A DNA stretch of 64,000 nucleotides from Cristatella mucedo (Eukaryota; Bryozoa; Phylactolaemata; Cristatellidae), in NCBI GenBank assembly GCA_009760855.2, contig WPIO01000153.1, positions 577,001 to 641,000 of the forward strand, in the 5' to 3' direction. Positions 1-64,000 of the stretch are shown here, one piece after another (the stretch's first letter is position 1; each line of letters starts with the position of its first letter). A program made the translations under genes and the position numbers. The notes below the pieces were generated by a model that searched no databases, was not told where the DNA came from, and saw only the letters and a list, made by a program, of their open reading frames with translations.

Positions 1-124
1 TTTCTTTGGTTGATCTTGTGGCCACCCCGGTCGGTGCACAGGCTGCCCCCCTCCTCGGTCGCTAAGGGCGCTAGAGCTCAGGCTAGGTCTCTTCCCCTCT
101 CCTCTCCATTTCCGGCCCCCACAG

Positions 125-339
125 CATGGCAACGGTGCCACCTCGGTGAATGGTTATGCCCATCGACTCTACGACCTGGAGCCATCCTATCGTCGTGTCG
201 TCGACGAAATCATGGATAATTGGAAACGAAACGACGAAACCATGGATCGCGATTTTATGGCATATTTATATGAACGTCATCGAGAGAATTATTGTGGTGG
301 ATGTATCAAGGCACTTGTTGGAAAAATTGTATTTCCAAT
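125..339 (+). pseudogene. Piwi-like copy 1, exon before PAZ
   Basis: First exon of the best-preserved Piwi-like copy. A strong pyrimidine tract ending in CCCCCACAG precedes position 125, and the frame stays open from there. The translated end (MAYLYERHRENY, then CIKALVGKIV) matches the segment just before the PAZ core of animal PIWI proteins, where an 'LVGxIV' run precedes the RYNN motif. Copies 2 and 3 contain the same segment, so the border is supported by comparison. The 3' border is AAT|GCAAGA, a GC-type donor in the position where copy 3 has AAG|GCAAGT. PIWI proteins bind piRNAs and silence transposons. This copy probably does not function, because later exons are broken. The upstream part (YAHRLYDLEPSYRR) is absent from copies 2 and 3 and is less certain. 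Confidence 0.62.
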
Positions 340-1160
340 GCAAGAGTTCTTAAGATGGAATGCTCAATGCAGTATCGTCGAAGATAGGTCTAGTAACAGC
401 TATTACGTTTCATTCGTTAAAATTATAGATTTTTGTCGTTCGTTTTGTGGCTGTCATGCTGTGCCTTTACCCTGACTAGATACAAATGTTGGTTTAGTTA
501 AAGCTTCCCACCCTATACGTTATGGAATCATGATAAAGTATTTCAAAGGTACGTTTTTAATGTGGCATTCAAAATGTGGCTTACTTTTTTATTTTCATTT
601 TGAAAACTACAATGCATGAGAGCAGATTTATATTTGTGGCCTCCTGTCGTGCCATCATTCATGGGTTGTGTTATTGTATACATTCCTGGGTCAGCTAAGT
701 GACTAGTCAGAAAGAACAAATTGAGTTGGAAAGGCTATTTTTGCGTGGATGGGATTTGTGAAATAAGTACTGGCATAATAGCCATTAACCTGTTGCATTT
801 GACAATATTTGATTTCAAATAAGTTGAAATTCTTGGGAAAAATCAATATGGTTATAGCTGCTCAACCAGTCTGATGTTAATAGTAACCGGGTCAAATCAT
901 CTTACAAAGCAGTAAACAGCAAAAGTGGAAAAGTCTTACAAAGCGGTAAATGGCAAAAGTCTTCAAGATACATCTTGGTTTGACATTACGTATATTCGTG
1001 CATTGAAGAGTACAATACATTTCACCAAAGACTAGTCTTACCATAACCAACCTCTACTGGGGATAGCTGGAACACTTTTGGTGTGCCATATATTACTTGG
1101 CTAAACAACTTACCAATCTATTCAACGATTTTGCTTTAAACCAAGCATTTTGTATTTTAG

Positions 1161-1245
1161 GTACAGAAATAGGACCTGCAGAGTCGAGAACATTGCATTT
1201 AATTTAGATCCATCGAATACCTTCGAGTTTTTTGATAACGAAATG
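1161..1245 (+). pseudogene. Piwi-like copy 1, PAZ exon
   Basis: An 85-nt exon between TGTATTTTAG and a GTTAGT donor. It reads YRNRTCRVENIAFNLDP in one frame, the counterpart of the PAZ motif (Y-N-N-x-T-Y-R-V/I-D-D) of PIWI-clade Argonautes. The PAZ pocket holds the 3' end of the guide RNA. The matching exon in copy 2 (6300-6384) has exactly the same length and phase, which argues for descent from a once-coding exon. In copy 1 the aromatic Tyr of TYR has become Cys. By itself this exon is open. Confidence 0.75.
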
Positions 1246-1424
1246 GTTAGTTATTTCGCTTACTATAATAAGGTTTGTTGTCGTATGCAAGACTTTGAAT
1301 TTCTCATTTTTGCAAATGCAGCTTAGCCCTTGGCAATCAATCAGGGCAGTCAAGCAACTATAAACCATTCGTAGAGCTATTGTGTTAATATCAAGAAGTC
1401 CTATTAGGCCCTTCTCGTCAGTAG

Positions 1425-1597
1425 ACTAAAGAAGTGCTAGAAGAGCTAAGTTTGAATAGCGAGCTGCACACGGCAAATGGTTTGTTGCCTGGTGACAGGC
1501 GAATGTTCGCCTCATGAAGGAGTTGCATTTCAAACACAAAAATAAGTCCATCTAACAATCACCGGAAGTTGGCCGAGTAGATTAATGCACTCAATAG
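1425..1597 (+). pseudogene. Piwi-like copy 1, linker exon (frameshifted)
   Basis: The counterpart of copy 2's linker exon at 6551-6717, which reads cleanly as the PIWI 'L2' helix region after PAZ (ELCxxTGL). Copy 1 has the splice acceptor (GTCAGTAG) and a good donor (ATAG|GTAAGC). A one-base loss relative to copy 2, near 1500, shifts the frame to a TGA, and a further TAA and TAGs follow. Identification rests on alignment with copy 2 and with general PIWI architecture. Confidence 0.6.
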
Positions 1598-1661
1598 GTA
1601 AGCCTCAGCCAAGTAACGGCGTAATTTTGCTTCCGATGCAACATTAAACGTAATTTTTCAG

Positions 1662-1906
1662 TATTCTGTTCGGTCAAGCATATTTATACATCAGCCTTCC
1701 ATGTTTTTGAAGGAATCCACCTGTTCTTTCGATCCAATGGCAGGAAACTGGTCTAGAGATGCCCGATTAAATTTTCTCTCGCCTATGGATCTCAAGAAGT
1801 GGATACTTTGTTATCGTCATGTCGAGCAGATACTTGCTCTTGAATTTGTGGATATATTCCTCAAGGTTGCACATCGCATAGGTTTCACTGTTTCACTACC
1901 CAGTGT
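1662..1906 (+). pseudogene. Piwi-like copy 1, MID-domain exon
   Basis: Open exon after TTTTTCAG, ending at a GTAAGA donor at 1907. It contains MAGNWSRDARLNFLSP, then LKKWILCYR and EFVDIFLKVAHRIGF. This is the order seen at the linker/MID junction of PIWI proteins: D/N-W-S-R/K-E/D, then W-x-L-x-Y, then a helix ending in the 'K(V/I)xxxMG' turn. The MID domain anchors the 5' phosphate of the piRNA. The phase does not join smoothly to the preceding exon, so either an exon is missing or the frame has drifted. The apparent TAA stop at 1908-1910 lies beyond the predicted donor. Confidence 0.78.
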
Positions 1907-1984
1907 GTAAGAAGTAAACGGTAAATATCTGTTTTCCTGTAAGTTTTCGTCGTTTATAGCACCTATATAATTGCCTGCTTGCAG

Positions 1985-2147
1985 ATTTATATTAGCCGCC
2001 GATTGCACTGAAACCTATCTGACCAAGTTGGATGATAAAATCACAAACACAGTGCAGCTCGTTGTATCTCTCCTACCTAACACCAGCAAAGAAAGCTATG
2101 GTGCTACGAAAAGAATGTGCTGCACCTACCGCCTCGTTATATCTTAG
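1985..2147 (+). pseudogene. Piwi-like copy 1, second MID exon
   Basis: Follows the acceptor TTGCCTGCTTGCAG and ends at TTAG|GTGATT. The reading runs ETYLTKLDDKI, then QLVVSLLPNTSKESYGA. This matches the PIWI MID segment in which a helix is followed by the strand 'Q-x-V-V-C-L-L', then a 'Y-x-A-I-K-K' helix and a Cys/Pro loop. The 3' end makes sense (ECAAPTAS) only after a one-base shift near the A-run at 2109-2112, so a small indel is likely. No PIWI catalytic domain exons (DDH motifs) were found downstream. Confidence 0.72.
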
Positions 2148-2817
2148 GTGATTATTGCTAGAATATCAATAAGTATGAAAGACTTATTGGCTGCTCACTT
2201 ATATAGCAATGGAAGAGCCTCGGTGGTTTCTCCCCAGTTGCAGAGGCTAATAAGGGATTGCCTGCTTCGGAACTTGCAGTCATGACCTTCAGGATTTGCA
2301 GCCATGACCTGAGCCGTGAAACGTGAGCAGAGTACTCCGTGTACCTTTGGTTAGTATGCATCTCTACGATGCTAGCTCGGTGCAAAGGACCCGTATCAAA
2401 GGTAGTGCATAACTGCATATGTGTTCAAATTAGCTTACCCGGAAGCCACGTGACAGGTTTAACTCTTGATGATGTAATCATAATTAATATAGAAATCCTC
2501 TTACTTATTCTTCATTCTCACGATAAAAAACGTAGTAAAAAGTTATACCTGAAGAAAAACAGGCTTGCAAGCTGAGAAAAGACAAAAATTGGCTTCCAAA
2601 AACTAAAGACTCGGGTGCAAGGAACGTGATTGGAAACCAATTTATGCATCCCTGTTGTAATGCTATCTGAATATGTGAACTGTGTTGTTGATTTCATAGC
2701 TACGGCATTATGATTAGACCATGCAGAGGTCTATTTAATGAACCTAACACTTCAGCAAACAGACGTTCGAGTTGTGATTTGCAAATCAACGATGTCAAAT
2801 TTTGATCCCCTTTTGAA
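2148..2817 (+). other. No gene recognised (AT-rich)
   Basis: About 0.67 kb after the last recognisable Piwi copy 1 exon. I see short ORFs only, no convincing exon pair and no known repeat. It could be intron or decayed 3' sequence of the Piwi relic. Confidence 0.4.
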
Positions 2818-3292
2818 GTATTTTAGCAAGTTATCATATTATATTAATTAACGAACAAGGTGGTTTCCATGCTAAAGGCAGTTTTCTTGCAAAAGGGCCG
2901 TTAACTTTAACCTTAGTATATTTTGCATAACATTCAGCCGTGGTGGAGCCAAGGCTGAAGAACTTGGAGCACTGACATGTGTTCATAGTTTGCTGCGCTT
3001 TCTTTGCTTTCCTAGTCCATTCAATCGAAGAGGGAATGGGCAAGTTGCCGAGGAAAAAAGTTAAAAGACCGGCTCCACCAAGAATGCTAGGCAATGTGGT
3101 AGCTCAGCAATCCTCAAATATGAGCTCTGCTCGCTCGTTGAGTGTCGAAAACAATGCACCCACATAGGAATACTCAGAGGGAAAAAAACTTCATCAGCTC
3201 TACGTACGATGTCTCAGCAGTGGCTGCTTCTCAGAAGTAACCTAACTATTGCAGATTATGTGTATACCAACCAGACTGAGCTATTGTGTTGG
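2818..3292 (+). repeat. Direct duplicate block, copy a
   Basis: A roughly 475-bp block repeated at 3734-4208. Shared landmarks in order are CAAGGTGGTTTCCA, CAATCGAAGAG, AATGCTAGGCAATG or its variant, CCTCAAATATGAGCTC, CGCTCGTTGAGT and ACCAACCAGACT. The copies have diverged at scattered sites with small indels, so the event is old. No protein is recognised in either copy. Confidence 0.8.
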
Positions 3293-3733
3293 AGTGGTCT
3301 TTTATGAGACTAATTATCACCACTTTGCATACACCGCACATATCTGCCAAGTAAAGTGAACTTCTTAAAAAAATGCACAGGTTCAAAGTATACAAACAAC
3401 ATGAAAAGCTCACAAGAGAAGATGTCTCGAGTCGAGCTGAAAATTCATTTCTTGCAGCGACTGAAGCCGAAAGCGAGATTCATCAGTGAATATGAGCTAA
3501 AGGCTCGATCACCAAGAGCTGTCGATTTAAGTGTGTGGGACAGCGAAATAACTGCTTGCCGAGCAGCCTGTGAGATTAAACTGAAGGCAAACCAAGAGCA
3601 CATAAATAATCGAAAAGGCGAACGCTTGAAATCTACTGTGCCAGCTCACGCCCTGCTGAATCTGCACACAATCAGGTTTCATGCGAAAGCGTGACCTCTT
3701 ATAGACGACCGAATCAGGTGCACAGTCAAGTGG
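3293..3733 (+). other. Spacer between duplicate blocks
   Basis: The stretch between the two duplicated blocks. It contains an open frame on the + strand at 3356-3694 (112 codons, lysine/arginine-rich). I cannot match it to a family, and it has no supporting splice signals, so it is not called as a gene. Confidence 0.3.
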
Positions 3734-4208
3734 CATTTTATCAAGTTATGATATCACACTTATCAACGGCCAAGGTGGTTTCCACACTTGAGGCATCTTT
3801 CTTTCAAAGTGGCCGTTCGCTGCATGGATAGCATAATTCGCACAACGAGCAGCCCTGGTGTGGTCAAAGCTGCGAAAATCGAAGTGCCTGCATGTGCTCA
3901 CAGCTGGCTGGGCTTTCTTTGGTTTCCTTTACCAGACAATCGAAGAGAAAATACGCCAGTCACCGAGGATGAAACTTTTAAGATCATTTCCATAGAGAAT
4001 GCTAAGCAGTGTGGCAGCTCAGCCATCCTCAAATATGAGCTCAGCTCGCTCGTTGAGTAACGAAAATAATGCACCCATATTGGCATACCCAGAGAAAAAT
4101 AAGACTTAATCAGCTCTAGGTACGATGCCTCAGCAGCTGCATCTTGTCAGAAGTAATTTAAATATTGCAGAATAAGTGTGTACCAACCAGACTAAGCTAC
4201 TGTGTTAG
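3734..4208 (+). repeat. Direct duplicate block, copy b
   Basis: The second copy of the block at 2818-3292, in the same orientation and 916 bp downstream. The homologous run continues from the AAGTTATGATAT region to the ACTAAGCTACTGTGTT region. Confidence 0.8.
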
Positions 4209-5393
4209 AGTACTATTTGGGGACTCCAATGGTGATATCACATTGCTCTTACCTTTGGTTAGTGTGTCAATCGCAAAATTTCTCAAAAAATTGCTCCGAC
4301 AATTCGGCTACAATACACTGCAATCGACTTCAGTGGCACGGGCCAATACAGCAATCTGATGCAAAGTGTCCTGACATTGTAGGGCCAATGAACTAATTTA
4401 GAACGCATGTAAAAAAAAACAAACACTGGTCAAAGTCAACCGCATCATTTTAAAGTATTGTTTTCATGCAAACCCGGCCAAGGCACGGCAATATAAAGCA
4501 ACGACTTGGCTCGAAGCAGCAATTCCCCACAATTTTGGCAAGTCGATCACACACACATCGGCTGCACTTAATCTCAATTGTCATTGCATGCCTTATTTTT
4601 TAAGGTAAATGAAATCGCAGGATTTTCAAGCTATTTAGCATGCTAATTCTCAACAAAACGCGGCCATTGGAAGCTATGAAAGGAGCCAATACTGCGATGC
4701 GTGGCCAGTCGACAAGTGTATTAGCTGCACTAAAAGTGCAATCGAATCCTTTAAACCAAACATGAACGTACAATCGTCGGCGATGCACTGCAATCGACTG
4801 CCAAGTATTAGGTAAACACCTAAATTCACAAAGTACTATCAGAAATTGACGGAAAGTTTCTGGGCGAAGCTCTTTATGGATATCTCTTTCTTATACTCTA
4901 TTTTAGGTGCAGCCCGGAAATGACATTGTTGAGGCTAGCTGTAGGGCCCTGCAATTCAAATAAGGGAAATTACCTTCCCAGTGCAACAATCTTCTGCAAT
5001 CAGCTGCAAATTGACCACAAATCGGCTGTGCAGAGCTAAAACTATATGTCAGTTACGTAAGCCCACTCTTTATGTAGTGTTCAACTTCGATTTCAACTTA
5101 ATATGTGTTCAAAATCAGGCAGTGAACAGCAAAAATTGCTAATTGCCCGGCAGATCGTGCAATTCATCACAAATGAAGATATAAATTGACAGAATACATG
5201 TAACAGGAAAAAACTGTCTACATAGGGTAGTGAATGTTTTTTTCTGACATATGTTAATCCTCAATTTTGTCTTCTTAGCTTCATAGTTTCATATTGTGGC
5301 CAGGATTTCTTTATTAAATCAGTCGATGTGATGGTGAACTCTCGTTGCATGTTGACATTGTTCTCAAGATATGAAGAAATAAATATTAATCAG
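4209..5393 (+). other. No gene recognised
   Basis: About 1.2 kb with short ORFs only. The last part (from about 5230) is similar to the sequence before Piwi copy 3 (from about 10620), including CCAGGATTTCTTT. It is therefore duplicated intron or flank of the Piwi repeat unit. Confidence 0.45.
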
Positions 5394-5487
5394 TTCGCAA
5401 CGTTATGGAATGTTTACATGAACGTCATCGTGAGAATTATCGTGGCGACTGCATCAAGGCAATAGCTGCACATATTTTATTAACAAG
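5394..5487 (+). pseudogene. Piwi-like copy 2, exon before PAZ
   Basis: The counterpart of 125-339, starting after ATTAATCAG. It reads RNVMECLHERHRENY, then GDCIKAIAAHILLTR, in one frame. The donor has decayed to AAG|GAAAGT, where copy 3 has AAG|GCAAGT, so correct splicing of this copy is doubtful. Confidence 0.62.
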
Positions 5488-6299
5488 GAAAGTCTCCTTA
5501 ATATGCAATTGTAGATGCATAAACGTTTTCAATACCTCGGACATGGATCGAATTGCCACAATTAAGTTTTCCCCGTTTCGACTTGTACGGTTTAATTGTT
5601 TGTTTGTGGCCATAATGCTGTGCATAGACCTTGACTAGTTGCAACTATTGGTTTAGTTATAGCTTTCCACCCTATACGTCATGGAATCATCATTAGGTAT
5701 GTCAAATTCAATAAACTTATTCCATTGCACTATCAAATAGCAGCTTATGTTTTGAGTTTTTATATTGAGAACTAGATTGCACAAGGAGTTGATTTTCATA
5801 TGTGGCCTTGATTCGTGCCATCATTCACGGGTTGTGTTACTGCCTACATTCCTGACTCAGCTAAGTGACTAGTCAGAAAGAAAAAATTCACTTAGAAAGG
5901 TAATTCTTGTTTGTATTGTATTTTTGCTATAAGTAAAAGGCATGTTAGCCATTAACCTGTTGCACTTGACAATATTTAATTGCAAGTGAGTTGACTTCCT
6001 TGAATGAAAGACATAATGGTTATATTTGCCAAGCTAGTCGGAAGTTGCTTATAGTAACTGGGTCATTTACTTATAGAAAGCCGTAGAAGGCGAAGTAGAT
6101 AGCTTCGAGACACATCTTGGTTTTTAATTATATAAATAAATGCATTGAAGAGTGCAATGGAATTCACCAAAGACTAGTCTTACCATAACCAATCTCTTTT
6201 GTTGATAGATAGAGCATATGGGTTGCATATATTAGTTGGCAAAATGAATTACCTGTCCATGCAAAGCATTTGCTTTTAACCTAGCATTTGGTATTTTAG

Positions 6300-6384
6300 G
6301 TACGACAATTGTACCTACAGGGTCAACGACATTGCATTTAGTTTAGATCCATTGAATACCTTCGAGTCGTTCAATGACGAATCG
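6300..6384 (+). pseudogene. Piwi-like copy 2, PAZ exon
   Basis: Same length (85 nt) and phase as 1161-1245, between GGTATTTTAG and GTTAGC. It reads YDNCTYRVNDIAFSLDP, which is closer to the canonical PIWI PAZ motif than copy 1 (Tyr of TYR kept, N-D for D-D). The exon itself is intact. Confidence 0.76.
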
Positions 6385-6550
6385 GTTAGCTATTTCGCCT
6401 AATATGAAAATGTTTGCAACCATATGCAAGACCTTGAATTGCTACTTTTTGAAATGCAGCTTAAAGCTTGCCTATCGAACGACTAGAAACCTTTTTGTAG
6501 AGCTATAGTGCTAATATCAAGCAGTCCTATCAGGCTCTTCTCCTCATTAG

Positions 6551-6717
6551 ACTAAAGAAGAACAGCTACGTTTGATTCGCGAGCTGTGCACGGTGACTGG
6601 TTTGTCGGGTGGTGAGAGGTCAAATGTTCACCTCGTGAAGGCTATTGCATTCCATACACAAATAAGGGCAAGTACCGGTCATCAGAAGTTGGCAGAGTTG
6701 ATCGATGCACTCAACAG
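6551..6717 (+). pseudogene. Piwi-like copy 2, linker exon
   Basis: After the acceptor TCCTCATTAG it reads TKEEQLRLIRELCTVTGL, followed by a helical stretch to ELIDALN. This fits the PIWI linker helix following PAZ (R-L-I-P-E-L-C-x-x-T-G-L). The donor has mutated to AACAG|CTAAGC, where copy 1 keeps GTAAGC. Its frame is intact where copy 1's is broken, so the two copies carry independent lesions. Confidence 0.73.
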
Positions 6718-6781
6718 CTAAGCTTTAGCCCATAATATTTGTGATTTTGATAATGATGCAAGATTAAAGGTAATTTTTCAT

Positions 6782-7024
6782 TATTTTGTTAGGTCAAGCA
6801 TATTCTTTTACCAGCTTTTCATGTATTTAAAGAAACCCACCTGTTCCTACGATTCAATGGCAGGAGATTGGTCCCAAGACGTCCGTTGGAATTTTCTCTC
6901 GCCTATGGCTCAAAAAGTGGGTAATTTTGTGTACTCATAATGAGCAGATACTTGCTCTCAAATTTGTGGACCTATTCCTCAAGGTTGCACCAAGCATGAG
7001 TTTCACTGTTTCACTACCCACTGT
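6782..7024 (+). pseudogene. Piwi-like copy 2, MID exon (broken)
   Basis: Homologous to 1662-1906 but damaged. The acceptor CAG has become CAT at about 6779-6781. A small deletion after CTCTCGCCTATGG shifts the frame into TAA and TGA stops near 6939-6944. The segments MAGDWSQDVRWNFLSP and FVDLFLKVA can still be read in separate frames. The donor GT|GTGAGG is retained. Confidence 0.68.
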
Positions 7025-7103
7025 GTGAGGAGCTAACTGGTATTAATCGGATTTCCTTTACTTGTTCGTCGTTTATTGCCTGGATATAATTGCCTGTTTG
7101 CAG

Positions 7104-7165
7104 ATTTGAACAAATCGACGATTGCACTGAAACCTATCTGTCCAATTTGGAGGAAAAATCACCGG
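7104..7165 (+). pseudogene. Piwi-like copy 2, truncated second MID exon
   Basis: After TGCCTGTTTGCAG it reads DDCTETYLSNLEEK, matching 1985 onward, and is then lost at about 7165, where unrelated LINE-like sequence begins. A LINE insertion, or a deletion reaching into one, removed the rest of this copy. Confidence 0.65.
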
Positions 7166-7199
7166 TAACCACAGGAAGCTAAAGCCTTTGCTAAACTCG

Positions 7200-7500
7200 G
7201 TGAAAGACGCTGACCCACAAGGACCGCCACGGCTTGGCTCCTTCATACCTAGCTGAGCTGCTGCATCAGTTTCAGCCTGTTCGCGCCCTCAGGTCCTGTG
7301 TGGACAATACATTAGCTGTCCCATTCCTCCGCTTAAAGACAGTTGGTGACAAAAGCTTTAGCTCTGCAGGTCCTAGACTGTGGAACTCGCTTCCACAATT
7401 CTTACGAAACGATAACTACTCTCCTACTGCCGACTATGGTGCATCTTTTTCAGCGGTCCTGAACTGCTACTTCTATGCTACTCACTACCTCAACTTGTGG
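7200..7500 (+). mobile_element. CR1/L2-type LINE, RT C-terminal fragment
   Basis: Translates as HGLAPSYLAELLHQ, then VGDKSFSSAGPRLWNSLP. This is the hallmark C-terminal tail of CR1/L2-clade reverse transcriptases (APxYL, then GD(R/K)SFSxxxPRLWNSLP). It differs from the minus-strand LINE family elsewhere in this window. It is 5' truncated and has no complete domain. Confidence 0.82.
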
Positions 7501-8830
7501 AGTTACTGACGGAGATACAACACATAACATTACAAAGACACGAGTCAGTTCAGTCAAGCGAGCGTAGTATGTGAAGGAGACCGTTTGGTTTGCTGCTAAA
7601 CAAAACATGTTGCACGGCCTTCGAAGCCATGTGCTTTGAGCATAAGAGATGTGGTGCGGACTAAAATATAAGTGTTAAGGCGAGAAGCTGCATTAGTTAG
7701 AAATAATGTAGGCCTCCACAGTGGTAGTGGTGTTAAGGTGCAATGGTAGATATTCATTTATCGTGCTCTACCTGAGAGCTGTCGTGGAAATCTCTAGGGT
7801 GTGAACTTTCAGTTTGTAGGGCAGTGCCAAGCCTTTAGGGACCGCGGTCGGACGAAGAACCACATGTGTAAACCTAGATCGTAATAAGAATAATACCCTT
7901 ATATAGCACCTCAGATAAATTTATTTCCTTCCAGGCACTCTATGTTTACGGCGGCTTATCAATTGCATTAGTACTCAACTTAACCACGCTGATGCAGATG
8001 CGACTTTTAAATTTTCATGATGACAGTTTACTACGATGATTTTCACTAGGCGTTGCTTCACAAGGCGGTTGCTCTTCACAGCATCTGCCCCAAACATCGT
8101 GGGTTTGGCTCCTGCGGTAAGCGAATGCCTCTGCAATTGATGGCAACGATAGCCTTAAAGGCCGCTATACAAAAGACGCTCTCACGTCAGCAAGTATTTA
8201 CTATTTCTTTACCGGTAAACGTGATGCGGAATAAGTGTGAGTTTTCTCAGCTCAATGACGTGCCATGCTTATTAAGCAAGGGAAAGTCATCTCGGTAGCT
8301 TGAACCCGGCGGCGGTGCGATTAGGTTTAAGGGTAAGCAAGGAAGCTAAGGGTTGGAAAAGAAGGAAAGGAAGGAAAGGAAACTTAAGGGTAGGTAAGGA
8401 AGCTCCGAAATATGCAGACTAAACGGCGAGTTTGAACGACCTGGCACGACTAGATCTGAATGGAGTTGTAGCGTCGGCCACAGGCATCGGGCGCCAGTCG
8501 TCATTTTTCATTTTGAAGGAAAAGAAAATACCCTCCTACCTGGTGAACAGCCTACAAAATGGAGCATGCTAGTGCATGCAGACCCTGCTCGCCAAATGAT
8601 GCTGCAACTCGGTTTGCGGTTTTCTGAGCGACTTTGCTGCTGCTTTTTCGGAGGGCGGCAAGCGTTTTGCACTGCTGCAGTGCTGAAAGTTTCCGCACGC
8701 TCGCTATTTGTAGCCTACTGGTGACAGGCAGAGGGCCGTAAAACTCCTGTCTTGGCAGGCTCTTAGAGAAGAATAAAGCGAGGTAAGCGGGCGACTCGGG
8801 CACGCGCTCGAGCGGCACGCCTTAGCCATT
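7501..8830 (+). other. No gene recognised; purine-rich tract
   Basis: Short ORFs only. At about 8354-8392 there is a purine tract made of GGAAA/AAGGAAA repeats. I found no exon or repeat family I can name. Confidence 0.4.
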
Positions 8831-8875
8831 CACTTCGGTGACGCCATTGACGCCAATGATGAGCAAAAAGTCGCT

Positions 8876-8962
<87 letters not shown>

Positions 8963-9215
8963 CAGTCAGCTTCTCGCCTTATATACGCGGCCAAGTCGGA
9001 AGTAGCACTTACCTTTTTAGATATCTCACTACTCGTAAGCCGCAGCGTGTCCCGGTTATCGCTCGATTTTGCAACGTCATTGACGCCGACGACTAAAATT
9101 CGCTGAGAGAGAGACTGCGGTCAGCTTTTCGCCTTACGTATGGGCCCCAGTCGAAAGCAGCATGTTCCCTTTTTAAATATCGCACTGCTCGTAAGCCGCA
9201 GCGTATTCCGCATAT
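8831..9215 (+). repeat. Tandem duplication of about 240 bp with GA expansion
   Basis: Two tandem copies share the order TCATTGACGCC-like, GCTNAGAGAGAG, ACTGC(A/G)GTCAGCTT(C/T)TCGCCTTA, and CGTAAGCCGCAGCGT. The first copy carries a long GA run (8877-8959). The second has only a few GA units at the same place. The repeat expanded in one copy after the duplication, or contracted in the other. Confidence 0.75.
8877..8959 (+). repeat. (AG)n microsatellite
   Basis: An uninterrupted AG run of about 83 bp. Confidence 0.97.
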
Positions 9216-10619
9216 CGTGTGAGTCAGTGGTTTCAATTCACCGTCCTTGACCTATACTCATTCGCCAAAACGGATGTGCGTAGGCGTTTGCTCTTTCGTC
9301 CGGTTCGTGTGGGCACGTCGGGACTGTCGGTGTAATTTGTCTGAAATTGTAACCGAGTTCCAGGGGTCAGAGGCTAATTCCCTCCAAACCCCGCCATATT
9401 TCGGCCACGTTGCGGCTCGCCATGCCGCCGAGCTAGGGTAAGACGAGCGGCCGTCAGGTTAAACCTCTTTATAATAACGCATGCGCTAACAACAACATGG
9501 GAACTAAACAAGTCTACAGGAAGGGTCCTATACATAGTACACTACGGGGGCGCAAGACGACGCAGCAAGCGCAGACAAACGTGTTAGTTGGGGTCAGTCG
9601 GCTTCTGCAGTCCTGTCGTTGTACCAACTCCGAATCCAACAGTACGAGCGTACGCCGTCCAAAACCCGGCTGAGTATCTGCTGGCTAGTCCGAGTCGACA
9701 ACTACCACAGTCGTAAGCTTCCATCGAAAGACGCCAACACACGGGGGTCACGAACACGCTACAAGGGGAAAGCGGAATAAAAACAAGTCAACAACGAGCG
9801 AGCTATCCAGCTCCGCTCGGACCTTGGGTACTTGTTCCCTTGCGTGCGTGGCAGCATCGCCGGAGCACGCCTGCACGAATCCAGGTGCATAACTCGGCGA
9901 GACCGGGAGCCAGCAACACCACGACTTACTTGGCCAACATCCCGTACCCAAGAGCCCCGGTGACCTCACGTCACCGCATACATCCGGCCATGCCATAGGT
10001 CCGACCCGGCATAGCCGGTGACCCTAACCCTCAATATAGCCGTACTGTCCCAGCCAACCGAACCCAGCCGGGGTACACAATTATTTAAAGTGTATACAGT
10101 CACCTACTTGCCACTTTCGCCATTATGATGTCGACTACAACCGGCCGGTTGAAGGCAAGCGTGCCAGGAATACCTTGCTTCACCTACGTAATGCTGCCAT
10201 TGGCGGAGTGTATGCTTTCAACGGAAAACAGCTGTATTCGTCGGAAAGGTTACCTGTGGAGCTAGAGGCTGATTTTTATGTGAAACTAATCGCAGAGAAA
10301 ACTATGCATCTTCTCTATTTATGCAGCTTTTAATGCCGGTTTTTGCCATTGCCTGTCTTTAGACGAGTGAATTTGGGAGCAAAATTAGAGTGGACCACTA
10401 GAAAGTCAGGGTAACTGTATAGTGGATATATGAGCTTCCACTAGGAAGCCCGATAGTCGTCATGGTTTAACATATCGTGTTAAAGAAACCTTTGGCAAAG
10501 ATTGGGATGCAACAAGTCAACGGAAACTGTTTAATTATTACTGCAGAACTTTATGTATTTCGACATTAGTTAGTCAGATTTTAAACTAATTAAAGTTCTA
10601 CTTGGCAGCAAATGTGTTT
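9216..10619 (+). other. No gene recognised
   Basis: A locally GC-richer stretch (about 9.3-10.1 kb) with short ORFs on both strands, none matching a family I know. A minus-strand frame at 9748-9996 is open for 82 codons and Cys/Trp-rich, but has no other support. Confidence 0.35.
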
Positions 10620-10754
10620 TCTGTTGTATGTTCACTGTCAGTTCCGTCTTCCTAGTTTCATAGAGCGTCCAGGATTTCTTTTTTTACTTCATCAATGTGA
10701 AGGTTTAATCTTGTTCAACGTTGAGATTTTTAAGGGATATTAAGAAATGATCAA

Positions 10755-10848
10755 TTCGCGATTTAATGGAATGCATATATAAACGTCACTGTGAAGATTA
10801 TCATTGCCGATGAACCAAGGCACTTTGTGGAAATTTTGTATTCACAAG
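10755..10848 (+). pseudogene. Piwi-like copy 3, exon before PAZ
   Basis: Aligned to 5394-5487 and 125-339. It reads RDLMECIYKRHCEDYHC, then an in-frame TGA, then TKALCGNFVFTR. It ends AAG|GCAAGT, a textbook GC-type donor. Flanks from about 10620 to 11330 match copy 2 and copy 1 introns (for example GTTACTGCATAAATTG-like and ACGTCAAGGAATCATAATTAG-like runs). No further exons are present, because a LINE begins near 11382. Confidence 0.6.
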
Positions 10849-11381
10849 GCAAGTCTCATTGCGATGGGATTCTAAGTGCATTTACGTTCGCACTAGCTCG
10901 GAGAGAGATATAATCACTGCGATTAAGTTTTCCCCATTCATACTTGTAGGGTTTGATTTTTCATTTTGTGGCTGTAATGCTGTGCCTTGACATTGACTAG
11001 TTACAACTGTTTGTCTAGTTAAAGCTGTGCATGCCATACGTCAAGGAATCATAATTAGGTATGTCAAAGGCAATAAAACTAGTTCATAGGCCAATCAAAT
11101 AGCTGCCTATTTTTTATTTTCATTTTAAAACCTAGATTTCATAAACAGCTGATTTTCATATATTGCCTCCTTTCGTGCCATGATTCACGGGTTATGTTAC
11201 TGCATAAATTGCTCCCTCGGCTTAGGGATTAGTCAAAAAGAACGAATTCAGTTAGAAAGGAAATTCATGTGTGGATGGCATTTGTGCAATGAGTAGTGGC
11301 AGATTTGATAAACATTATGGATAGTGGACTTCTACATCATTTTAGCCAGGTACCATGTGTATCCTAGTGGCTCGGCTACGA

Positions 11382-11838
11382 TAATAATATATTAATACTG
11401 CACTTGATAAAGCGCCCTCAGAGAACTCAATCTCTTTCTAGGCGCTTTACCTTTGCTGCAAAGGGAAATGCAATTGAATGGTGAGTAATATCATGCTTGG
11501 TAAACAGCATTATTAACATGGATAGGGGTGGCATGCATTGGGTCATCATGCAAATGTGGTTAGTAGCAGCATACACAGTGTCAGCACTCATAAGCACATG
11601 AAGAACGACTCACAGGGGACCACTAAATGCCGTCCTAAATAGGTGTGTTTAAGCTCTTTTTAAATGTGGTCAAGTCAGGGGATGTTCTGACGCAAGTTGG
11701 GAGGGAGTTCCACGCTTTGGGAGCATACGAACTAAATGCACGGTCTCCAAAGGATTTGAAGTTTGTACGAGGTAATGGTAGACTGTTGGATTCCGAAAAG
11801 TCGGTTTTACGATGCTTGGCCTGGTGGGGAGTTCTTGG
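11382..11838 (-). mobile_element. CR1/L2-type LINE, truncated copy
   Basis: Closely similar to 59430-59870. Read on the minus strand it carries the RT tail (LKSFGD-type segment, then a KAWNSLP-like segment), then the 3' UTR and an end rich in ATTATT at about 11385. It lacks everything 5' of the RT C-terminus. The insertion interrupts the Piwi copy 3 flank. Confidence 0.78.
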
Positions 11839-12519
11839 TAACTACGCCGTCTTTTTCTTTTTGTTATACTCTCTACAGTTGCTGGATATCGCAAAGAGCG
11901 TCCGATGGGCCTCGCCAGTCGCGGCTCGTCTGTGCCCGAATCGAATGAGAAGCCAGCGGACTGAAAGGAACCTATAGCCGTCAAGGCTCTTCTGTGGCTA
12001 TACAAAAAGAGGCTGTTTAAACAGCTAGGATTGATTTATTTATTATTGCGGCGAATTGCATGGCGAAATGCCGTTGATTGTTGTATTTTGCCTGGCCATT
12101 GCAGTGCATTGCATCAGAATGCTCTCGGCATTTGTAGTGAAATCGTGCGATTGCACAATAACTTAGGAGTAAATCAATACGCCATCATTATTAGAGCTTC
12201 GAGTGTAGGCGTTCTTGCTTTTTCGTAGATCGATGAGGGTGGATGACGGTATGGCCAGCTCTCCAGGCCGAACGCTTAATGTAAGTAAGCAGTGTGGCGA
12301 GGGCACACGCTGAGCTGCGGGTACATCCGTTGTATTCCTAGTGGAGAGTGTGGCCACTATTCACCTAGTATGTCACAACTGAGGTGAGCAAATCGTTCGC
12401 CCGACGGTGGCGTGTCTTGCGAAGGTGGCTAAGGCGGAATCAAGTCTCCATACTCTTCTCAAGAGATCAAGAGAGATTAAACAGCACGATCTCCTGACCG
12501 ACGAAAACTCGAATTGGTA
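11839..12519 (+). other. No gene recognised
   Basis: Short ORFs on both strands, none recognisable. Confidence 0.35.
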
Positions 12520-12645
12520 AACATGTTGACATCGGTGGCCCAACTAGCATCCTTTTCGGCGAGCTATGGCATGGGCTCGAGCCCCGAGGCATATGTGAAA
12601 CGCCTGAATAGAGATTAAGTTCTCTTGGGGCGTTATATAATTTGA
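12520..12645 (+). mobile_element. SINE/LINE 3' tail
   Basis: Ends with GAGATTAAGTTCTCTTGGGG followed by CGTTATATAA. This is the same terminal signature (GAGATT(A/G)AGTTCTC) as the LINE 3' ends here. It is preceded by GGGCTCGAGCCCCG and CATATGTGAAACGCCTGAA, which parallel the element at 54783-55045 (GGCTCGAGCTCC, TGAAGTGCCTGAA). It is probably a SINE that borrowed the LINE tail. Confidence 0.6.
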
Positions 12646-13860
12646 AATATTTTTATTGCTGTTCGATGGCAGATGGGTCGATTGCCTACAAGGCACTGTG
12701 GCTGAACCGACTGGCCGCTTAACCGGTCGCAGCGGAACAGCAATAACAAGACGGCTCCTCAGCAGTGATGGGGTAGCTAGCTACGTCAGAGCTAAAGCCA
12801 GGAAGCACATTTCAGCCAGTTTGCTGCAACACGGCCGATCTCCGACCGTAGCAGACTGCTATCAGTGCCAGTGGCTGTGAGACTCCCTTAAAACGGCTGC
12901 AGCGATACTTGATTACACTCTCGGTGCATAAAAGGGAGGCCAGACGCATCTAGAAGTCAGAGACTAGTCTTCAATTCGAAGGCGAGCATTGGCTTGGGAG
13001 GGCGAACGCACACCCACAGGCACGTACACACACCCACACCGATAGCAGGCACACAATTCTTTATTACGGCTTGAAAGGTATCGGAGGCATTTCACTAAAC
13101 CCTCCACGGGACTCTCGGGCTGCATCCGGCCAATAGGGCGCACGAGCTGAAGATGGGCAAGCGCTTGAAGCTCTGACGACGTATCTGCTGACTGCAGATT
13201 GAGTTAAGATTAGTCACGCGGATCACGTGACTCTACTATGCTGCAGCCGACATTGTCCAGCGGAGATTCCCAGACCGCAGACGTCGCCTCTCTCGCTACG
13301 CTCACGTGACACTGTGTCAGTACCTCTGCCTACTGTTCGCCACCAAGTTTGCATCTTTGGGGCTTCACTGCATAAACGCTGAGGAGGGAACGTTCTACGC
13401 GTGATTTGCTTTCGGCCCTCGCTCGACGTCGTTGGGATCCTCATCCGTTGGTCCATGCGAGCTCAGCCCGCCGAGCCCCACAAGACCACTCACTCAACCG
13501 TCAGATCTTCGTTTCGTAGTCACATGTACGTTGTGCCTTTGTAAGCGGAATCATATCGCATCCGCTCTGGGCACGTGCTGCTCCACTTGTGAGGGCGTTC
13601 GCATAGGATTTTTCTGTTCGCTCTGCCTCTTACTTGCTTTAACCTTGATTGCCCTTAAAATGCCCGGTATTGGCTTGAAAATTAGCAGCTAGAGCTAGCA
13701 AGGGTCGACGCAGCAACGCTCTGCCTCGTACTTCGTGTGCTTCGTGTTGCTTCTGTTCGTGTGCTTCGCGCCAACCCCTACAGTCTCTAATCCGTGCTGC
13801 TCTGTATCTGAGGGCGCCGGCCTTTTTATAGTGTCAAGCGTTAAACCATGGTATTCAAAT
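12646..13860 (+). other. No gene recognised
   Basis: About 1.2 kb of locally GC-richer sequence. Repeated TTCGTGTGCTTCG-like words occur at 13730-13770. No exon structure was identified. Confidence 0.35.
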
Positions 13861-13861
13861 A

Positions 13862-13937
13862 AAGAAGTTAGATATTTTAGATATTATAATATATTAGATA
13901 TATTATAATAAGATATATTAGATATTATAATTAAGTA
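13862..13937 (+). repeat. AT-rich minisatellite (AGATATT words)
   Basis: Short tandem, imperfect repeats of TTAGATAT/ATTATAAT lie immediately outside the 3' end of the array. Confidence 0.8.
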
Positions 13938-14020
13938 GAACGGAAAGACGCCTACTTGTACTCTTTTTCTAAAGACCTAAGATACGCTGATAAATTATCG
14001 TGCATTATGGTGAATTTCTG

Positions 14021-14026
14021 TTTATT
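14021..14026 (-). terminator. Candidate poly(A) signal of the array's 3' end
   Basis: AATAAA on the minus strand, about 100 nt downstream of the stop codon of the terminal module (14124). A similar hexamer occurs at the equivalent place in only some array units (for example near 21000, 37100 and 41555), where GTTCATTC has become TATTCATTC. Confidence 0.4.
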
Positions 14027-14123
14027 TGGTTGTGGCGTATATTGGTTTACGTGTTTATTAGGTTGTAGGCTTCTTGCTCGAAATGCCTTGAGAAGAAATT
14101 TACTTGGTAAATTCCAAGAATTT

Positions 14124-14299
14124 CTATGCCTCTGCAATGTCCCAAAAATCTCCAGAAAGGTCCTGCATATCAGTGGAGGCATTATATGGATTAAAAAGTA
14201 GTTCGGCATTGGCCTCTTCAGATTCGACGGGCTTGTTGGCCTCGTTCATTTCTGCTTCCTCAGATTGCCAGTCGGCTACGGCCGAACTCGACATGGGAA
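14124..14299 (-). CDS. Terminal exon-B module of the array (divergent)
   Basis: The most 3' and most diverged copy of the exon-B module. On the minus strand it reads PMSSSAVADWQSEEAEMNEA, then an acidic stretch, then DLSGDFWDIAEA and a TAG. Array units carry the same segment as SSSAQADCQSKEAAMK and stop earlier at a TGA, after KLAEKE. This copy lacks that stop and extends further in frame. It also keeps the extra GAG codon that only some array units have. The 5' border at 14299 (GAAAG) is a guess: the array copies have GACAG there. Just upstream (14300-14365) is an exon-A-like segment. The function is unknown. Confidence 0.42.
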
Positions 14300-14364
14300 C
14301 TTTCGGCAGCAGCATGGCCAGCCGGTAAAATAGGCTGTGGTTGCTCTCAGACAGTCGGCATGGC

Positions 14365-14562
14365 TGGCTACAGCAACCTTGCAAGCTGACCCTGTGCTTG
14401 TCACCCCTAACCATGTTGTTCATGTTGTTTACCAAGCATTTACCAAGCGCTCTCCGTTCAATTGCGTTTGCCTTTGCAGCAAACGTAAAACATATAGAAC
14501 GAGATTGAGTTCTCTGAGGGCACTTTATCAAGTGCATAATAATAATTATTATTATAGATAGC
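14365..14562 (+). mobile_element. LINE 3' tail in the terminal unit
   Basis: The best-preserved of the 17 LINE tails in the array. It contains GTTGTTCATGTTGTTTACC, TTTGCAGCAAACG, then GAGATTGAGTTCTCTGAGGG, CACTTTATCAAGTGC and an ATTATT-type end. It lies on the + strand, antisense to the array gene. Confidence 0.8.
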
Positions 14563-15040
14563 TAAATAGCTTTGTCAAAGCCATGTGAGTCAGCTCCCAT
14601 TACTCTCGCCAGAAATTGGGCCTTGACATTAGTCAGCTAATCAGATTTGGTGGCACTTTCCTTAGCCATAGTCCCACATATAATTTCACTCTGACTACTG
14701 GAATACTTTACTATTAGAATGGCCATTTGACAGGTCGAGCTTATTCTTATAAGCTGAGTCGACTGTAGCTTCAATTAGATCGAGGTCAGACGAAATTTTG
14801 GCAAACATCTCGACAAAATTGAGACATTTTGTTCGAGGCTTTGCCTATTGCTTACTCTTGCTTCTACAGAGCATCTCTCTCTATTGTAAGTTATAGTCCT
14901 CTATAATGCAACCTAGGCCGTTTAAGCCCATGTATATGCAAGTCTGGAAACATAATATGACCTTTACACCACAACACTTATTGTGCATAAATGTAAATCA
15001 ACACGAAATTATAATAGTTATTATAATTATTATATTATAT
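14563..15040 (-). other. Possible decayed exon; otherwise unexplained
   Basis: The first 100 bp still match the sequence that follows the LINE tail in array units (GTGAGTCAGCTCC). Beyond that the sequence is unique. On the minus strand, 14700-14830 reads FVEMFAKISSDLDLIEATVD, then SAYKNKLDLSNG, after a weak acceptor (AAGCAATAG). This is helical in character like exon A but cannot be assigned. Confidence 0.3.
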
Positions 15041-15044
15041 GCCA

Positions 15045-15975
15045 GCAAGTCGATCTTTTCTCGTGCAACATTTGTGACCTGATCGGCACTGTTTGCCCTT
15101 TCTGTATATTTCTATGCCTAATCAGAAGTACAAAAGGGCAGGTTGTCGGCCTTGGCAATGGTGGCCGGTGGAGCTGCTGCTCAATAGCCTGACTGACAAT
15201 GACTGCTGCTTTGGCTGTGGCTCCTGTGGAGATTCTGCAGAGTTGACCTTCAAAGTGTTTGACAGTTTAGTCCTGGCCGTGGCGAGGGATTAGCCGGTCC
15301 CTTTAGCTTCGGCTGCCAGCGAGTCGATCTTTTCACGTGCAACATTTGTGACCTGATCAGCATTGTTTGCCCATTCTGTATATTTCTATGCCCGGTCAGA
15401 AGAGCAAAAGGGCAGGTTGTCGGCCTTGGCTATGGTGGCCGGTGGAGCTGCTGCTTTATAGCTCGACTGAGCATGACTGCTGCTTTGGCTGTGGCTCCTG
15501 TGGAGATTCTGCGGAAATGACCTTTAAAGTGTTTAGGAGTTTAGTCGAGGCCGTGGCGAGGGATTAGCCGGTCCCTTTAGCTTCGGCTTCTAGCAAGTCG
15601 ATCTTTTCTCGTGCAACATTTGTGACCTGGTCAGTATTGTTTGCCCATTCTGTATATTTCTATGCCTGGTCAGAAGTGCAAAAGGGCAGGTTGTCGGCCT
15701 CGTCGACGGTGGCCGGTGGAGCTGCTGCTCGATAGCCTGACTTACCATGACTGCTGGTTTGGCTGTGGCTCCTGTGGAGATTCTGCAGAGGGTACCTTTA
15801 TAGTGTTTAAGTGTTTAGTCGTGGCCGTTGCGAGGGATTTGCTGGTCCCTTTAGCCTCGGCTGCAGCAAGTCTATCTTTTTTTGTGAAACATTTGTGACC
15901 TGATCGGCACTGTAAGCCCTGTCTGTATATTTCTATGCCCGGTCAGAAGTGCAAAAGGGGAGGTTGTCGGCCTTG
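15045..15975 (-). repeat. Cluster of 274-bp sub-repeats (unit 17)
   Basis: Three complete and one partial copy at a period of 274 bp (anchors near 15093, 15367, 15641 and 15914). On the minus strand each contains TERANSADQVTNVAREKIDL, then AAEAKGTGKSLATATTKLLN, or close variants. Because 274 is not a multiple of three, the frame slips by one base per copy. A stop (TAG in the ATTTCTATGC word) recurs in each. The 15.37-15.87 kb part matches 29.50-30.00 kb at an offset of 14,136 bp. Confidence 0.85.
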
Positions 15976-16057
15976 GCTACGGCCACCGATTTGCCCATCA
16001 CTAATGTGCCAACTAAGTCGGCAGCAGCATTGGCCATTCCGGCGACAGACTTTGCAT

Positions 16058-16752
16058 GCTGCCATTGTTGCTTTCTTCGACAGTTCTTCTAACCAAATGC
16101 TGTCCAATTCGGCCAGCTGTATGGCCTCCATCATGTAGACGTTCGAATCCTGCCAGTTAGCCTCGGCTGAATCGATGTTGTTCGAACCGTCTCCTAGCTG
16201 CAGGCTTCTTACATAGTGACCAGCATGTTCGACGAGGGAGCCGTCACTGCCGGCGATGCCACGTTCGTGCCACCTGGCTCTATAGTGGGCGATTGTGTCG
16301 GGGAGTTCATTTGAAAGTTTGGCAAGACTGTTTGCCGTGGCCACCGATCTGGCTTCAACGCCTACGATGTTGGCCACCTGGCTGGCAGTTTCCCTGGCCG
16401 TTTGTGCATCAGCTCGTGCCTCTTCGGCAGGAGCAGCAGCCAGCCGGTAGGCTCGCCTAGCGCTGGCTGCTCTGAGAGAGTCGGCAAAGCCGGCTGCAGC
16501 CACAAGTGAAACGGCTTTGTCAAAGCCCTTGCAGTCGCCATCAGTCGCTCTAGCGAGCAATTCAGAGGTATTGTGAATAAGATACTCGGCTTGGGTAGAG
16601 CTTTCCTTTACCACAGGTTTGGCACAGGCAGAAACTTCAATCAGCTCTTTCACTTCTGCAGCAGAGGTTGCTAGCACATCACGGGTGATTGTTGACTCCA
16701 ACTCAGCCATGGCAATAGGGGCCAGCAGGTAGGCACCGAATAAGGATTCAAC
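16058..16752 (-). pseudogene. Array unit 17, exon A
   Basis: The last full exon A before the terminal module. It has the longest open frame of the array: 255 codons from the in-frame ATG at 16710. The near-universal TAG after the VEIAGD motif is a TAT here (reading HAGHYVRSLQLGDG), so the frame runs on until after the shared 29-bp deletion near 16058, which throws it into a Cys-rich out-of-frame tail. The protein is alanine-rich and helical, with AYRLAAAPAEEARADAQTAR. It resembles unit 10 most. Confidence 0.6.
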
Positions 16753-17949
16753 CTCAAAGTGAGTAAGAGAACCTTGAATTCAATGCATTGCTTGACTAAA
16801 AACCAGTGCAGGTATGCAAGCACACCTTGAGAGGGTGGAAGTAGGATCCGGTTCAAATATAAAATCAGTGGCAAGCAAGCTCATTAGATACACTAATAAG
16901 TCATCTTGCATTATGATGTAATACATGATGCATATCTGTTGATTCGGTTATGGTGTATTTTGGTTGTCGTGTACATTTTGGAATAGGCCTCTTGCAGGAT
17001 ATGCCTTAAGAAGAAATTTACTTGATGACTTTCAAGCATTTCTATGCTTTTGCCGTGATCCACAAATATCAAGAAAGGTCTAGCGACACGGCTGGGGCCA
17101 CAGTTGGTTAACAAGTAGATCGGCATTGGTTCACTCTTTTTCGGCCAGCTTGTTGACCTTCATTGCTTCTTCCTTTGATTGGCAGTCGGCCTGAGCCGAA
17201 CTCGAGTTGGGCAATGTCGGCAGCAGCACTGCCCTGCCTAGAGGCTCTGGTCACATTCAGACCGTCGACATGGCTGGCAAAAGCAAACTTGCATGCTGAC
17301 CCATTGCGTGCTACCCCGATCGAGGTTGTTCATGTTGTTTACTGAGCTTTATATTACTCACCGTTTAATTGCGTTTCCTTTTGCAGCAAGTGAAAAGCAC
17401 CAAGAAATGATTGAGTGATTTGAGCGCAATTTTAGAGAGCCTTTATGATATTATTATCATCGCCTGCAAAATAGCTTTCTCACAGCCATATGAGTCAGCT
17501 CCAGACGCTCTCGCCAGAAATCGGGCACTGATTTTGGTTAGCAAATATGCAGCAGTATGGTGCTGTCGCTCGGGAATGTGCTGCATGCTATTAGGGCAGT
17601 TGGCCGGTGGTGCTGCTGCACGATAGCCTGACTGACCATGACTGCTGCTTTGGCTTTGGCTCTTGTGGAGTCTCTGCAGAGTGTGCCTTTGAAGTGTTTA
17701 AGAGTTTACTCGTGGCCGTGGAGAGGGATTTGCTGGTCCCTTTGGCTTTGGCTGCCAGCAAGTCTATCTTTTTTGTGCAACATTTGTGACCTGATCGGCA
17801 CTGTTTGCCCTTTCTGTTTATTTCTATGCATGGACAGAAGGGCAAAATTGCAGGTTGTCGGGCTTGGCTACGGCCACCGATTTGCTCATCACTACTGTGC
17901 CGACAACGTCGGCAGCAGCATTGGCCATACCGACCACAGACTTTGCATG

Positions 17950-18643
17950 CTGCCATTGTTGGTTTCTTTGACAGTTCTTCTAACCAAATGCTGTCCATTT
18001 AGGCCAGCTGTGTGGCCTCTTTCATGTAGGCGTTCGAAGCCTGCCAGTTACCCTCGGCTGAATCGATGTTGTTCGAACCGTCTCCTAGCTGCAGGCTTCT
18101 TACCTAGTCACCGGCATGTTCGACGAGGGAGCCGTCACTGCCGGCGATGCCATGTTTGTGCCACCTGGCTCTATAGGCAGCGATCGGGTCGGAGAGTTCA
18201 TTTGAAAGTTTGGCAAGACATTTAGCCGTGGCCACTGATCTGGCTTCAACGCCTACGATGTTGGCCACCTGGCTAGCAGTTTCCCTGGCTGTCTGTGCAT
18301 CAGCACGTGCCCTTTCGGCTGCAGCAGCAGCCAGCCGGTTGGTTAGCCAGGCGCTAACTGCTCATAGAGAGTCTGCAAAGCCGGCTGCAGCCACAAGTGA
18401 AACTGCTTTGTCAAAGCCCTTGCAGTCACCATCAGTTGCTCTAACGAGCAATTTAGAGGTGGTGTAAATAAGAGACTCGGCTTTGGTGAAGCTTTCCTTT
18501 ACCACAGGTTTGGCACAGGCAGAAACTTCAATCAGCTCTTTCACTTCTGCAGCAGAGGCTGCTAGCACATCACGGGTGATGGTTGCCTCCAACTCAGCTA
18601 TGGCAATGGAGGCCAGCAGGTCGGCACCAAATAAGGATTCAAC
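17950..18643 (-). pseudogene. Array unit 16, exon A
   Basis: The initial Met codon is ATA. The frame runs through LEATITRDVLAASAAEVKEL and GFADSL and then meets a stop where CTGAGAGAG has become CTATGAG on the coding strand (TCATAG on the + strand). TAG follows the GD motif, and the 29-bp deletion is present. A two-sub-repeat unit. Confidence 0.6.
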
Positions 18644-20110
18644 CTCAAAGTGAGTAAGAGAACCTTGAATTCAATGCATTGCTTGACTAAAAACCAGTAC
18701 AGGTTTGCAAGCCCACCTTGACAGGGTGGAAGTATGATCCTGTTCAAATAGAATCAATAACAAGCAAGCTCATTAGATACACTAATAAGTCATCCTGCAT
18801 TATGATGAAATACATGATGCATATCCGTTCATTCGGTTGTGGTGTGTTTTGGTTGTCGTGTACAATTTGGTATAGGCCTCTTGCAGGATATGCCTTAGGA
18901 AGAAATTTACTTGATGACTTTCAAGCATTTTTATGCTTTTGCCGTGACCCACAAATATCAATATAGGTCTAGTGTCTCTTCTGGCGCCATAGCTGGTTGA
19001 AGTAGATCGGCATTGGTTTACTCTTTTTCGGCCAGCTTGTTGACCTTCATTGCTGCTTCCTTCAATTGGCAGTCGGCCTGAGCCGAACTCGAGTTGGGCA
19101 CTGTTGGTAGCAGTACTGCCCAGCCTATAGGCTCTGGTCACCCTCAGACCTTCTACATGGCTGGCAAAAGCAAACTTGCATGCTGACCCATTGCATGCCA
19201 CCCCTATCGAGGTTGTTCATGTTGTTTACCGAGCTTTATATTACTCACCGTTTAATTGCGTTTCCTTTTGCAGCAAGTGAAAAGCACCAAGAAAGTGATT
19301 GAGTGATTTGAGGGCACTTTTAGAGAGCATTTATGATATTATTATCATTGCCTGCAAAATAGCTTTCTCACAGCCATAAGAGTTAGCTCCAGACGCTCCC
19401 GCCAGAAATCGAGCAATGAATTTGGTTAGCGAATATGCAGCAGTATGGTGCTGTCGCTCGGGAATGTGCTGCATGCTATTAGGGCAGTTGGCCGGTGGTG
19501 CTGCTGCACGATAGCCTGACTGACCATGACTGCTGCTTTGGCTGTGGCTCCTGTGGAGATTCCGCAGCTTTGACCTTTAAAGATTTAAAGAGTTAGGTCG
19601 TGGCCGTGGCGAGGGATTTGCCGGTCCCTTTAGCTTCGCCTGCTAGCAAGTCGATCTTTTCTCGTGCAACACTATTGACCTGATCGGAACTGTTTGCCCT
19701 TTCTGTATATTTCTATGCCTGGTCAGAAGTGCATAAGGGCAGGTTGTTGGCCTTGGCTATGGTGGCCGGTTGGGCTGCCGCTCGATAGCCTGACTGACAA
19801 TGACTGCTGCTTTGGCTGTGGCTCCTGTGGAGATTCTGCAGAGTTGACCCTTAAAGTGTTTAACAGTTTAGTCGTGGCCGTGGCGATGGATCTGCCGGTC
19901 CCTTTAGCTTCGGCTGCCAGCAAGTCTATCTTTTTTGTGCAACATTTGTGACCTGATCGGCACTGTTTGTCCTTTCTGTATATTTCTATGCCCGGTCAGA
20001 AGGGCAAAATTGCAGGTTGTCGGCCTTGGCTATGGCCACCGATTTGCCAATCACTACTGTGCCAACTAAGTCGGCAGCAGCATTGGCCATACCGGCCACA
20101 GACTTTGCAT

Positions 20111-20805
20111 GCTGCCATTGTATCTTTCTTCGACAGTTCTTCTAACGAAATGCTGTCCAATTTGGCCAGCTGTATGGCCTCCTTCATGTAGGCGTTCGAA
20201 GCCTGCCAGTTAGCCTCGGCTGAATCGATGTTGTTCGAACCGTCTCGTAGCTGCAGGCTTCTTACCTAGTCACCGGAAATTTCGACGACGGAGTCGTCAC
20301 TACCGGCGATGCCACGTTCGTGCCACCTGGCTCTGTGGTGGGCGATCGGGTCCGGGAGTTCATTAGAAAGTTTGGCAACATTTCTTACCATGGCCATCAA
20401 TCAGGCTTCAACGCCTGCGATCTTAACCACCTGGCTGGCAGTTTCCCTGGCCGTCTGTGCATCAGCTCGTGCCTCTTCGGCAGCAGCAGCAGCCAGCCGG
20501 TAGTCTCGCCAGGAGCTGGCTGCTCTGAGATAGTCGGCAAAGCCGGCTGCAGCCACAAGTGAAACGGCTTTGTCAAAGCCCTTGCAGTCGCCATCAGTCG
20601 CTCTAGCGAGTAATTCAGAGGTATTGTGAATAAGATACTAGGCTTTGGTGGAGCTTTCCTTTACCACAGGTTTGGCACAGGCAGAAACTTTAATCAGCTC
20701 TTTCACTTCCGCAGAAGAGGTTGCTAGCACATCACGGGTGATTGTAGACTCCAACTCAGCCATGGCAATAGGGGCCAGCAGGTCGGCACCGAATAAGGAT
20801 TCAAC
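20111..20805 (-). pseudogene. Array unit 15, exon A
   Basis: Shares the variant LESTITRDVLATSSAEVKEL with units 7, 10 and 17 in whole or part. It is broken by TAG near 20638 (KA*Y), TGA near 20406 (EA*L) and the common TAG after the GD motif. The 29-bp deletion is present. Confidence 0.6.
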
Positions 20806-22009
20806 CTCAAAGTGAGTAAGAGAACCTTTAATTCAATGCATTGCTTGACTTAAAACTAGTGCACGTTTGCAAGCCCACCTTGACAGGGTGGAAGTACGAT
20901 CCTGTTCAAGTAGAATCAGTGCCAAGCAAGCTCATTAGATACACTAATAAGTCATCGTGCATTATGATGTAATATATGATGCATATTTATTCATTCGGTT
21001 GTGGTGTGTTTTGGTTGTCGTGTACATTTTGGTATAGGCCTCTTGCAGGATATGATGCCTTAAGAAGAAAGTTACTTGATGACTTTCAAGCATTTCTATG
21101 CTTTTGTCATGTCCCAAAAATATCAACAAAGGTCTAGCGACTCAGCTGGGGCCATAGCTGGTTAAAATGTAGATCGGCATTGGTTCACTCTGTTTCGGCC
21201 AGCTTGTTGACCTCCTTCATTGCAGGTTCCTTCAATTGGCAGTCGGTCTGAGTAGAACTCCAGTTGGGCGCTTTCGGCAGCAGCACCGCCCAGCCGATAG
21301 CCTCTGGTCACCCTCAGACCTTTGACATGGCTGGCAAAAGCAAACTTGCATGGTGACCCAATGCATGCCACCCCTATCGAGGTTGTTCATGTTGTTTACC
21401 AAGCATTATATTACTCACCGTTTAATTGCGTTTCCTTTTGCAGCAAGTGAAAAGCACCAAGAAATGATTGAGTGATTTGAGCGCACTTTTAGAGAGCCTT
21501 TATGATATTATTATCATTGCCTGCAAAATAGCTTTCTCACAGCCATATGAGTCAGCTCCAGACGCTCTCGCCAGAAATCGGGCACTGAATTTGGTTACCA
21601 AATATGCAGCAGTATGGTGCTGTCGCTCGGGAATGTGCTGCATGCTATTAGGGCAGTTGGCCGGTGGCGCTGCTGAACGATAGCCTGACTGACCGTGACT
21701 GCTGCTTTGGCTTTGGCTCTTGTGGAGATTCTGCAGGGTGTGCCTTTGAAGTGTTTAAGAGTTTACTCGTGGCCGTGGAGAGGGATTTGCTGGTCCCTTT
21801 GGCTTCGGCTGCCAGCAAGTCGATCTTTTCTCGTGCAACATTTGTGACCTGATCGGCACTGTTTGCCCTTTCTGTTTATTTCTATGCCCGGACAGAAGGG
21901 CAAAATTGCAGGTTGTCGGCCTTGGCTATGGCCACAGATTTGCCCATCACTACTGTGCCGACAACGTCGACAGCAGCATTGGCCATACCGACCACAGACT
22001 TTGCATGCT

Positions 22010-22700
22010 GCCATTGTTGGTTTCTTTGACAGTTCTTCTAACCAAATGCAGTCCAATTCGGCAAGCTGTGTGGCCTCTTTCATGTAGGCGTTCGAAGCCT
22101 GCCAGTTACCCTCGGCTGAATCGATGTTGTTCGAACCGTCTCCTAGCTGCAGGCTTCTTACCTAGTCACCGGCATGTTCAACGAGGGAGCCGTCACTGCC
22201 GGCGATGCCATGTTTGTGCCACCTGGCTCTATAGGCAGCGATCGGGTCGGAGAGTTCATTTGAAAGTTTGGCAAGAAATTTTGCCGTGGCCACCGATCTG
22301 GCTTCAACGCCTACGATGTTGGCCACCTGGCTGTCTGTTTCCCTGGCTGTCTGTGCATCAGCACGTGCCCTTTCGGCTGCAGCAGCAGCCAGCCGGTTGG
22401 CTAGCCAGGCGCTAACTGCTCAGAGAGAGTCTGCAAAGCCGGCTGCAGCCACAAGTGAAACTGCTTTGTTAAAGCCTTGCAGTCACCATCAGTTGCTCTA
22501 ACGAGCAATTTAGAGGTGGTGTAAATTAGAGACTCGGCTTTGGTGAAGCTTTCCTTTACCACAGGTTTGGCACAGGCAGAAAGTTCAATCAGCTCTTTCA
22601 CTTCTGCAGCAGAGGCTGCTAGCACATCACGGGTGATGGTTGCCTCCTACTCAGCTATGGCAATGGAGGCCAGCAGGTCGGCACCAAATAAGGATTCAAC
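22010..22700 (-). pseudogene. Array unit 14, exon A
   Basis: Nearly identical to unit 8 at a constant offset of 12,391 bp. Both share a private nonsense change (CTCCTACTCAG on the + strand, giving AE*EAT), a private single-base loss near 22470 (AAAGCCTTGC) and the loss of the initial ATG. The shared private defects show that one was copied from the other, directly or by conversion. Confidence 0.65.
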
Positions 22701-24095
22701 CTCAAAGTGAGTAAGAGAACCTTGAATTCAATGCATTGCTTGACTAAAAACCAGTACAGGTTTGGAAGCCCACCTTGACAGGGTGGAAGTATGATCCTGT
22801 TCAAATAGAATCAATGGCAAGCAAGCTCATTAAATACACTAATAAGTCACACTGCATTAGGATGAAATACATGATGCATATCTGTTGATTCGGTTATGGT
22901 GTATTTTGGTTGTCGTGTACATTTTGGTATAGGTCTCTTGCAGGATATGCCTTAAGAAGAAATTTACTTGATGACTTTCAAGCATTTCTATGCTTTTGCC
23001 GTGACCCACAAATATCAAGAAAGATCTAGCGACTCGGGTGAGGCCACAGTTGGTTAAAAAGTAGATCGGCATTGGTTCACTCTTTTTCGGCTAACTTGTT
23101 GACCTTCATTGCTGCTTCCTTCAATTGGCAGTCGGCCTGAGCCGAACTCGAGTTGGGCACTGTTGGTAGCAGTACTGCCTGCCTCCCCTATCGAGGTTGT
23201 TCATGTTGTTTACCGAGCTTTATATTACTCACCGTTTAATTGCGTTTCCTTTTGCAGCAAGTGAAAAGCACCAAGAAAGTGATTGAGTGATTTGAGCGCA
23301 CTTTTCGAGAGCCTTTATAATATTATTATCATTGCCTGCAAAATAGCTTTCTCACAGCCATATGAGTCAGCTCCAGACGCTCTCGCCAGAAATCGGGCAG
23401 TGAATTTGGTCAGCGAAAATGCAGCAGTATGGTGCTGTCGCTTTGCAATGTGCTGCATGCTATCAGGGCAGTTGGCCGGTGGTGCTGCTGCTCGATAGCC
23501 TGACTGACCATGACTGCTGCTTTGGCTGTGGCTCCTGTGGAGATTCCGCAGCTTTGACCTTTAAAGATTTAAAGAGTTAGGTCGTGGCCGTGGCGAGGGA
23601 TTTGGCGGTCCCTTTAGCTTCGCTTGCTAGCAAGTCGATCTTTTCTCGTGCAACACTATTGACCTGATCGGCACTGTTTGCCCTTTCTGTATATTTTTAT
23701 GCCTGGTCAGAAGTGCATAAGGGCAGGTTGTCGGCTTAGGCTATGGTGGCCGGTGGAGCTGCCGCTCGATAGCCTGACTGACAATGACTGCTGCTTTGGC
23801 TGTGGCTCCTGTGGAGATTCTGCAGAGTTGACCCTTAAAGTGTTGAACAGTTTAGTCGTGGCCGTGGCAAGGGATCTGCCGGTCCCTTTAGCTTCGGTTG
23901 CCAGCAAGTCTATCTTTTTGTGCAACATTTGTGACCTGATCGGCACTGTTTGCCCTTTCTGTATATTTCTATGCCCGGTCAGAAGGGCAAAATTGCAGGT
24001 TGTCGGCCTTGGCTATGGCCACCGATTTGCCAATCACTACTGTGCCAACTAAGTCGGCAGCAGCATTGGCCATACCGGCCACAGACTTTGCATGC

Positions 24096-24788
24096 TGCCA
24101 TTGTATCTTTCTTCCACAGTTCTTCTAACCAAATGCTGTCCAATTCGGCTAGCTGTATGGCCTTCTTCATGTAGGCGTTCGAAGCCTGCCAGTTAGCCTC
24201 GGCTGAATCGATGTTGTTCGAACCTTCTCCTAGCTGTAGGCTTCTTACCTAGTCACCGGCAATTTCGACGAGGGAGTAGTCACTGCCGGCGATGCCACGT
24301 TCGTGCCACCTGGCTCTGGTGGCAGCGATCCGATCGGGGGGTTCATTTGAAAGTTTGGCAAGAATTCTTGCCGCGGCCACCGATCTGGCTTCAACGCCTG
24401 CGATCTTGGCCACCTGGCTGGCAGTTTCCCTGGCTGTCTGTGCATCAGCTCGTGCCTCTTCGGCAGCAGCAGCAGCCAGCCGGTAGGCTCGCCAGGCGCT
24501 GGCTGCTCTAAGAGAGTCTGCAAAGCCGGCTGCAGCCACAAGTGAAACCGCTTTGTCAAAGCCCTTGACGTCACCATCAGTCGCTCTAGCGAGCAATTTA
24601 GAGGTAGTGTAAATAAGAAACTCGGCTTTGGTGGAGCTTTCCTTTACCACAGGTTTGGCAGAGGCAGAAACTTCAATCAGCTCTTTCACTACTGCAGCAG
24701 AGGCTGCTAGCACATCACGGGTGATGGTTGCCTCCAACACAGCCATGGCTATGTAGGCCAGCAGGTCGGCACCGATAAAGGATTCAAC
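24096..24788 (-). pseudogene. Array unit 13, exon A
   Basis: Open for 165 codons from 24746 to the TAG after VEIAGD at 24249. Clean alanine-rich reading: SLRAASAWRAYRLAAAAAEE, then ADAQTARETASQVAKIAGV. It is followed by the common 29-bp deletion near 24096. The unit-12 spacer just 5' of this unit has a roughly 250-bp deletion (24925-24940), which explains the short 1.63-kb spacing. Confidence 0.62.
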
Positions 24789-25736
24789 CTCAAAGTGAGA
24801 GAGAGAACCTAGAATTCAATGCATTGCTTGACTAAAAACCAGTGCAGGTTTGCGAGCACACCTTGAGAGGGTGAAAGTAGGATCGTGTTCAAGTAGAATA
24901 AGTGGCAAGCCAGCTCATTAGATACACTGATCAGCTAATTGATCTTCATTGCTGCTTCCTTCGATTGGCAGTCGCCCTGAGCCGAACTCGAGTTGGGCAC
25001 TGTCGGCAGCAGCACTGCCCTGCCTATAGGCTCTGGTCACCCTCAGACCTTCGACATGGCTGGCAAAAGCAAACTTGCATGCTGACCCATTGCATGCCAC
25101 CCCTATCGAGGTTGTTCATGTTGTTTAGCAAGCTTTATATTACTCACCGTGTAGTTGCGTTTCCTTTTGCAGCAAGTGAAAAGCACCAAGAAAGTAATTG
25201 AGTGATTTGAGCGCACTTTTCAAGGGCCTTGACAATATTATTATCATAGCCTGCAAAATAGCTTTCTCACAGCCATATGAGTCACCTCCAGACGCTCTCG
25301 ACAGAAATCAGGCAGTGAATTTAGTCAGCGAATATGCAGCAGTATGGTGCTGTCGCTCAGCAATGTGCTGCATGCTATTAGGGCAGATGGCCGGTGGTGC
25401 GGCTGGTCGATAGCCTGACTGACCATGACTGCTGCTTCGGCTGTGGCTCCTGTGGAGATTCTGCAGAGTTGTCCCTTAAAGTGTTTAACAGTTTAGTCGT
25501 GGCCGTGGCGAGGGATCTGCCGGTCCCTTTAGCTTCGGCTGCCAGCAAGTCTATCTTTTTTGTGCAACATTTGTGACCTGATCGGCACTGCTTGCCCTTT
25601 CTGTATATTTCTATGCACTGTCAGAAGGACAAAATTGCAGGTTTTCGGCCTTGGCTACGGCCACCGATTTGCCCATCACTACTGTGCCAACTAAGTCGGC
25701 AGCAGCATTGGCCATACCGGCCACAGACTTTGCATG

Positions 25737-26430
25737 CTGCCATTGTTGCTTTCTTCGACAGTTCTTCTAACCAAATGCTGTCCAATTCGGCCAGCTGTAT
25801 GGCCTCCTTCATGTAGGCTTTCGAAGCCTGCCAGTTCGCCTCGGCTGAATCGATATTGTTCGAACCGTCTCCTAGCTGCAGGCTTCTTACCTAGTTACCG
25901 GGAATTTCGACGAGGGAGTCGTCACTGCCGGCGATGCCACGTTCATGCCTCCTGGCTCTTGTGGCGGCGATCGGGTCGGGGTGTTCATTTGAAAGTTTGG
26001 CAAGAATTCTTGACGTGGCCACCGATCTGGCTTCAACGCTTGCAATCTTGGCCACCTGGCTGGCAGTTTCCTTGGCTGTCTGTGCATCAGCTCCTGCCTG
26101 TTTGGCAACAGCAGCAGCCAGCAGGTAGGCTTGCCAGGTGCTTGCCGCTCTGAGAGAGTCTTCAAAGCCGGCTGCAGCCACAAGTGAAACTGCTTTGTCA
26201 AAGCCCTTGCAGTCACCATCAGTTGCTCTAACGAGCAATTTAGAGGTGGTGTAAATAAGAGACTCGGCTTTGGTGAAGCTTTCTTTTACCACAGGTTTGG
26301 CACAGGCAGAAACTTCAATCAGCTCTTTCACTTCTGCAGCAGAGGCTGCTAGCACATCACGGGTGATAGTTTCCTCCAACTCAGCTATGGCAATGGAGGC
26401 CAGCAGGTCGGAACCGAATAAGGATTTAAC
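25737..26430 (-). pseudogene. Array unit 12, exon A
   Basis: Open for about 162 codons to the common TAG. Variants are LEETITRD at the start, GFEDSLRAASTWQAYLLAAA in the core, and QAGADAQTAKETASQ. The initial Met is ATA. The 29-bp deletion is present. Confidence 0.6.
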
Positions 26431-27627
26431 CTCGAAGTGAGTAGGAGAACCTTGAATTCAATGCATTGCTTGACTAAAAACCAGTGCAGGTTTGCAAGCC
26501 CACCTTGACAGGGTGGAAGTATGATCCTGTTCAAATAGAATCAATGGCAAGCAAGCTCATTAGATACACTAATAAGTCATCCTGCATTATGATGAAATAC
26601 ATTAAGCATATCTGTTCATTCGGTTTTGGTGTATTTTGGTTGTCGTGTACATTTTGGTATAGGCCTCTTGCTGGATATGCCTTAGGAAGAAATTTACTTG
26701 ATGACTTTCAAGCATTTTTATGCTTTTGCCGTGACCCACACATATCAATAAAGGTCTAGCGCCTCGGCTGGGGCAATAGCTGGTTAAAAAGTAGATCGGC
26801 ATTGGTTCACTTTTTTTTGGCCAGCTTGTTGACCTTCATTGCTGCTTCCTTCGATTGGCAGTCGGCCTAAGCCAAACTCCAGTTGGGCGCTTTCGGCAGC
26901 AGCACCGCCCAGCCGATAGCCTCTGGTCACCCTCAGACCTTTGACATGGCTGGCAAAAGCAAACTTGCATGCTGACCCATTGCATGCCACCCCTATCGAG
27001 GTTGTTCATGTTGTTTACCGAGCTTTATATTACTCACTGTTTAATTGCGTTTCCTTTTGGAGCAAGTGAAAAGCACCAAGAAAGTGATTGAGTGATTTGA
27101 GCACACTTTTCGAGAGCCTTTATAATATTATTATCATTGCCTGCCAAATAGCTTTCTCACAGCAATATGAGTCAGCTCCAGAGGCTCTCGCCAGAAATCG
27201 GGCAGTGAATTTGGCCAGCAAATATGCAGTAGTATTGTGCTGTCGCTCGGGAATGCGCTGCATGCAATTAGGGCAGTTGCCCGGTGGTGCTGCTGCTCGA
27301 TTGCCTGACTGACCATGACTGCTGCTATGGCTGTGGCTCCTGTGGAGATTCTGCAAAGTCGACCTTTAAAGTGTTTAGGAGTTTAGTCGTGGCCGTAGCG
27401 AGGGATTTGCCGGTCCCTATAGCTTCCCCTGCCAGCAAGTCGATCTTTTCTCGTGCAACATTTGTGACCTGATCGGCACTGTTTGCCCTCTATGTGTATT
27501 TCAATGCCCGGTCAGAAGGGCAAATGGGCAGGTTGTCGGCCTTGGCTACAGCCACCGATTTGCCCATCACTACTGTGCCGACAACGTTGGCAGCAGCATT
27601 GGCCATACCGGCTACAGACTTTGCATG

Positions 27628-28321
27628 CTGCCATTGTTGCTTTCTTCGACACTTCTTCTAACCAAATGCTGTCCAATTCGGCCAGCTGTATGGCCTCTTT
27701 CATGTAGGCGTTCGGAGCCTGCGCGTTAGCCTCGGCTGAATTGATGTTCTTCGAACCGTCTCCTAGCTGCAGGCTTCTTACCTAGTTACCGGCATGTTCG
27801 ACGAGGGAGCCGTCACTGACGGCGATGTCACGTTCGTGCCACCTGGCTGTATAGGCGGCGATGGGGTCGGGGAGTTCATTTGAAAGTTTGGAAAGAATTT
27901 TTGCCGTGGCCACCGATCTGGCTTCAACGCCTACGATGTTGGCCACCTGGCTAACAGTTTCCCTGGCTGTCTGTGCATCAGCTCATGCCTCTTCGGCAGC
28001 AGCAGCAGCCAGCCGGTAGTCTCGCCAGGCCCTGGCTGCTCTGAGAGAGTCTGCAAAGCCGGCTGCAGCCACTAGTGAAACTGCTTTGTCAAAGCCCTTG
28101 CAGTCACCATCAGTTGCTCTGGTGAGCAATTTAGAGGTGGTGTGAATAACAGACACGGCTTTGGTGGAGCTTTCCTTTACCACAGGTTTGGTACAGGCAG
28201 AAACTTCAATCAGCTCTTTCACTTCTGCAGCAGAGGCTGCTAGCGCATCACGGGTGATGGTTGCCTCCAACTCAGCCATATCAATGGAGGCCAGCAGGTC
28301 AGCACCGAATAAGGATTCAAC
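27628..28321 (-). pseudogene. Array unit 11, exon A
   Basis: Begins MAELEATITRDALAASAAEV. Broken by a TGA at the A-E-E-A junction (CTCATGCC on the + strand) at about 27983, after 98 codons, then continues recognisably as DAQTARETVSQVANIVGV. The common TAG and the 29-bp deletion are present. Confidence 0.6.
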
Positions 28322-29219
28322 CTCAAAGTGAGTTAGAGAACCTTGAATTCAATGCATTGCTTGACTTAAAACTAGTGCACTTTTGCAAGCCTACCTTGAC
28401 AGGGTGGAAGTACGATCCTGTTCAAGTAGAATCAGTGCCAAGCGAGCTCATTAGATACACAAATAAGTCATCATGCATTATGATGTAATATATGATGCAT
28501 ATTTATTCATTCGGTTGTGATGTGTTTTGGTTGTCGTGTACATTTTGGTATAGGCCTCTTGCAGGATATGATGCCTTAAGAAGAAATTTACTTGATGACT
28601 TTCAAGCATTTCTATGCTTTTGTCGAGACCCACAAATATCAATTAAGGTCTAGGGACTCGGCTGGGGCCATAGCTGGTTAAAAAGTAGATCGGCATTGGT
28701 TCACTCTTTTTCGGCCAGCTTGTTGACCTTCATTGCTGCTTCCTTCGATTGGCAGTCGGCCTGAGCCGAACTCGAGTTGGGCACTGTCGGCAGCAGCACT
28801 GCTATGTCTATAGGCTCTGGTCACCCTCAGACCTTCGACATGGCTTGCAGAAGCAAACTTGCATGCTGACCCATTGCAGGCCACCCCTGTCGAGGTTGTT
28901 CATGTTGTTTACCAAGCCTTATATTACTCACCGTTTAATTGCGTTTCCTTTTTGAGCAAGTGAAAAGTACCAAGAAAGTCATTGAGTGATTTGAGCGCAC
29001 TTTTCAAATGCCTTTATAATATTATTGTCATTGCCTGCAAAATAGCTTATTCACAGCCATATGAGTCACCTCTAGACGCTCTCGCCAGAAATCGGGCATA
29101 TAATTTGGGCAGCGAATATGCAGCAGTATGGTGCTGTCGCTTGGCAATGTGCTGCATGCTATCAGGGCAGTTGGCCGGTAGTGCTGCTGCTCGATAGCCT
29201 GACTGACCATGACTGCTGC

Positions 29220-30420
29220 TTTGGCTGTGGCTCCTGTGGAGATTCTGCAGAGTTGACCTTTAAGGTGTTCCAGAGTTTAGTCGTTGCCGTGGTGAGGGAT
29301 TTGCCGGTCCCTTTAGCTTCGCCTGCCAGCAAGTCGATCTTTTCTCGTGCAACATTTGTGACCTGATCGGCACTGTTTGCCCTTTCTGTATATTTCTATG
29401 CCTGGTCAGAAGTACAAAAGGGCAGTTTGCCGGTCCCTTTAGCTTCGGCTGCCATCGAGTCGATCTTTTCTCGTGCAACATTTGTGACCTGATCAGCATT
29501 GTTTGCCCATTCTGTATATTTCTATGCCTGGTCAGAAGTGCAAAAGGGCTGGTTGTCCGCCTTGGCAATGGTGGCCGGTGGAGCTGCTGCTCGATAGCTC
29601 GACTGAGCATGACTGCTGCTTTGGCTGTGGCTCCTGTGGAGATTCTGCCGAAATGACCTTTAAAGTGTTTAGGAGTTTAGTCGTGGCCGTGGCAAGGGAT
29701 TTGCCGGTCCCTTTAGCTTCGGCTGCCATCGAGTCGATCTTTTCTCGTGCAACATTTGTGACCTGATGAGCATTATTTGCCCATTCTGTATATTTCTATG
29801 CCTGGTCAGAAGTGCAAAAGGGCAGGTTGTCGGCCTTGTCGACGGTGGCCGGTGGAGCTGCTGCTCGATAGCCTGACTTACCATGACTGCTGGTTTGGCT
29901 GTGGCTCCTGTTGAGATTCTGCAGAGTGTACCTTTATAGTGTTTAAGTGTTTAGCCGTGGCCGTGGTGAGGGATTTGCCGGTCCCTTTAGCTTCGGCTGC
30001 AACAAGTCGATCTTTTCACGTGCAACATTTGTGACCTGATCAGCATTGTTTGCCCATTCTGTATATTTCTATGCCCTGTCAGAAGTGCAAAGGGGCAAGT
30101 TGTCGGCCTTGGCTATGGTGGCCAGTGGAGCTGCTGCTCGATAATCTGACTGACCATGACTGCTGCTTTCGCTGTGGCTCCTGTGGAGATTCTGAACAGT
30201 TAACCTTTAAAGTGTTAAACAGTTTACTAGCCGTGGCAAGGGATTTGCCGGTCCCTTTAGCCACGGCTGCCAGCAAGTCTATCTTTTATGTGAAACATTT
30301 GTGACCTGATCGGCACTGTAAGCCCTTTCTGTATATTTCTATGCCTGGTCAGAAGTGCAAAAGGGGAGGTAGTCGGCCTTGGCTACGGCCACCGATGTGC
30401 CCATCACTAATGTGCCAACT
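29220..30420 (-). repeat. Cluster of about 274-bp sub-repeats (unit 10)
   Basis: Anchors (ATTTCTATGCC) near 29397, 29525, 29798, 30071 and 30339. The first spacing is only about 128 bp: the copy is truncated and joins GGGCAGTTTGCC directly to the end of the next copy. The remaining spacings are about 270-274 bp. The expansion is local, as expected from unequal crossover or slippage. Confidence 0.82.
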
Positions 30421-30465
30421 ACGTAGGCAGCAGCATTGGCCATTCCGGCCACAGACTTTGCATGC

Positions 30466-31158
30466 TGCCATTGTTGCTTCCTTCGACAGTTCTTCTAACT
30501 AAATGCTGTCCAATTCGGCAAGCTGTATGGCCTCCTTCATGTAGGCGTTCGAAGCCTGCCAGTTAGCCTCGGCTGAATCGACGTTGTTCGAACCGTCTCC
30601 TACCTGTAGGCTTCTTACCTAGTCACCGGCAATTTCGAGCAGGGAGTTGTCACGGCCGGCGATGCCACGTTTGTGCGACCTGGCTCTATAGGCGGCGATC
30701 GGGTCGGAGAGTTCATTTGAAAGTTTGGCAAGAATTTTTGCCGTGGCCACTGATCTGGCTTCAACGCCTACGATGTTGGCCACCTGGCTGGCAGTTTCCT
30801 TGGCTGTCTGTGCATCAGCTCGTGCCTTTCCGGCTGCAGCAGCAGCCAGCTGGTAGGCTCGCCAGGCGCTAACTGCTAAAAGAGAATCTGCAAAGCCGGC
30901 TGCAGCCACAAGTGAAACGGCTTTGCCAAAGCCCTTGCAGTCGCCATCAGTCGCTCTAGCGAGCAATTCAGAGGTATTGTGAATAAGATACTCGGCTTGG
31001 GTGGAGCTTTCCTTTACCACAGGTTTGGCACAGGCAGAAACTTCAATCAGCTCTTTCACTTCTGCAGCAGAGGTTGCTAGCACATCACGGGTGATTGTTG
31101 ACTCCAACTCAGCCATGGCAATAGAGGCCAGCAGGTCGGCACCGAATAAGGATTCATC
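30466..31158 (-). pseudogene. Array unit 10, exon A
   Basis: Open for 165 codons (31116 to 30619). N-terminal variant LESTITRDVLATSAAEVKEL, shared with unit 17. Stops at the common TAG. This unit carries the longest sub-repeat cluster and is the longest unit (about 2.84 kb). Confidence 0.62.
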
Positions 31159-32627
31159 CTCAAAGTGAGTAAGAGAACCTTGAATTCAATGCATCGCTTG
31201 ACTAAAAACCAGTGCAGGTATGCAAGCACACCTTGAGAGGGTGGAAGTAGGATCCGGTTTAAATATAAAATCAGTGGCAAGCAAGCTCATTAGATACACT
31301 AATGTCATCGTGCATTATGATGTAATACATGATGCATATCTGTTGATTCGGTTATGGTGTATTTTGGTTGTCTTGTACATGTTGGTATAGGCCTCTGGCA
31401 GGATATGCCTTAAGAAGAAATTTACTTGATAACTTTCAAGCATTTCTATGCTTTTGCCGAGACCCACAAATATCAATAAAGGTCTAGGGACTCGGCTTGG
31501 GCCATAGCTCGTTAAAAAGTAGATCGGCATTAGTTCACTCTTTTTCGGCCAGCTTGTTGACCTTCATTGCTGCTTCCTTCGATTGGCAGTCGGCCTGAGC
31601 CGAACTCGAGTTGGGCATTGTCGGCAGCAGCACTGCCCTGCCTATAGGCTCTGGTCACCCTCAGACCTTCGACATGGCTTGCAGAAGCAAACTTGCATGC
31701 TGACCCGTTGCATGCCTCCCCTATCGAGGTTGTTCATGTTGTTTACCAAGCGTTATATTACTCACCGTTTAATTGCGTTTCCTTTTGCAGCAAGTAAGAA
31801 GCACCAAGAAAGTGACTGAGTGATTTGAGCGCACTTTTTATGAGCAATATTAATATTATTATCATTGCCTGCAAAATAGCTTTCTCACAGCCATATGATT
31901 CAGCTCCAGACGGTCTCGCCAGAAATCAGGCAGTGAATTTGGTCAGCGAATATGCAGCAGTATGGTGCTGTCGCTCGGGGATGTGCTGCATGCTTTTAGG
32001 GCAGTTGGCCGTTGGTGCTGCTGCTCGATAGCCTGACCGACCATGACTGCTGCTTTGGCTTTTGCTCTTGTGGAGATTCTGCAGGGTGTTCCTTTGAAGT
32101 GTTCAAGAGTTTGCTCGTGGCCGTGGCGAGGGATTTGCCGGTCCCTTTAGCTTCGGCTGCCAGCAAGTCTATCTTTTTTGTGCAACATTTGTGACCTGAT
32201 CGGCACTGTTTGCCCTTTCTGTATAATTCTATGCCTGGTCAGAAGTGCAAATGGGCAGGTCGTCGGTCTTGGCTGTGGTGGCCGGTGGAGCTGCCGCTCG
32301 ATAGTCTGACTGATAATGACTGCTGCTTTGGCTGTGGCTCCTGTGGAGATTCTGCAGAGTTGACCCTTAAAGTGTTTAACAGTGTAGTCGTGGCCGTGGC
32401 GAGGGATCTGCCGGTCCCTTATGCATCGGCTGCCAGCAAGTCCATCTTTTTCGTGCAACATTTGTGACCTGATCGGCACTGTTTGCCCTTTCTGTATATT
32501 TCTGTACCCGGTCAGAAGGGCAAAATTGCAGGTGTCCGGCCTTGGCTATGGCCACCGATTTGCTCATCACTACTGTGCCAACTAAGTCGGCAGCAGCATT
32601 GGCCATACCGGCCACAGACTTTGCATG

Positions 32628-33321
32628 CTGCCATTGTTGCTTTCTTCGACAGTTCTTCTAACCAAATGCTGTCCAATTCGGCCAGCTGTATGGCCTCCTT
32701 CATGTAGGCGTTCGAAGCCTGCCAGTTAGCCTCGGCTGAATCGATGTTGTTCGAACCGCCTACTAGCTGTAGGCTTCTTTCCTAGTCACCGGAAATTTCG
32801 ACGACGGTGTCGTCACTACCAGCGATGCCACGTTCGTGCCACCTAGCTCAATAGTGGGCGATCAGGTCGGAGAGTTCATTAGAAAGTTTGGCAAGATTTC
32901 TTACCGTGGCCATCGATCTGGCTTCAATGCCTGCGATCTTGGCCACCTGGCTAGCAGTTTCCCTGGCTATCTGTGCATCAGCTTGTGCCTTTCTGGCAGC
33001 AGCAGCAGCCAGCCGGTAGCCTCGCCAGGAGCTGGCTGATCTGAAAGAGTCGGCAAAGCCGGCTGCAGCCACAAGTGAAATCGCTTTGTCAAAGCCCTTG
33101 CAGTCACCATCAGTTGCTTTAGCGAGCAATTCAGAGGTATTGTGAATAAGATACTCGGCTTTGGTGGTGCTTTCCTTTACCACAGGTTTGGCACAGGCAG
33201 AAACTTCAATCAGCTCTTTCACTTCTGCAGCAGAGGCTGCTAGCACATCACGGGTGATGGTTGCCTGCAACTCAGCCATAGCAATGGAGGCCAGCAGGTC
33301 GGCACCGAATAAGGATTCAAC
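32628..33321 (-). pseudogene. Array unit 9, exon A
   Basis: Open for 143 codons (33279-32848), then a TGA where the spacing sequence reads CTCAATAGTGG on the + strand (variant HY*). Core reads SFRSASSWRGYRLAAAAARK. Shares the SSWRGYRLAAAAAGKAQ subtype with units 3 and 5. Confidence 0.6.
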
Positions 33322-34400
33322 CTCAAAGTGAGTAAGAGAACCTTGAATTCAATGCATTGCTTGACTTAAAACTAGTGCACGTTTGCAAGCCCACCTTGAC
33401 AGGGTGGAAGAACGATCCTGTTCAAGTAGAATCAGTGGCAAGCAATCTCATTAGTTTCAATAATAAGTCATCGTGCATTATGATGTAATATATGATGCAT
33501 ATTTATTTATTCGGTTGTTGTGTGTTTTGGTTGTCGTGTACATTTTCGTATAGGCCTCTTGCAGGATATGCCTTAAGAAGAAAGTTACTTGATGACTTTC
33601 AAGCATTTCTATGCTTTTGTCATGTCCCAAAAATATCAACAAAGGTCTAGCGACTCAGCTGGGGCCATAGCTGGTTAAAATGTAGATCGGCATTGGTTCA
33701 CTCTCTCTTTTTCCGACATGGCTGGCAGAAGCAAACTTGCATGCTGACCCATTGCATGCCACCCCTATCGAGGTTGTTCATGTTGTTTACCAAGCCTTAT
33801 ATTACTCACCGTTTAATTGCGTTTCCTTTTGCAGCAAGTGAAAAGCACCAAGAAATGATTGAGTGATTTGAGCGCACTTTTAGAGAGCCTTTATGATATT
33901 ATTATCATTGCCTGCAAAATAGCTTTCTCACAGCCATATGAGTCAGCTCCAGACGCTCTCGCCAGAAATCGGGCACTGAATTTGGTTACCAAATATGCAG
34001 CAGTATGGTGCTGTCGCTCGGGAATGTGCTGCATGCTATTAGGGCAGTTGGCCGGTGGCGCTGCTGAACGATAGCCTGACTGACCGTGACTGCTGCTTTG
34101 GCTTTGGCTCTTGTGGAGATTCTGCAGAGTGTGCCTTTGAAGTGTTTAAGAGTTTACTCGTGGCCGTGGAGAGGGATTTGCTGGTCCCTTTGGCTTCGGC
34201 TGCCAGCAAGTCGATCTTTTCTCGTGCAACATTTGTGACCTGATCGGCACTGTTTGCCCTTTCTGTTTATTTCTATGCCCGGACAGAAGGGCAAAATTGC
34301 AGGTTGTCGGCCTTGGCTATGGCCACAGATTTGCCCATCACTACTGTGCCGACAACGTCGGCAGCAGCATTGGCCATACCGACCACAGACTTTGCCTGCT

Positions 34401-35091
34401 GCCATTGTTGGTTTCTTTGACAGTTCTTCTAACCAAATGCAGTCCAATTCGGCAAGCTGTGTGGCCTCTTTCATGTAGGCGTTCGAAGCCTGCCAGTTAC
34501 CCTCGGCTGAATCGATGTTGTTCGAACCGTCTCCTAGCTGCAGGCTTCTTACCTAGTCACCGGCATGTTCGACGAGGGAGCCGTCACTGCCGGCGATGCC
34601 ATGTTTGTGCCACCTGGCTCTATAGGCAGCGATCGGGTCGGAGAGTTCATTTGAAAGTTTGGCAAGAAATTTTGCCGTGGCCACCGATCTGGCTTCAACG
34701 CCTACGATGTTGGCCACCTGGCTGGCTGTTTCCCTGGCTGTCTGTGCATCAGCACGTGCCCTTTCGGCTGCAGCAGCAGCCAGCCGGTTGGCTAGCCAGG
34801 CGCTAACTGCTCATAGAGAGTCTGCAAAGCCGGCTGCAGCCACAAGTGAAACTGCTTTGTTAAAGCCTTGCAGTCACCATCAGTTGCTCTGGTGAGCAAT
34901 TTAGAGGTGGTGTAAATAAGAGACTCGGCTTTGGTGAAGCTTTCCTTTACCACAGGTTTGGCACAGGCAGAAAGTTCAATCAGCTCTTTCACTTCTGCAG
35001 CAGAGGCTGCTAGCACATCACGGGTGATGGTTGCCTCCTACTCAGCTATGGCAATGGAGGCCAGCAGGTCGGCACCAAATAAGGATTCAAC
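34401..35091 (-). pseudogene. Array unit 8, exon A
   Basis: Twin of unit 14 (offset 12,391 bp) with the same private stop and single-base loss. The region around 34888 (CTCTGGTGAGC) matches unit 11 and not unit 14, a patch typical of gene conversion. Its exon-B module is mostly deleted near 33705. Confidence 0.65.
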
Positions 35092-36299
35092 CTCGAAGTG
35101 AGTAAGAGAACCTTGAATTCAATGCATTGCTTGACTAAAAACCAGTACAGGTTTGGAAGCCCACCTTGACAGGGTGGAAGTATGATCCTGTTCAAATAGA
35201 ATCAATGGCAAGCAAGCTCATTAATAACACTAATAAGTCATCCTGCATTAGGATGAAATACATGATGCATATCTGTTGATTCGGTTATGGTGTATTTTGG
35301 TTGTCGTGTACATTTTGGTATAGGTCTCTTGCAGGATATGCCTTAAGAAGAAATTTACTTGATGACTTTCAAGCAGTTCTATGCTTTTGCCGTGACCCAC
35401 AAATATCAAGAAAGATCTAGCGACTCGGCTGAGGCCACAGTTGGTTAAAAAGTAGATCGGCATTGGTTCACTCTTTTTCGGCCAGCTTGTTGACCTTCAT
35501 TGCTGCTTCCTTCAATTGGCAGTCGGCCTGAGCCGAACTCGAGTTGGGCACTGTTGGTAGCAGCACTGCTATGTCTATAGGCTCTGGTCACCCTCAGACC
35601 TTCTACATGGCTGGCAAAAGCAAACTTGCATGCTGACCCATTGCATGCCACCCCTATCGAGGTTGTTCATGTTGTTTACCAAGCGTTATATTACTCACCG
35701 TTTAATTGCGTTTCCTTTTGCAGCAAGTGAAAAGCACCAAGAAAGTGACTGAGTGATTTGAGCGCACTTTTAGAGAGCATTTATAATATTATTATCATTG
35801 CCTGCAAAATAGCTTTCTCACAGCCATATGATTCAGCTCCAGACGCTCTCGCCAGAAATCAGGCGTGAATTTGGTCAGCGAATATGCAGCAGTATGGTGC
35901 TATCGCTCGGGGATGTGCTGCATGCTCTTAGGGCAGTTGGCCGGTGGTGCTGCTGCTCGATAGCCTGACTGACCATGACTGCTGCTTTGGCTGTGGCTCT
36001 TGTGGAGATTCTGCCAGTTGACCTTTAAAGTGTGTAAGAGTTTAGTTTTGGCCGTGGCGAGGGATTTGCCGGTCCCTTTAGCTTCGGCTGCCAGCAAGTC
36101 TATTTTTTTCGTGCAACATTTGTGACCTGATCGGCACTGTTTGCCCTTTCTGTATATTTCTATGCCTGGTCAGAAGTGCATAAGGGCAGGTTGTCGGCCT
36201 TGGCAATGGTGGCCGGTGAGGCTGCCGCTCGATAGCCTGACTGACAATGACTGCTGCGTTGGCTGTGGCTCCTGTGGAGATTCTGCAGAGTTGACCCTT

Positions 36300-36915
36300 A
36301 AAGGCTTCTTACCTAGTCACCGGAAATTTCGACGACAGAGTTGTCACTACCGGTGATGCCATGTTCGTGCCACCTGGCTCTATAGTGGGCGATCGGGTCG
36401 GCACTGAGTTCATTCGCAAAAAGTTTGGCAATCACTACTGTTTCAGCAGCATTGGCCATACCGTGGCCATCGATCTGGCTTCAAAGCCTGCGATCTTGGC
36501 CACCTGCCAGGCTCGGGCAGTTTTCCCTAGCTGTCTGTGCGATGCCACGTTCGTCAGCTTGTGCCTTTCCGCCATCGCAGCAGCCTGCAGCACCTGGCCA
36601 GTTTCCCCGGTAGCCTCGCCAGGCGCTAACTGCTCATAGAGAGTCTGCTAAGCCGGCTGCAGCCACAAGTGAAACCGCTTTGTCAAAGCCCTTGCAGTCA
36701 CCATCACTTGCTCTAGCGAGCAATTCAAAGGCATTGTGAATAAGATACTCGGCTTTGGTGGTGCTTTCCTTTACCACAGGTTTGGCACAGGCAGAAACTT
36801 CAATCAGCTCTTTCACTTCTGCAGAAGAGGTTGCTAGCACATCACGGGTGATTGTAGACTCCAACTCAGCCATGGCAATAGGGGCCAGCAGGTCGGCACC
36901 GAATAAGGATTCAAC
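36300..36915 (-). pseudogene. Array unit 7, exon A (rearranged)
   Basis: The first 79 codons (36873-36634) are normal. The part at 36300-36640 is a patchwork of normal exon A interrupted by short pieces from elsewhere in the unit: ATCACTACTGTTTCAGCAGC inside the linker, CGATGCCACGTTCG inside the DAQTAR segment, and others. On its 3' side it joins directly to a sub-repeat (CCCTTAAAGGCTTCTTACC), so the VRSLQLG...KKATMAA part is missing. Confidence 0.65.
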
Positions 36916-38660
36916 CTCAAAGTGAGTAAGAGAACCTGGAATTCAATGCATTGCTTGACTTAAAACTAGTGCACGTTTGCAAGCCCACCTTGACAGGGTG
37001 GAAGTACGATCCTGTTCAAGTAGAATCAGTGCCAAGCAAGCTCATTAGATACACTAATAAGTCATCGTGCATTATGATGTAATATATGATGCATATTTAT
37101 TCATTCGGTTGTGGTGTGTTTTGGTTGTCGTGTACATTTTGGTATAGGCCTCTTGCAGGATATGATGCCTTAAGAAGAAATTTACTTGATAAATTTCAAG
37201 CATTTCTATGCTTTTGCCGAGACCCACAAATATCAATAAAGGTCTAGGGACCCGGCTGGGGCCATAGCTGGTTAAAAAGTAGATCGGCATTGGTTCACTC
37301 TTTTTCGGCCAGCTTGTTGACCTTCATTGCTGCTTCCTTCGATTGGCAGTCGGCCTGAGCCGCAGTCGAGTTGGGCACTGTCGGCAGCAGCACTGCCCTG
37401 CCTATAGGCTCTGGTCACCCTCAGACCTTCGACATGGCTTGCAGAAGCAAACTTGCATGCTGACCCGTTGCATGCCTGCCCCATCGAGGTTGTTCATGTT
37501 GTTTACCAAGCATTATATTACTCACCGTTTAATTGCGTTTCCTTTTGCAGCAAGTGAGAAGCACCAAGAAAGTGACTGAGTGATTTGAGCGCACTTTTTA
37601 AGAGCCTTATTAATAATATTATCAATACCTGCAAAATAGCTTTCTCACAGCCATATGAGTCAGCTCCAGACGCTCTCGCCAGAAATCAGGCAGTGAATTT
37701 AGTCAGCGAATATGCAGCAGTATGGTGCTGTCGCTCGGGGATGTGCTGCATGCTCTTAGGGCTGTTGGCCGTTGGTGCTGCTACTCGATAGCCTGACTGA
37801 CCATGACTGCTGCTTTGGCTGTGGCTCCTGTGGATATTCTGCAAAGTTGACCTTTAAAGTGTGTAAGAGTTTAGTTGTGGCCGTGGCGAGGGATTTGCTG
37901 GTCCCTTTAGCTTCGGCTGCCAGCAAGTCTATCTTTTTTGTGCAACATTTGTGACCTGATCGGCACTGTTTGCCCTTTCAGAATAATTCTATGCCTGGTC
38001 AGACGTGCAAATGGGCAGGTTGTCGGCCTTGTCGACGGTGTTCAGAGGAGCTGCTGCTTCATAGCCTGACTGACCGTGACTGCTGCTTTGGCTGTGGCAC
38101 CTGTGGATATTCTGCAGAGTCGACCTTTTAAGTTTTCCAGACTTTAGTCGTTGCCGTGGCGAGGGATTTGACGGTCCCTTTAGCTTCGGCTGCCAGCAAG
38201 TCGATCTTTTCTCGTGCGACATTTGTGACCTGATCGGCACTGCTCTCCCTTTCAGAATAATTCTATGACTGCTCAGACGTGCAAATGGGCAGGTTGTCGG
38301 CTTTGGCTATGGTGGCCCGTGGAGCTGCAGCTCGATAGTCTGACTGACAATGACTGCTGCTTTGGCTGTGGCTCCTGTGGAGATTCTGCAGAGTTGATCC
38401 TTAAAGAGTTTAACAGTTTAGTCGTGGCCGTGGCGAGGGATCTGCCGGTCCCTTTAGCTTCGGCTGCCAGCAAGTCTATCTTTTTCGTGCAACATTTGTG
38501 ACCTGATTGGCACTGTTTGCCCTTTCTGTATATTTCTATGCCCAGTCAGAAAGGCAAAATTGCAGTTGTTCGGCCTTGGCTACGGCCACCGATTTGCTCA
38601 TCACTACTGTGCCAACAAAGTCGGCAGCAGCATTGGCCATACCGGCCACAGACTTTGCAT

Positions 38661-39211
38661 GCTGCCATTGTTGCTTCCTTCGACAGTTCTTCTAACTAAA
38701 TGCTGTCCGATTCGGCAAGCTGTATGGCCTCCTTCATGTAGGTGTTCGAAGCCTGCCAGTTAGCCTCGGCTGAATCGATGTTGTTCGAACCGTCGCCTAC
38801 CTGTAGGCTTCTTACCTAGTCACCGGCAATTTTGAGCAGGGAGTTGTCACTGCTGGCGATGCCACGTTTGTGCGACCTGGCTCTATAGGCTGCGATCGGG
38901 TCGGAGAGTTCATTTGAAAGTTTGGCAAGAATTTTTGCCTTCGCCACTGATCTTGCTTCAACGCCTACGATGTTGCCCACCTGGCTGGCAGCTTCCTTGG
39001 CTGTCTGTGCGTCAGCTCGTGCCTTTCCGGCTGCAGCAGCAGCCAGCCGGTAGGCTCGCCAGGCGCTAACTGCTCTGAGAGAATCTGCAAAGCCGGCTGC
39101 AGCCACAAGTGAAACGGCTTTTGAGGCTGCTAGCACATCACGGGTGATATTTGCCTCCAACTCAGCCATGGCAATGGAGGCCAGCAGGTCAGCACCGAAC
39201 AAGGATTCAAC
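38661..39211 (-). pseudogene. Array unit 6, exon A (in-frame deletion)
   Basis: Open from 39202 to the common TAG at 38816. Forty-eight codons are missing in frame: VLAAS joins directly to KAVSLVAAAG, relative to unit 5. The reading FGADLLASIAMAELEANITR shows that the frame continues upstream of the ATG toward the acceptor, as expected for an internal exon. Confidence 0.62.
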
Positions 39212-40679
39212 CTCAAAGTGAGTAAGAGAACCTTGAATTCAATGCATTGCTTGACTAAAAACCAGTACAGGTTTGCAAGCACACCTTGAGAGGGTAGAAG
39301 TAGGATCCTGTTCAAGAAGAATCAGTGCCAAGCAAGCTCATTAGATACACTGATAAGTCATCGTGCATTATGATGTAATATATGATGCATATCTGTTCAT
39401 TCGGTTGTGGTGTATTTTGGTTGTCTTGTACATGTTGGTATAGGCCTCTTGTAGGATATGCCTTCAGAAGAAACTTACTTGATGACTTTCAAGCATTTCT
39501 ATGCTTTTGCCGTGACCCACAAATATCAAGAAAGGTCTAGCGACTCGGCTGGGGCCATAGCTGGTTGAAAAGTAGATCGGCATTGGTTCAATCTTTTTCG
39601 GCCAGCTTGTTGACCTTCATTGCTGCATCCATCAATTGGCAGTAGGCCTCAGCCGAACTCGAGTTTGGCACTGTTAGTATCAGAAATGCCCAGCCTATAG
39701 GCTCTGGTCGCCCTTAGAATTTCTACATGGCTGGCAAAAGCAAACTTGAGTGCTGACCCATTGCATGCCACCCCTATCGAGGTTGTTCATGTTGTTTACC
39801 GAGCTTTATATTACTCACCGTTTAATTGCGTTTCCTTTTGCAGCAAGTGAAAAGCACCAAGAATGTGATTGAGTGATTTGAGCGCACTTTTAGAGAGCCT
39901 TTATGATATTATTATCATTGCTTGCAAAATAGCTTTCTCACAACCATATGAGTCAGCTCCAGAAGCTGTCGCCAGAAATCGGGCACTGAGTTTGGTTAGC
40001 AAATATGCAGCAGTATGGTGCTGTCGCTCGGGAATGTGCTGCATGCTATTCGGGCAGTTGGCCGGTGGTGCTGCTGCACGATAGCCTGACTGACCATGAC
40101 TGCTGCTTTGGCTTTGGCTCTTGTGGAGATTCTGCAGAGTGTTCCTTTGAAGTGTTTAAGAGTTTACTCGTGGCCGTGGAGAGGGATTTGCTGGTCCCTT
40201 TAGCTTCGGCTGCCAGCAAGTCTATCTTTTTTGTGCAACGTTTGTGACCTGATCGGCACTGTTTGCCCTTTCTGTATAATTCTATGCCTGGTCAGAAGTG
40301 CAAATGGGCAGGTTGTCGGTCTTGACTATGGTGGCCGGTGGAGCTGCCGCTCGATAGCCTGACTAACAATGACTGCTGCTTTGGCTTTGGCTCCTGTGGA
40401 GATTCTGCAGAGTTGACCCTTAAAGTGTTTAACAGTTTAGTCGTGGCCGTGGCGAGGGATCTGCCGGTCCCTTTAGCTTCGGCTGCCAGCAAGTCTTTCT
40501 TTTTCGTGCAACATTTGTGACCTGATCGGCACTGTTTGCCCTTTCTGTATATTTCTATGCCCGGTCAGAAGGGCAAGATTGCAGGTGTTCGGCCTTGGCT
40601 ACGGCCGCCGATTTGCCCATCACTACTGTGCCGACAACGTCGGCAGCAGCATTGGCCATACCGACCACTTACTTTGCAT

Positions 40680-41374
40680 GCTGCCATTGTTGCTTTCTTC
40701 GAAAGTTCTTCTAACCAAATGCTGTCCAATTCGGCCAGCTGTATGGCTTCCTTCATGTAGGCGTTCGAAGCCTGCCAGTTAGCCTCGGCTGAATCGATGT
40801 TGTTCGAACCGTCTCGTAGCTGCAGGCTTCTTACCTAGTCACCGGAAATTTCGACGACAGAGTTGTCACTACCGGTGATGCCATGTTCGTGCCACCTGGC
40901 TCTATAGTGGGCGATCGGGTCGGGGAGTTCATTCGAAAGTTTGGCAAGATTTCTTACCGTGGCCATCGATCTGGCTTCAAAGCCTGCGATCTTGGCCACC
41001 TGGCTGGCAGTTTCCCTAGCTGTCTGTGCATCAGCTTGTGCCTTTCCGGCAGCAGCAGCAGCCAGCCGGTAGCCTCGCCAGGAGCTGGCTACTCTGAGAG
41101 AGTCTGCAAAGCCGGCTTCAGCCACAAGTGAAACAGCTTTGTCAAAGTCCTTGCAGTCACCATCAGTGGCTCTATCGAGCAATTTAGAGGTTGTGTGAAT
41201 AAGAGACTCGGCTTTGGTGGAGCTTTCCTTAACCACAGGTTTGGTATAGGCAGAAACTTCAATCAGCTCTTTCACTTCTGCAGCAGAGGCTGCTAGGACA
41301 TCACGGGTGATTGTTGCCTCTAAGTCAGCCATGGCTATGGAGGCCAGCCGGTCAGCACCGAATAAGGATTCAAC
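40680..41374 (-). pseudogene. Array unit 5, exon A
   Basis: Open for 165 codons (41332-40835), beginning MADLEATITRDVLAASAAEV. SSWRGYRLAAAAAGKAQ subtype. Its 3' two thirds, the sub-repeats and the LINE tail match unit 3 at a constant 4,577-bp offset (39600-41088 versus 44177-45665). The common TAG and the 29-bp deletion are present. Confidence 0.62.
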
Positions 41375-43117
41375 CTCAAAGTGAGTAAGAGAACCTTGAA
41401 TTCAATGCACACCTTGACTTAAAACTAGTGCACGTTTGCAAGCCCACCTTGACAGGGTAGAAGTATGATCCTGTTCAAGTAGAATCAGTGCAAAGCAAAC
41501 TCATTAGATACACTAATAGGTCATCCTGCATTATGATGTAATATATGATGCATATTTATTCATTCGGTTGTGGTGTGTTTTGGTTGTCGTGTACATTTTG
41601 GTATAGGCCTCTTGCAGGATATGATGCCTTAAGAAGAAATTTACTTGATGACTTTCAAGCATTTCTATGCTTTTGCCGAGACCCACAAATATCAATAAAG
41701 GTCTAGCGACTCGGCTGGGGCCATAGCTGGTTAAATAGTAGATCGGCATTGGTTCACTCTTTTTCGGCCAGCTTCTTGACCTTCATTGCTGCTTCCTTCG
41801 ATTGGCAGTCGGCCTGAGCCGCAGTCGAGTTGGGCACTGTCGGCAGCAGCACTGCCCTGCCTATAGGCTCTGGTCACCCTCAGACCTTCGACATGGCTTG
41901 CAGAAGCAAACTTGCATGCTGACCCGTTGCATGCCTCCCCTATCGAGGTTGTTCATGTTGTTTACCAAGCGTTATATTACTCACCATTTAATTGCGTTTC
42001 CTTTTGCAGCAAGAGAGAAGCACCAAGAAAGTGACTAAGTGATTTGAGCGCACTTTTTAGGAGCCTTATTAATATTATTATTATTGCCTGCAAAATAGCT
42101 TTCTCACAGCCATATGAGTTAGCTTCAGACGTTCTCGCCAGAAATCAGGCAGTGAATTTGGTCAGCGAATATGCAGCAGTATGGTGCTGTCGCTCGGGGA
42201 TGTGCTGCATGCTCTTAGGGCAGTTGGCCGTTAGTGCTGCTGCTCGATAGCCTGACTGACCATGACTGCTGCTTTGGCTGTGGCTCCTGTGGATATTCTG
42301 CAAAGTTGACCTTTAAAGTGTGTAAGAGTTTAGTTGCGGCCGTGGCGAGGGATTTGCCGGTCCCTTTAGCTTCGCCTGGCAGCAAGTCGATCTTTTCTCG
42401 TGCAACATTTTTGACGTGATCAGCACTGTTTGCCCTTTCTGTATGTTTCTATACCTGGTCAGAAATGCAAAAGCGAAGGTTGTCGGCCTTGTCGACGGTG
42501 TTCGGAGGAGCTGCTGCTTGATAGCCTGACTGACCGTGACTGCTGCATTGGCTGTGGCACCTGTGGATATTCTGCAGAATTGACCTTTTAAGTTTTCCAG
42601 AGTTTAGTCGTTGCCGTGGCAAGGGATTTGACGGTCCCTTTAGCTTCGGCTGCCAGCAAGTCAATCTTTTCTCGTGCGACATTTGTGACCTGATCGGCAC
42701 TGTTTGCCCTTTTAGAATAATTCTATGCCTCGTCAGACGTGCAAATAGGCAGGTTGTCGGCTTGCTATGATGGCCCGTGGCGCTGCAGCTCGATAGCCTG
42801 ACTGACAATGACTGCTGCTTTGGCTGTGGCTCCTGTGGAGATTCTGCAGAGTTAACCCTTAAAGTGTTTAACAGTTTAGTCGTGGCCGTGGTGAGGGATC
42901 TGCCGGTCCCTTTAGCTTCGGCTGCCAGCAAGTCTATCTTTATCGTGCAACTTTTGTGACCTGATCGGCACTGTTCGCCCTTTCTGTATATTTCTATGCC
43001 CGGTCAGAAAGGCAAAATTGCAGGTGTTCGGCCTTGGCTATGGCCACCGATTTGCTCATCACTACTGTGCCAACTAAGTCGGCCGCAGCATTGGCCATAC
43101 CGGCCACAGACTTTGCA

Positions 43118-43785
43118 TGCATCCATTGTTGCTTCCTTCGACAGTTCTTCTAACTAAATGCTGTCCAATTCGGCAAGCTGTATGGCCTCCTTAATGTAGG
43201 CGTTCGAAGCCTGCCAGTTAGCCTCGGCTGAATCGACGTTATTCGAACCGTCTCCTACCTGTAGGCTTCTTACCTAGTCACCGGCAATTTCGAGCAGGGA
43301 GTTGTCACGGCCGGCGATGCCACGTTTGTGCGGCCTGGCTCTATAGGCAGCGATCGGGTCGGAGAGTTCATTTGAAAGTTTGGCAAGAATTTTTGCCGTG
43401 GCCACTGATCTGGCTTCAACGCCTACGATGTTGGCCACCTGGCTGGCAGTTTCCTTGGCTGTCTGTGCATCAGCTCGTGCCTTTCCGGCTGCAGCAGCAG
43501 CCAGCCGGTAGGCTGGCCAGGCGCTAACTGCTATGAGAGAATCTGCAAAGCCGGCTAGCCCTTGCAGTCACCATCAGTTGCTCTTGCGAGCAATTTAGAG
43601 GTATTGTGAATAAGATACATGGCTTTGGTGGAGCTTTCCTTTACCACGGGTTTAGCACAGGCAGAAACTTCAATCAGCTCTTTCACTTCTGCAGCAGAGG
43701 CTGCTAGCACATCACGGGTGATGGTTGCCTCCAACTCAGCCATGGCAATGGAGGCCAGCAGGTCGGCACCGAATAAGGATTCAAC
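43118..43785 (-). pseudogene. Array unit 4, exon A (28-nt deletion)
   Basis: The first 62 codons are open (43743-43555). A 28-nt deletion then removes the KAVSLVAAA region and shifts the frame. The remaining exon is recognisable but out of frame. Confidence 0.62.
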
Positions 43786-45256
43786 CTCAAAGTGAGTAAG
43801 AGAACCTTGAATTCAATGCATCGCTTGACTAAAAACGAGTACAGGTTTGCAAGCACACCTTGAGAGGGTGGAAGTAGGATCCTGTTCAAGTAGAATCAGT
43901 GCCAAGCAAGCTCATTAGATACACTGATAAGTCATCGTGCATTATGATGTAATATATGATGCATATCTGTTCATTCGGTTGTGGTGTATTTTGGTTGCCT
44001 TGTACATTTTTTTATAGGCCTCTTGCAGGATATGATGCCTTAAGCAGAAATTTACTTGATGACTTTCAAGCATTTCTATGCTTTTGCCGAAATCCACAAA
44101 TATCAAGAAAGGTCTAGCGACTCGGCTGGGGCCATAGCTGGTTAAAAAGTAGATCGGCATTGGTTCACTCTTATTCGGCCAGCTTGTTGACCTTCATTGC
44201 TGCATACTTCAATTGGCAGTCGGCCTCAGCCGAACTCGAGTTTGGCACTGTTAGTAGCAGCACTGCCCAGCCTATAGGCTCTGGTCTACCTCAGACCTTC
44301 TACATGGCTGGCAAAAGCAAACTTGCATGCTGACCCATTGCATGCCACCCCTAACGAGGTCGTTCATGTTGTTTACCGAGCTTTATATTACTCACCGTTT
44401 AATTGCGTTTCCTTTTGCAGCAAGTGAAAAGCACCAGGAAAGTGATTGAGTGATTTGATTTCACTTTTAGAGAGCCTTTATGATATTATTATAATTGCCT
44501 GCAAAATAGCTTTCTCACAGCCATATGAGTCAGCTCCAGACGCTCTCGCCAGAAATCGGGCACTGAATTTGGTTACCAAATATGCAGCAGTATGGTGCTG
44601 TCGCTCGGGAATGTGCTGCATGCTATTAGGGCAGTTGGCCGGTGGTGCTGCTGCACGATAGCCTGACTGACCATGACTGCTGCTTTGGCTTTGGCTCTTG
44701 TGGAGACTCTGCAGAGTGTTCCTTTGAAGTGTTTAAGAGTTTACTCGTGGCCGTGGAGAGGGATTTGCTGGTCCCTTTAGCTTCGGCTGCCTGCAAGTCT
44801 ATCTTTTTTGTGCAACGTTTGTGACCTGATCGGCACTGTTTGCCCTTTCTGTATAATTCTATGCCTGGTCAGAAGTGCAAATGGGCAGGTCGTCGGTCTT
44901 GGCTATGGTGGCCGGTTGAGCTGCCGCTCGATAGCCTGACTAACAATGACTGCTGCTTTGGCTGTGGCTCCTGTTGAGCTTCTGCAGAGTTGACCCTTAA
45001 AGTGCTCAACAGTTTAGTCGTGGCTGTGGCGAGGGATCTGCCGGTCCCTTTAGCTTCGGCTGCCAGCAAGTCTTTCTTTTTCGTGCAACATTTGTGACCT
45101 GATCGGCACTGTTTGCCCTTTCTGTATATTTCTATGCCCGGTCAGAAGGGCAAGATTGCAGGTGTTCGGCCTTGGCTACGGCCACCGATTTGCCCATCAC
45201 TACTGTGCCGACAACGTCGGCAGCAGCATTGGCCATACCGACCACTTACTTTGCAT

Positions 45257-45950
45257 GCTGCCATTGTTGCTTTCTTCGAAAGTTCTTCTAACCAAATGCT
45301 GTCCAATTCGGCCAGCTGTATGGCTTCCTTCATGTAGGCGTTCGAAGCCTGCCAGTTAGCCTCGGCTGAATCGATGTTGTTCGAACCGTCTCGTAGCTGC
45401 AGGCTTCTTACCTAGTCACCGGAAATTTCGACGACAGAGTTGTCACTACCGGTGATGCCATGTTCGTGCCACCTGGCTCTATAGTGGGCGATCGGGTCGG
45501 GGAGTTCATTCGAAAGTTTGGCAAGATTTCTTACCGTGGCCATCGATCTGGCTTCAAAGCCTGCGATCTTGGCCACCTGGCTGGCAGTTTCCCTAGCTGT
45601 CTGTGCATCAGCTTGTGCCTTTCCGGCAGCAGCAGCAGCCAGCCGGTAGCCTCGCCAGGAGCTGGCTGATCTGATAGAGTCGGCAAAGCCGGCTGCAGCC
45701 ACAAGTGAAACTGCTTTGTCAAAGCCCTTGCAGTCACCATCAGTTCTCTAGCGAGCAATTCAAAGGCATTGTGAATAAGATACTCGGCTTTGGTGGAGCT
45801 TTCCTTTACCACAGGTTTGGCACTGGCAGAAACTTCAATCAGCTCTTTCACTTCTGCAGCAGAGGCTGCTAGGACGTCACGGGTGATTGTCTCCTCTAAG
45901 TCAGCCATGGCTATGGAGGCCAGCAGGTCAGCACCGAATAAGGATTCAAC
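45257..45950 (-). pseudogene. Array unit 3, exon A (frameshifted)
   Basis: Begins MADLEETITRDVLAASAAEV. A two-base loss near 45747 (CAGTTCTCTAG for CAGTTGCTCTAG) puts the rest in another frame (45702-45412), where FADSIRSASSWRGYRLAAAA continues to the common TAG. The downstream block is the 4,577-bp-offset twin of unit 5. Confidence 0.62.
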
Positions 45951-46799
45951 CTCAAAGTGAGTAAGAGAACCTTGAATTCAATGCATTGCTTGACTTAAAA
46001 CTAGTGCACGTTTGCAAGCACACCTTGACAGGGTGGAAGTACGATCCTGTTCAAGTAGAATCAGTGCCTAGCAAGCTCATTAGATACACTAATAAGTCAT
46101 CGTGCATTATGATGTAATATAGGATGCATATTTATTTATTCGGTTGTGGTGTGTTTTGGTTTTCGTGTACATTTTGGTATAGGCCTCTTGCAGGATATGA
46201 TGCCTTAAGAAGAAATTTACTTGAAGACTTTCAAGCATTTCTATGCTTTTGCCGAGACCCACAAATATCAATAAAGGTCTAGGGACTCGGCAGGGGCCAT
46301 AGCTGGTTAAAAAGTAGATCGGCATTGGTTCACTCTTTTTTGGCCAGCTTGTTGACCTCCATTGCTGCTACCTTCGATTGGCAGTCGGCCTGAGCCGAAC
46401 TCGAGTTGGGCACTGTCGGCAGCAGCACTGCTATGTCTATAGGCTCTGGTCACCCTCAGACCTTCGACATGGCTTGCAGAAGCAAACTTGCATGCTGACC
46501 CATTGCAGGCCACCCCTGTCGAGGTTGTTCATGTTGTTTACCAAGCCTTGTATTACTCACCGTTTAACTGCGTTTCCTTTTTGAGCAAGTGAAAAGTACC
46601 AAGAAAGAGATTGAGTGATTTGAGTGCACTTTTCAAATCCCTTCATAATATTATTGTCATTGCCTGCAAAATAGCTTATTCACAGCCATATGAGTCACCT
46701 CCAGACGCTCTCGTCAGAAATCGGGCAGTGAATTTGGTCAGCGAAAATGCAGCAGTATGGTGCTGTCGCTTGGCAATGTGCTGCATGCTATCAGGGCAG

Positions 46800-47600
46800 T
46801 TGCCCGGTAGTGCTGCTGATCGATAGCCTGACTGACCATGACTGCTGCTTTGGCTGTGGCTCCTGTGGATATTCAGCAGAGTTGACCTTGAAGGTGTTCC
46901 GGAGTTTAGTCGTTGCCGTGGTGAGGGATTTGCCGGTGCCTTTAGCTTCGCCTGCCAGCAAGTCGATCTTTTCTCGTGCAACATTTGTGACCTGATCGGC
47001 ACTGTTTGCTATTTCTGTATATTTCTATGCCTGGTCAGAAGTACAAAAGGGCAGGTTGTCGGCCTTGGCAATGGTGGCCGGTGGAGCTGCTGCTCAATAG
47101 CCTGACTGACCATGACTGCTGCTTTGGCTGTGGCTCCTGTGGAGATTCTGCAGAGTTGACCTTTAAGGTGTTCCAGAGTTTAGTCGTTGCCGTGGTGAGG
47201 GATTTGCCGGTCCCTTTAGCGTCGCCTGCCAGCAAGTCGATCTTTTATCGTGCAACATTTGTGACCTGATCAGTATTGTTTGCCCATTCTGTATATTTCT
47301 ATGCCTGGTCAGAAGTACAAAAGGGGAGGTTGTCGGCCTTGGCTATGGTGGCCGGTGGAGCTGCTGCGCGATAACGTGACTGACCATGAGTGCTGCTTTG
47401 GCTGTGGCTCCTGTGGACATTGCAGAGTTGACCTTCAAAGTGTGTAACAGTTTAGTCGTGGCCATGGCGAGGGATTTGCCAGTCCCTTTAGATTCGCCTG
47501 CCAGCAAGTCAATCTTTTTTGTGCAACATTTGTGACCTGATCGGCACTGTTTGCCCTTTTTGCATATTTCTATGCCCGGTCAGAAGGGCAAAAGGGCAGG
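46800..47600 (-). repeat. Cluster of about 274-bp sub-repeats (unit 2)
   Basis: Anchors near 47027, 47300 and 47572, plus a partial copy at 46800-46990. The preceding block (45930-47050) matches 28300-29420 at an offset of 17,629 bp, a further long-range near-duplicate within the array. Confidence 0.8.
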
Positions 47601-47696
47601 TTGTCGGCCTTGGCTATGGCCACCGATTCGCCCATCACTACTGTGCCAACTAAGTCGGCAGCAGCACTGGCCATTCTGGCCACAGAGTTTGCATAC

Positions 47697-48389
47697 TGCC
47701 ATTGTTGCTTTCTTCTACAGTTCTTCTAACTATATGCTGTCCAATTCGGCCAGCTGTATGGCCTCCTTCATGTAGCCGTTCGAAGCCTGCCAGTTAGCCT
47801 CGGCTGAATCGATGTTGTTCAAACCGTCTCCTCGCTGCAGGCTTCTTACCTAGTCACCGGCATGCTCGACGAGGGAGTCGTCACTGCCGGCGATGCCACG
47901 CTCGTGCCACCTGGCTCTATAGGCGGCGATCGGGTCAGGGAGTTCATTTAAAAGTTTGGCAAGACTTTTTGCCGTTGCCACCGGTCTGGCTTCAACGCCT
48001 ACGATCTTGGCCACCTGGCTGGCAGTTTCCCTGGCTGTCTGTGCATCAGCTCGTGATTCTTCGGCAGCAGCAGCAGCTTGCCGGTAGGCTCGCCAGGCGC
48101 TATCTGCTCAGCGAGAGTTTGCAAAGGCGGCTGCAGCCACAAGTGAAACCGCTTTGTCAAAGTCCTTGCAGTCACCATCAGTGGCTCTATCGAGCAATTT
48201 AGAGGTTGTGTGAATAAGAGACTCGGCTTTGGTGGAGCTTTCCTTAACCACAGGTTTGGCACAGGCACAAACTTAAATCAGCTCCTTCACTTCTGCAGCA
48301 GAGGCTGCTAGCACATCTCGGGTGATGGTTGCCTCCAACTCAGCCATGGCAATGGAGGCCAGCAGGTCGGCACCGAATAAGGATTCAAC
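47697..48389 (-). pseudogene. Array unit 2, exon A (several stops)
   Basis: Starts MAELEATITRDVLAASAAEV, then has a TAA at the KELIE position (48273 region) and a TGA in the SLRA position. It continues as AWRAYRQAAAAAEESRADAQ to the common TAG after the GD motif. The 29-bp deletion near 47690 is present. Confidence 0.6.
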
Positions 48390-48677
48390 CTCAAAGTGAG
48401 TAAGAGAACCTTGAATTTAACGCATTGCTTGACATAAAACCAGTGCAGGTTTGCAAGCACATCTTAAGAGGGTGGAAGTAGGATCCTGTTTAAATAGAAT
48501 CAGTGGCAAGCGAGCTCATTAGATACACTAATAAGTCATCGTGCATTATGATGTAATATATGATGCATATCTATTCATTCGGTTGTGGTGTGTCTTGGTT
48601 GTCGTGTACATTTTGGTATAGGCCTCTTGCAGGATATGCCTTAAGAAGAAATTTACTTGATGACTTTCAAGCATTAC

Positions 48678-48962
48678 TTAGCTTTCGCCGTGACCCACAA
48701 ATCTCAGGAAAGGTCTAGGGAGTCGGCTGGGGCCTAAGCTGGTTAAAAATATAGATCGGCATTGGTTCACTCTTTTTCGGCCAGTTTGTTGACCTCCTTC
48801 ATTGCTGCTTCCTTCGATTGGCAGTCGGTCTGAGCCGAACTCGAGTTTGGCACTTTCGGCAGCAGCACTGCCCAGCCGATAGGCTCTGGTCACCCTCAGA
48901 TTATTGATATGGCTTGCAAAAGCAAACTTGCATGCTGACCCATTGCATGCCACCCCTATCAA
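48678..48962 (-). pseudogene. Unit 1 exon-B module
   Basis: Contains an exon-A-like stretch (VTRAYRLGSAAAESAKLEFG, compare AWRAYRLAAAAAEEARAD in exon A). The SSSAQTDCQSKEAAMKEVNK segment follows in a different frame, ending at a TGA after KLAEKE. It retains the GAG-GTC insertion also seen in units near 21210 and, as GAG-GCC, in the terminal module. Exon B is therefore an ancient partial duplicate of exon A plus a C-terminal tail. Confidence 0.5.
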
Positions 48963-49239
48963 GGTTGTTCATATTCTATACCAAACGTTATATTACTCAC
49001 CGTTTAATTACGTTTCCTTTTGCAGCAAGTGAAAAGTACCAAGAAAGTGATTGAGTGATTTGAGGGCACTTTTCAAGAGCCTTAATAATATTATTGTCAT
49101 TGCCTGAAAAAAAGCTTTCTCATAGCCATATGAGTTAGCTCCAGACGCTCTCGCCAGAAATCGGGCAGTGAATTTGGTCAGCAAACATGCAGCAGTATGG
49201 TGCTATCGCTCGGGAATGTGCTGCATGCTATTAGGGCAG

Positions 49240-49800
49240 TTGGCCGGTGGTGCTGCTGCTCGATAGCCTGACTTACCATGACTGCTCCTTTGGCTGTGGC
49301 TCCTGTGGATATTCTGCAGAGTTGACCTTTAAAGATTTAAAGAGTTTAATCGTGGCCGCGGCGAGGGATTTGCCGGTCTCTTTACCTTCGGCTGCCAGCA
49401 AGTCGATCTTTTCTCGTGCAACATTTGTGACCTGATAGGCACTCTTTGCCGTTTCTGTATATTTCTTTTCCCGGTCAGAAGTGCAAAAGGGCAGGCTGTC
49501 GGCCTTGTCAACGGTCGCCGGTGGAGCTGATGCTCGATTGCCTGAATGACCATGACTGCTGCTTTGGCTGTGGCTCCTGTGGAGATTCTGCAGAGTTGAC
49601 ATTTAAAGATTTTAATAGTTAAGTCGTGGCCGCGGCAGGGATTTGCCGGTCCCTTTAGCTTCGGCTGCCAGCAAGTCAATTTTTTCTTGTGCAACATTTG
49701 TGACCCGATCGGCACTGTTTGCCCTTTCTGTATATTTCTATGCCCGGTCAGAAGTGCAAAAGGGCAGGTTATCGGCCTTGGCTACGGCCACCGATTTGCC
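49240..49800 (-). repeat. Sub-repeats of unit 1 (91-codon period)
   Basis: The two best copies are exactly 273 bp (91 codons) apart (anchors 49481 and 49754), unlike the 274-bp period elsewhere. One copy reads CTSDREKKYTETAKSAYQ with a sense codon, where others have TAG. A one-base loss in GCGGCAGGG near 49637 accounts for 273 in place of 274. The copies are still not open end to end. Confidence 0.7.
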
Positions 49801-49892
49801 TGTCACTACTCTGCCAACTAAGTCGGCAGCAGCATTGGCCGTACCGGCTACAGGCTTAGCTGAAGCTCCAGCAGCATCAGCAAGCAAGTTTG

Positions 49893-50611
49893 CTGCCATT
49901 GTTTCTTTCTTCGACAGTTCTTCTAACATAATGCTGTCCAATGCGGCCAGCTGTATGGCCTTCTTCATGTAGGCGTCTGAAGCCTGCCAGTTTGCCTCGG
50001 CTGAATCGATGTTGTTTGCACCGTCTCCTAACTGCAGGCTTCTTACCAAGTCGCCGGCAATTTATATGAGGGAGTCGTCAATGTCGGTGATGCCACGTTC
50101 GTGCCACCTGGCTCTGGTGGCTGCGATTTGGTCGGGGAGTTTATTTGAAAGTTCGACAATAATTCTTGCCGTGGCCACCGATCTGGCTTCGACGCCTACG
50201 ATCTTGGCCATCTGGCTGGCAGTTTCCCTGGCTGTCTGTGCATCAATCAGCTCGTGCCTCTTCGGCAGCAGCAGCAGCCAGCCGGTAAGCTCGCCAGGCG
50301 CTGGCTACTCTGAGAGAGTCTGCAAAGCCGGCTTCAGCCACAAGTGAAACAGCTATGTCAAAGCCCTTGCAGTCACCATCAGTGGCTCTAGGGAGCAATT
50401 TAGAGGTGGTGTGAGTAAGAGACCCGGCTTTGGTGGAGCTTTCCTTTACCACAGGTTTGGTACAGGCAGAAACTTCAATCAGCTCTTTCACTTCTGTAGC
50501 AGAGGCGGCTGGCTCATCACGGGTGATGGTTGCCTCCAACTCAGCCATGGCTACGGAGGCGAGGAGGTCGGCACCAAATAGAGAAGTATTCCCATCGCAA
50601 AAGTGTTGGGG
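49893..50611 (-). pseudogene. Array unit 1, exon A (least degraded, 5' end)
   Basis: The 5'-most unit. Its reading begins at an acceptor-like TGCTCTCAACAG with PQHFCDGNTSLFGADLL in the same phase as the VESLFGADLL of other units. It runs MAELEATITRD to AAEEARAD (50243), where a 4-bp duplication (ATCA) creates TGA. It then resumes as DAQTARETASQMAKIVGV. The codon that is TAG in most units is TTG here (GDLVRSLQLG). It alone keeps 29 bp after KKETMAA, so the frame runs on through NLLADAAGASAKPVAG to VAKADNLPFC. The sequence 5' of about 50570 is unrelated to other units and may derive from an LTR. It is the best proxy for the ancestral gene. Confidence 0.6.
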
Positions 50612-50860
50612 CTGTTGAGAGCAAGCGAGGAGTGTGGAAATAAAACTGAGCTACACGAGCAGCGACTTTGTGTGCTTGCGACTAAAGCTCAATAAAATCC
50701 CCAATTTGTGTGTCTGGCTTTCCAATTCTTTTGCTTACTTGCGACCCCCTTAGTAACGGTAAGCAGTTCGGTGCTGGAAACACTCGTTTCGTGGCGGCCT
50801 GATTGTTCAGCAGTGGTGTGCACCGAACGGCAGTAAGTTCTCGATTAAGCCGCCAGGTAA
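50604..50860 (+). mobile_element. Possible LTR-retrotransposon remnant
   Basis: Starts TGTTGGGGCTG, contains AATAAAAT (50690s) followed by a GT/T-rich stretch as in the R-U5 part of an LTR, and ends near GTAACGGTAAGCA. Next comes GTTTCGTGGCGGCC, reminiscent of the TTTGGTGGCGA-type junction at Ty3/gypsy primer-binding sites. No second LTR or pol gene was seen, so this is tentative. Confidence 0.3.
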
Positions 50861-50984
50861 GAGGAGGTCAAGCCTTTCCCGCCGAGCCTTCGGCGTTACA
50901 ATATGCTGTAATCCTCATGTCCTGACACAGAACCTCTCAAAATAACGGCATTAGAGCCATCTATAATATTACCTTAATAAAAAA

Positions 50985-51830
50985 AAAATTACGATAATAT
51001 TATATTATTTTGCATTTGCTGTACCAACCTAGGAAAACTCGATCTTCTGTCTAGGCACTCACCGTTTTCTGTAAATGAAGCAAGAACTAGTGTTAAGCAG
51101 ATAACATGCCAATTAATCAGTGTAACATGGGTTGCGACGACATAGACGTCAGCATGCAAATAAGGTTAGTGGTAAAATGCCAAGCGTCAGCCCAACTAGG
51201 CACATCAAGGACGAATTCTGCTGAACCACTGTGCTTTAATAAATATAAGCGTTTTAGTTTGTTTTAAAATTTGTTCGAGTAAATCTAGACCGTTGCCGAA
51301 AGTCAGGAGTGAGTTCAAGGCCTTAGGAGCATGCAAATGAAAGGTACGGTCTCCACACGATTCGAGGTTCGTACGAACTATGCCTAAAGGATTAGATTTG
51401 AAAACCACGTGCTACGATGCTAAGCTTGTTGTCGGAGTAGATCTCTTAGGTATTATGCAGCGAATCAATCAAGAAAGCTAAAAGTGAGTGAGAACGTTTT
51501 GCATTCTATGCCTAGCTTGACTGACAAGCCAGTTGCGAATCTGCAGCAAGCAGTGTGATGTGGTAACTTTAAAGCTCACGACAGACATGCCTAGCAGCAC
51601 AGTTTTGTAGCCGGTATAAGCGCCTGCTTGCACCGGCCCATAGACCAGCAAGCAGTAAGTTAGGAAGTCAAGACGGAATGTCACAAATATGTGGACCAAT
51701 TTATATATGGTGTCTCAACAAGCCAAAAATTTTAGCAGGGTAACGTGACTGAAAGGAGGAAGACTTTACTGTGGACCCGATGAAGTCGTCTAAGGAAAAT
51801 TCATTTGGAATAGAACTCCTAGAGTTCGTA
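50985..51830 (-). mobile_element. CR1/L2-type LINE, decayed copy
   Basis: Minus-strand element aligned along its length to 59430-60250. It contains ESCGDRTFHLHAPKALNSL-like and VHIFVTFRLDFLTYC-like stretches in broken frames, the 3' UTR, and an AT-rich end next to a poly-T/poly-A run at 50974-50990. It lies just outside the 5' end of the array. Confidence 0.72.
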
Positions 51831-53690
51831 AATTGAGGGCGGCCGCCCTTATCCGGAGATTCCGTACGACAACAGACAAGATCTACGAGTTAATGCTGAT
51901 TCACAGAGGCTAACGCCAATGCTCAGAGTCTTCTCATCCAAGCCAGTGTTGAGTATCTTGTATATTTCCATCAACATTTTTAAGGTTTACTGTTTGGGCG
52001 CACAGCAAATCTGTTATATCTGGCTGCTTATACCTAGCTGTTTCTAGGAACTTTACAAGTGCTGCAAGCGTGAAGTGCCAGAGGCAGAACGTCAGCCGCA
52101 AGCACGGATTGGCTGGTAAGACTCGTCAAGATTTCGCATGTACCTGAATTCCTGGCAGCTATTACTAATCGCACCGGCCTCGCCGGACGTCACCGATGGT
52201 ATTCCAGTTTGGAGTGAAGCAGGGTGAGGTAAGTGACTAAGCCTAATCAAGAGTCCCCATTGTGTACTAAGAAGTGTATCGCCAGGGCACACGATGTAGC
52301 GGCCCCACCAACTAAACCAGGTAATTGGGAAGGCAGTTACTCTTCGAGATTATGCGATTATGCAATAGTTGTTTGCATGGCCTTGTGAAAAGCGGGTGCC
52401 CTTAGATAGGCTGGCAGTGAGGATTCGAGGTTCGGGATGTGAGCTCTCGAGCTAACATTAGTTCTAGACTACCCAGTCGCCGGTGTACGTCGTGGCCTCT
52501 GATGAATTCGTGTAACCTCCGGTTGGTGCCGCATAGACCCTTCTGCATTATGGGTGGAGACTTGATATGCTAAGGTAGGAGCGCTCGTCGTCACTGCCAA
52601 GTTGCTGCTACTTCCAGTGTACCTCCGAGCATCGGTGCAGCACCTACAGGTTCCTAGCCATGGTACCTGAGGCTCAGAGGCCACCAGTGTTCGTCTCGCG
52701 TGGGCTGAGACTAGCATAACTACTAGAGCTGCGTTTACCGCTAGGTTCTGACCGGATGTGAAAGCAGCTCACCACGTTTAATAACAATACACAGCCCCTC
52801 AGAGGTGCAAGAGCCTCCTTCAGTGGTCACGTGGCTGCCAGCTCGGCTGCTATTCGCTGGTGATGTCATCGTCCATGTAACTGGTGTCATGAATCATTGC
52901 ACTAGTTTTCTGGCCTGTGGGAGTTCAGTGCATTGTTATCCGTTAAACCAGTTTGTTTTTACAAGTAGTTTATGCTGTGGCAGTTTTGCAATCTCGTGCA
53001 CACTGAGCACACATCGACGATTGGCTGGCTACAAAAACGGGGCTTCTCTAGTCAAGGCTATGTGGTCCCGGATAGCTTCGAACTCGTCTCACCAATTGCC
53101 TGCCGGTTTAATGTCTATGCTATGCAATCTCTGAAATTTATATACACTGTGATCAAGCCAGACTCTGATCTTTAGTTGACTAACAGAGCTGTTTTCAATG
53201 CGTAATAGATGTGAAACATTGTATATCCGCCTTTTGATTACACTTGCGATTGTTATAAATTGAACTAGCTTTCGAGTATGCATCCAGACGCTGGCTGTCA
53301 GCGAATACACTAATCTTTCCAGATGCAACGCTTCCTTCTTAAGTATTGTAGCTGCTCAGTCATGCCACCTGTTTGCACGATGTCTTGTGCGATACAAGCG
53401 ACACCGATGTCGGCATTCACTGTGAAACATTGGTAGATAGCTACAAAACGACACTAGCTGACAAGCTCGATGAGTTTGCACCTCTGACAAAGCCGCTTTG
53501 ACTGGTACGAACACGTGCCTGGCGGCATCGAGCGGGACGAACTCCCGCAGAACCAAACTGTATTGCTCGTCGCCGCAGCCACGGCTACCACTACTGCCGC
53601 CGTTCCATTACAAACCATCCTTCCATTCCATCTATCCTTCTAATTATATTGATTTGATTTTACTCTAATAGAGCGTCAAATTAATTTTAT
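51831..53690 (+). other. No gene recognised
   Basis: About 1.9 kb with short ORFs on both strands (longest 109 codons at 52805-53134 +). None shows family motifs or matched splice sites that I trust. Confidence 0.35.
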
Positions 53691-53692
53691 CT

Positions 53693-54782
<1,090 letters not shown>

Positions 54783-55045
54783 GCTGGTTTGACCCAGTGG
54801 TTAAGGTGCTCTCCTCAAAAAATAATTTACTTGTATATCGCCCCAAGAGAACCCATGCTCTATTCAGGTGCTTCGCGTATGCAGCTGGGCTCGAGTACAA
54901 GACCTCGGCCAGACCAAGCCAGATCGGTCGGGGTGAGCCCAAACCACTGTGCCAGACCAGTGAGATTAAAAAAATGTGTTTTAGCACCAGGGTCTTCGGC
55001 TCGAGCTCCATGGCTTACATGAAGTGCCTGAAAAGAGATTAAGTT
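54783..55045 (+). mobile_element. tRNA-like SINE with LINE-type tail
   Basis: The head TGGTTTGACCCAGTGGTTAA resembles a Pol III A box (TGGCNNAGTGG). The body follows, with GGCTCGAGTACAAGACC as a possible B box. The tail (CCTGAAAAGAGATTAAGTTC) matches the LINE 3' end signature and the element at 12520-12645. Confidence 0.6.
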
Positions 55046-55164
55046 CTTAAAGCGACGTGCGAATGAATTCCTTCTACACAATTATTCTGTTATAACTACT
55101 ATTGTGGTAATCCTTGAGATGATTTCTATGAAATGGGATACGGACGATGAAGGTAACAGTTTCC

Positions 55165-55238
55165 ACCCACAGAAGGAATCGAACCAATAAGGCCGGCGAC
55201 TGAGATGTCGTACCTGCTAAGCTTAGCATCACCTGGTG
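55165..55238 (-). repeat. tRNA-derived sequence (SINE head or tRNA relic)
   Basis: On the minus strand: GCTAAGCTTAGCAGGTA (A-box and D-arm-like), then about 30 nt later GGTTCGATTCC, an exact B-box consensus. The anticodon arm does not fold convincingly by eye, so I do not call a functional tRNA. Confidence 0.5.
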
Positions 55239-55242
55239 TCTA

Positions 55243-55612
55243 AGTTAAATTGGTTACGTGCGTTTCATTCGGACCTCAAATCCTCCGGAGACCGCTCCTT
55301 AAGTTGGTATGCTCGCAAAGTATGGAACTCACTTCCGACTGGCATTACGACATCGCCCACTGCTGGACTCTAGTAACATCAGCCATTAAAACCAGCCGTC
55401 GACACTATGCAGGCTGCCATGTTTTCATGCTGAACCAGTGCATGTCACCTCTAACCACATCATGCTGGTTGCCACTTCCCATGCCATTCACATTCCCATG
55501 CTACCACTAACCATTCGACTTTGATACTTTTGAAGCATATGAGAATTGGCTGGAAAGTAATCAAATTCTTTGAGTGGGCTATATGCTGTTATTATTATTA
55601 TTACTATTATTA
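55243..55612 (+). mobile_element. CR1/L2-type LINE 3' fragment
   Basis: Carries the RT tail NLKSSGDRSL, then ARKVWNSLPTGITTSPTAGL across small frameshifts. The 3' UTR (CATGCTGAACCAGTGCATG) and a terminal run of TTATTATTATTATTACTATT follow. Same family as the tails inside the array. Confidence 0.75.
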
Positions 55613-58108
55613 TTGGGGTTTATTTAAAAGACTTACTTCGCTGAGTGACGAATTTTTTTGGATTTCGGTAGATTGTGCCTGATTAAGGTGATTGCAACTC
55701 ATGAGAAAGGGGAAGCATCGAGTAGTGCGAAAATACGAACAAAAGAGAATGCTGGCACATGCAGCATGCCCCTCCTAGTGTTACGTAACGTCAGGTTGCT
55801 AGAGGGCCATTGTACCGGAGTTTCCCGTGCCAGTCGTGCCTGGATAAACGTGCTCTCCGCAGCGCTCGTTTATTTGGACTCTTATCCACGTATATAAATA
55901 TAAATATAAATGTATGCATATACAAATAATGTAAAACTTAGCTATATTTTTCACGTCTATCTACCACTCTTCGCACCATCACACAAGCTCATTCTCGCAG
56001 CATCACCTGAAATAGATTTGGCCAATACAGGAATCCAGTGCATTCGATCACAAAGCGAAAGAAATACGACGTGAAAAGCTTGTCATTGCATAAAAATCAT
56101 AATGCATACATTACACTCTGTGAAAAGTGTGCTCACATAGTTTCAGTTGCTTTGGAACAGGTGGTTTCGTGCAATGTGCTGAAATTGACTGCAACGACCC
56201 GGGAAGTATCACAATGCACGGTAAAGTTACTACAAATAGACCACAATGACCTTCACTTTGTATGTCATATTAAAGCACACTATATTTTGAGCACGCCCAC
56301 TTGTGTTCAAGCCCTGGCACACCCACTCACTTTGGCACTGCACGTCCATCGCTCGAAATGAACAGGACACATATCAAAGTCCACTTGAATCAACTGCAGA
56401 TCGTCGGGAGAAAGCTCAATATATATCACATAATAGACAAGACCCAGTTCGAAGTGCAAAAACAAATCAGGTGGTCTTGCATGGGCTTTCTCAGACAATG
56501 CCCGGCAATTGACGGCTACCCTGGTTTGACACAGCAATCCCCAGCAAAACGACCATAAAATGTTCCCTTGAAGCCCTAATTATAACAGCACATTGCTCAA
56601 CTTGTCATTTGCAGTGTTCTCTCACAATTTCACTACACTTGCCTCGGGTATTCTGACGCAGTTCGCCGCTGTCGACTGCAATGGTCCCCACCATTACCAC
56701 TCTCAGCAGCCATTCACCTGTAGAAATGATGCCAAATCACGTTTCTCAAAGCTTTAATTTTAAATCTACTTTAAAACTGCAAAAATGACCAGAAATTGGT
56801 TGCTTGAAGCTCTAATTGTCATCGCATATAACATTTCATTGCGTTTAAAGTGAAACCATTCAATTCTCCAACGTGTTAAATCGCCTAGAAATTGAGATTG
56901 AGAGATTGAGTTCTCCAAGAACGCATTATCAAGCATGTTACTATTGTTAGCACTATTATTCCACTGGGTAATTGTCAGCAACGTTCGGCCATCGACACCA
57001 ATTCTGGGGCAGAATAATGCGACCAGTCGCGAATCGACTGGTAAACGACTTGGCGAGGCTTTGATTCCCACTCCGTGTACGTTTTCATCGTGCACGAACG
57101 TAATTTTGATCATCGTGCAGGCTCAATCTCTGGCAATGCTTTTCGGGTAATGGACCGGTAACGTAAGACAACCCATTAAAATATGTCGCGTGTCAATCAA
57201 ATGCAGTGGCTGGGCTTATACCGAATTCCGGCACCTATCGACCGGAAGTCGGCCGCTCGAGACTTCTATTATAAGTATTAGCTATACAGCATCTGTGAAG
57301 TGGTCAGAAAGAGATTCAGTTCTCTGATGGTACTATGCAAACTTATTATGATAATTTCTTCTAATATTTCATTAAGTTACCGCTTAATTTCAACCCAATT
57401 TTTATTTCGAGAAAATGCGTGGCATTTGTTGATTGTTAAAACCAGTTTGCTAGATTAAATAGTTAAAAATACAACCATGCTCCTCAGCTGTATCCTGCAT
57501 ATAGTGGCGTCAGAGAAATAGCAAAAGCTGCAGCTGATGTCTTGAAGACGCAACGGGAAAGTAGGAGTTATGCTGGAAAGTCCTTTGCTGAGCTCTCAAT
57601 GCCCCAGAAGGTTTTGATGTGCATAAGGTAGCCATAGTCATTTCATGAAATAGAAGAAAGTGGCTGAGCAAAGCTGAGTAAGGATAACGGTCGAGATGAT
57701 TGCAAAGTAAAGCTGAAAGTAATAGCTTTAGACAGCTTTCACGTAGATTGGAGATTTCGGAATAGGAAAGAAGACTTGACACAGGACTTCTGCTGTTGAA
57801 AACCCGTCACAAAAACAGCGACTGTTTTGCTGTCGTTTGCATCGTGCTCCTAGATAAACACTTCAGCCGCCTTACTTCAGCGTCGAAATAGCCGGATAAA
57901 CAGGCTGACACAATTTTTTAAACTTTGGAGAAGAGAATATAGTTGCCGCACCGCAGCTTGTTCCTCTACCTGGCAACCAACCGGACACGCGATTTCACGC
58001 AAGGAGTGTCATTATTCCTACTAATGATGCTCAGCAGCGTGAATACTTTTTGGCATGAACGGAGGTTCGCCCTCGCTCAGAACACACGCTAGACAAAGTC
58101 AAATGCTG
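55613..58108 (+). other. No gene; two LINE/SINE tails
   Basis: Mostly unrecognised, AT-rich. Tail fragments with the GAGATT(G/C)AGTTCTC signature lie at about 56893-56956 and 57310-57370 (+ strand), each followed by ATTATT-like ends. No exon was identified. Confidence 0.5.
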
Positions 58109-58396
58109 TTAAGAGATTGGAATATTTTTTATAGATTTATATTTTAGATAAGGATATTTAGAGATGTTACAGATCTTCTCGTCCACAACAGCCCTGATGA
58201 AATAACCCAAGTTGATGAAAATCGGCAAAATGGCCAGGATAAAACCCCTGGTGTCTAGCACAGAGTTGATTATATCCCCCACATGTATGGACCTGTTTAG
58301 GATGAGCTGAAACCGCGACCTATTGTAGCCAAAAACTGGAGCTGCAATACCAGTAATAATAACATAACTAATAACAATAGGATATTGGTATCGCAC
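58109..58396 (-). CDS. Candidate exon of an unidentified membrane protein
   Basis: Minus-strand open frame of 95 codons. Two acceptor-like sites precede coding-like sequence: ACTATCTTACAG before the hydrophobic YPIVISYVIITGIAAPVFGY, and TACTGGTATTGCAG before APVFGYNRSRFQLIL. Downstream is a second hydrophobic stretch (GFILAILPIFINLGYFI) and then DEKICNISKYPYLKYK. Two membrane-like segments and an NRS site suggest a transporter, channel or receptor, but I cannot name the family. It could also be a chance ORF or a piece of a retained pseudogene. Confidence 0.38.
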   Translation of the reverse strand: MRYQYPIVISYVIITGIAAPVFGYNRSRFQLILNRSIHVGDIINSVLDTRGFILAILPIFINLGYFIRAVVDEKICNISKYPYLKYKSIKNIPIS

Positions 58397-58869
58397 TGTA
58401 AGATAGTCAAGTCTCTTTCCAGGCTCTTTGCAGTTGTTGTAATTGAACCATTCCTGATGCTGTTAGGACATCAATAGCTGGTAAAAACTTGGATGTGCAT
58501 TCATATTGTATGCTAAAACTCAGACAGCTACAGTTAAAGAATTCGCCTGCATTCAGGCAATGCACGGTGGTTAACTAAACCATGTGAGCAGAAGTTTAGA
58601 GGAAATGGTATGAGACCTTTATTCTGTGTTGGTTTGAGCCTTGATCACCCTGCCGCCAGACTTTCTAGCCCTGTGTCACTATCTGGAGTCTGCCTGATCG
58701 GTGCTCTACCACTCAGCTTCTTTTGATTTTCTATTGGTCTCCCAACATCGCTTACCGATCTCCGAAGATCTCCCAACGATCTCCGAGTCGTCTCATCTAG
58801 TCATTAGTCATTGGCTTGGTGCTCTATTTCTCGGAACATTAGCTACTTATGAAGAATTAAGTGTCTAGT
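58397..58869 (+). other. No gene recognised
   Basis: Includes a run of near-repeats of the word GATCTCC(G/C)A at about 58758-58790. Otherwise nothing supportable. Confidence 0.35.
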
Positions 58870-59435
58870 GCAGCTGGATACCGTCGGCTTAGAAGTCAAA
58901 AAAACCTCTGAAATATGGGGTACACCAGGGGTCTGTGCTTGGTCTTGTTATTTTCAAGCTCTTTCTGCTTTTCTTATTGATGGCTTGACTGCAGGCACAA
59001 TCTAGGATTTAACTTCTATGCAGATGACACTCATTTTTACCTCTGCTTAGATCAATCTCAGCACTACAGCAGATCAAATTACTCCCTTGCTTCATATGTT
59101 AGTGACATCCGCACACGGGTGGCAGAACAAAATAAAAATTGAATAATGATAAAGCGAGCTTACCAGTTATGGGCAACCCGAATGCTGTTTAGAATTAGAA
59201 AGGTTTATGCTCAGAATATCCTCTTCCTGCATACTATATTGTCGAATAGGCACGAAATGAAGGCGTCATGGTCCAAAGTGACCTATCATTAATAAGAATT
59301 TTCAGCTACCCAGTCAAGTCTGCCTACTTTGCGGAAACTGTCAAGTTCTTCCTTTGCAGCAAGCGGAGAGTTCATGGAAATAGATTGAGTTATCTTAGAA
59401 TGCTTCATCAAATTATTTTTATTATAATAATAATG
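58870..59435 (+). mobile_element. CR1/L2-type LINE with RT palm motif
   Basis: Carries a degraded GVHQGSVLG segment (RT motif 4, PQGSVLGP in relatives) and, 60-70 nt downstream, NFYADDTHFYLC, the YADD catalytic motif. The next part is deleted straight into the 3' tail (TTTGCAGCAAGCGG, GATTGAGTTATC) and an AT-rich end at about 59430. Frames are broken, so it is not active. Confidence 0.82.
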
Positions 59436-60420
59436 CACTTGATAAAACGCCCCAGAGAACTTAATCTCTTTCTAGGCACTTTCCGTTTGCTGAAAAGTGA
59501 TATGCAATTGAATGGTAAGTAAAACCATGCTTGAAAAACAAACAAAATGAATAATATGGTTAAGGGTGACCTGCACAGGGTCAGCATGCAAATGTGGTTA
59601 GTGGCAGCATGCATAGTGTCAGCACGCATAAGCACATCAAGGACGAATCACAGGGACCCGCGAAATGCTGTCCTAAATAGGTGTGTGTTTAAGTTCCTTT
59701 TAAATGTGGTCAGGTCAGGGGATGTTCTGACGCTGGTCGGGAGGGAGTTCCAGGCTTTGGAAGCATACGAACTAAATGCACGGTCTCCAAAGGATTTAAG
59801 GTTTGTACGAGGTATTTGTAGACTGTTGGATTCCAAAAAGCAGCTGGTACGATGCTTGGTCTGATGGGGTAGTATATCTGAGAGATAGGCTGGAGCCATA
59901 GACTGAAGGGACCTAAAAGTGAGCGACAAAACCTTGAAGTCAATCTGTTGCTTGACTGGTAGCCAGTGCAGGTCGGCGAGAAGTGGAGTAACGTGGCAAC
60001 TGCGACGCTCACGACAGACAAGCCTAGCTGCAGAGTTTGGCACCAGCTGCAATCGCATCATCGCACATGCCGGTTGGCGAGCAAGCAGTGAGTAGCAGAA
60101 GTTAAGACGGGATATCACAAATGCATGGACCAACTTAAACGTGGTATACTTATCCTAACAAGCCCGAATTTTAGCAATGTTATGTAGCTGAAAGTAGGCA
60201 GATTTGACTGTGGTGCTGAAGTGGTCGTCTAAGGGGAGGTCACTTTGGAACGTGACACCAAGATTTCGTGCTGATTCAACAGGAGATATGCTAGCAGAGC
60301 CAATTTTGAGCTTCAGCCTTTGTAATTTCTGGATCACGCTGGGTTGGCTCATCACTAGTAAGTTAGTTTTATCACCGTTTAATTTTAGTTTTCCTCTTGA
60401 TCTTGATGGGATTGAAATGC
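59430..60420 (-). mobile_element. CR1/L2-type LINE, best copy (RT C-terminal third)
   Basis: Minus-strand 161-codon frame (60133-59648), VISRLNFCYSLL to HWLPVKQQIDFKVL, then MAPAYLSDILP, GDRAFSSYASKAWNSLP and LNTHLFRTAF. This is the full C-terminal region of CR1/L2 reverse transcriptases. Upstream (60355-60155) is ESARNLGVTFQSDLPLDDHF, the thumb-region hallmark, and KLNGDKTNLLV. It is 5' truncated at about 60420. It meets the + strand LINE tail-to-tail at 59430. Confidence 0.88.
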
Positions 60421-60749
60421 TGCTGTGTGCCTTTCAAGAGTAGAATTTCCAGTTACAAAGTCACATATGTACCTCTGTTGAGTCCTTAGATCGGTTTGAC
60501 CACACTCGTACTTTTCACAGAGCTGCCATCGTACTAGGTGTCGCTTGCTGCATGCTACCACCATGCCAGGAGGCGATGCCAGGTTGCACTTTTTGTGATC
60601 CTGCTTGCTCTTGATTCTAAGTGAAACGTCCCTCGCGCAAGATCCGACTTGCACACTCTCAACGTGTTATTTTTCTCGAAGGAGGACGTTTCTGTACGAC
60701 CTCAGATTTCTTTGATTTCATTTCGATGCTCTGTGCAAGAAATTGATCC
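60421..60749 (-). other. Unassigned; possibly LINE-derived
   Basis: Open frame on the minus strand (60654-60385, 89 codons, Cys/Lys-rich) next to a LINE. No motif is recognised. Confidence 0.3.
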
Positions 60750-60895
60750 TGTCTCGTTATGGGTGATTTCGACGTTCATATCGGTTACTTTTCTTACATC
60801 TTCAGCACAGATTTTCCTTCACCGACTTATTCCTTGTTTCAGGTGCATGGCCCTACCCATATCAAGGGTCAGGTGATTGACCAAATTAAAAAAAC
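60750..60895 (+). mobile_element. LINE endonuclease (APE) fragment
   Basis: Reads MGDFDVHIGYFS, then VHGPTHIKGQVIDQI on the + strand. This is the G-D-F-N-x-H ... V-x-x-P-T-H-x-x-G-x-x-L-D core of the apurinic-type endonuclease in CR1/L2 LINEs. It is isolated from other LINE domains and truncated on both sides. Confidence 0.75.
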
Positions 60896-61279
60896 TGAAA
60901 TTTCAAAAATATAATTAAAATTGGAAGGGATTTTGAGTTCTCGAGTAAATTATAACTGGCGAAAGTTTTAATGTCACATAACTAATGGACACCTGTCTTA
61001 ATAGCTAAAGCATAACAGGATACTGCCTTAGCGTGTGAGTTATTAAGGTTTGACGGCTTAACTCAGTAGGGAAATGCGAAATGCAGAAATGCATTCTGCT
61101 CGGCTAATCCCTTGAATCAATTTTATTACTGCCACAGTAGGTAGCAAGAATCTTTTGAAATGAGTCATTTAAAACGAGCTCCCTTTGTACATTGCTTGGC
61201 TCAGGGTGCCAGGCGAGTCTCCCGTAATTTACTCTTGCCTCAAGTAGATGGCAGTGACTCAAACAGTCATCGTTCACTG
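60896..61279 (+). other. No gene recognised
   Basis: AT-rich flank between LINE and SINE fragments. Nothing supportable. Confidence 0.35.
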
Positions 61280-61420
61280 CTGTGATGGCTCACTAGGTAA
61301 GGCGTTTGGTGTTCAGGACCTCGGTCCCGAGGTCGTGGATTCAAATGCTGTGGTTGGCGAGCCGTTATTGCTGCTGGTAGTGATAGCCATATAGGTCCTT
61401 AAGTCGCTATTCGAAAAAGG
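61280..61420 (+). mobile_element. tRNA-derived SINE head
   Basis: TGATGGCTCACTAGGTAAGG resembles a Pol III A box. GTGGATTCAAATGC about 40 nt later resembles a B box (GGTTCRANNC). The GACCTCGGTCCCGAGGTC palindrome lies between them. Confidence 0.6.
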
Positions 61421-61782
61421 CTGTGAAATCAGCTAGTATTTTTTCACCTTGATGTGGTCACCATCCGTTCCCGATCGGAATCCATAGTTTAAGGAAAAGC
61501 TTACGGGATGTATATTTAAGTGACTACCTATATAAGTGACTGCAAATAGGATAGCTTTAATTCGAAAAATATTGGGATAGTCCTTCGAGACTTCTGATGA
61601 CATTACCGTGAACAAACTCTGACCTGATTGGTGTTATCGGAGGAAATGGATTTTCAAAACTAGTGCAGCGTGGCTTTCACGTGGCACTAAAAGACCTCAT
61701 CACCGACGCCTCTGTAGGACCAGCCTCTGTAGGACCGGCTGACAGAGGTCTTGCACCACAGAAGAGCTCTTCTGACGTATCT

Positions 61783-61783
<1 letters not shown>

Positions 61784-61826
<43 letters not shown>
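61784..61826 (+). repeat. (GA)n microsatellite
   Basis: A perfect GA run of about 43 bp. An adjacent TCTGTAGGACC(A/G)GC word is duplicated at about 61709-61740. Confidence 0.97.
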
Positions 61827-61828
<2 letters not shown>

Positions 61829-62525
61829 ACGAGGCATGCAGCTACAGTAGAGAAGATGAGGCGAGTTGAGAAGGAAAGGCAGCATGTAAAGGCTGCACTA
61901 CAGCTGCTACAAGGTCGCCAGACAACTTACGAAGAAGCGCTCCCTAACTAAGCGTGTGGACCCAACTGAGATTCATGTAATTTGCCCGAAAGGACTATTG
62001 TTTAGTGTTATGAGACGGAAGCTGGCCTGCCGGATCTTGCTATGACTGCCTCCGAGGCTACTGTAAAGACCTCAAAATCAGCTCTTACCTGCAAAGTGCC
62101 ACGTGGTCGAAAGCCATGATGCAAAGACTGTTTTGTCGTCTGTTAACAAAGACTCCGATACACCGTGTAGCCTGCTATGCATGCTATACAAGTGATTTGC
62201 AGAGGCTGTGTGCGACTACTCTAAGGAAGTCTGGCTCTCTTTGTTCATGGGAATGTTAGTGTCAAGGTCAGTCATTCCAAGAACCATACTTTGAGTCTCA
62301 CGATAAAGTAAAGTGTCGGCAGTTCGTTCGGTGCAAGAAACTTCCAACAACTCAACCACTGTGTACTTGCGAACGTCAAAACAGCTAGTATTTGCACAAT
62401 AGGCATCGTTCAATTGCAGTTGTTTTTCAAATTATGCGGGATGGTAGTAGTGATGTAACCAGAAAAATTGACGACATTCCACAAATCCAATTTTTAATCG
62501 AGCAATATTAATATTAGTGACAAGT
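61827..62525 (+). other. No gene recognised
   Basis: Short ORFs only on both strands. No motifs. Confidence 0.35.
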
Positions 62526-62985
62526 TTAATAAATAACCTTAGTTCCCTCAAAAAACTTAATCTCTTTTTGGATACTTTGCATTTGCTTTAAGGAAAGCAT
62601 GACCAAACGACTAGTGATAAAATGCACAATATCAACATGCATGACATTGTTAGCAGTTACATGCAGTGTCATGATGTAAAACGTGGTGAGTGTAAGCATA
62701 CGCAGTATCAGCACAGATGCACACAAAGAATGAATCACGAGGAACCAAAGAATGCTGTGATAATCAGATGCATTTTTGGCTTCATTTTAAATGGGGTCAA
62801 GTCAGTCGGTGTCGTTATGCCAGTCAGACGTGAGTTCCAGGCCTTGGGTGCATACGAACTAACAGTACGGTATCTATATGATTTGAAGTTCATATGAAGT
62901 ATAGGTAGCCGGTTAGATGTAGAAAAGCGGGTGATACGAGGCTTAGCCTGAAATGTAAGTATATCTGACAAGTAGGCTGGACCGA
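62526..62985 (-). mobile_element. CR1/L2-type LINE, 3' part of a split copy
   Basis: Minus strand: VGPAYLSDILTFQ, then YRTVSSYAPKAWNSRLTGIT, then the 3' UTR and tail ending near 62526 (AGTTCCCTCAAAAAACTTAATC). Same family as 59430-60420. The 5' continuation appears at 63838, about 0.85 kb further on. Confidence 0.78.
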
Positions 62986-63837
62986 CAAAATCGCTAAAGG
63001 CAATAAAATCACTGCAATACAGTTTGATTGCGTAGTACAAAACTAATTTCTAATAAAATAATTGCTAACAATTATTGCATCAAACTAATTAATAAAAATT
63101 AATAATTCTCCTCTTTCATCAATTCCGTTATAGATACTTTCCCTAGGACTTAAAAAATCCCGAAGAAGCGGATAAGTAAAGACAGTACAGACTACTGGAA
63201 GACACCAACTTTACTCGCTAGCCGCCAAATCGAAGTGCTAGTCAGATGTTTCCATCATTATGTACAACTTCTTGGTGAATTTTGTTCGAACGAATAGGTC
63301 AAGCGAAGGTTGGCATAATGCGCAGCGATCTCTGTCGCTTGTCGTCATCCTGCCGCTTACAAATTTCTCAACCATTTCTATCGCGAAAAAGACTTGACAG
63401 GTAAGACCATAATGTGCATATAAAGCTGAATTGTTACTCAAGTAGCCGGCAGGTCTAAAAGCGTCCAACGGTCCATACGTCTTGATCCTCCCTACATATG
63501 ATGGACTTTTCCCTAAGGATTATTTACCTGCACTGCCTTATAATACTGAAATTGGAAGTTATGATTATATTGAAACTTAGTATGACAGTTCAATGCCCAC
63601 AGATTTAAGCTACTCAAGATTATTATTACATTCATTTAGTGCGTATTTCTTCGCTTTTGCAAGATCACAAATTTATCGACGTTACAATTTCATGGGATTG
63701 TAGTGAGCTTGCTATGAAATTTCAACGATTAGATTTATGTCCAACTTACTTTCAATGATGTCGTTACGTTCCCCTTTTCATCGTGTTTTTGTCAATTGTG
63801 AATATGTCGACTCGCATTTATATTTCGTGCATCGGTT
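62986..63837 (+). other. Unidentified sequence splitting a LINE
   Basis: About 0.85 kb of AT-rich sequence lying between two parts of what looks like one LINE (62526-62985 and 63838-64000, which are contiguous in the intact copy). It is probably an insertion. I see no terminal repeats that I can define by eye. Confidence 0.4.
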
Positions 63838-64000
63838 AGGTCACTAGGCTGGAGACGAAGTTATAAGGGGACCTACAAGTGAGAGTGTGAAACTTAAAGT
63901 TGACGTGTTGCTTGAATGGGAGCCAAGGCAGGTCAGCTACAAGTGGCGTGACATGGCAGCTGTGACGCTCTGGACGGGAAGCCTAGCCGCAGAGTTTAGC
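63838..64000 (-). mobile_element. CR1/L2-type LINE, 5' part of a split copy (runs off window)
   Basis: Aligned to 59887-60050: GGAGCCAAGGCAGGTCAG, then AGCTGTGACGCTC and CCTAGCCGCAGAGTTT. It encodes, on the minus strand, the HWLPxxQ region of the RT tail. It continues beyond the window. Confidence 0.75.

Follow-up and report, generated by a model that had tools for sequence, protein, structure and literature searches.

A probable macrosatellite-like tandem array of pseudogene units, apparently grown from a disabled orphan gene, in the bryozoan Cristatella mucedo

Introduction

Does a long tandem array of exon-like blocks, each unit with a smaller array inside it, represent a gene family at work, an undescribed kind of organisation, or the multiplied remains of a gene? 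This question is raised by a locus of Cristatella mucedo lying in a window of 64,000 nucleotides, the whole stretch of DNA analysed here (C59:577001-641000), within a genome of 572 Mb in 688 contigs. An earlier note on this DNA had described a 17-unit gene-derived array with nested repeats, encoding a protein of no known family, as a candidate for something new. The layout, relatives, lesions and coding constraint of the array are considered in turn below.

Layout of the array

Seventeen head-to-tail units occupy the minus strand, their 5' ends pointing right, and each consists of an exon-A-like block about 0.8 kb long, a run of 273-bp sub-repeats and a spacer (Table 1). With 17 exon-A-like copies and at least one sub-repeat period in every unit, the nested array described earlier is confirmed, and its extent, formerly given as 14124-50611, becomes about 14006-50585 by homology. 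Identity of about 90% across units of about 2 kb excludes a chance origin.

Table 1. Features of the array and its surroundings (positions within the window)
Feature	Position	Strand	Sub-repeat block or remark
Whole array, 17 units	14006-50585	-	extent by homology
u17 exon-A-like block, right edge	49744-50580	-	49241-49784
u16 exon-A-like block	47576-48380	-	46804-47619
u15 exon-A-like block	45138-45941	-	44636-45178
u14 exon-A-like block, 28-bp deletion	43000-43776	-	42225-43043
u13 exon-A-like block	40561-41365	-	40059-40601
u12 exon-A-like block, 144-bp deletion	38542-39199	-	37766-38582
u11 exon-A-like block, scrambled	36100-36906	-	35938-36303
u10 exon-A-like block	34279-35082	-	34049-34322
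u9 exon-A-like block	32508-33312	-	32006-32551
u8 exon-A-like block	30345-31149	-	29172-30385 (4.45 periods)
u7 exon-A-like block	27508-28312	-	27281-27548
u6 exon-A-like block	25617-26421	-	25388-25657
u5 exon-A-like block	23975-24778	-	23473-24018
u4 exon-A-like block	21888-22691	-	21658-21931
u3 exon-A-like block	19992-20796	-	19489-20035
u2 exon-A-like block	17830-18634	-	17601-17870
u1 exon-A-like block, 255-aa ORF at 15943-16710	15939-16743	-	15040-15979
Diverged 3' part of u1	14006-14640	-	about 72-74% to interior spacers
LINE-like 3' tail inside u1 3' part	14379-14549		opposite orientation to array
Spacer example, 3' part of u17	48381-49240	-	in all units, at about 89-90% or as pieces
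63-bp LINE-like fragment, example	48388-48450	-	directly 5' of exon A
Inverted-repeat arm	12397-15040		other arm C59:672660-675298, outside the window

The spacings between exon-A blocks are 1891, 2162, 1895, 2087, 1643, 1891, 2837, 2163, 1770, 1824, 2293, 2166, 2411, 2165, 2439 and 2200 bp. Half of them (8/16) fall within 4 bp of 1891+273n, where n is the number of full sub-repeats per unit, entered by us from the sub-repeat counts. The size classes of 1.89, 2.16 and 2.43 kb with a step of 273 bp, proposed earlier, are thus real but do not extend to all units. In each of the other eight spacings an identifiable change is present: five can be explained by deletions, three of them in spacers (75, 248 and 119 bp) and two in exon A (144 and 28 bp), another contains a further partial sub-repeat, about 126 bp long, in u8, and the remaining ones involve the scrambled u11 and the edge unit u17, which has insertions of its own. 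Spacers measure 0.86 kb in most units, with a range of 608-861 bp. The sub-repeat blocks span 0.98-4.45 periods, and among the 19 near-full sub-repeats nine are exactly 273 bp long, the rest being of 222-272 bp. The earlier view that unit number and sub-repeat number have varied separately holds in outline.

The predicted protein

The longest open frame, in u1, has 255 aa. Pfam searches with ten proteins (nine from the window and one consensus) and with eight more from two outlying copies, L010 and L012, gave no match for the exon-A frames of the array or of L010; the sole matches (E 0.012-0.19) were below the curated cut-offs and concerned other frames. Likewise, no match was found in PDB or NCBIfam for the ORFs of the array or of L010, in PHROGs for the L010 ORF, among viral contigs for the consensus, or among prokaryote genome contigs for the L010 ORF. 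Rfam returned nothing above the gathering score in the window, and no tRNA was found there. Of three listed let-7 matches one exceeds the cut-off, in keeping with a bilaterian source. As far as Pfam, NCBIfam and PDB reach, the predicted protein appears to be an orphan, as the earlier note had supposed. It is alanine-rich and probably helical: an AlphaFold2 model of the u1 frame is helical, though poor (mean pLDDT 50.7, pTM 0.29). The alanine-rich antifreeze proteins of flounder (PMC9122973) are probably unrelated, to judge from sequence character.

A single cluster of copies

A protein search of the genome yielded at least 44 matches, all within 131 kb (C59:561-693k). At the DNA level 53 matches were obtained, 40 of them on C59; the 13 elsewhere cover only positions 1564-1666 of the query, around a short fragment that we take, from sequence motifs, to be LINE-like. 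By blastn this fragment lies immediately before exon A in 15/17 units (it was not found in u13 and u17), and an antisense LINE-like 3' tail is present in 16/17 units. The ORFs to which we give the same label had no Pfam match to reverse transcriptase, and one compared with viral contigs had no relative there. A dispersed transposon ORF, named beforehand as a possible objection, was rejected as the source of the array because the protein matches all fall in one cluster and the DNA matches off C59 cover the LINE-like part only; no dispersed copies of the unit were found.

Besides the array in the window, the cluster holds a second, opposed array on the plus strand (C59 about 653-669k) and further copies at 561-565k, 646k, 672k, 685k and 692k. 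An inverted repeat lies at the outer ends of the two arrays, with 99.2% identity over 2343 bp followed by 96.7% over 301 bp, and its diverged flanks lie inside the contig.

Shared lesions and mode of amplification

Two lesions recur among the units. A 29-bp frameshifting deletion occurs in 15/15 of u1-u10 and u12-u16, and a premature TAG in 14 of the same 15, u1 having TAT, which we read as a later change; the TAG is also found in u11, which was not scored for the deletion. Both lesions are present in all three aligned units of the second array (L022a, L022b and L011a). Neither occurs in u17, L009c, L014a, L014b, L014c, L010 or L012, where TTG (TTA in L012) stands in place of the TAG. Several copies free of these two lesions bear other stops or shifts; u17, for instance, has its own frameshift and stop. 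Since the lesions are found in the amplified units and are absent from the outlying copies, the amplified units appear to stem from a copy in which both were already present.

Among interior units (u11 left out), exon-A identity is mostly 89-93%. Closer groups are formed by u2/u4/u10 (97.2-98.8%, u4 and u10 being the closest pair at 98.8%), u13/u15 (96.9%) and u8/u12/u14 (93.7-95.5%). In a tree of 25 copies, again without u11 and with 9 of 22 inner branches open, each of these three groups has 100/100 support, as has the pairing of u1 with L022b of the second array. Of the 19 near-full sub-repeats, twelve share their unit with a neighbouring one, and the nearest relative of each of these twelve lies in another unit (one tie); moreover, the order of sub-repeats corresponds between u12 and u14 and between u1 and u8. 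These nearest relatives and this ordered correspondence point to the copying of whole units, sometimes of blocks of units, together with their sub-repeats, a pattern that unequal exchange would fit.

On average, sub-repeats are as similar within units (88.3%, 9 pairs) as between units (88.5%, 162 pairs), which counts against the explanation preferred below.

Coding constraint on the units

In the majority consensus of the units, the frame that starts at the ATG runs for 165 codons before it meets a stop. The divergence of exon A is similar to that of the spacer, with differences at 696 of 12796 aligned sites in the former (5.4%; 15 rows, without u11 and u17) and at 661 of 13242 in the latter (5.0%; 16 spacers); the contrast between the two has p=0.11 with sites treated as independent. 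Distinct indels number 6 in exon A and 15 in the spacer. In 15 units (without u11 and u17), the distinct changes ahead of the shared stop number 73 synonymous, 142 nonsynonymous and 8 nonsense, where 54.7, 138.3 and 7.7 are expected from spacer rates computed without spacers 11 and 17. Nonsense changes are therefore not depleted. There is a weak excess of synonymous changes, with a nonsynonymous/synonymous ratio of 0.77 by spacer rates (p=0.04) and of 0.72 in the same frame by another expectation (p=0.009), sites being treated as independent in both. No 40-bp blocks or invariant runs are conserved beyond shuffles in exon A or spacer (P 0.81 and 0.50), and the most variable blocks exceed the shuffled expectation (P 0.0075 and 0.0165).

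The ATG with an open frame to the shared stop persists in 5/17 units (u1, u5, u8, u13 and the shortened u12), and the ATG is missing in 4/17. Additionally, the internal repeat had been presented as a 91-codon array; a stop interrupts every minus-strand frame of this block in 16 of the 17 units, u2 alone keeping one open. We conclude that protein coding is not maintained across the array as a whole, although a few units may still be coding. That the units now encode protein, as had been claimed, is not supported: exon A diverges like its own spacer, and the units share disabling lesions.

A better-kept copy

The copy L010 (C59:646782-647570) lies 5.8 kb to the right of the window and has 263 open codons, a stop, and a further 96 open codons in frame behind it. 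When L009c is taken as the sister and L012 as the outgroup, the changes on the L010 branch comprise 17 synonymous, 22 nonsynonymous and no nonsense ones, a synonymous excess with p=0.016 at kappa 2 and 0.006 at kappa 1; several comparisons were made and these values are uncorrected. The sister branch of L009c carries 10, 28 and 0 changes, respectively (p=0.58). When six other copies served as sister, the counts for L010 were 11-18 synonymous, 15-24 nonsynonymous and 0-1 nonsense. L010 and L012 have a pairwise dN/dS of 0.51, all pairs computed ranging from 0.44 to 1.20. The pattern of substitutions, with its mild signs of purifying selection, suggests that selection acted on L010 for longer than on the array, and L010 may still be a working gene.

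Discussion

The locus probably represents a macrosatellite-like array of tandem pseudogene units, which unequal exchange would have multiplied from an orphan gene that was already disabled. Its starting point would have been a small local family encoding an alanine-rich, probably helical protein, confined to one 131-kb cluster. One copy would have gained the premature stop (TTG to TAG) and the 29-bp frameshifting deletion, and would then have been multiplied with its adjoining LINE-like fragments by unequal exchange, one or a few units at a time, while the internal 273-bp repeat expanded and shrank separately. At present the units would be drifting under little or no constraint on coding, the edges being among the most diverged parts. 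The role of unequal exchange, this order of events and the absence of function are what we infer.

It is unlikely that the array is a tandem gene family still in use, in which a truncated alanine-rich protein of 165 residues is made from some units and the rest are pseudogenes. The five units with an intact start and frame, the synonymous excess (p=0.009 to 0.04) and the scarcity of indels in exon A relative to the spacer would suit such a family, but nonsense changes are as frequent as expected, exon A is as variable as the spacer, four units have no ATG, and the shared stop and deletion have removed the rest of the frame. A silencing locus made by the organism itself, with the opposed arrays acting as a hairpin or in a piRNA-like manner against a living orphan gene between them (C59:646.8k), is very unlikely. 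Homologous arrays on both strands of one contig, the nearly identical inverted repeat at their outer ends and the better-kept copy between them are consistent with such a locus, whose output would be tuned by unit and sub-repeat number; against it, no block of exon A or spacer is conserved beyond chance. Most improbable of all is an assembly error as the origin of the array or of its inverted arrangement. The scrambled u11 and the 99.2% identity of the inverted repeat might be read in this way, but the repeat's flanks have diverged inside the contig, and simple assembly stutter appears unlikely because exon-A copies mostly differ by 7-11%, even the closest pair being 98.8% identical.

The array of pseudogene units shares features with several known systems. 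In alpha-satellite higher-order repeats, diverged units are duplicated together in blocks, as are the diverged units here, which differ in their small number, long monomer and restriction to one cluster. Megasatellites inside yeast genes contain a large internal repeat of variable number; the internal repeat here is similar in this respect but has no open frame in 16/17 units. Stellate and Suppressor of Stellate of Drosophila consist of gene-derived copies in tandem that have related genes close by, a situation found here as well, whereas the protein of the present array has no known relation. The closest likeness is to the human macrosatellites D4Z4, RS447 and TAF11-Like, which, according to PMC3018141, consist of kilobase tandem units at one or a few places with an ORF or its remnant, the TAF11-Like unit containing transposon pieces and having a GC content near 49%. 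The array resembles them in its kilobase tandem units, ORF remnant, transposon pieces and GC near 49%, as in TAF11-Like, and differs in having units about 10% apart, shared disabling ORF lesions and a variable internal 273-bp repeat. Its 17 units are arranged head to tail at spacings of 1643-2837 bp, and its protein matches form one cluster. By unit size and one-cluster distribution, in one assembly, it fits a macrosatellite-like array. The organisation is hence not of an undescribed kind, as had been suspected, since tandem kilobase units with ORF remnants are what such arrays contain; as far as we know, the internal repeat nested in each unit and the second array in opposite orientation are uncommon details rather than a new kind of system. 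A literature search found no description of this array, which says little.

The array provides a clear example of the passage from an orphan gene to a macrosatellite-like array. As lesioned units, lesion-free relatives and one better-kept copy are retained together in one 131-kb cluster, the sequence of events is legible there. Should the better-kept copy be alive, one could test in this cluster whether a live relative is affected by amplified dead copies.

Repeats and irregularities around the arrays

The arms of the inverted repeat lying at the outer ends of both opposed arrays are highly similar to each other, with 99.2% identity over 2343 bp and 96.7% over 301 bp. The direct repeats in the left flank share 74–77% identity at a spacing of about 5.1–5.4 kb. 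Within the array, exon A of unit u11 contains a stretch of about 240 bp with many small insertions (window 36302–36600), some of which are similar to sequence elsewhere in the unit; either template switching left a patch here or the assembly is wrong at this point. Outside the window, an ORF in L012, a piece of the same contig carrying a gene-family copy (L012:314–712), showed weak likeness to the phage tail-fibre protein phrog_26630 (E 0.0062), and a Pfam search with it gave no match. Two presumed LINE-like copies in the window have a 3' tail that matches the array spacer in opposite orientation.

Repeat features in the window and elsewhere on its contig (C59)
Feature	Coordinates	Remarks
Inverted repeat arms	window 12397–15040; C59:672660–675298	outer ends of both opposed arrays
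Direct repeats	window 444–2044; 5279–7162; 10648–11301	left flank
Further inverted repeat (L013, piece of C59)	C59:692675–694280; 699520–697913	95.5% identity, 1608 bp
Presumed LINE-like copies	window 59400–60440; 11385–11832	minus strand
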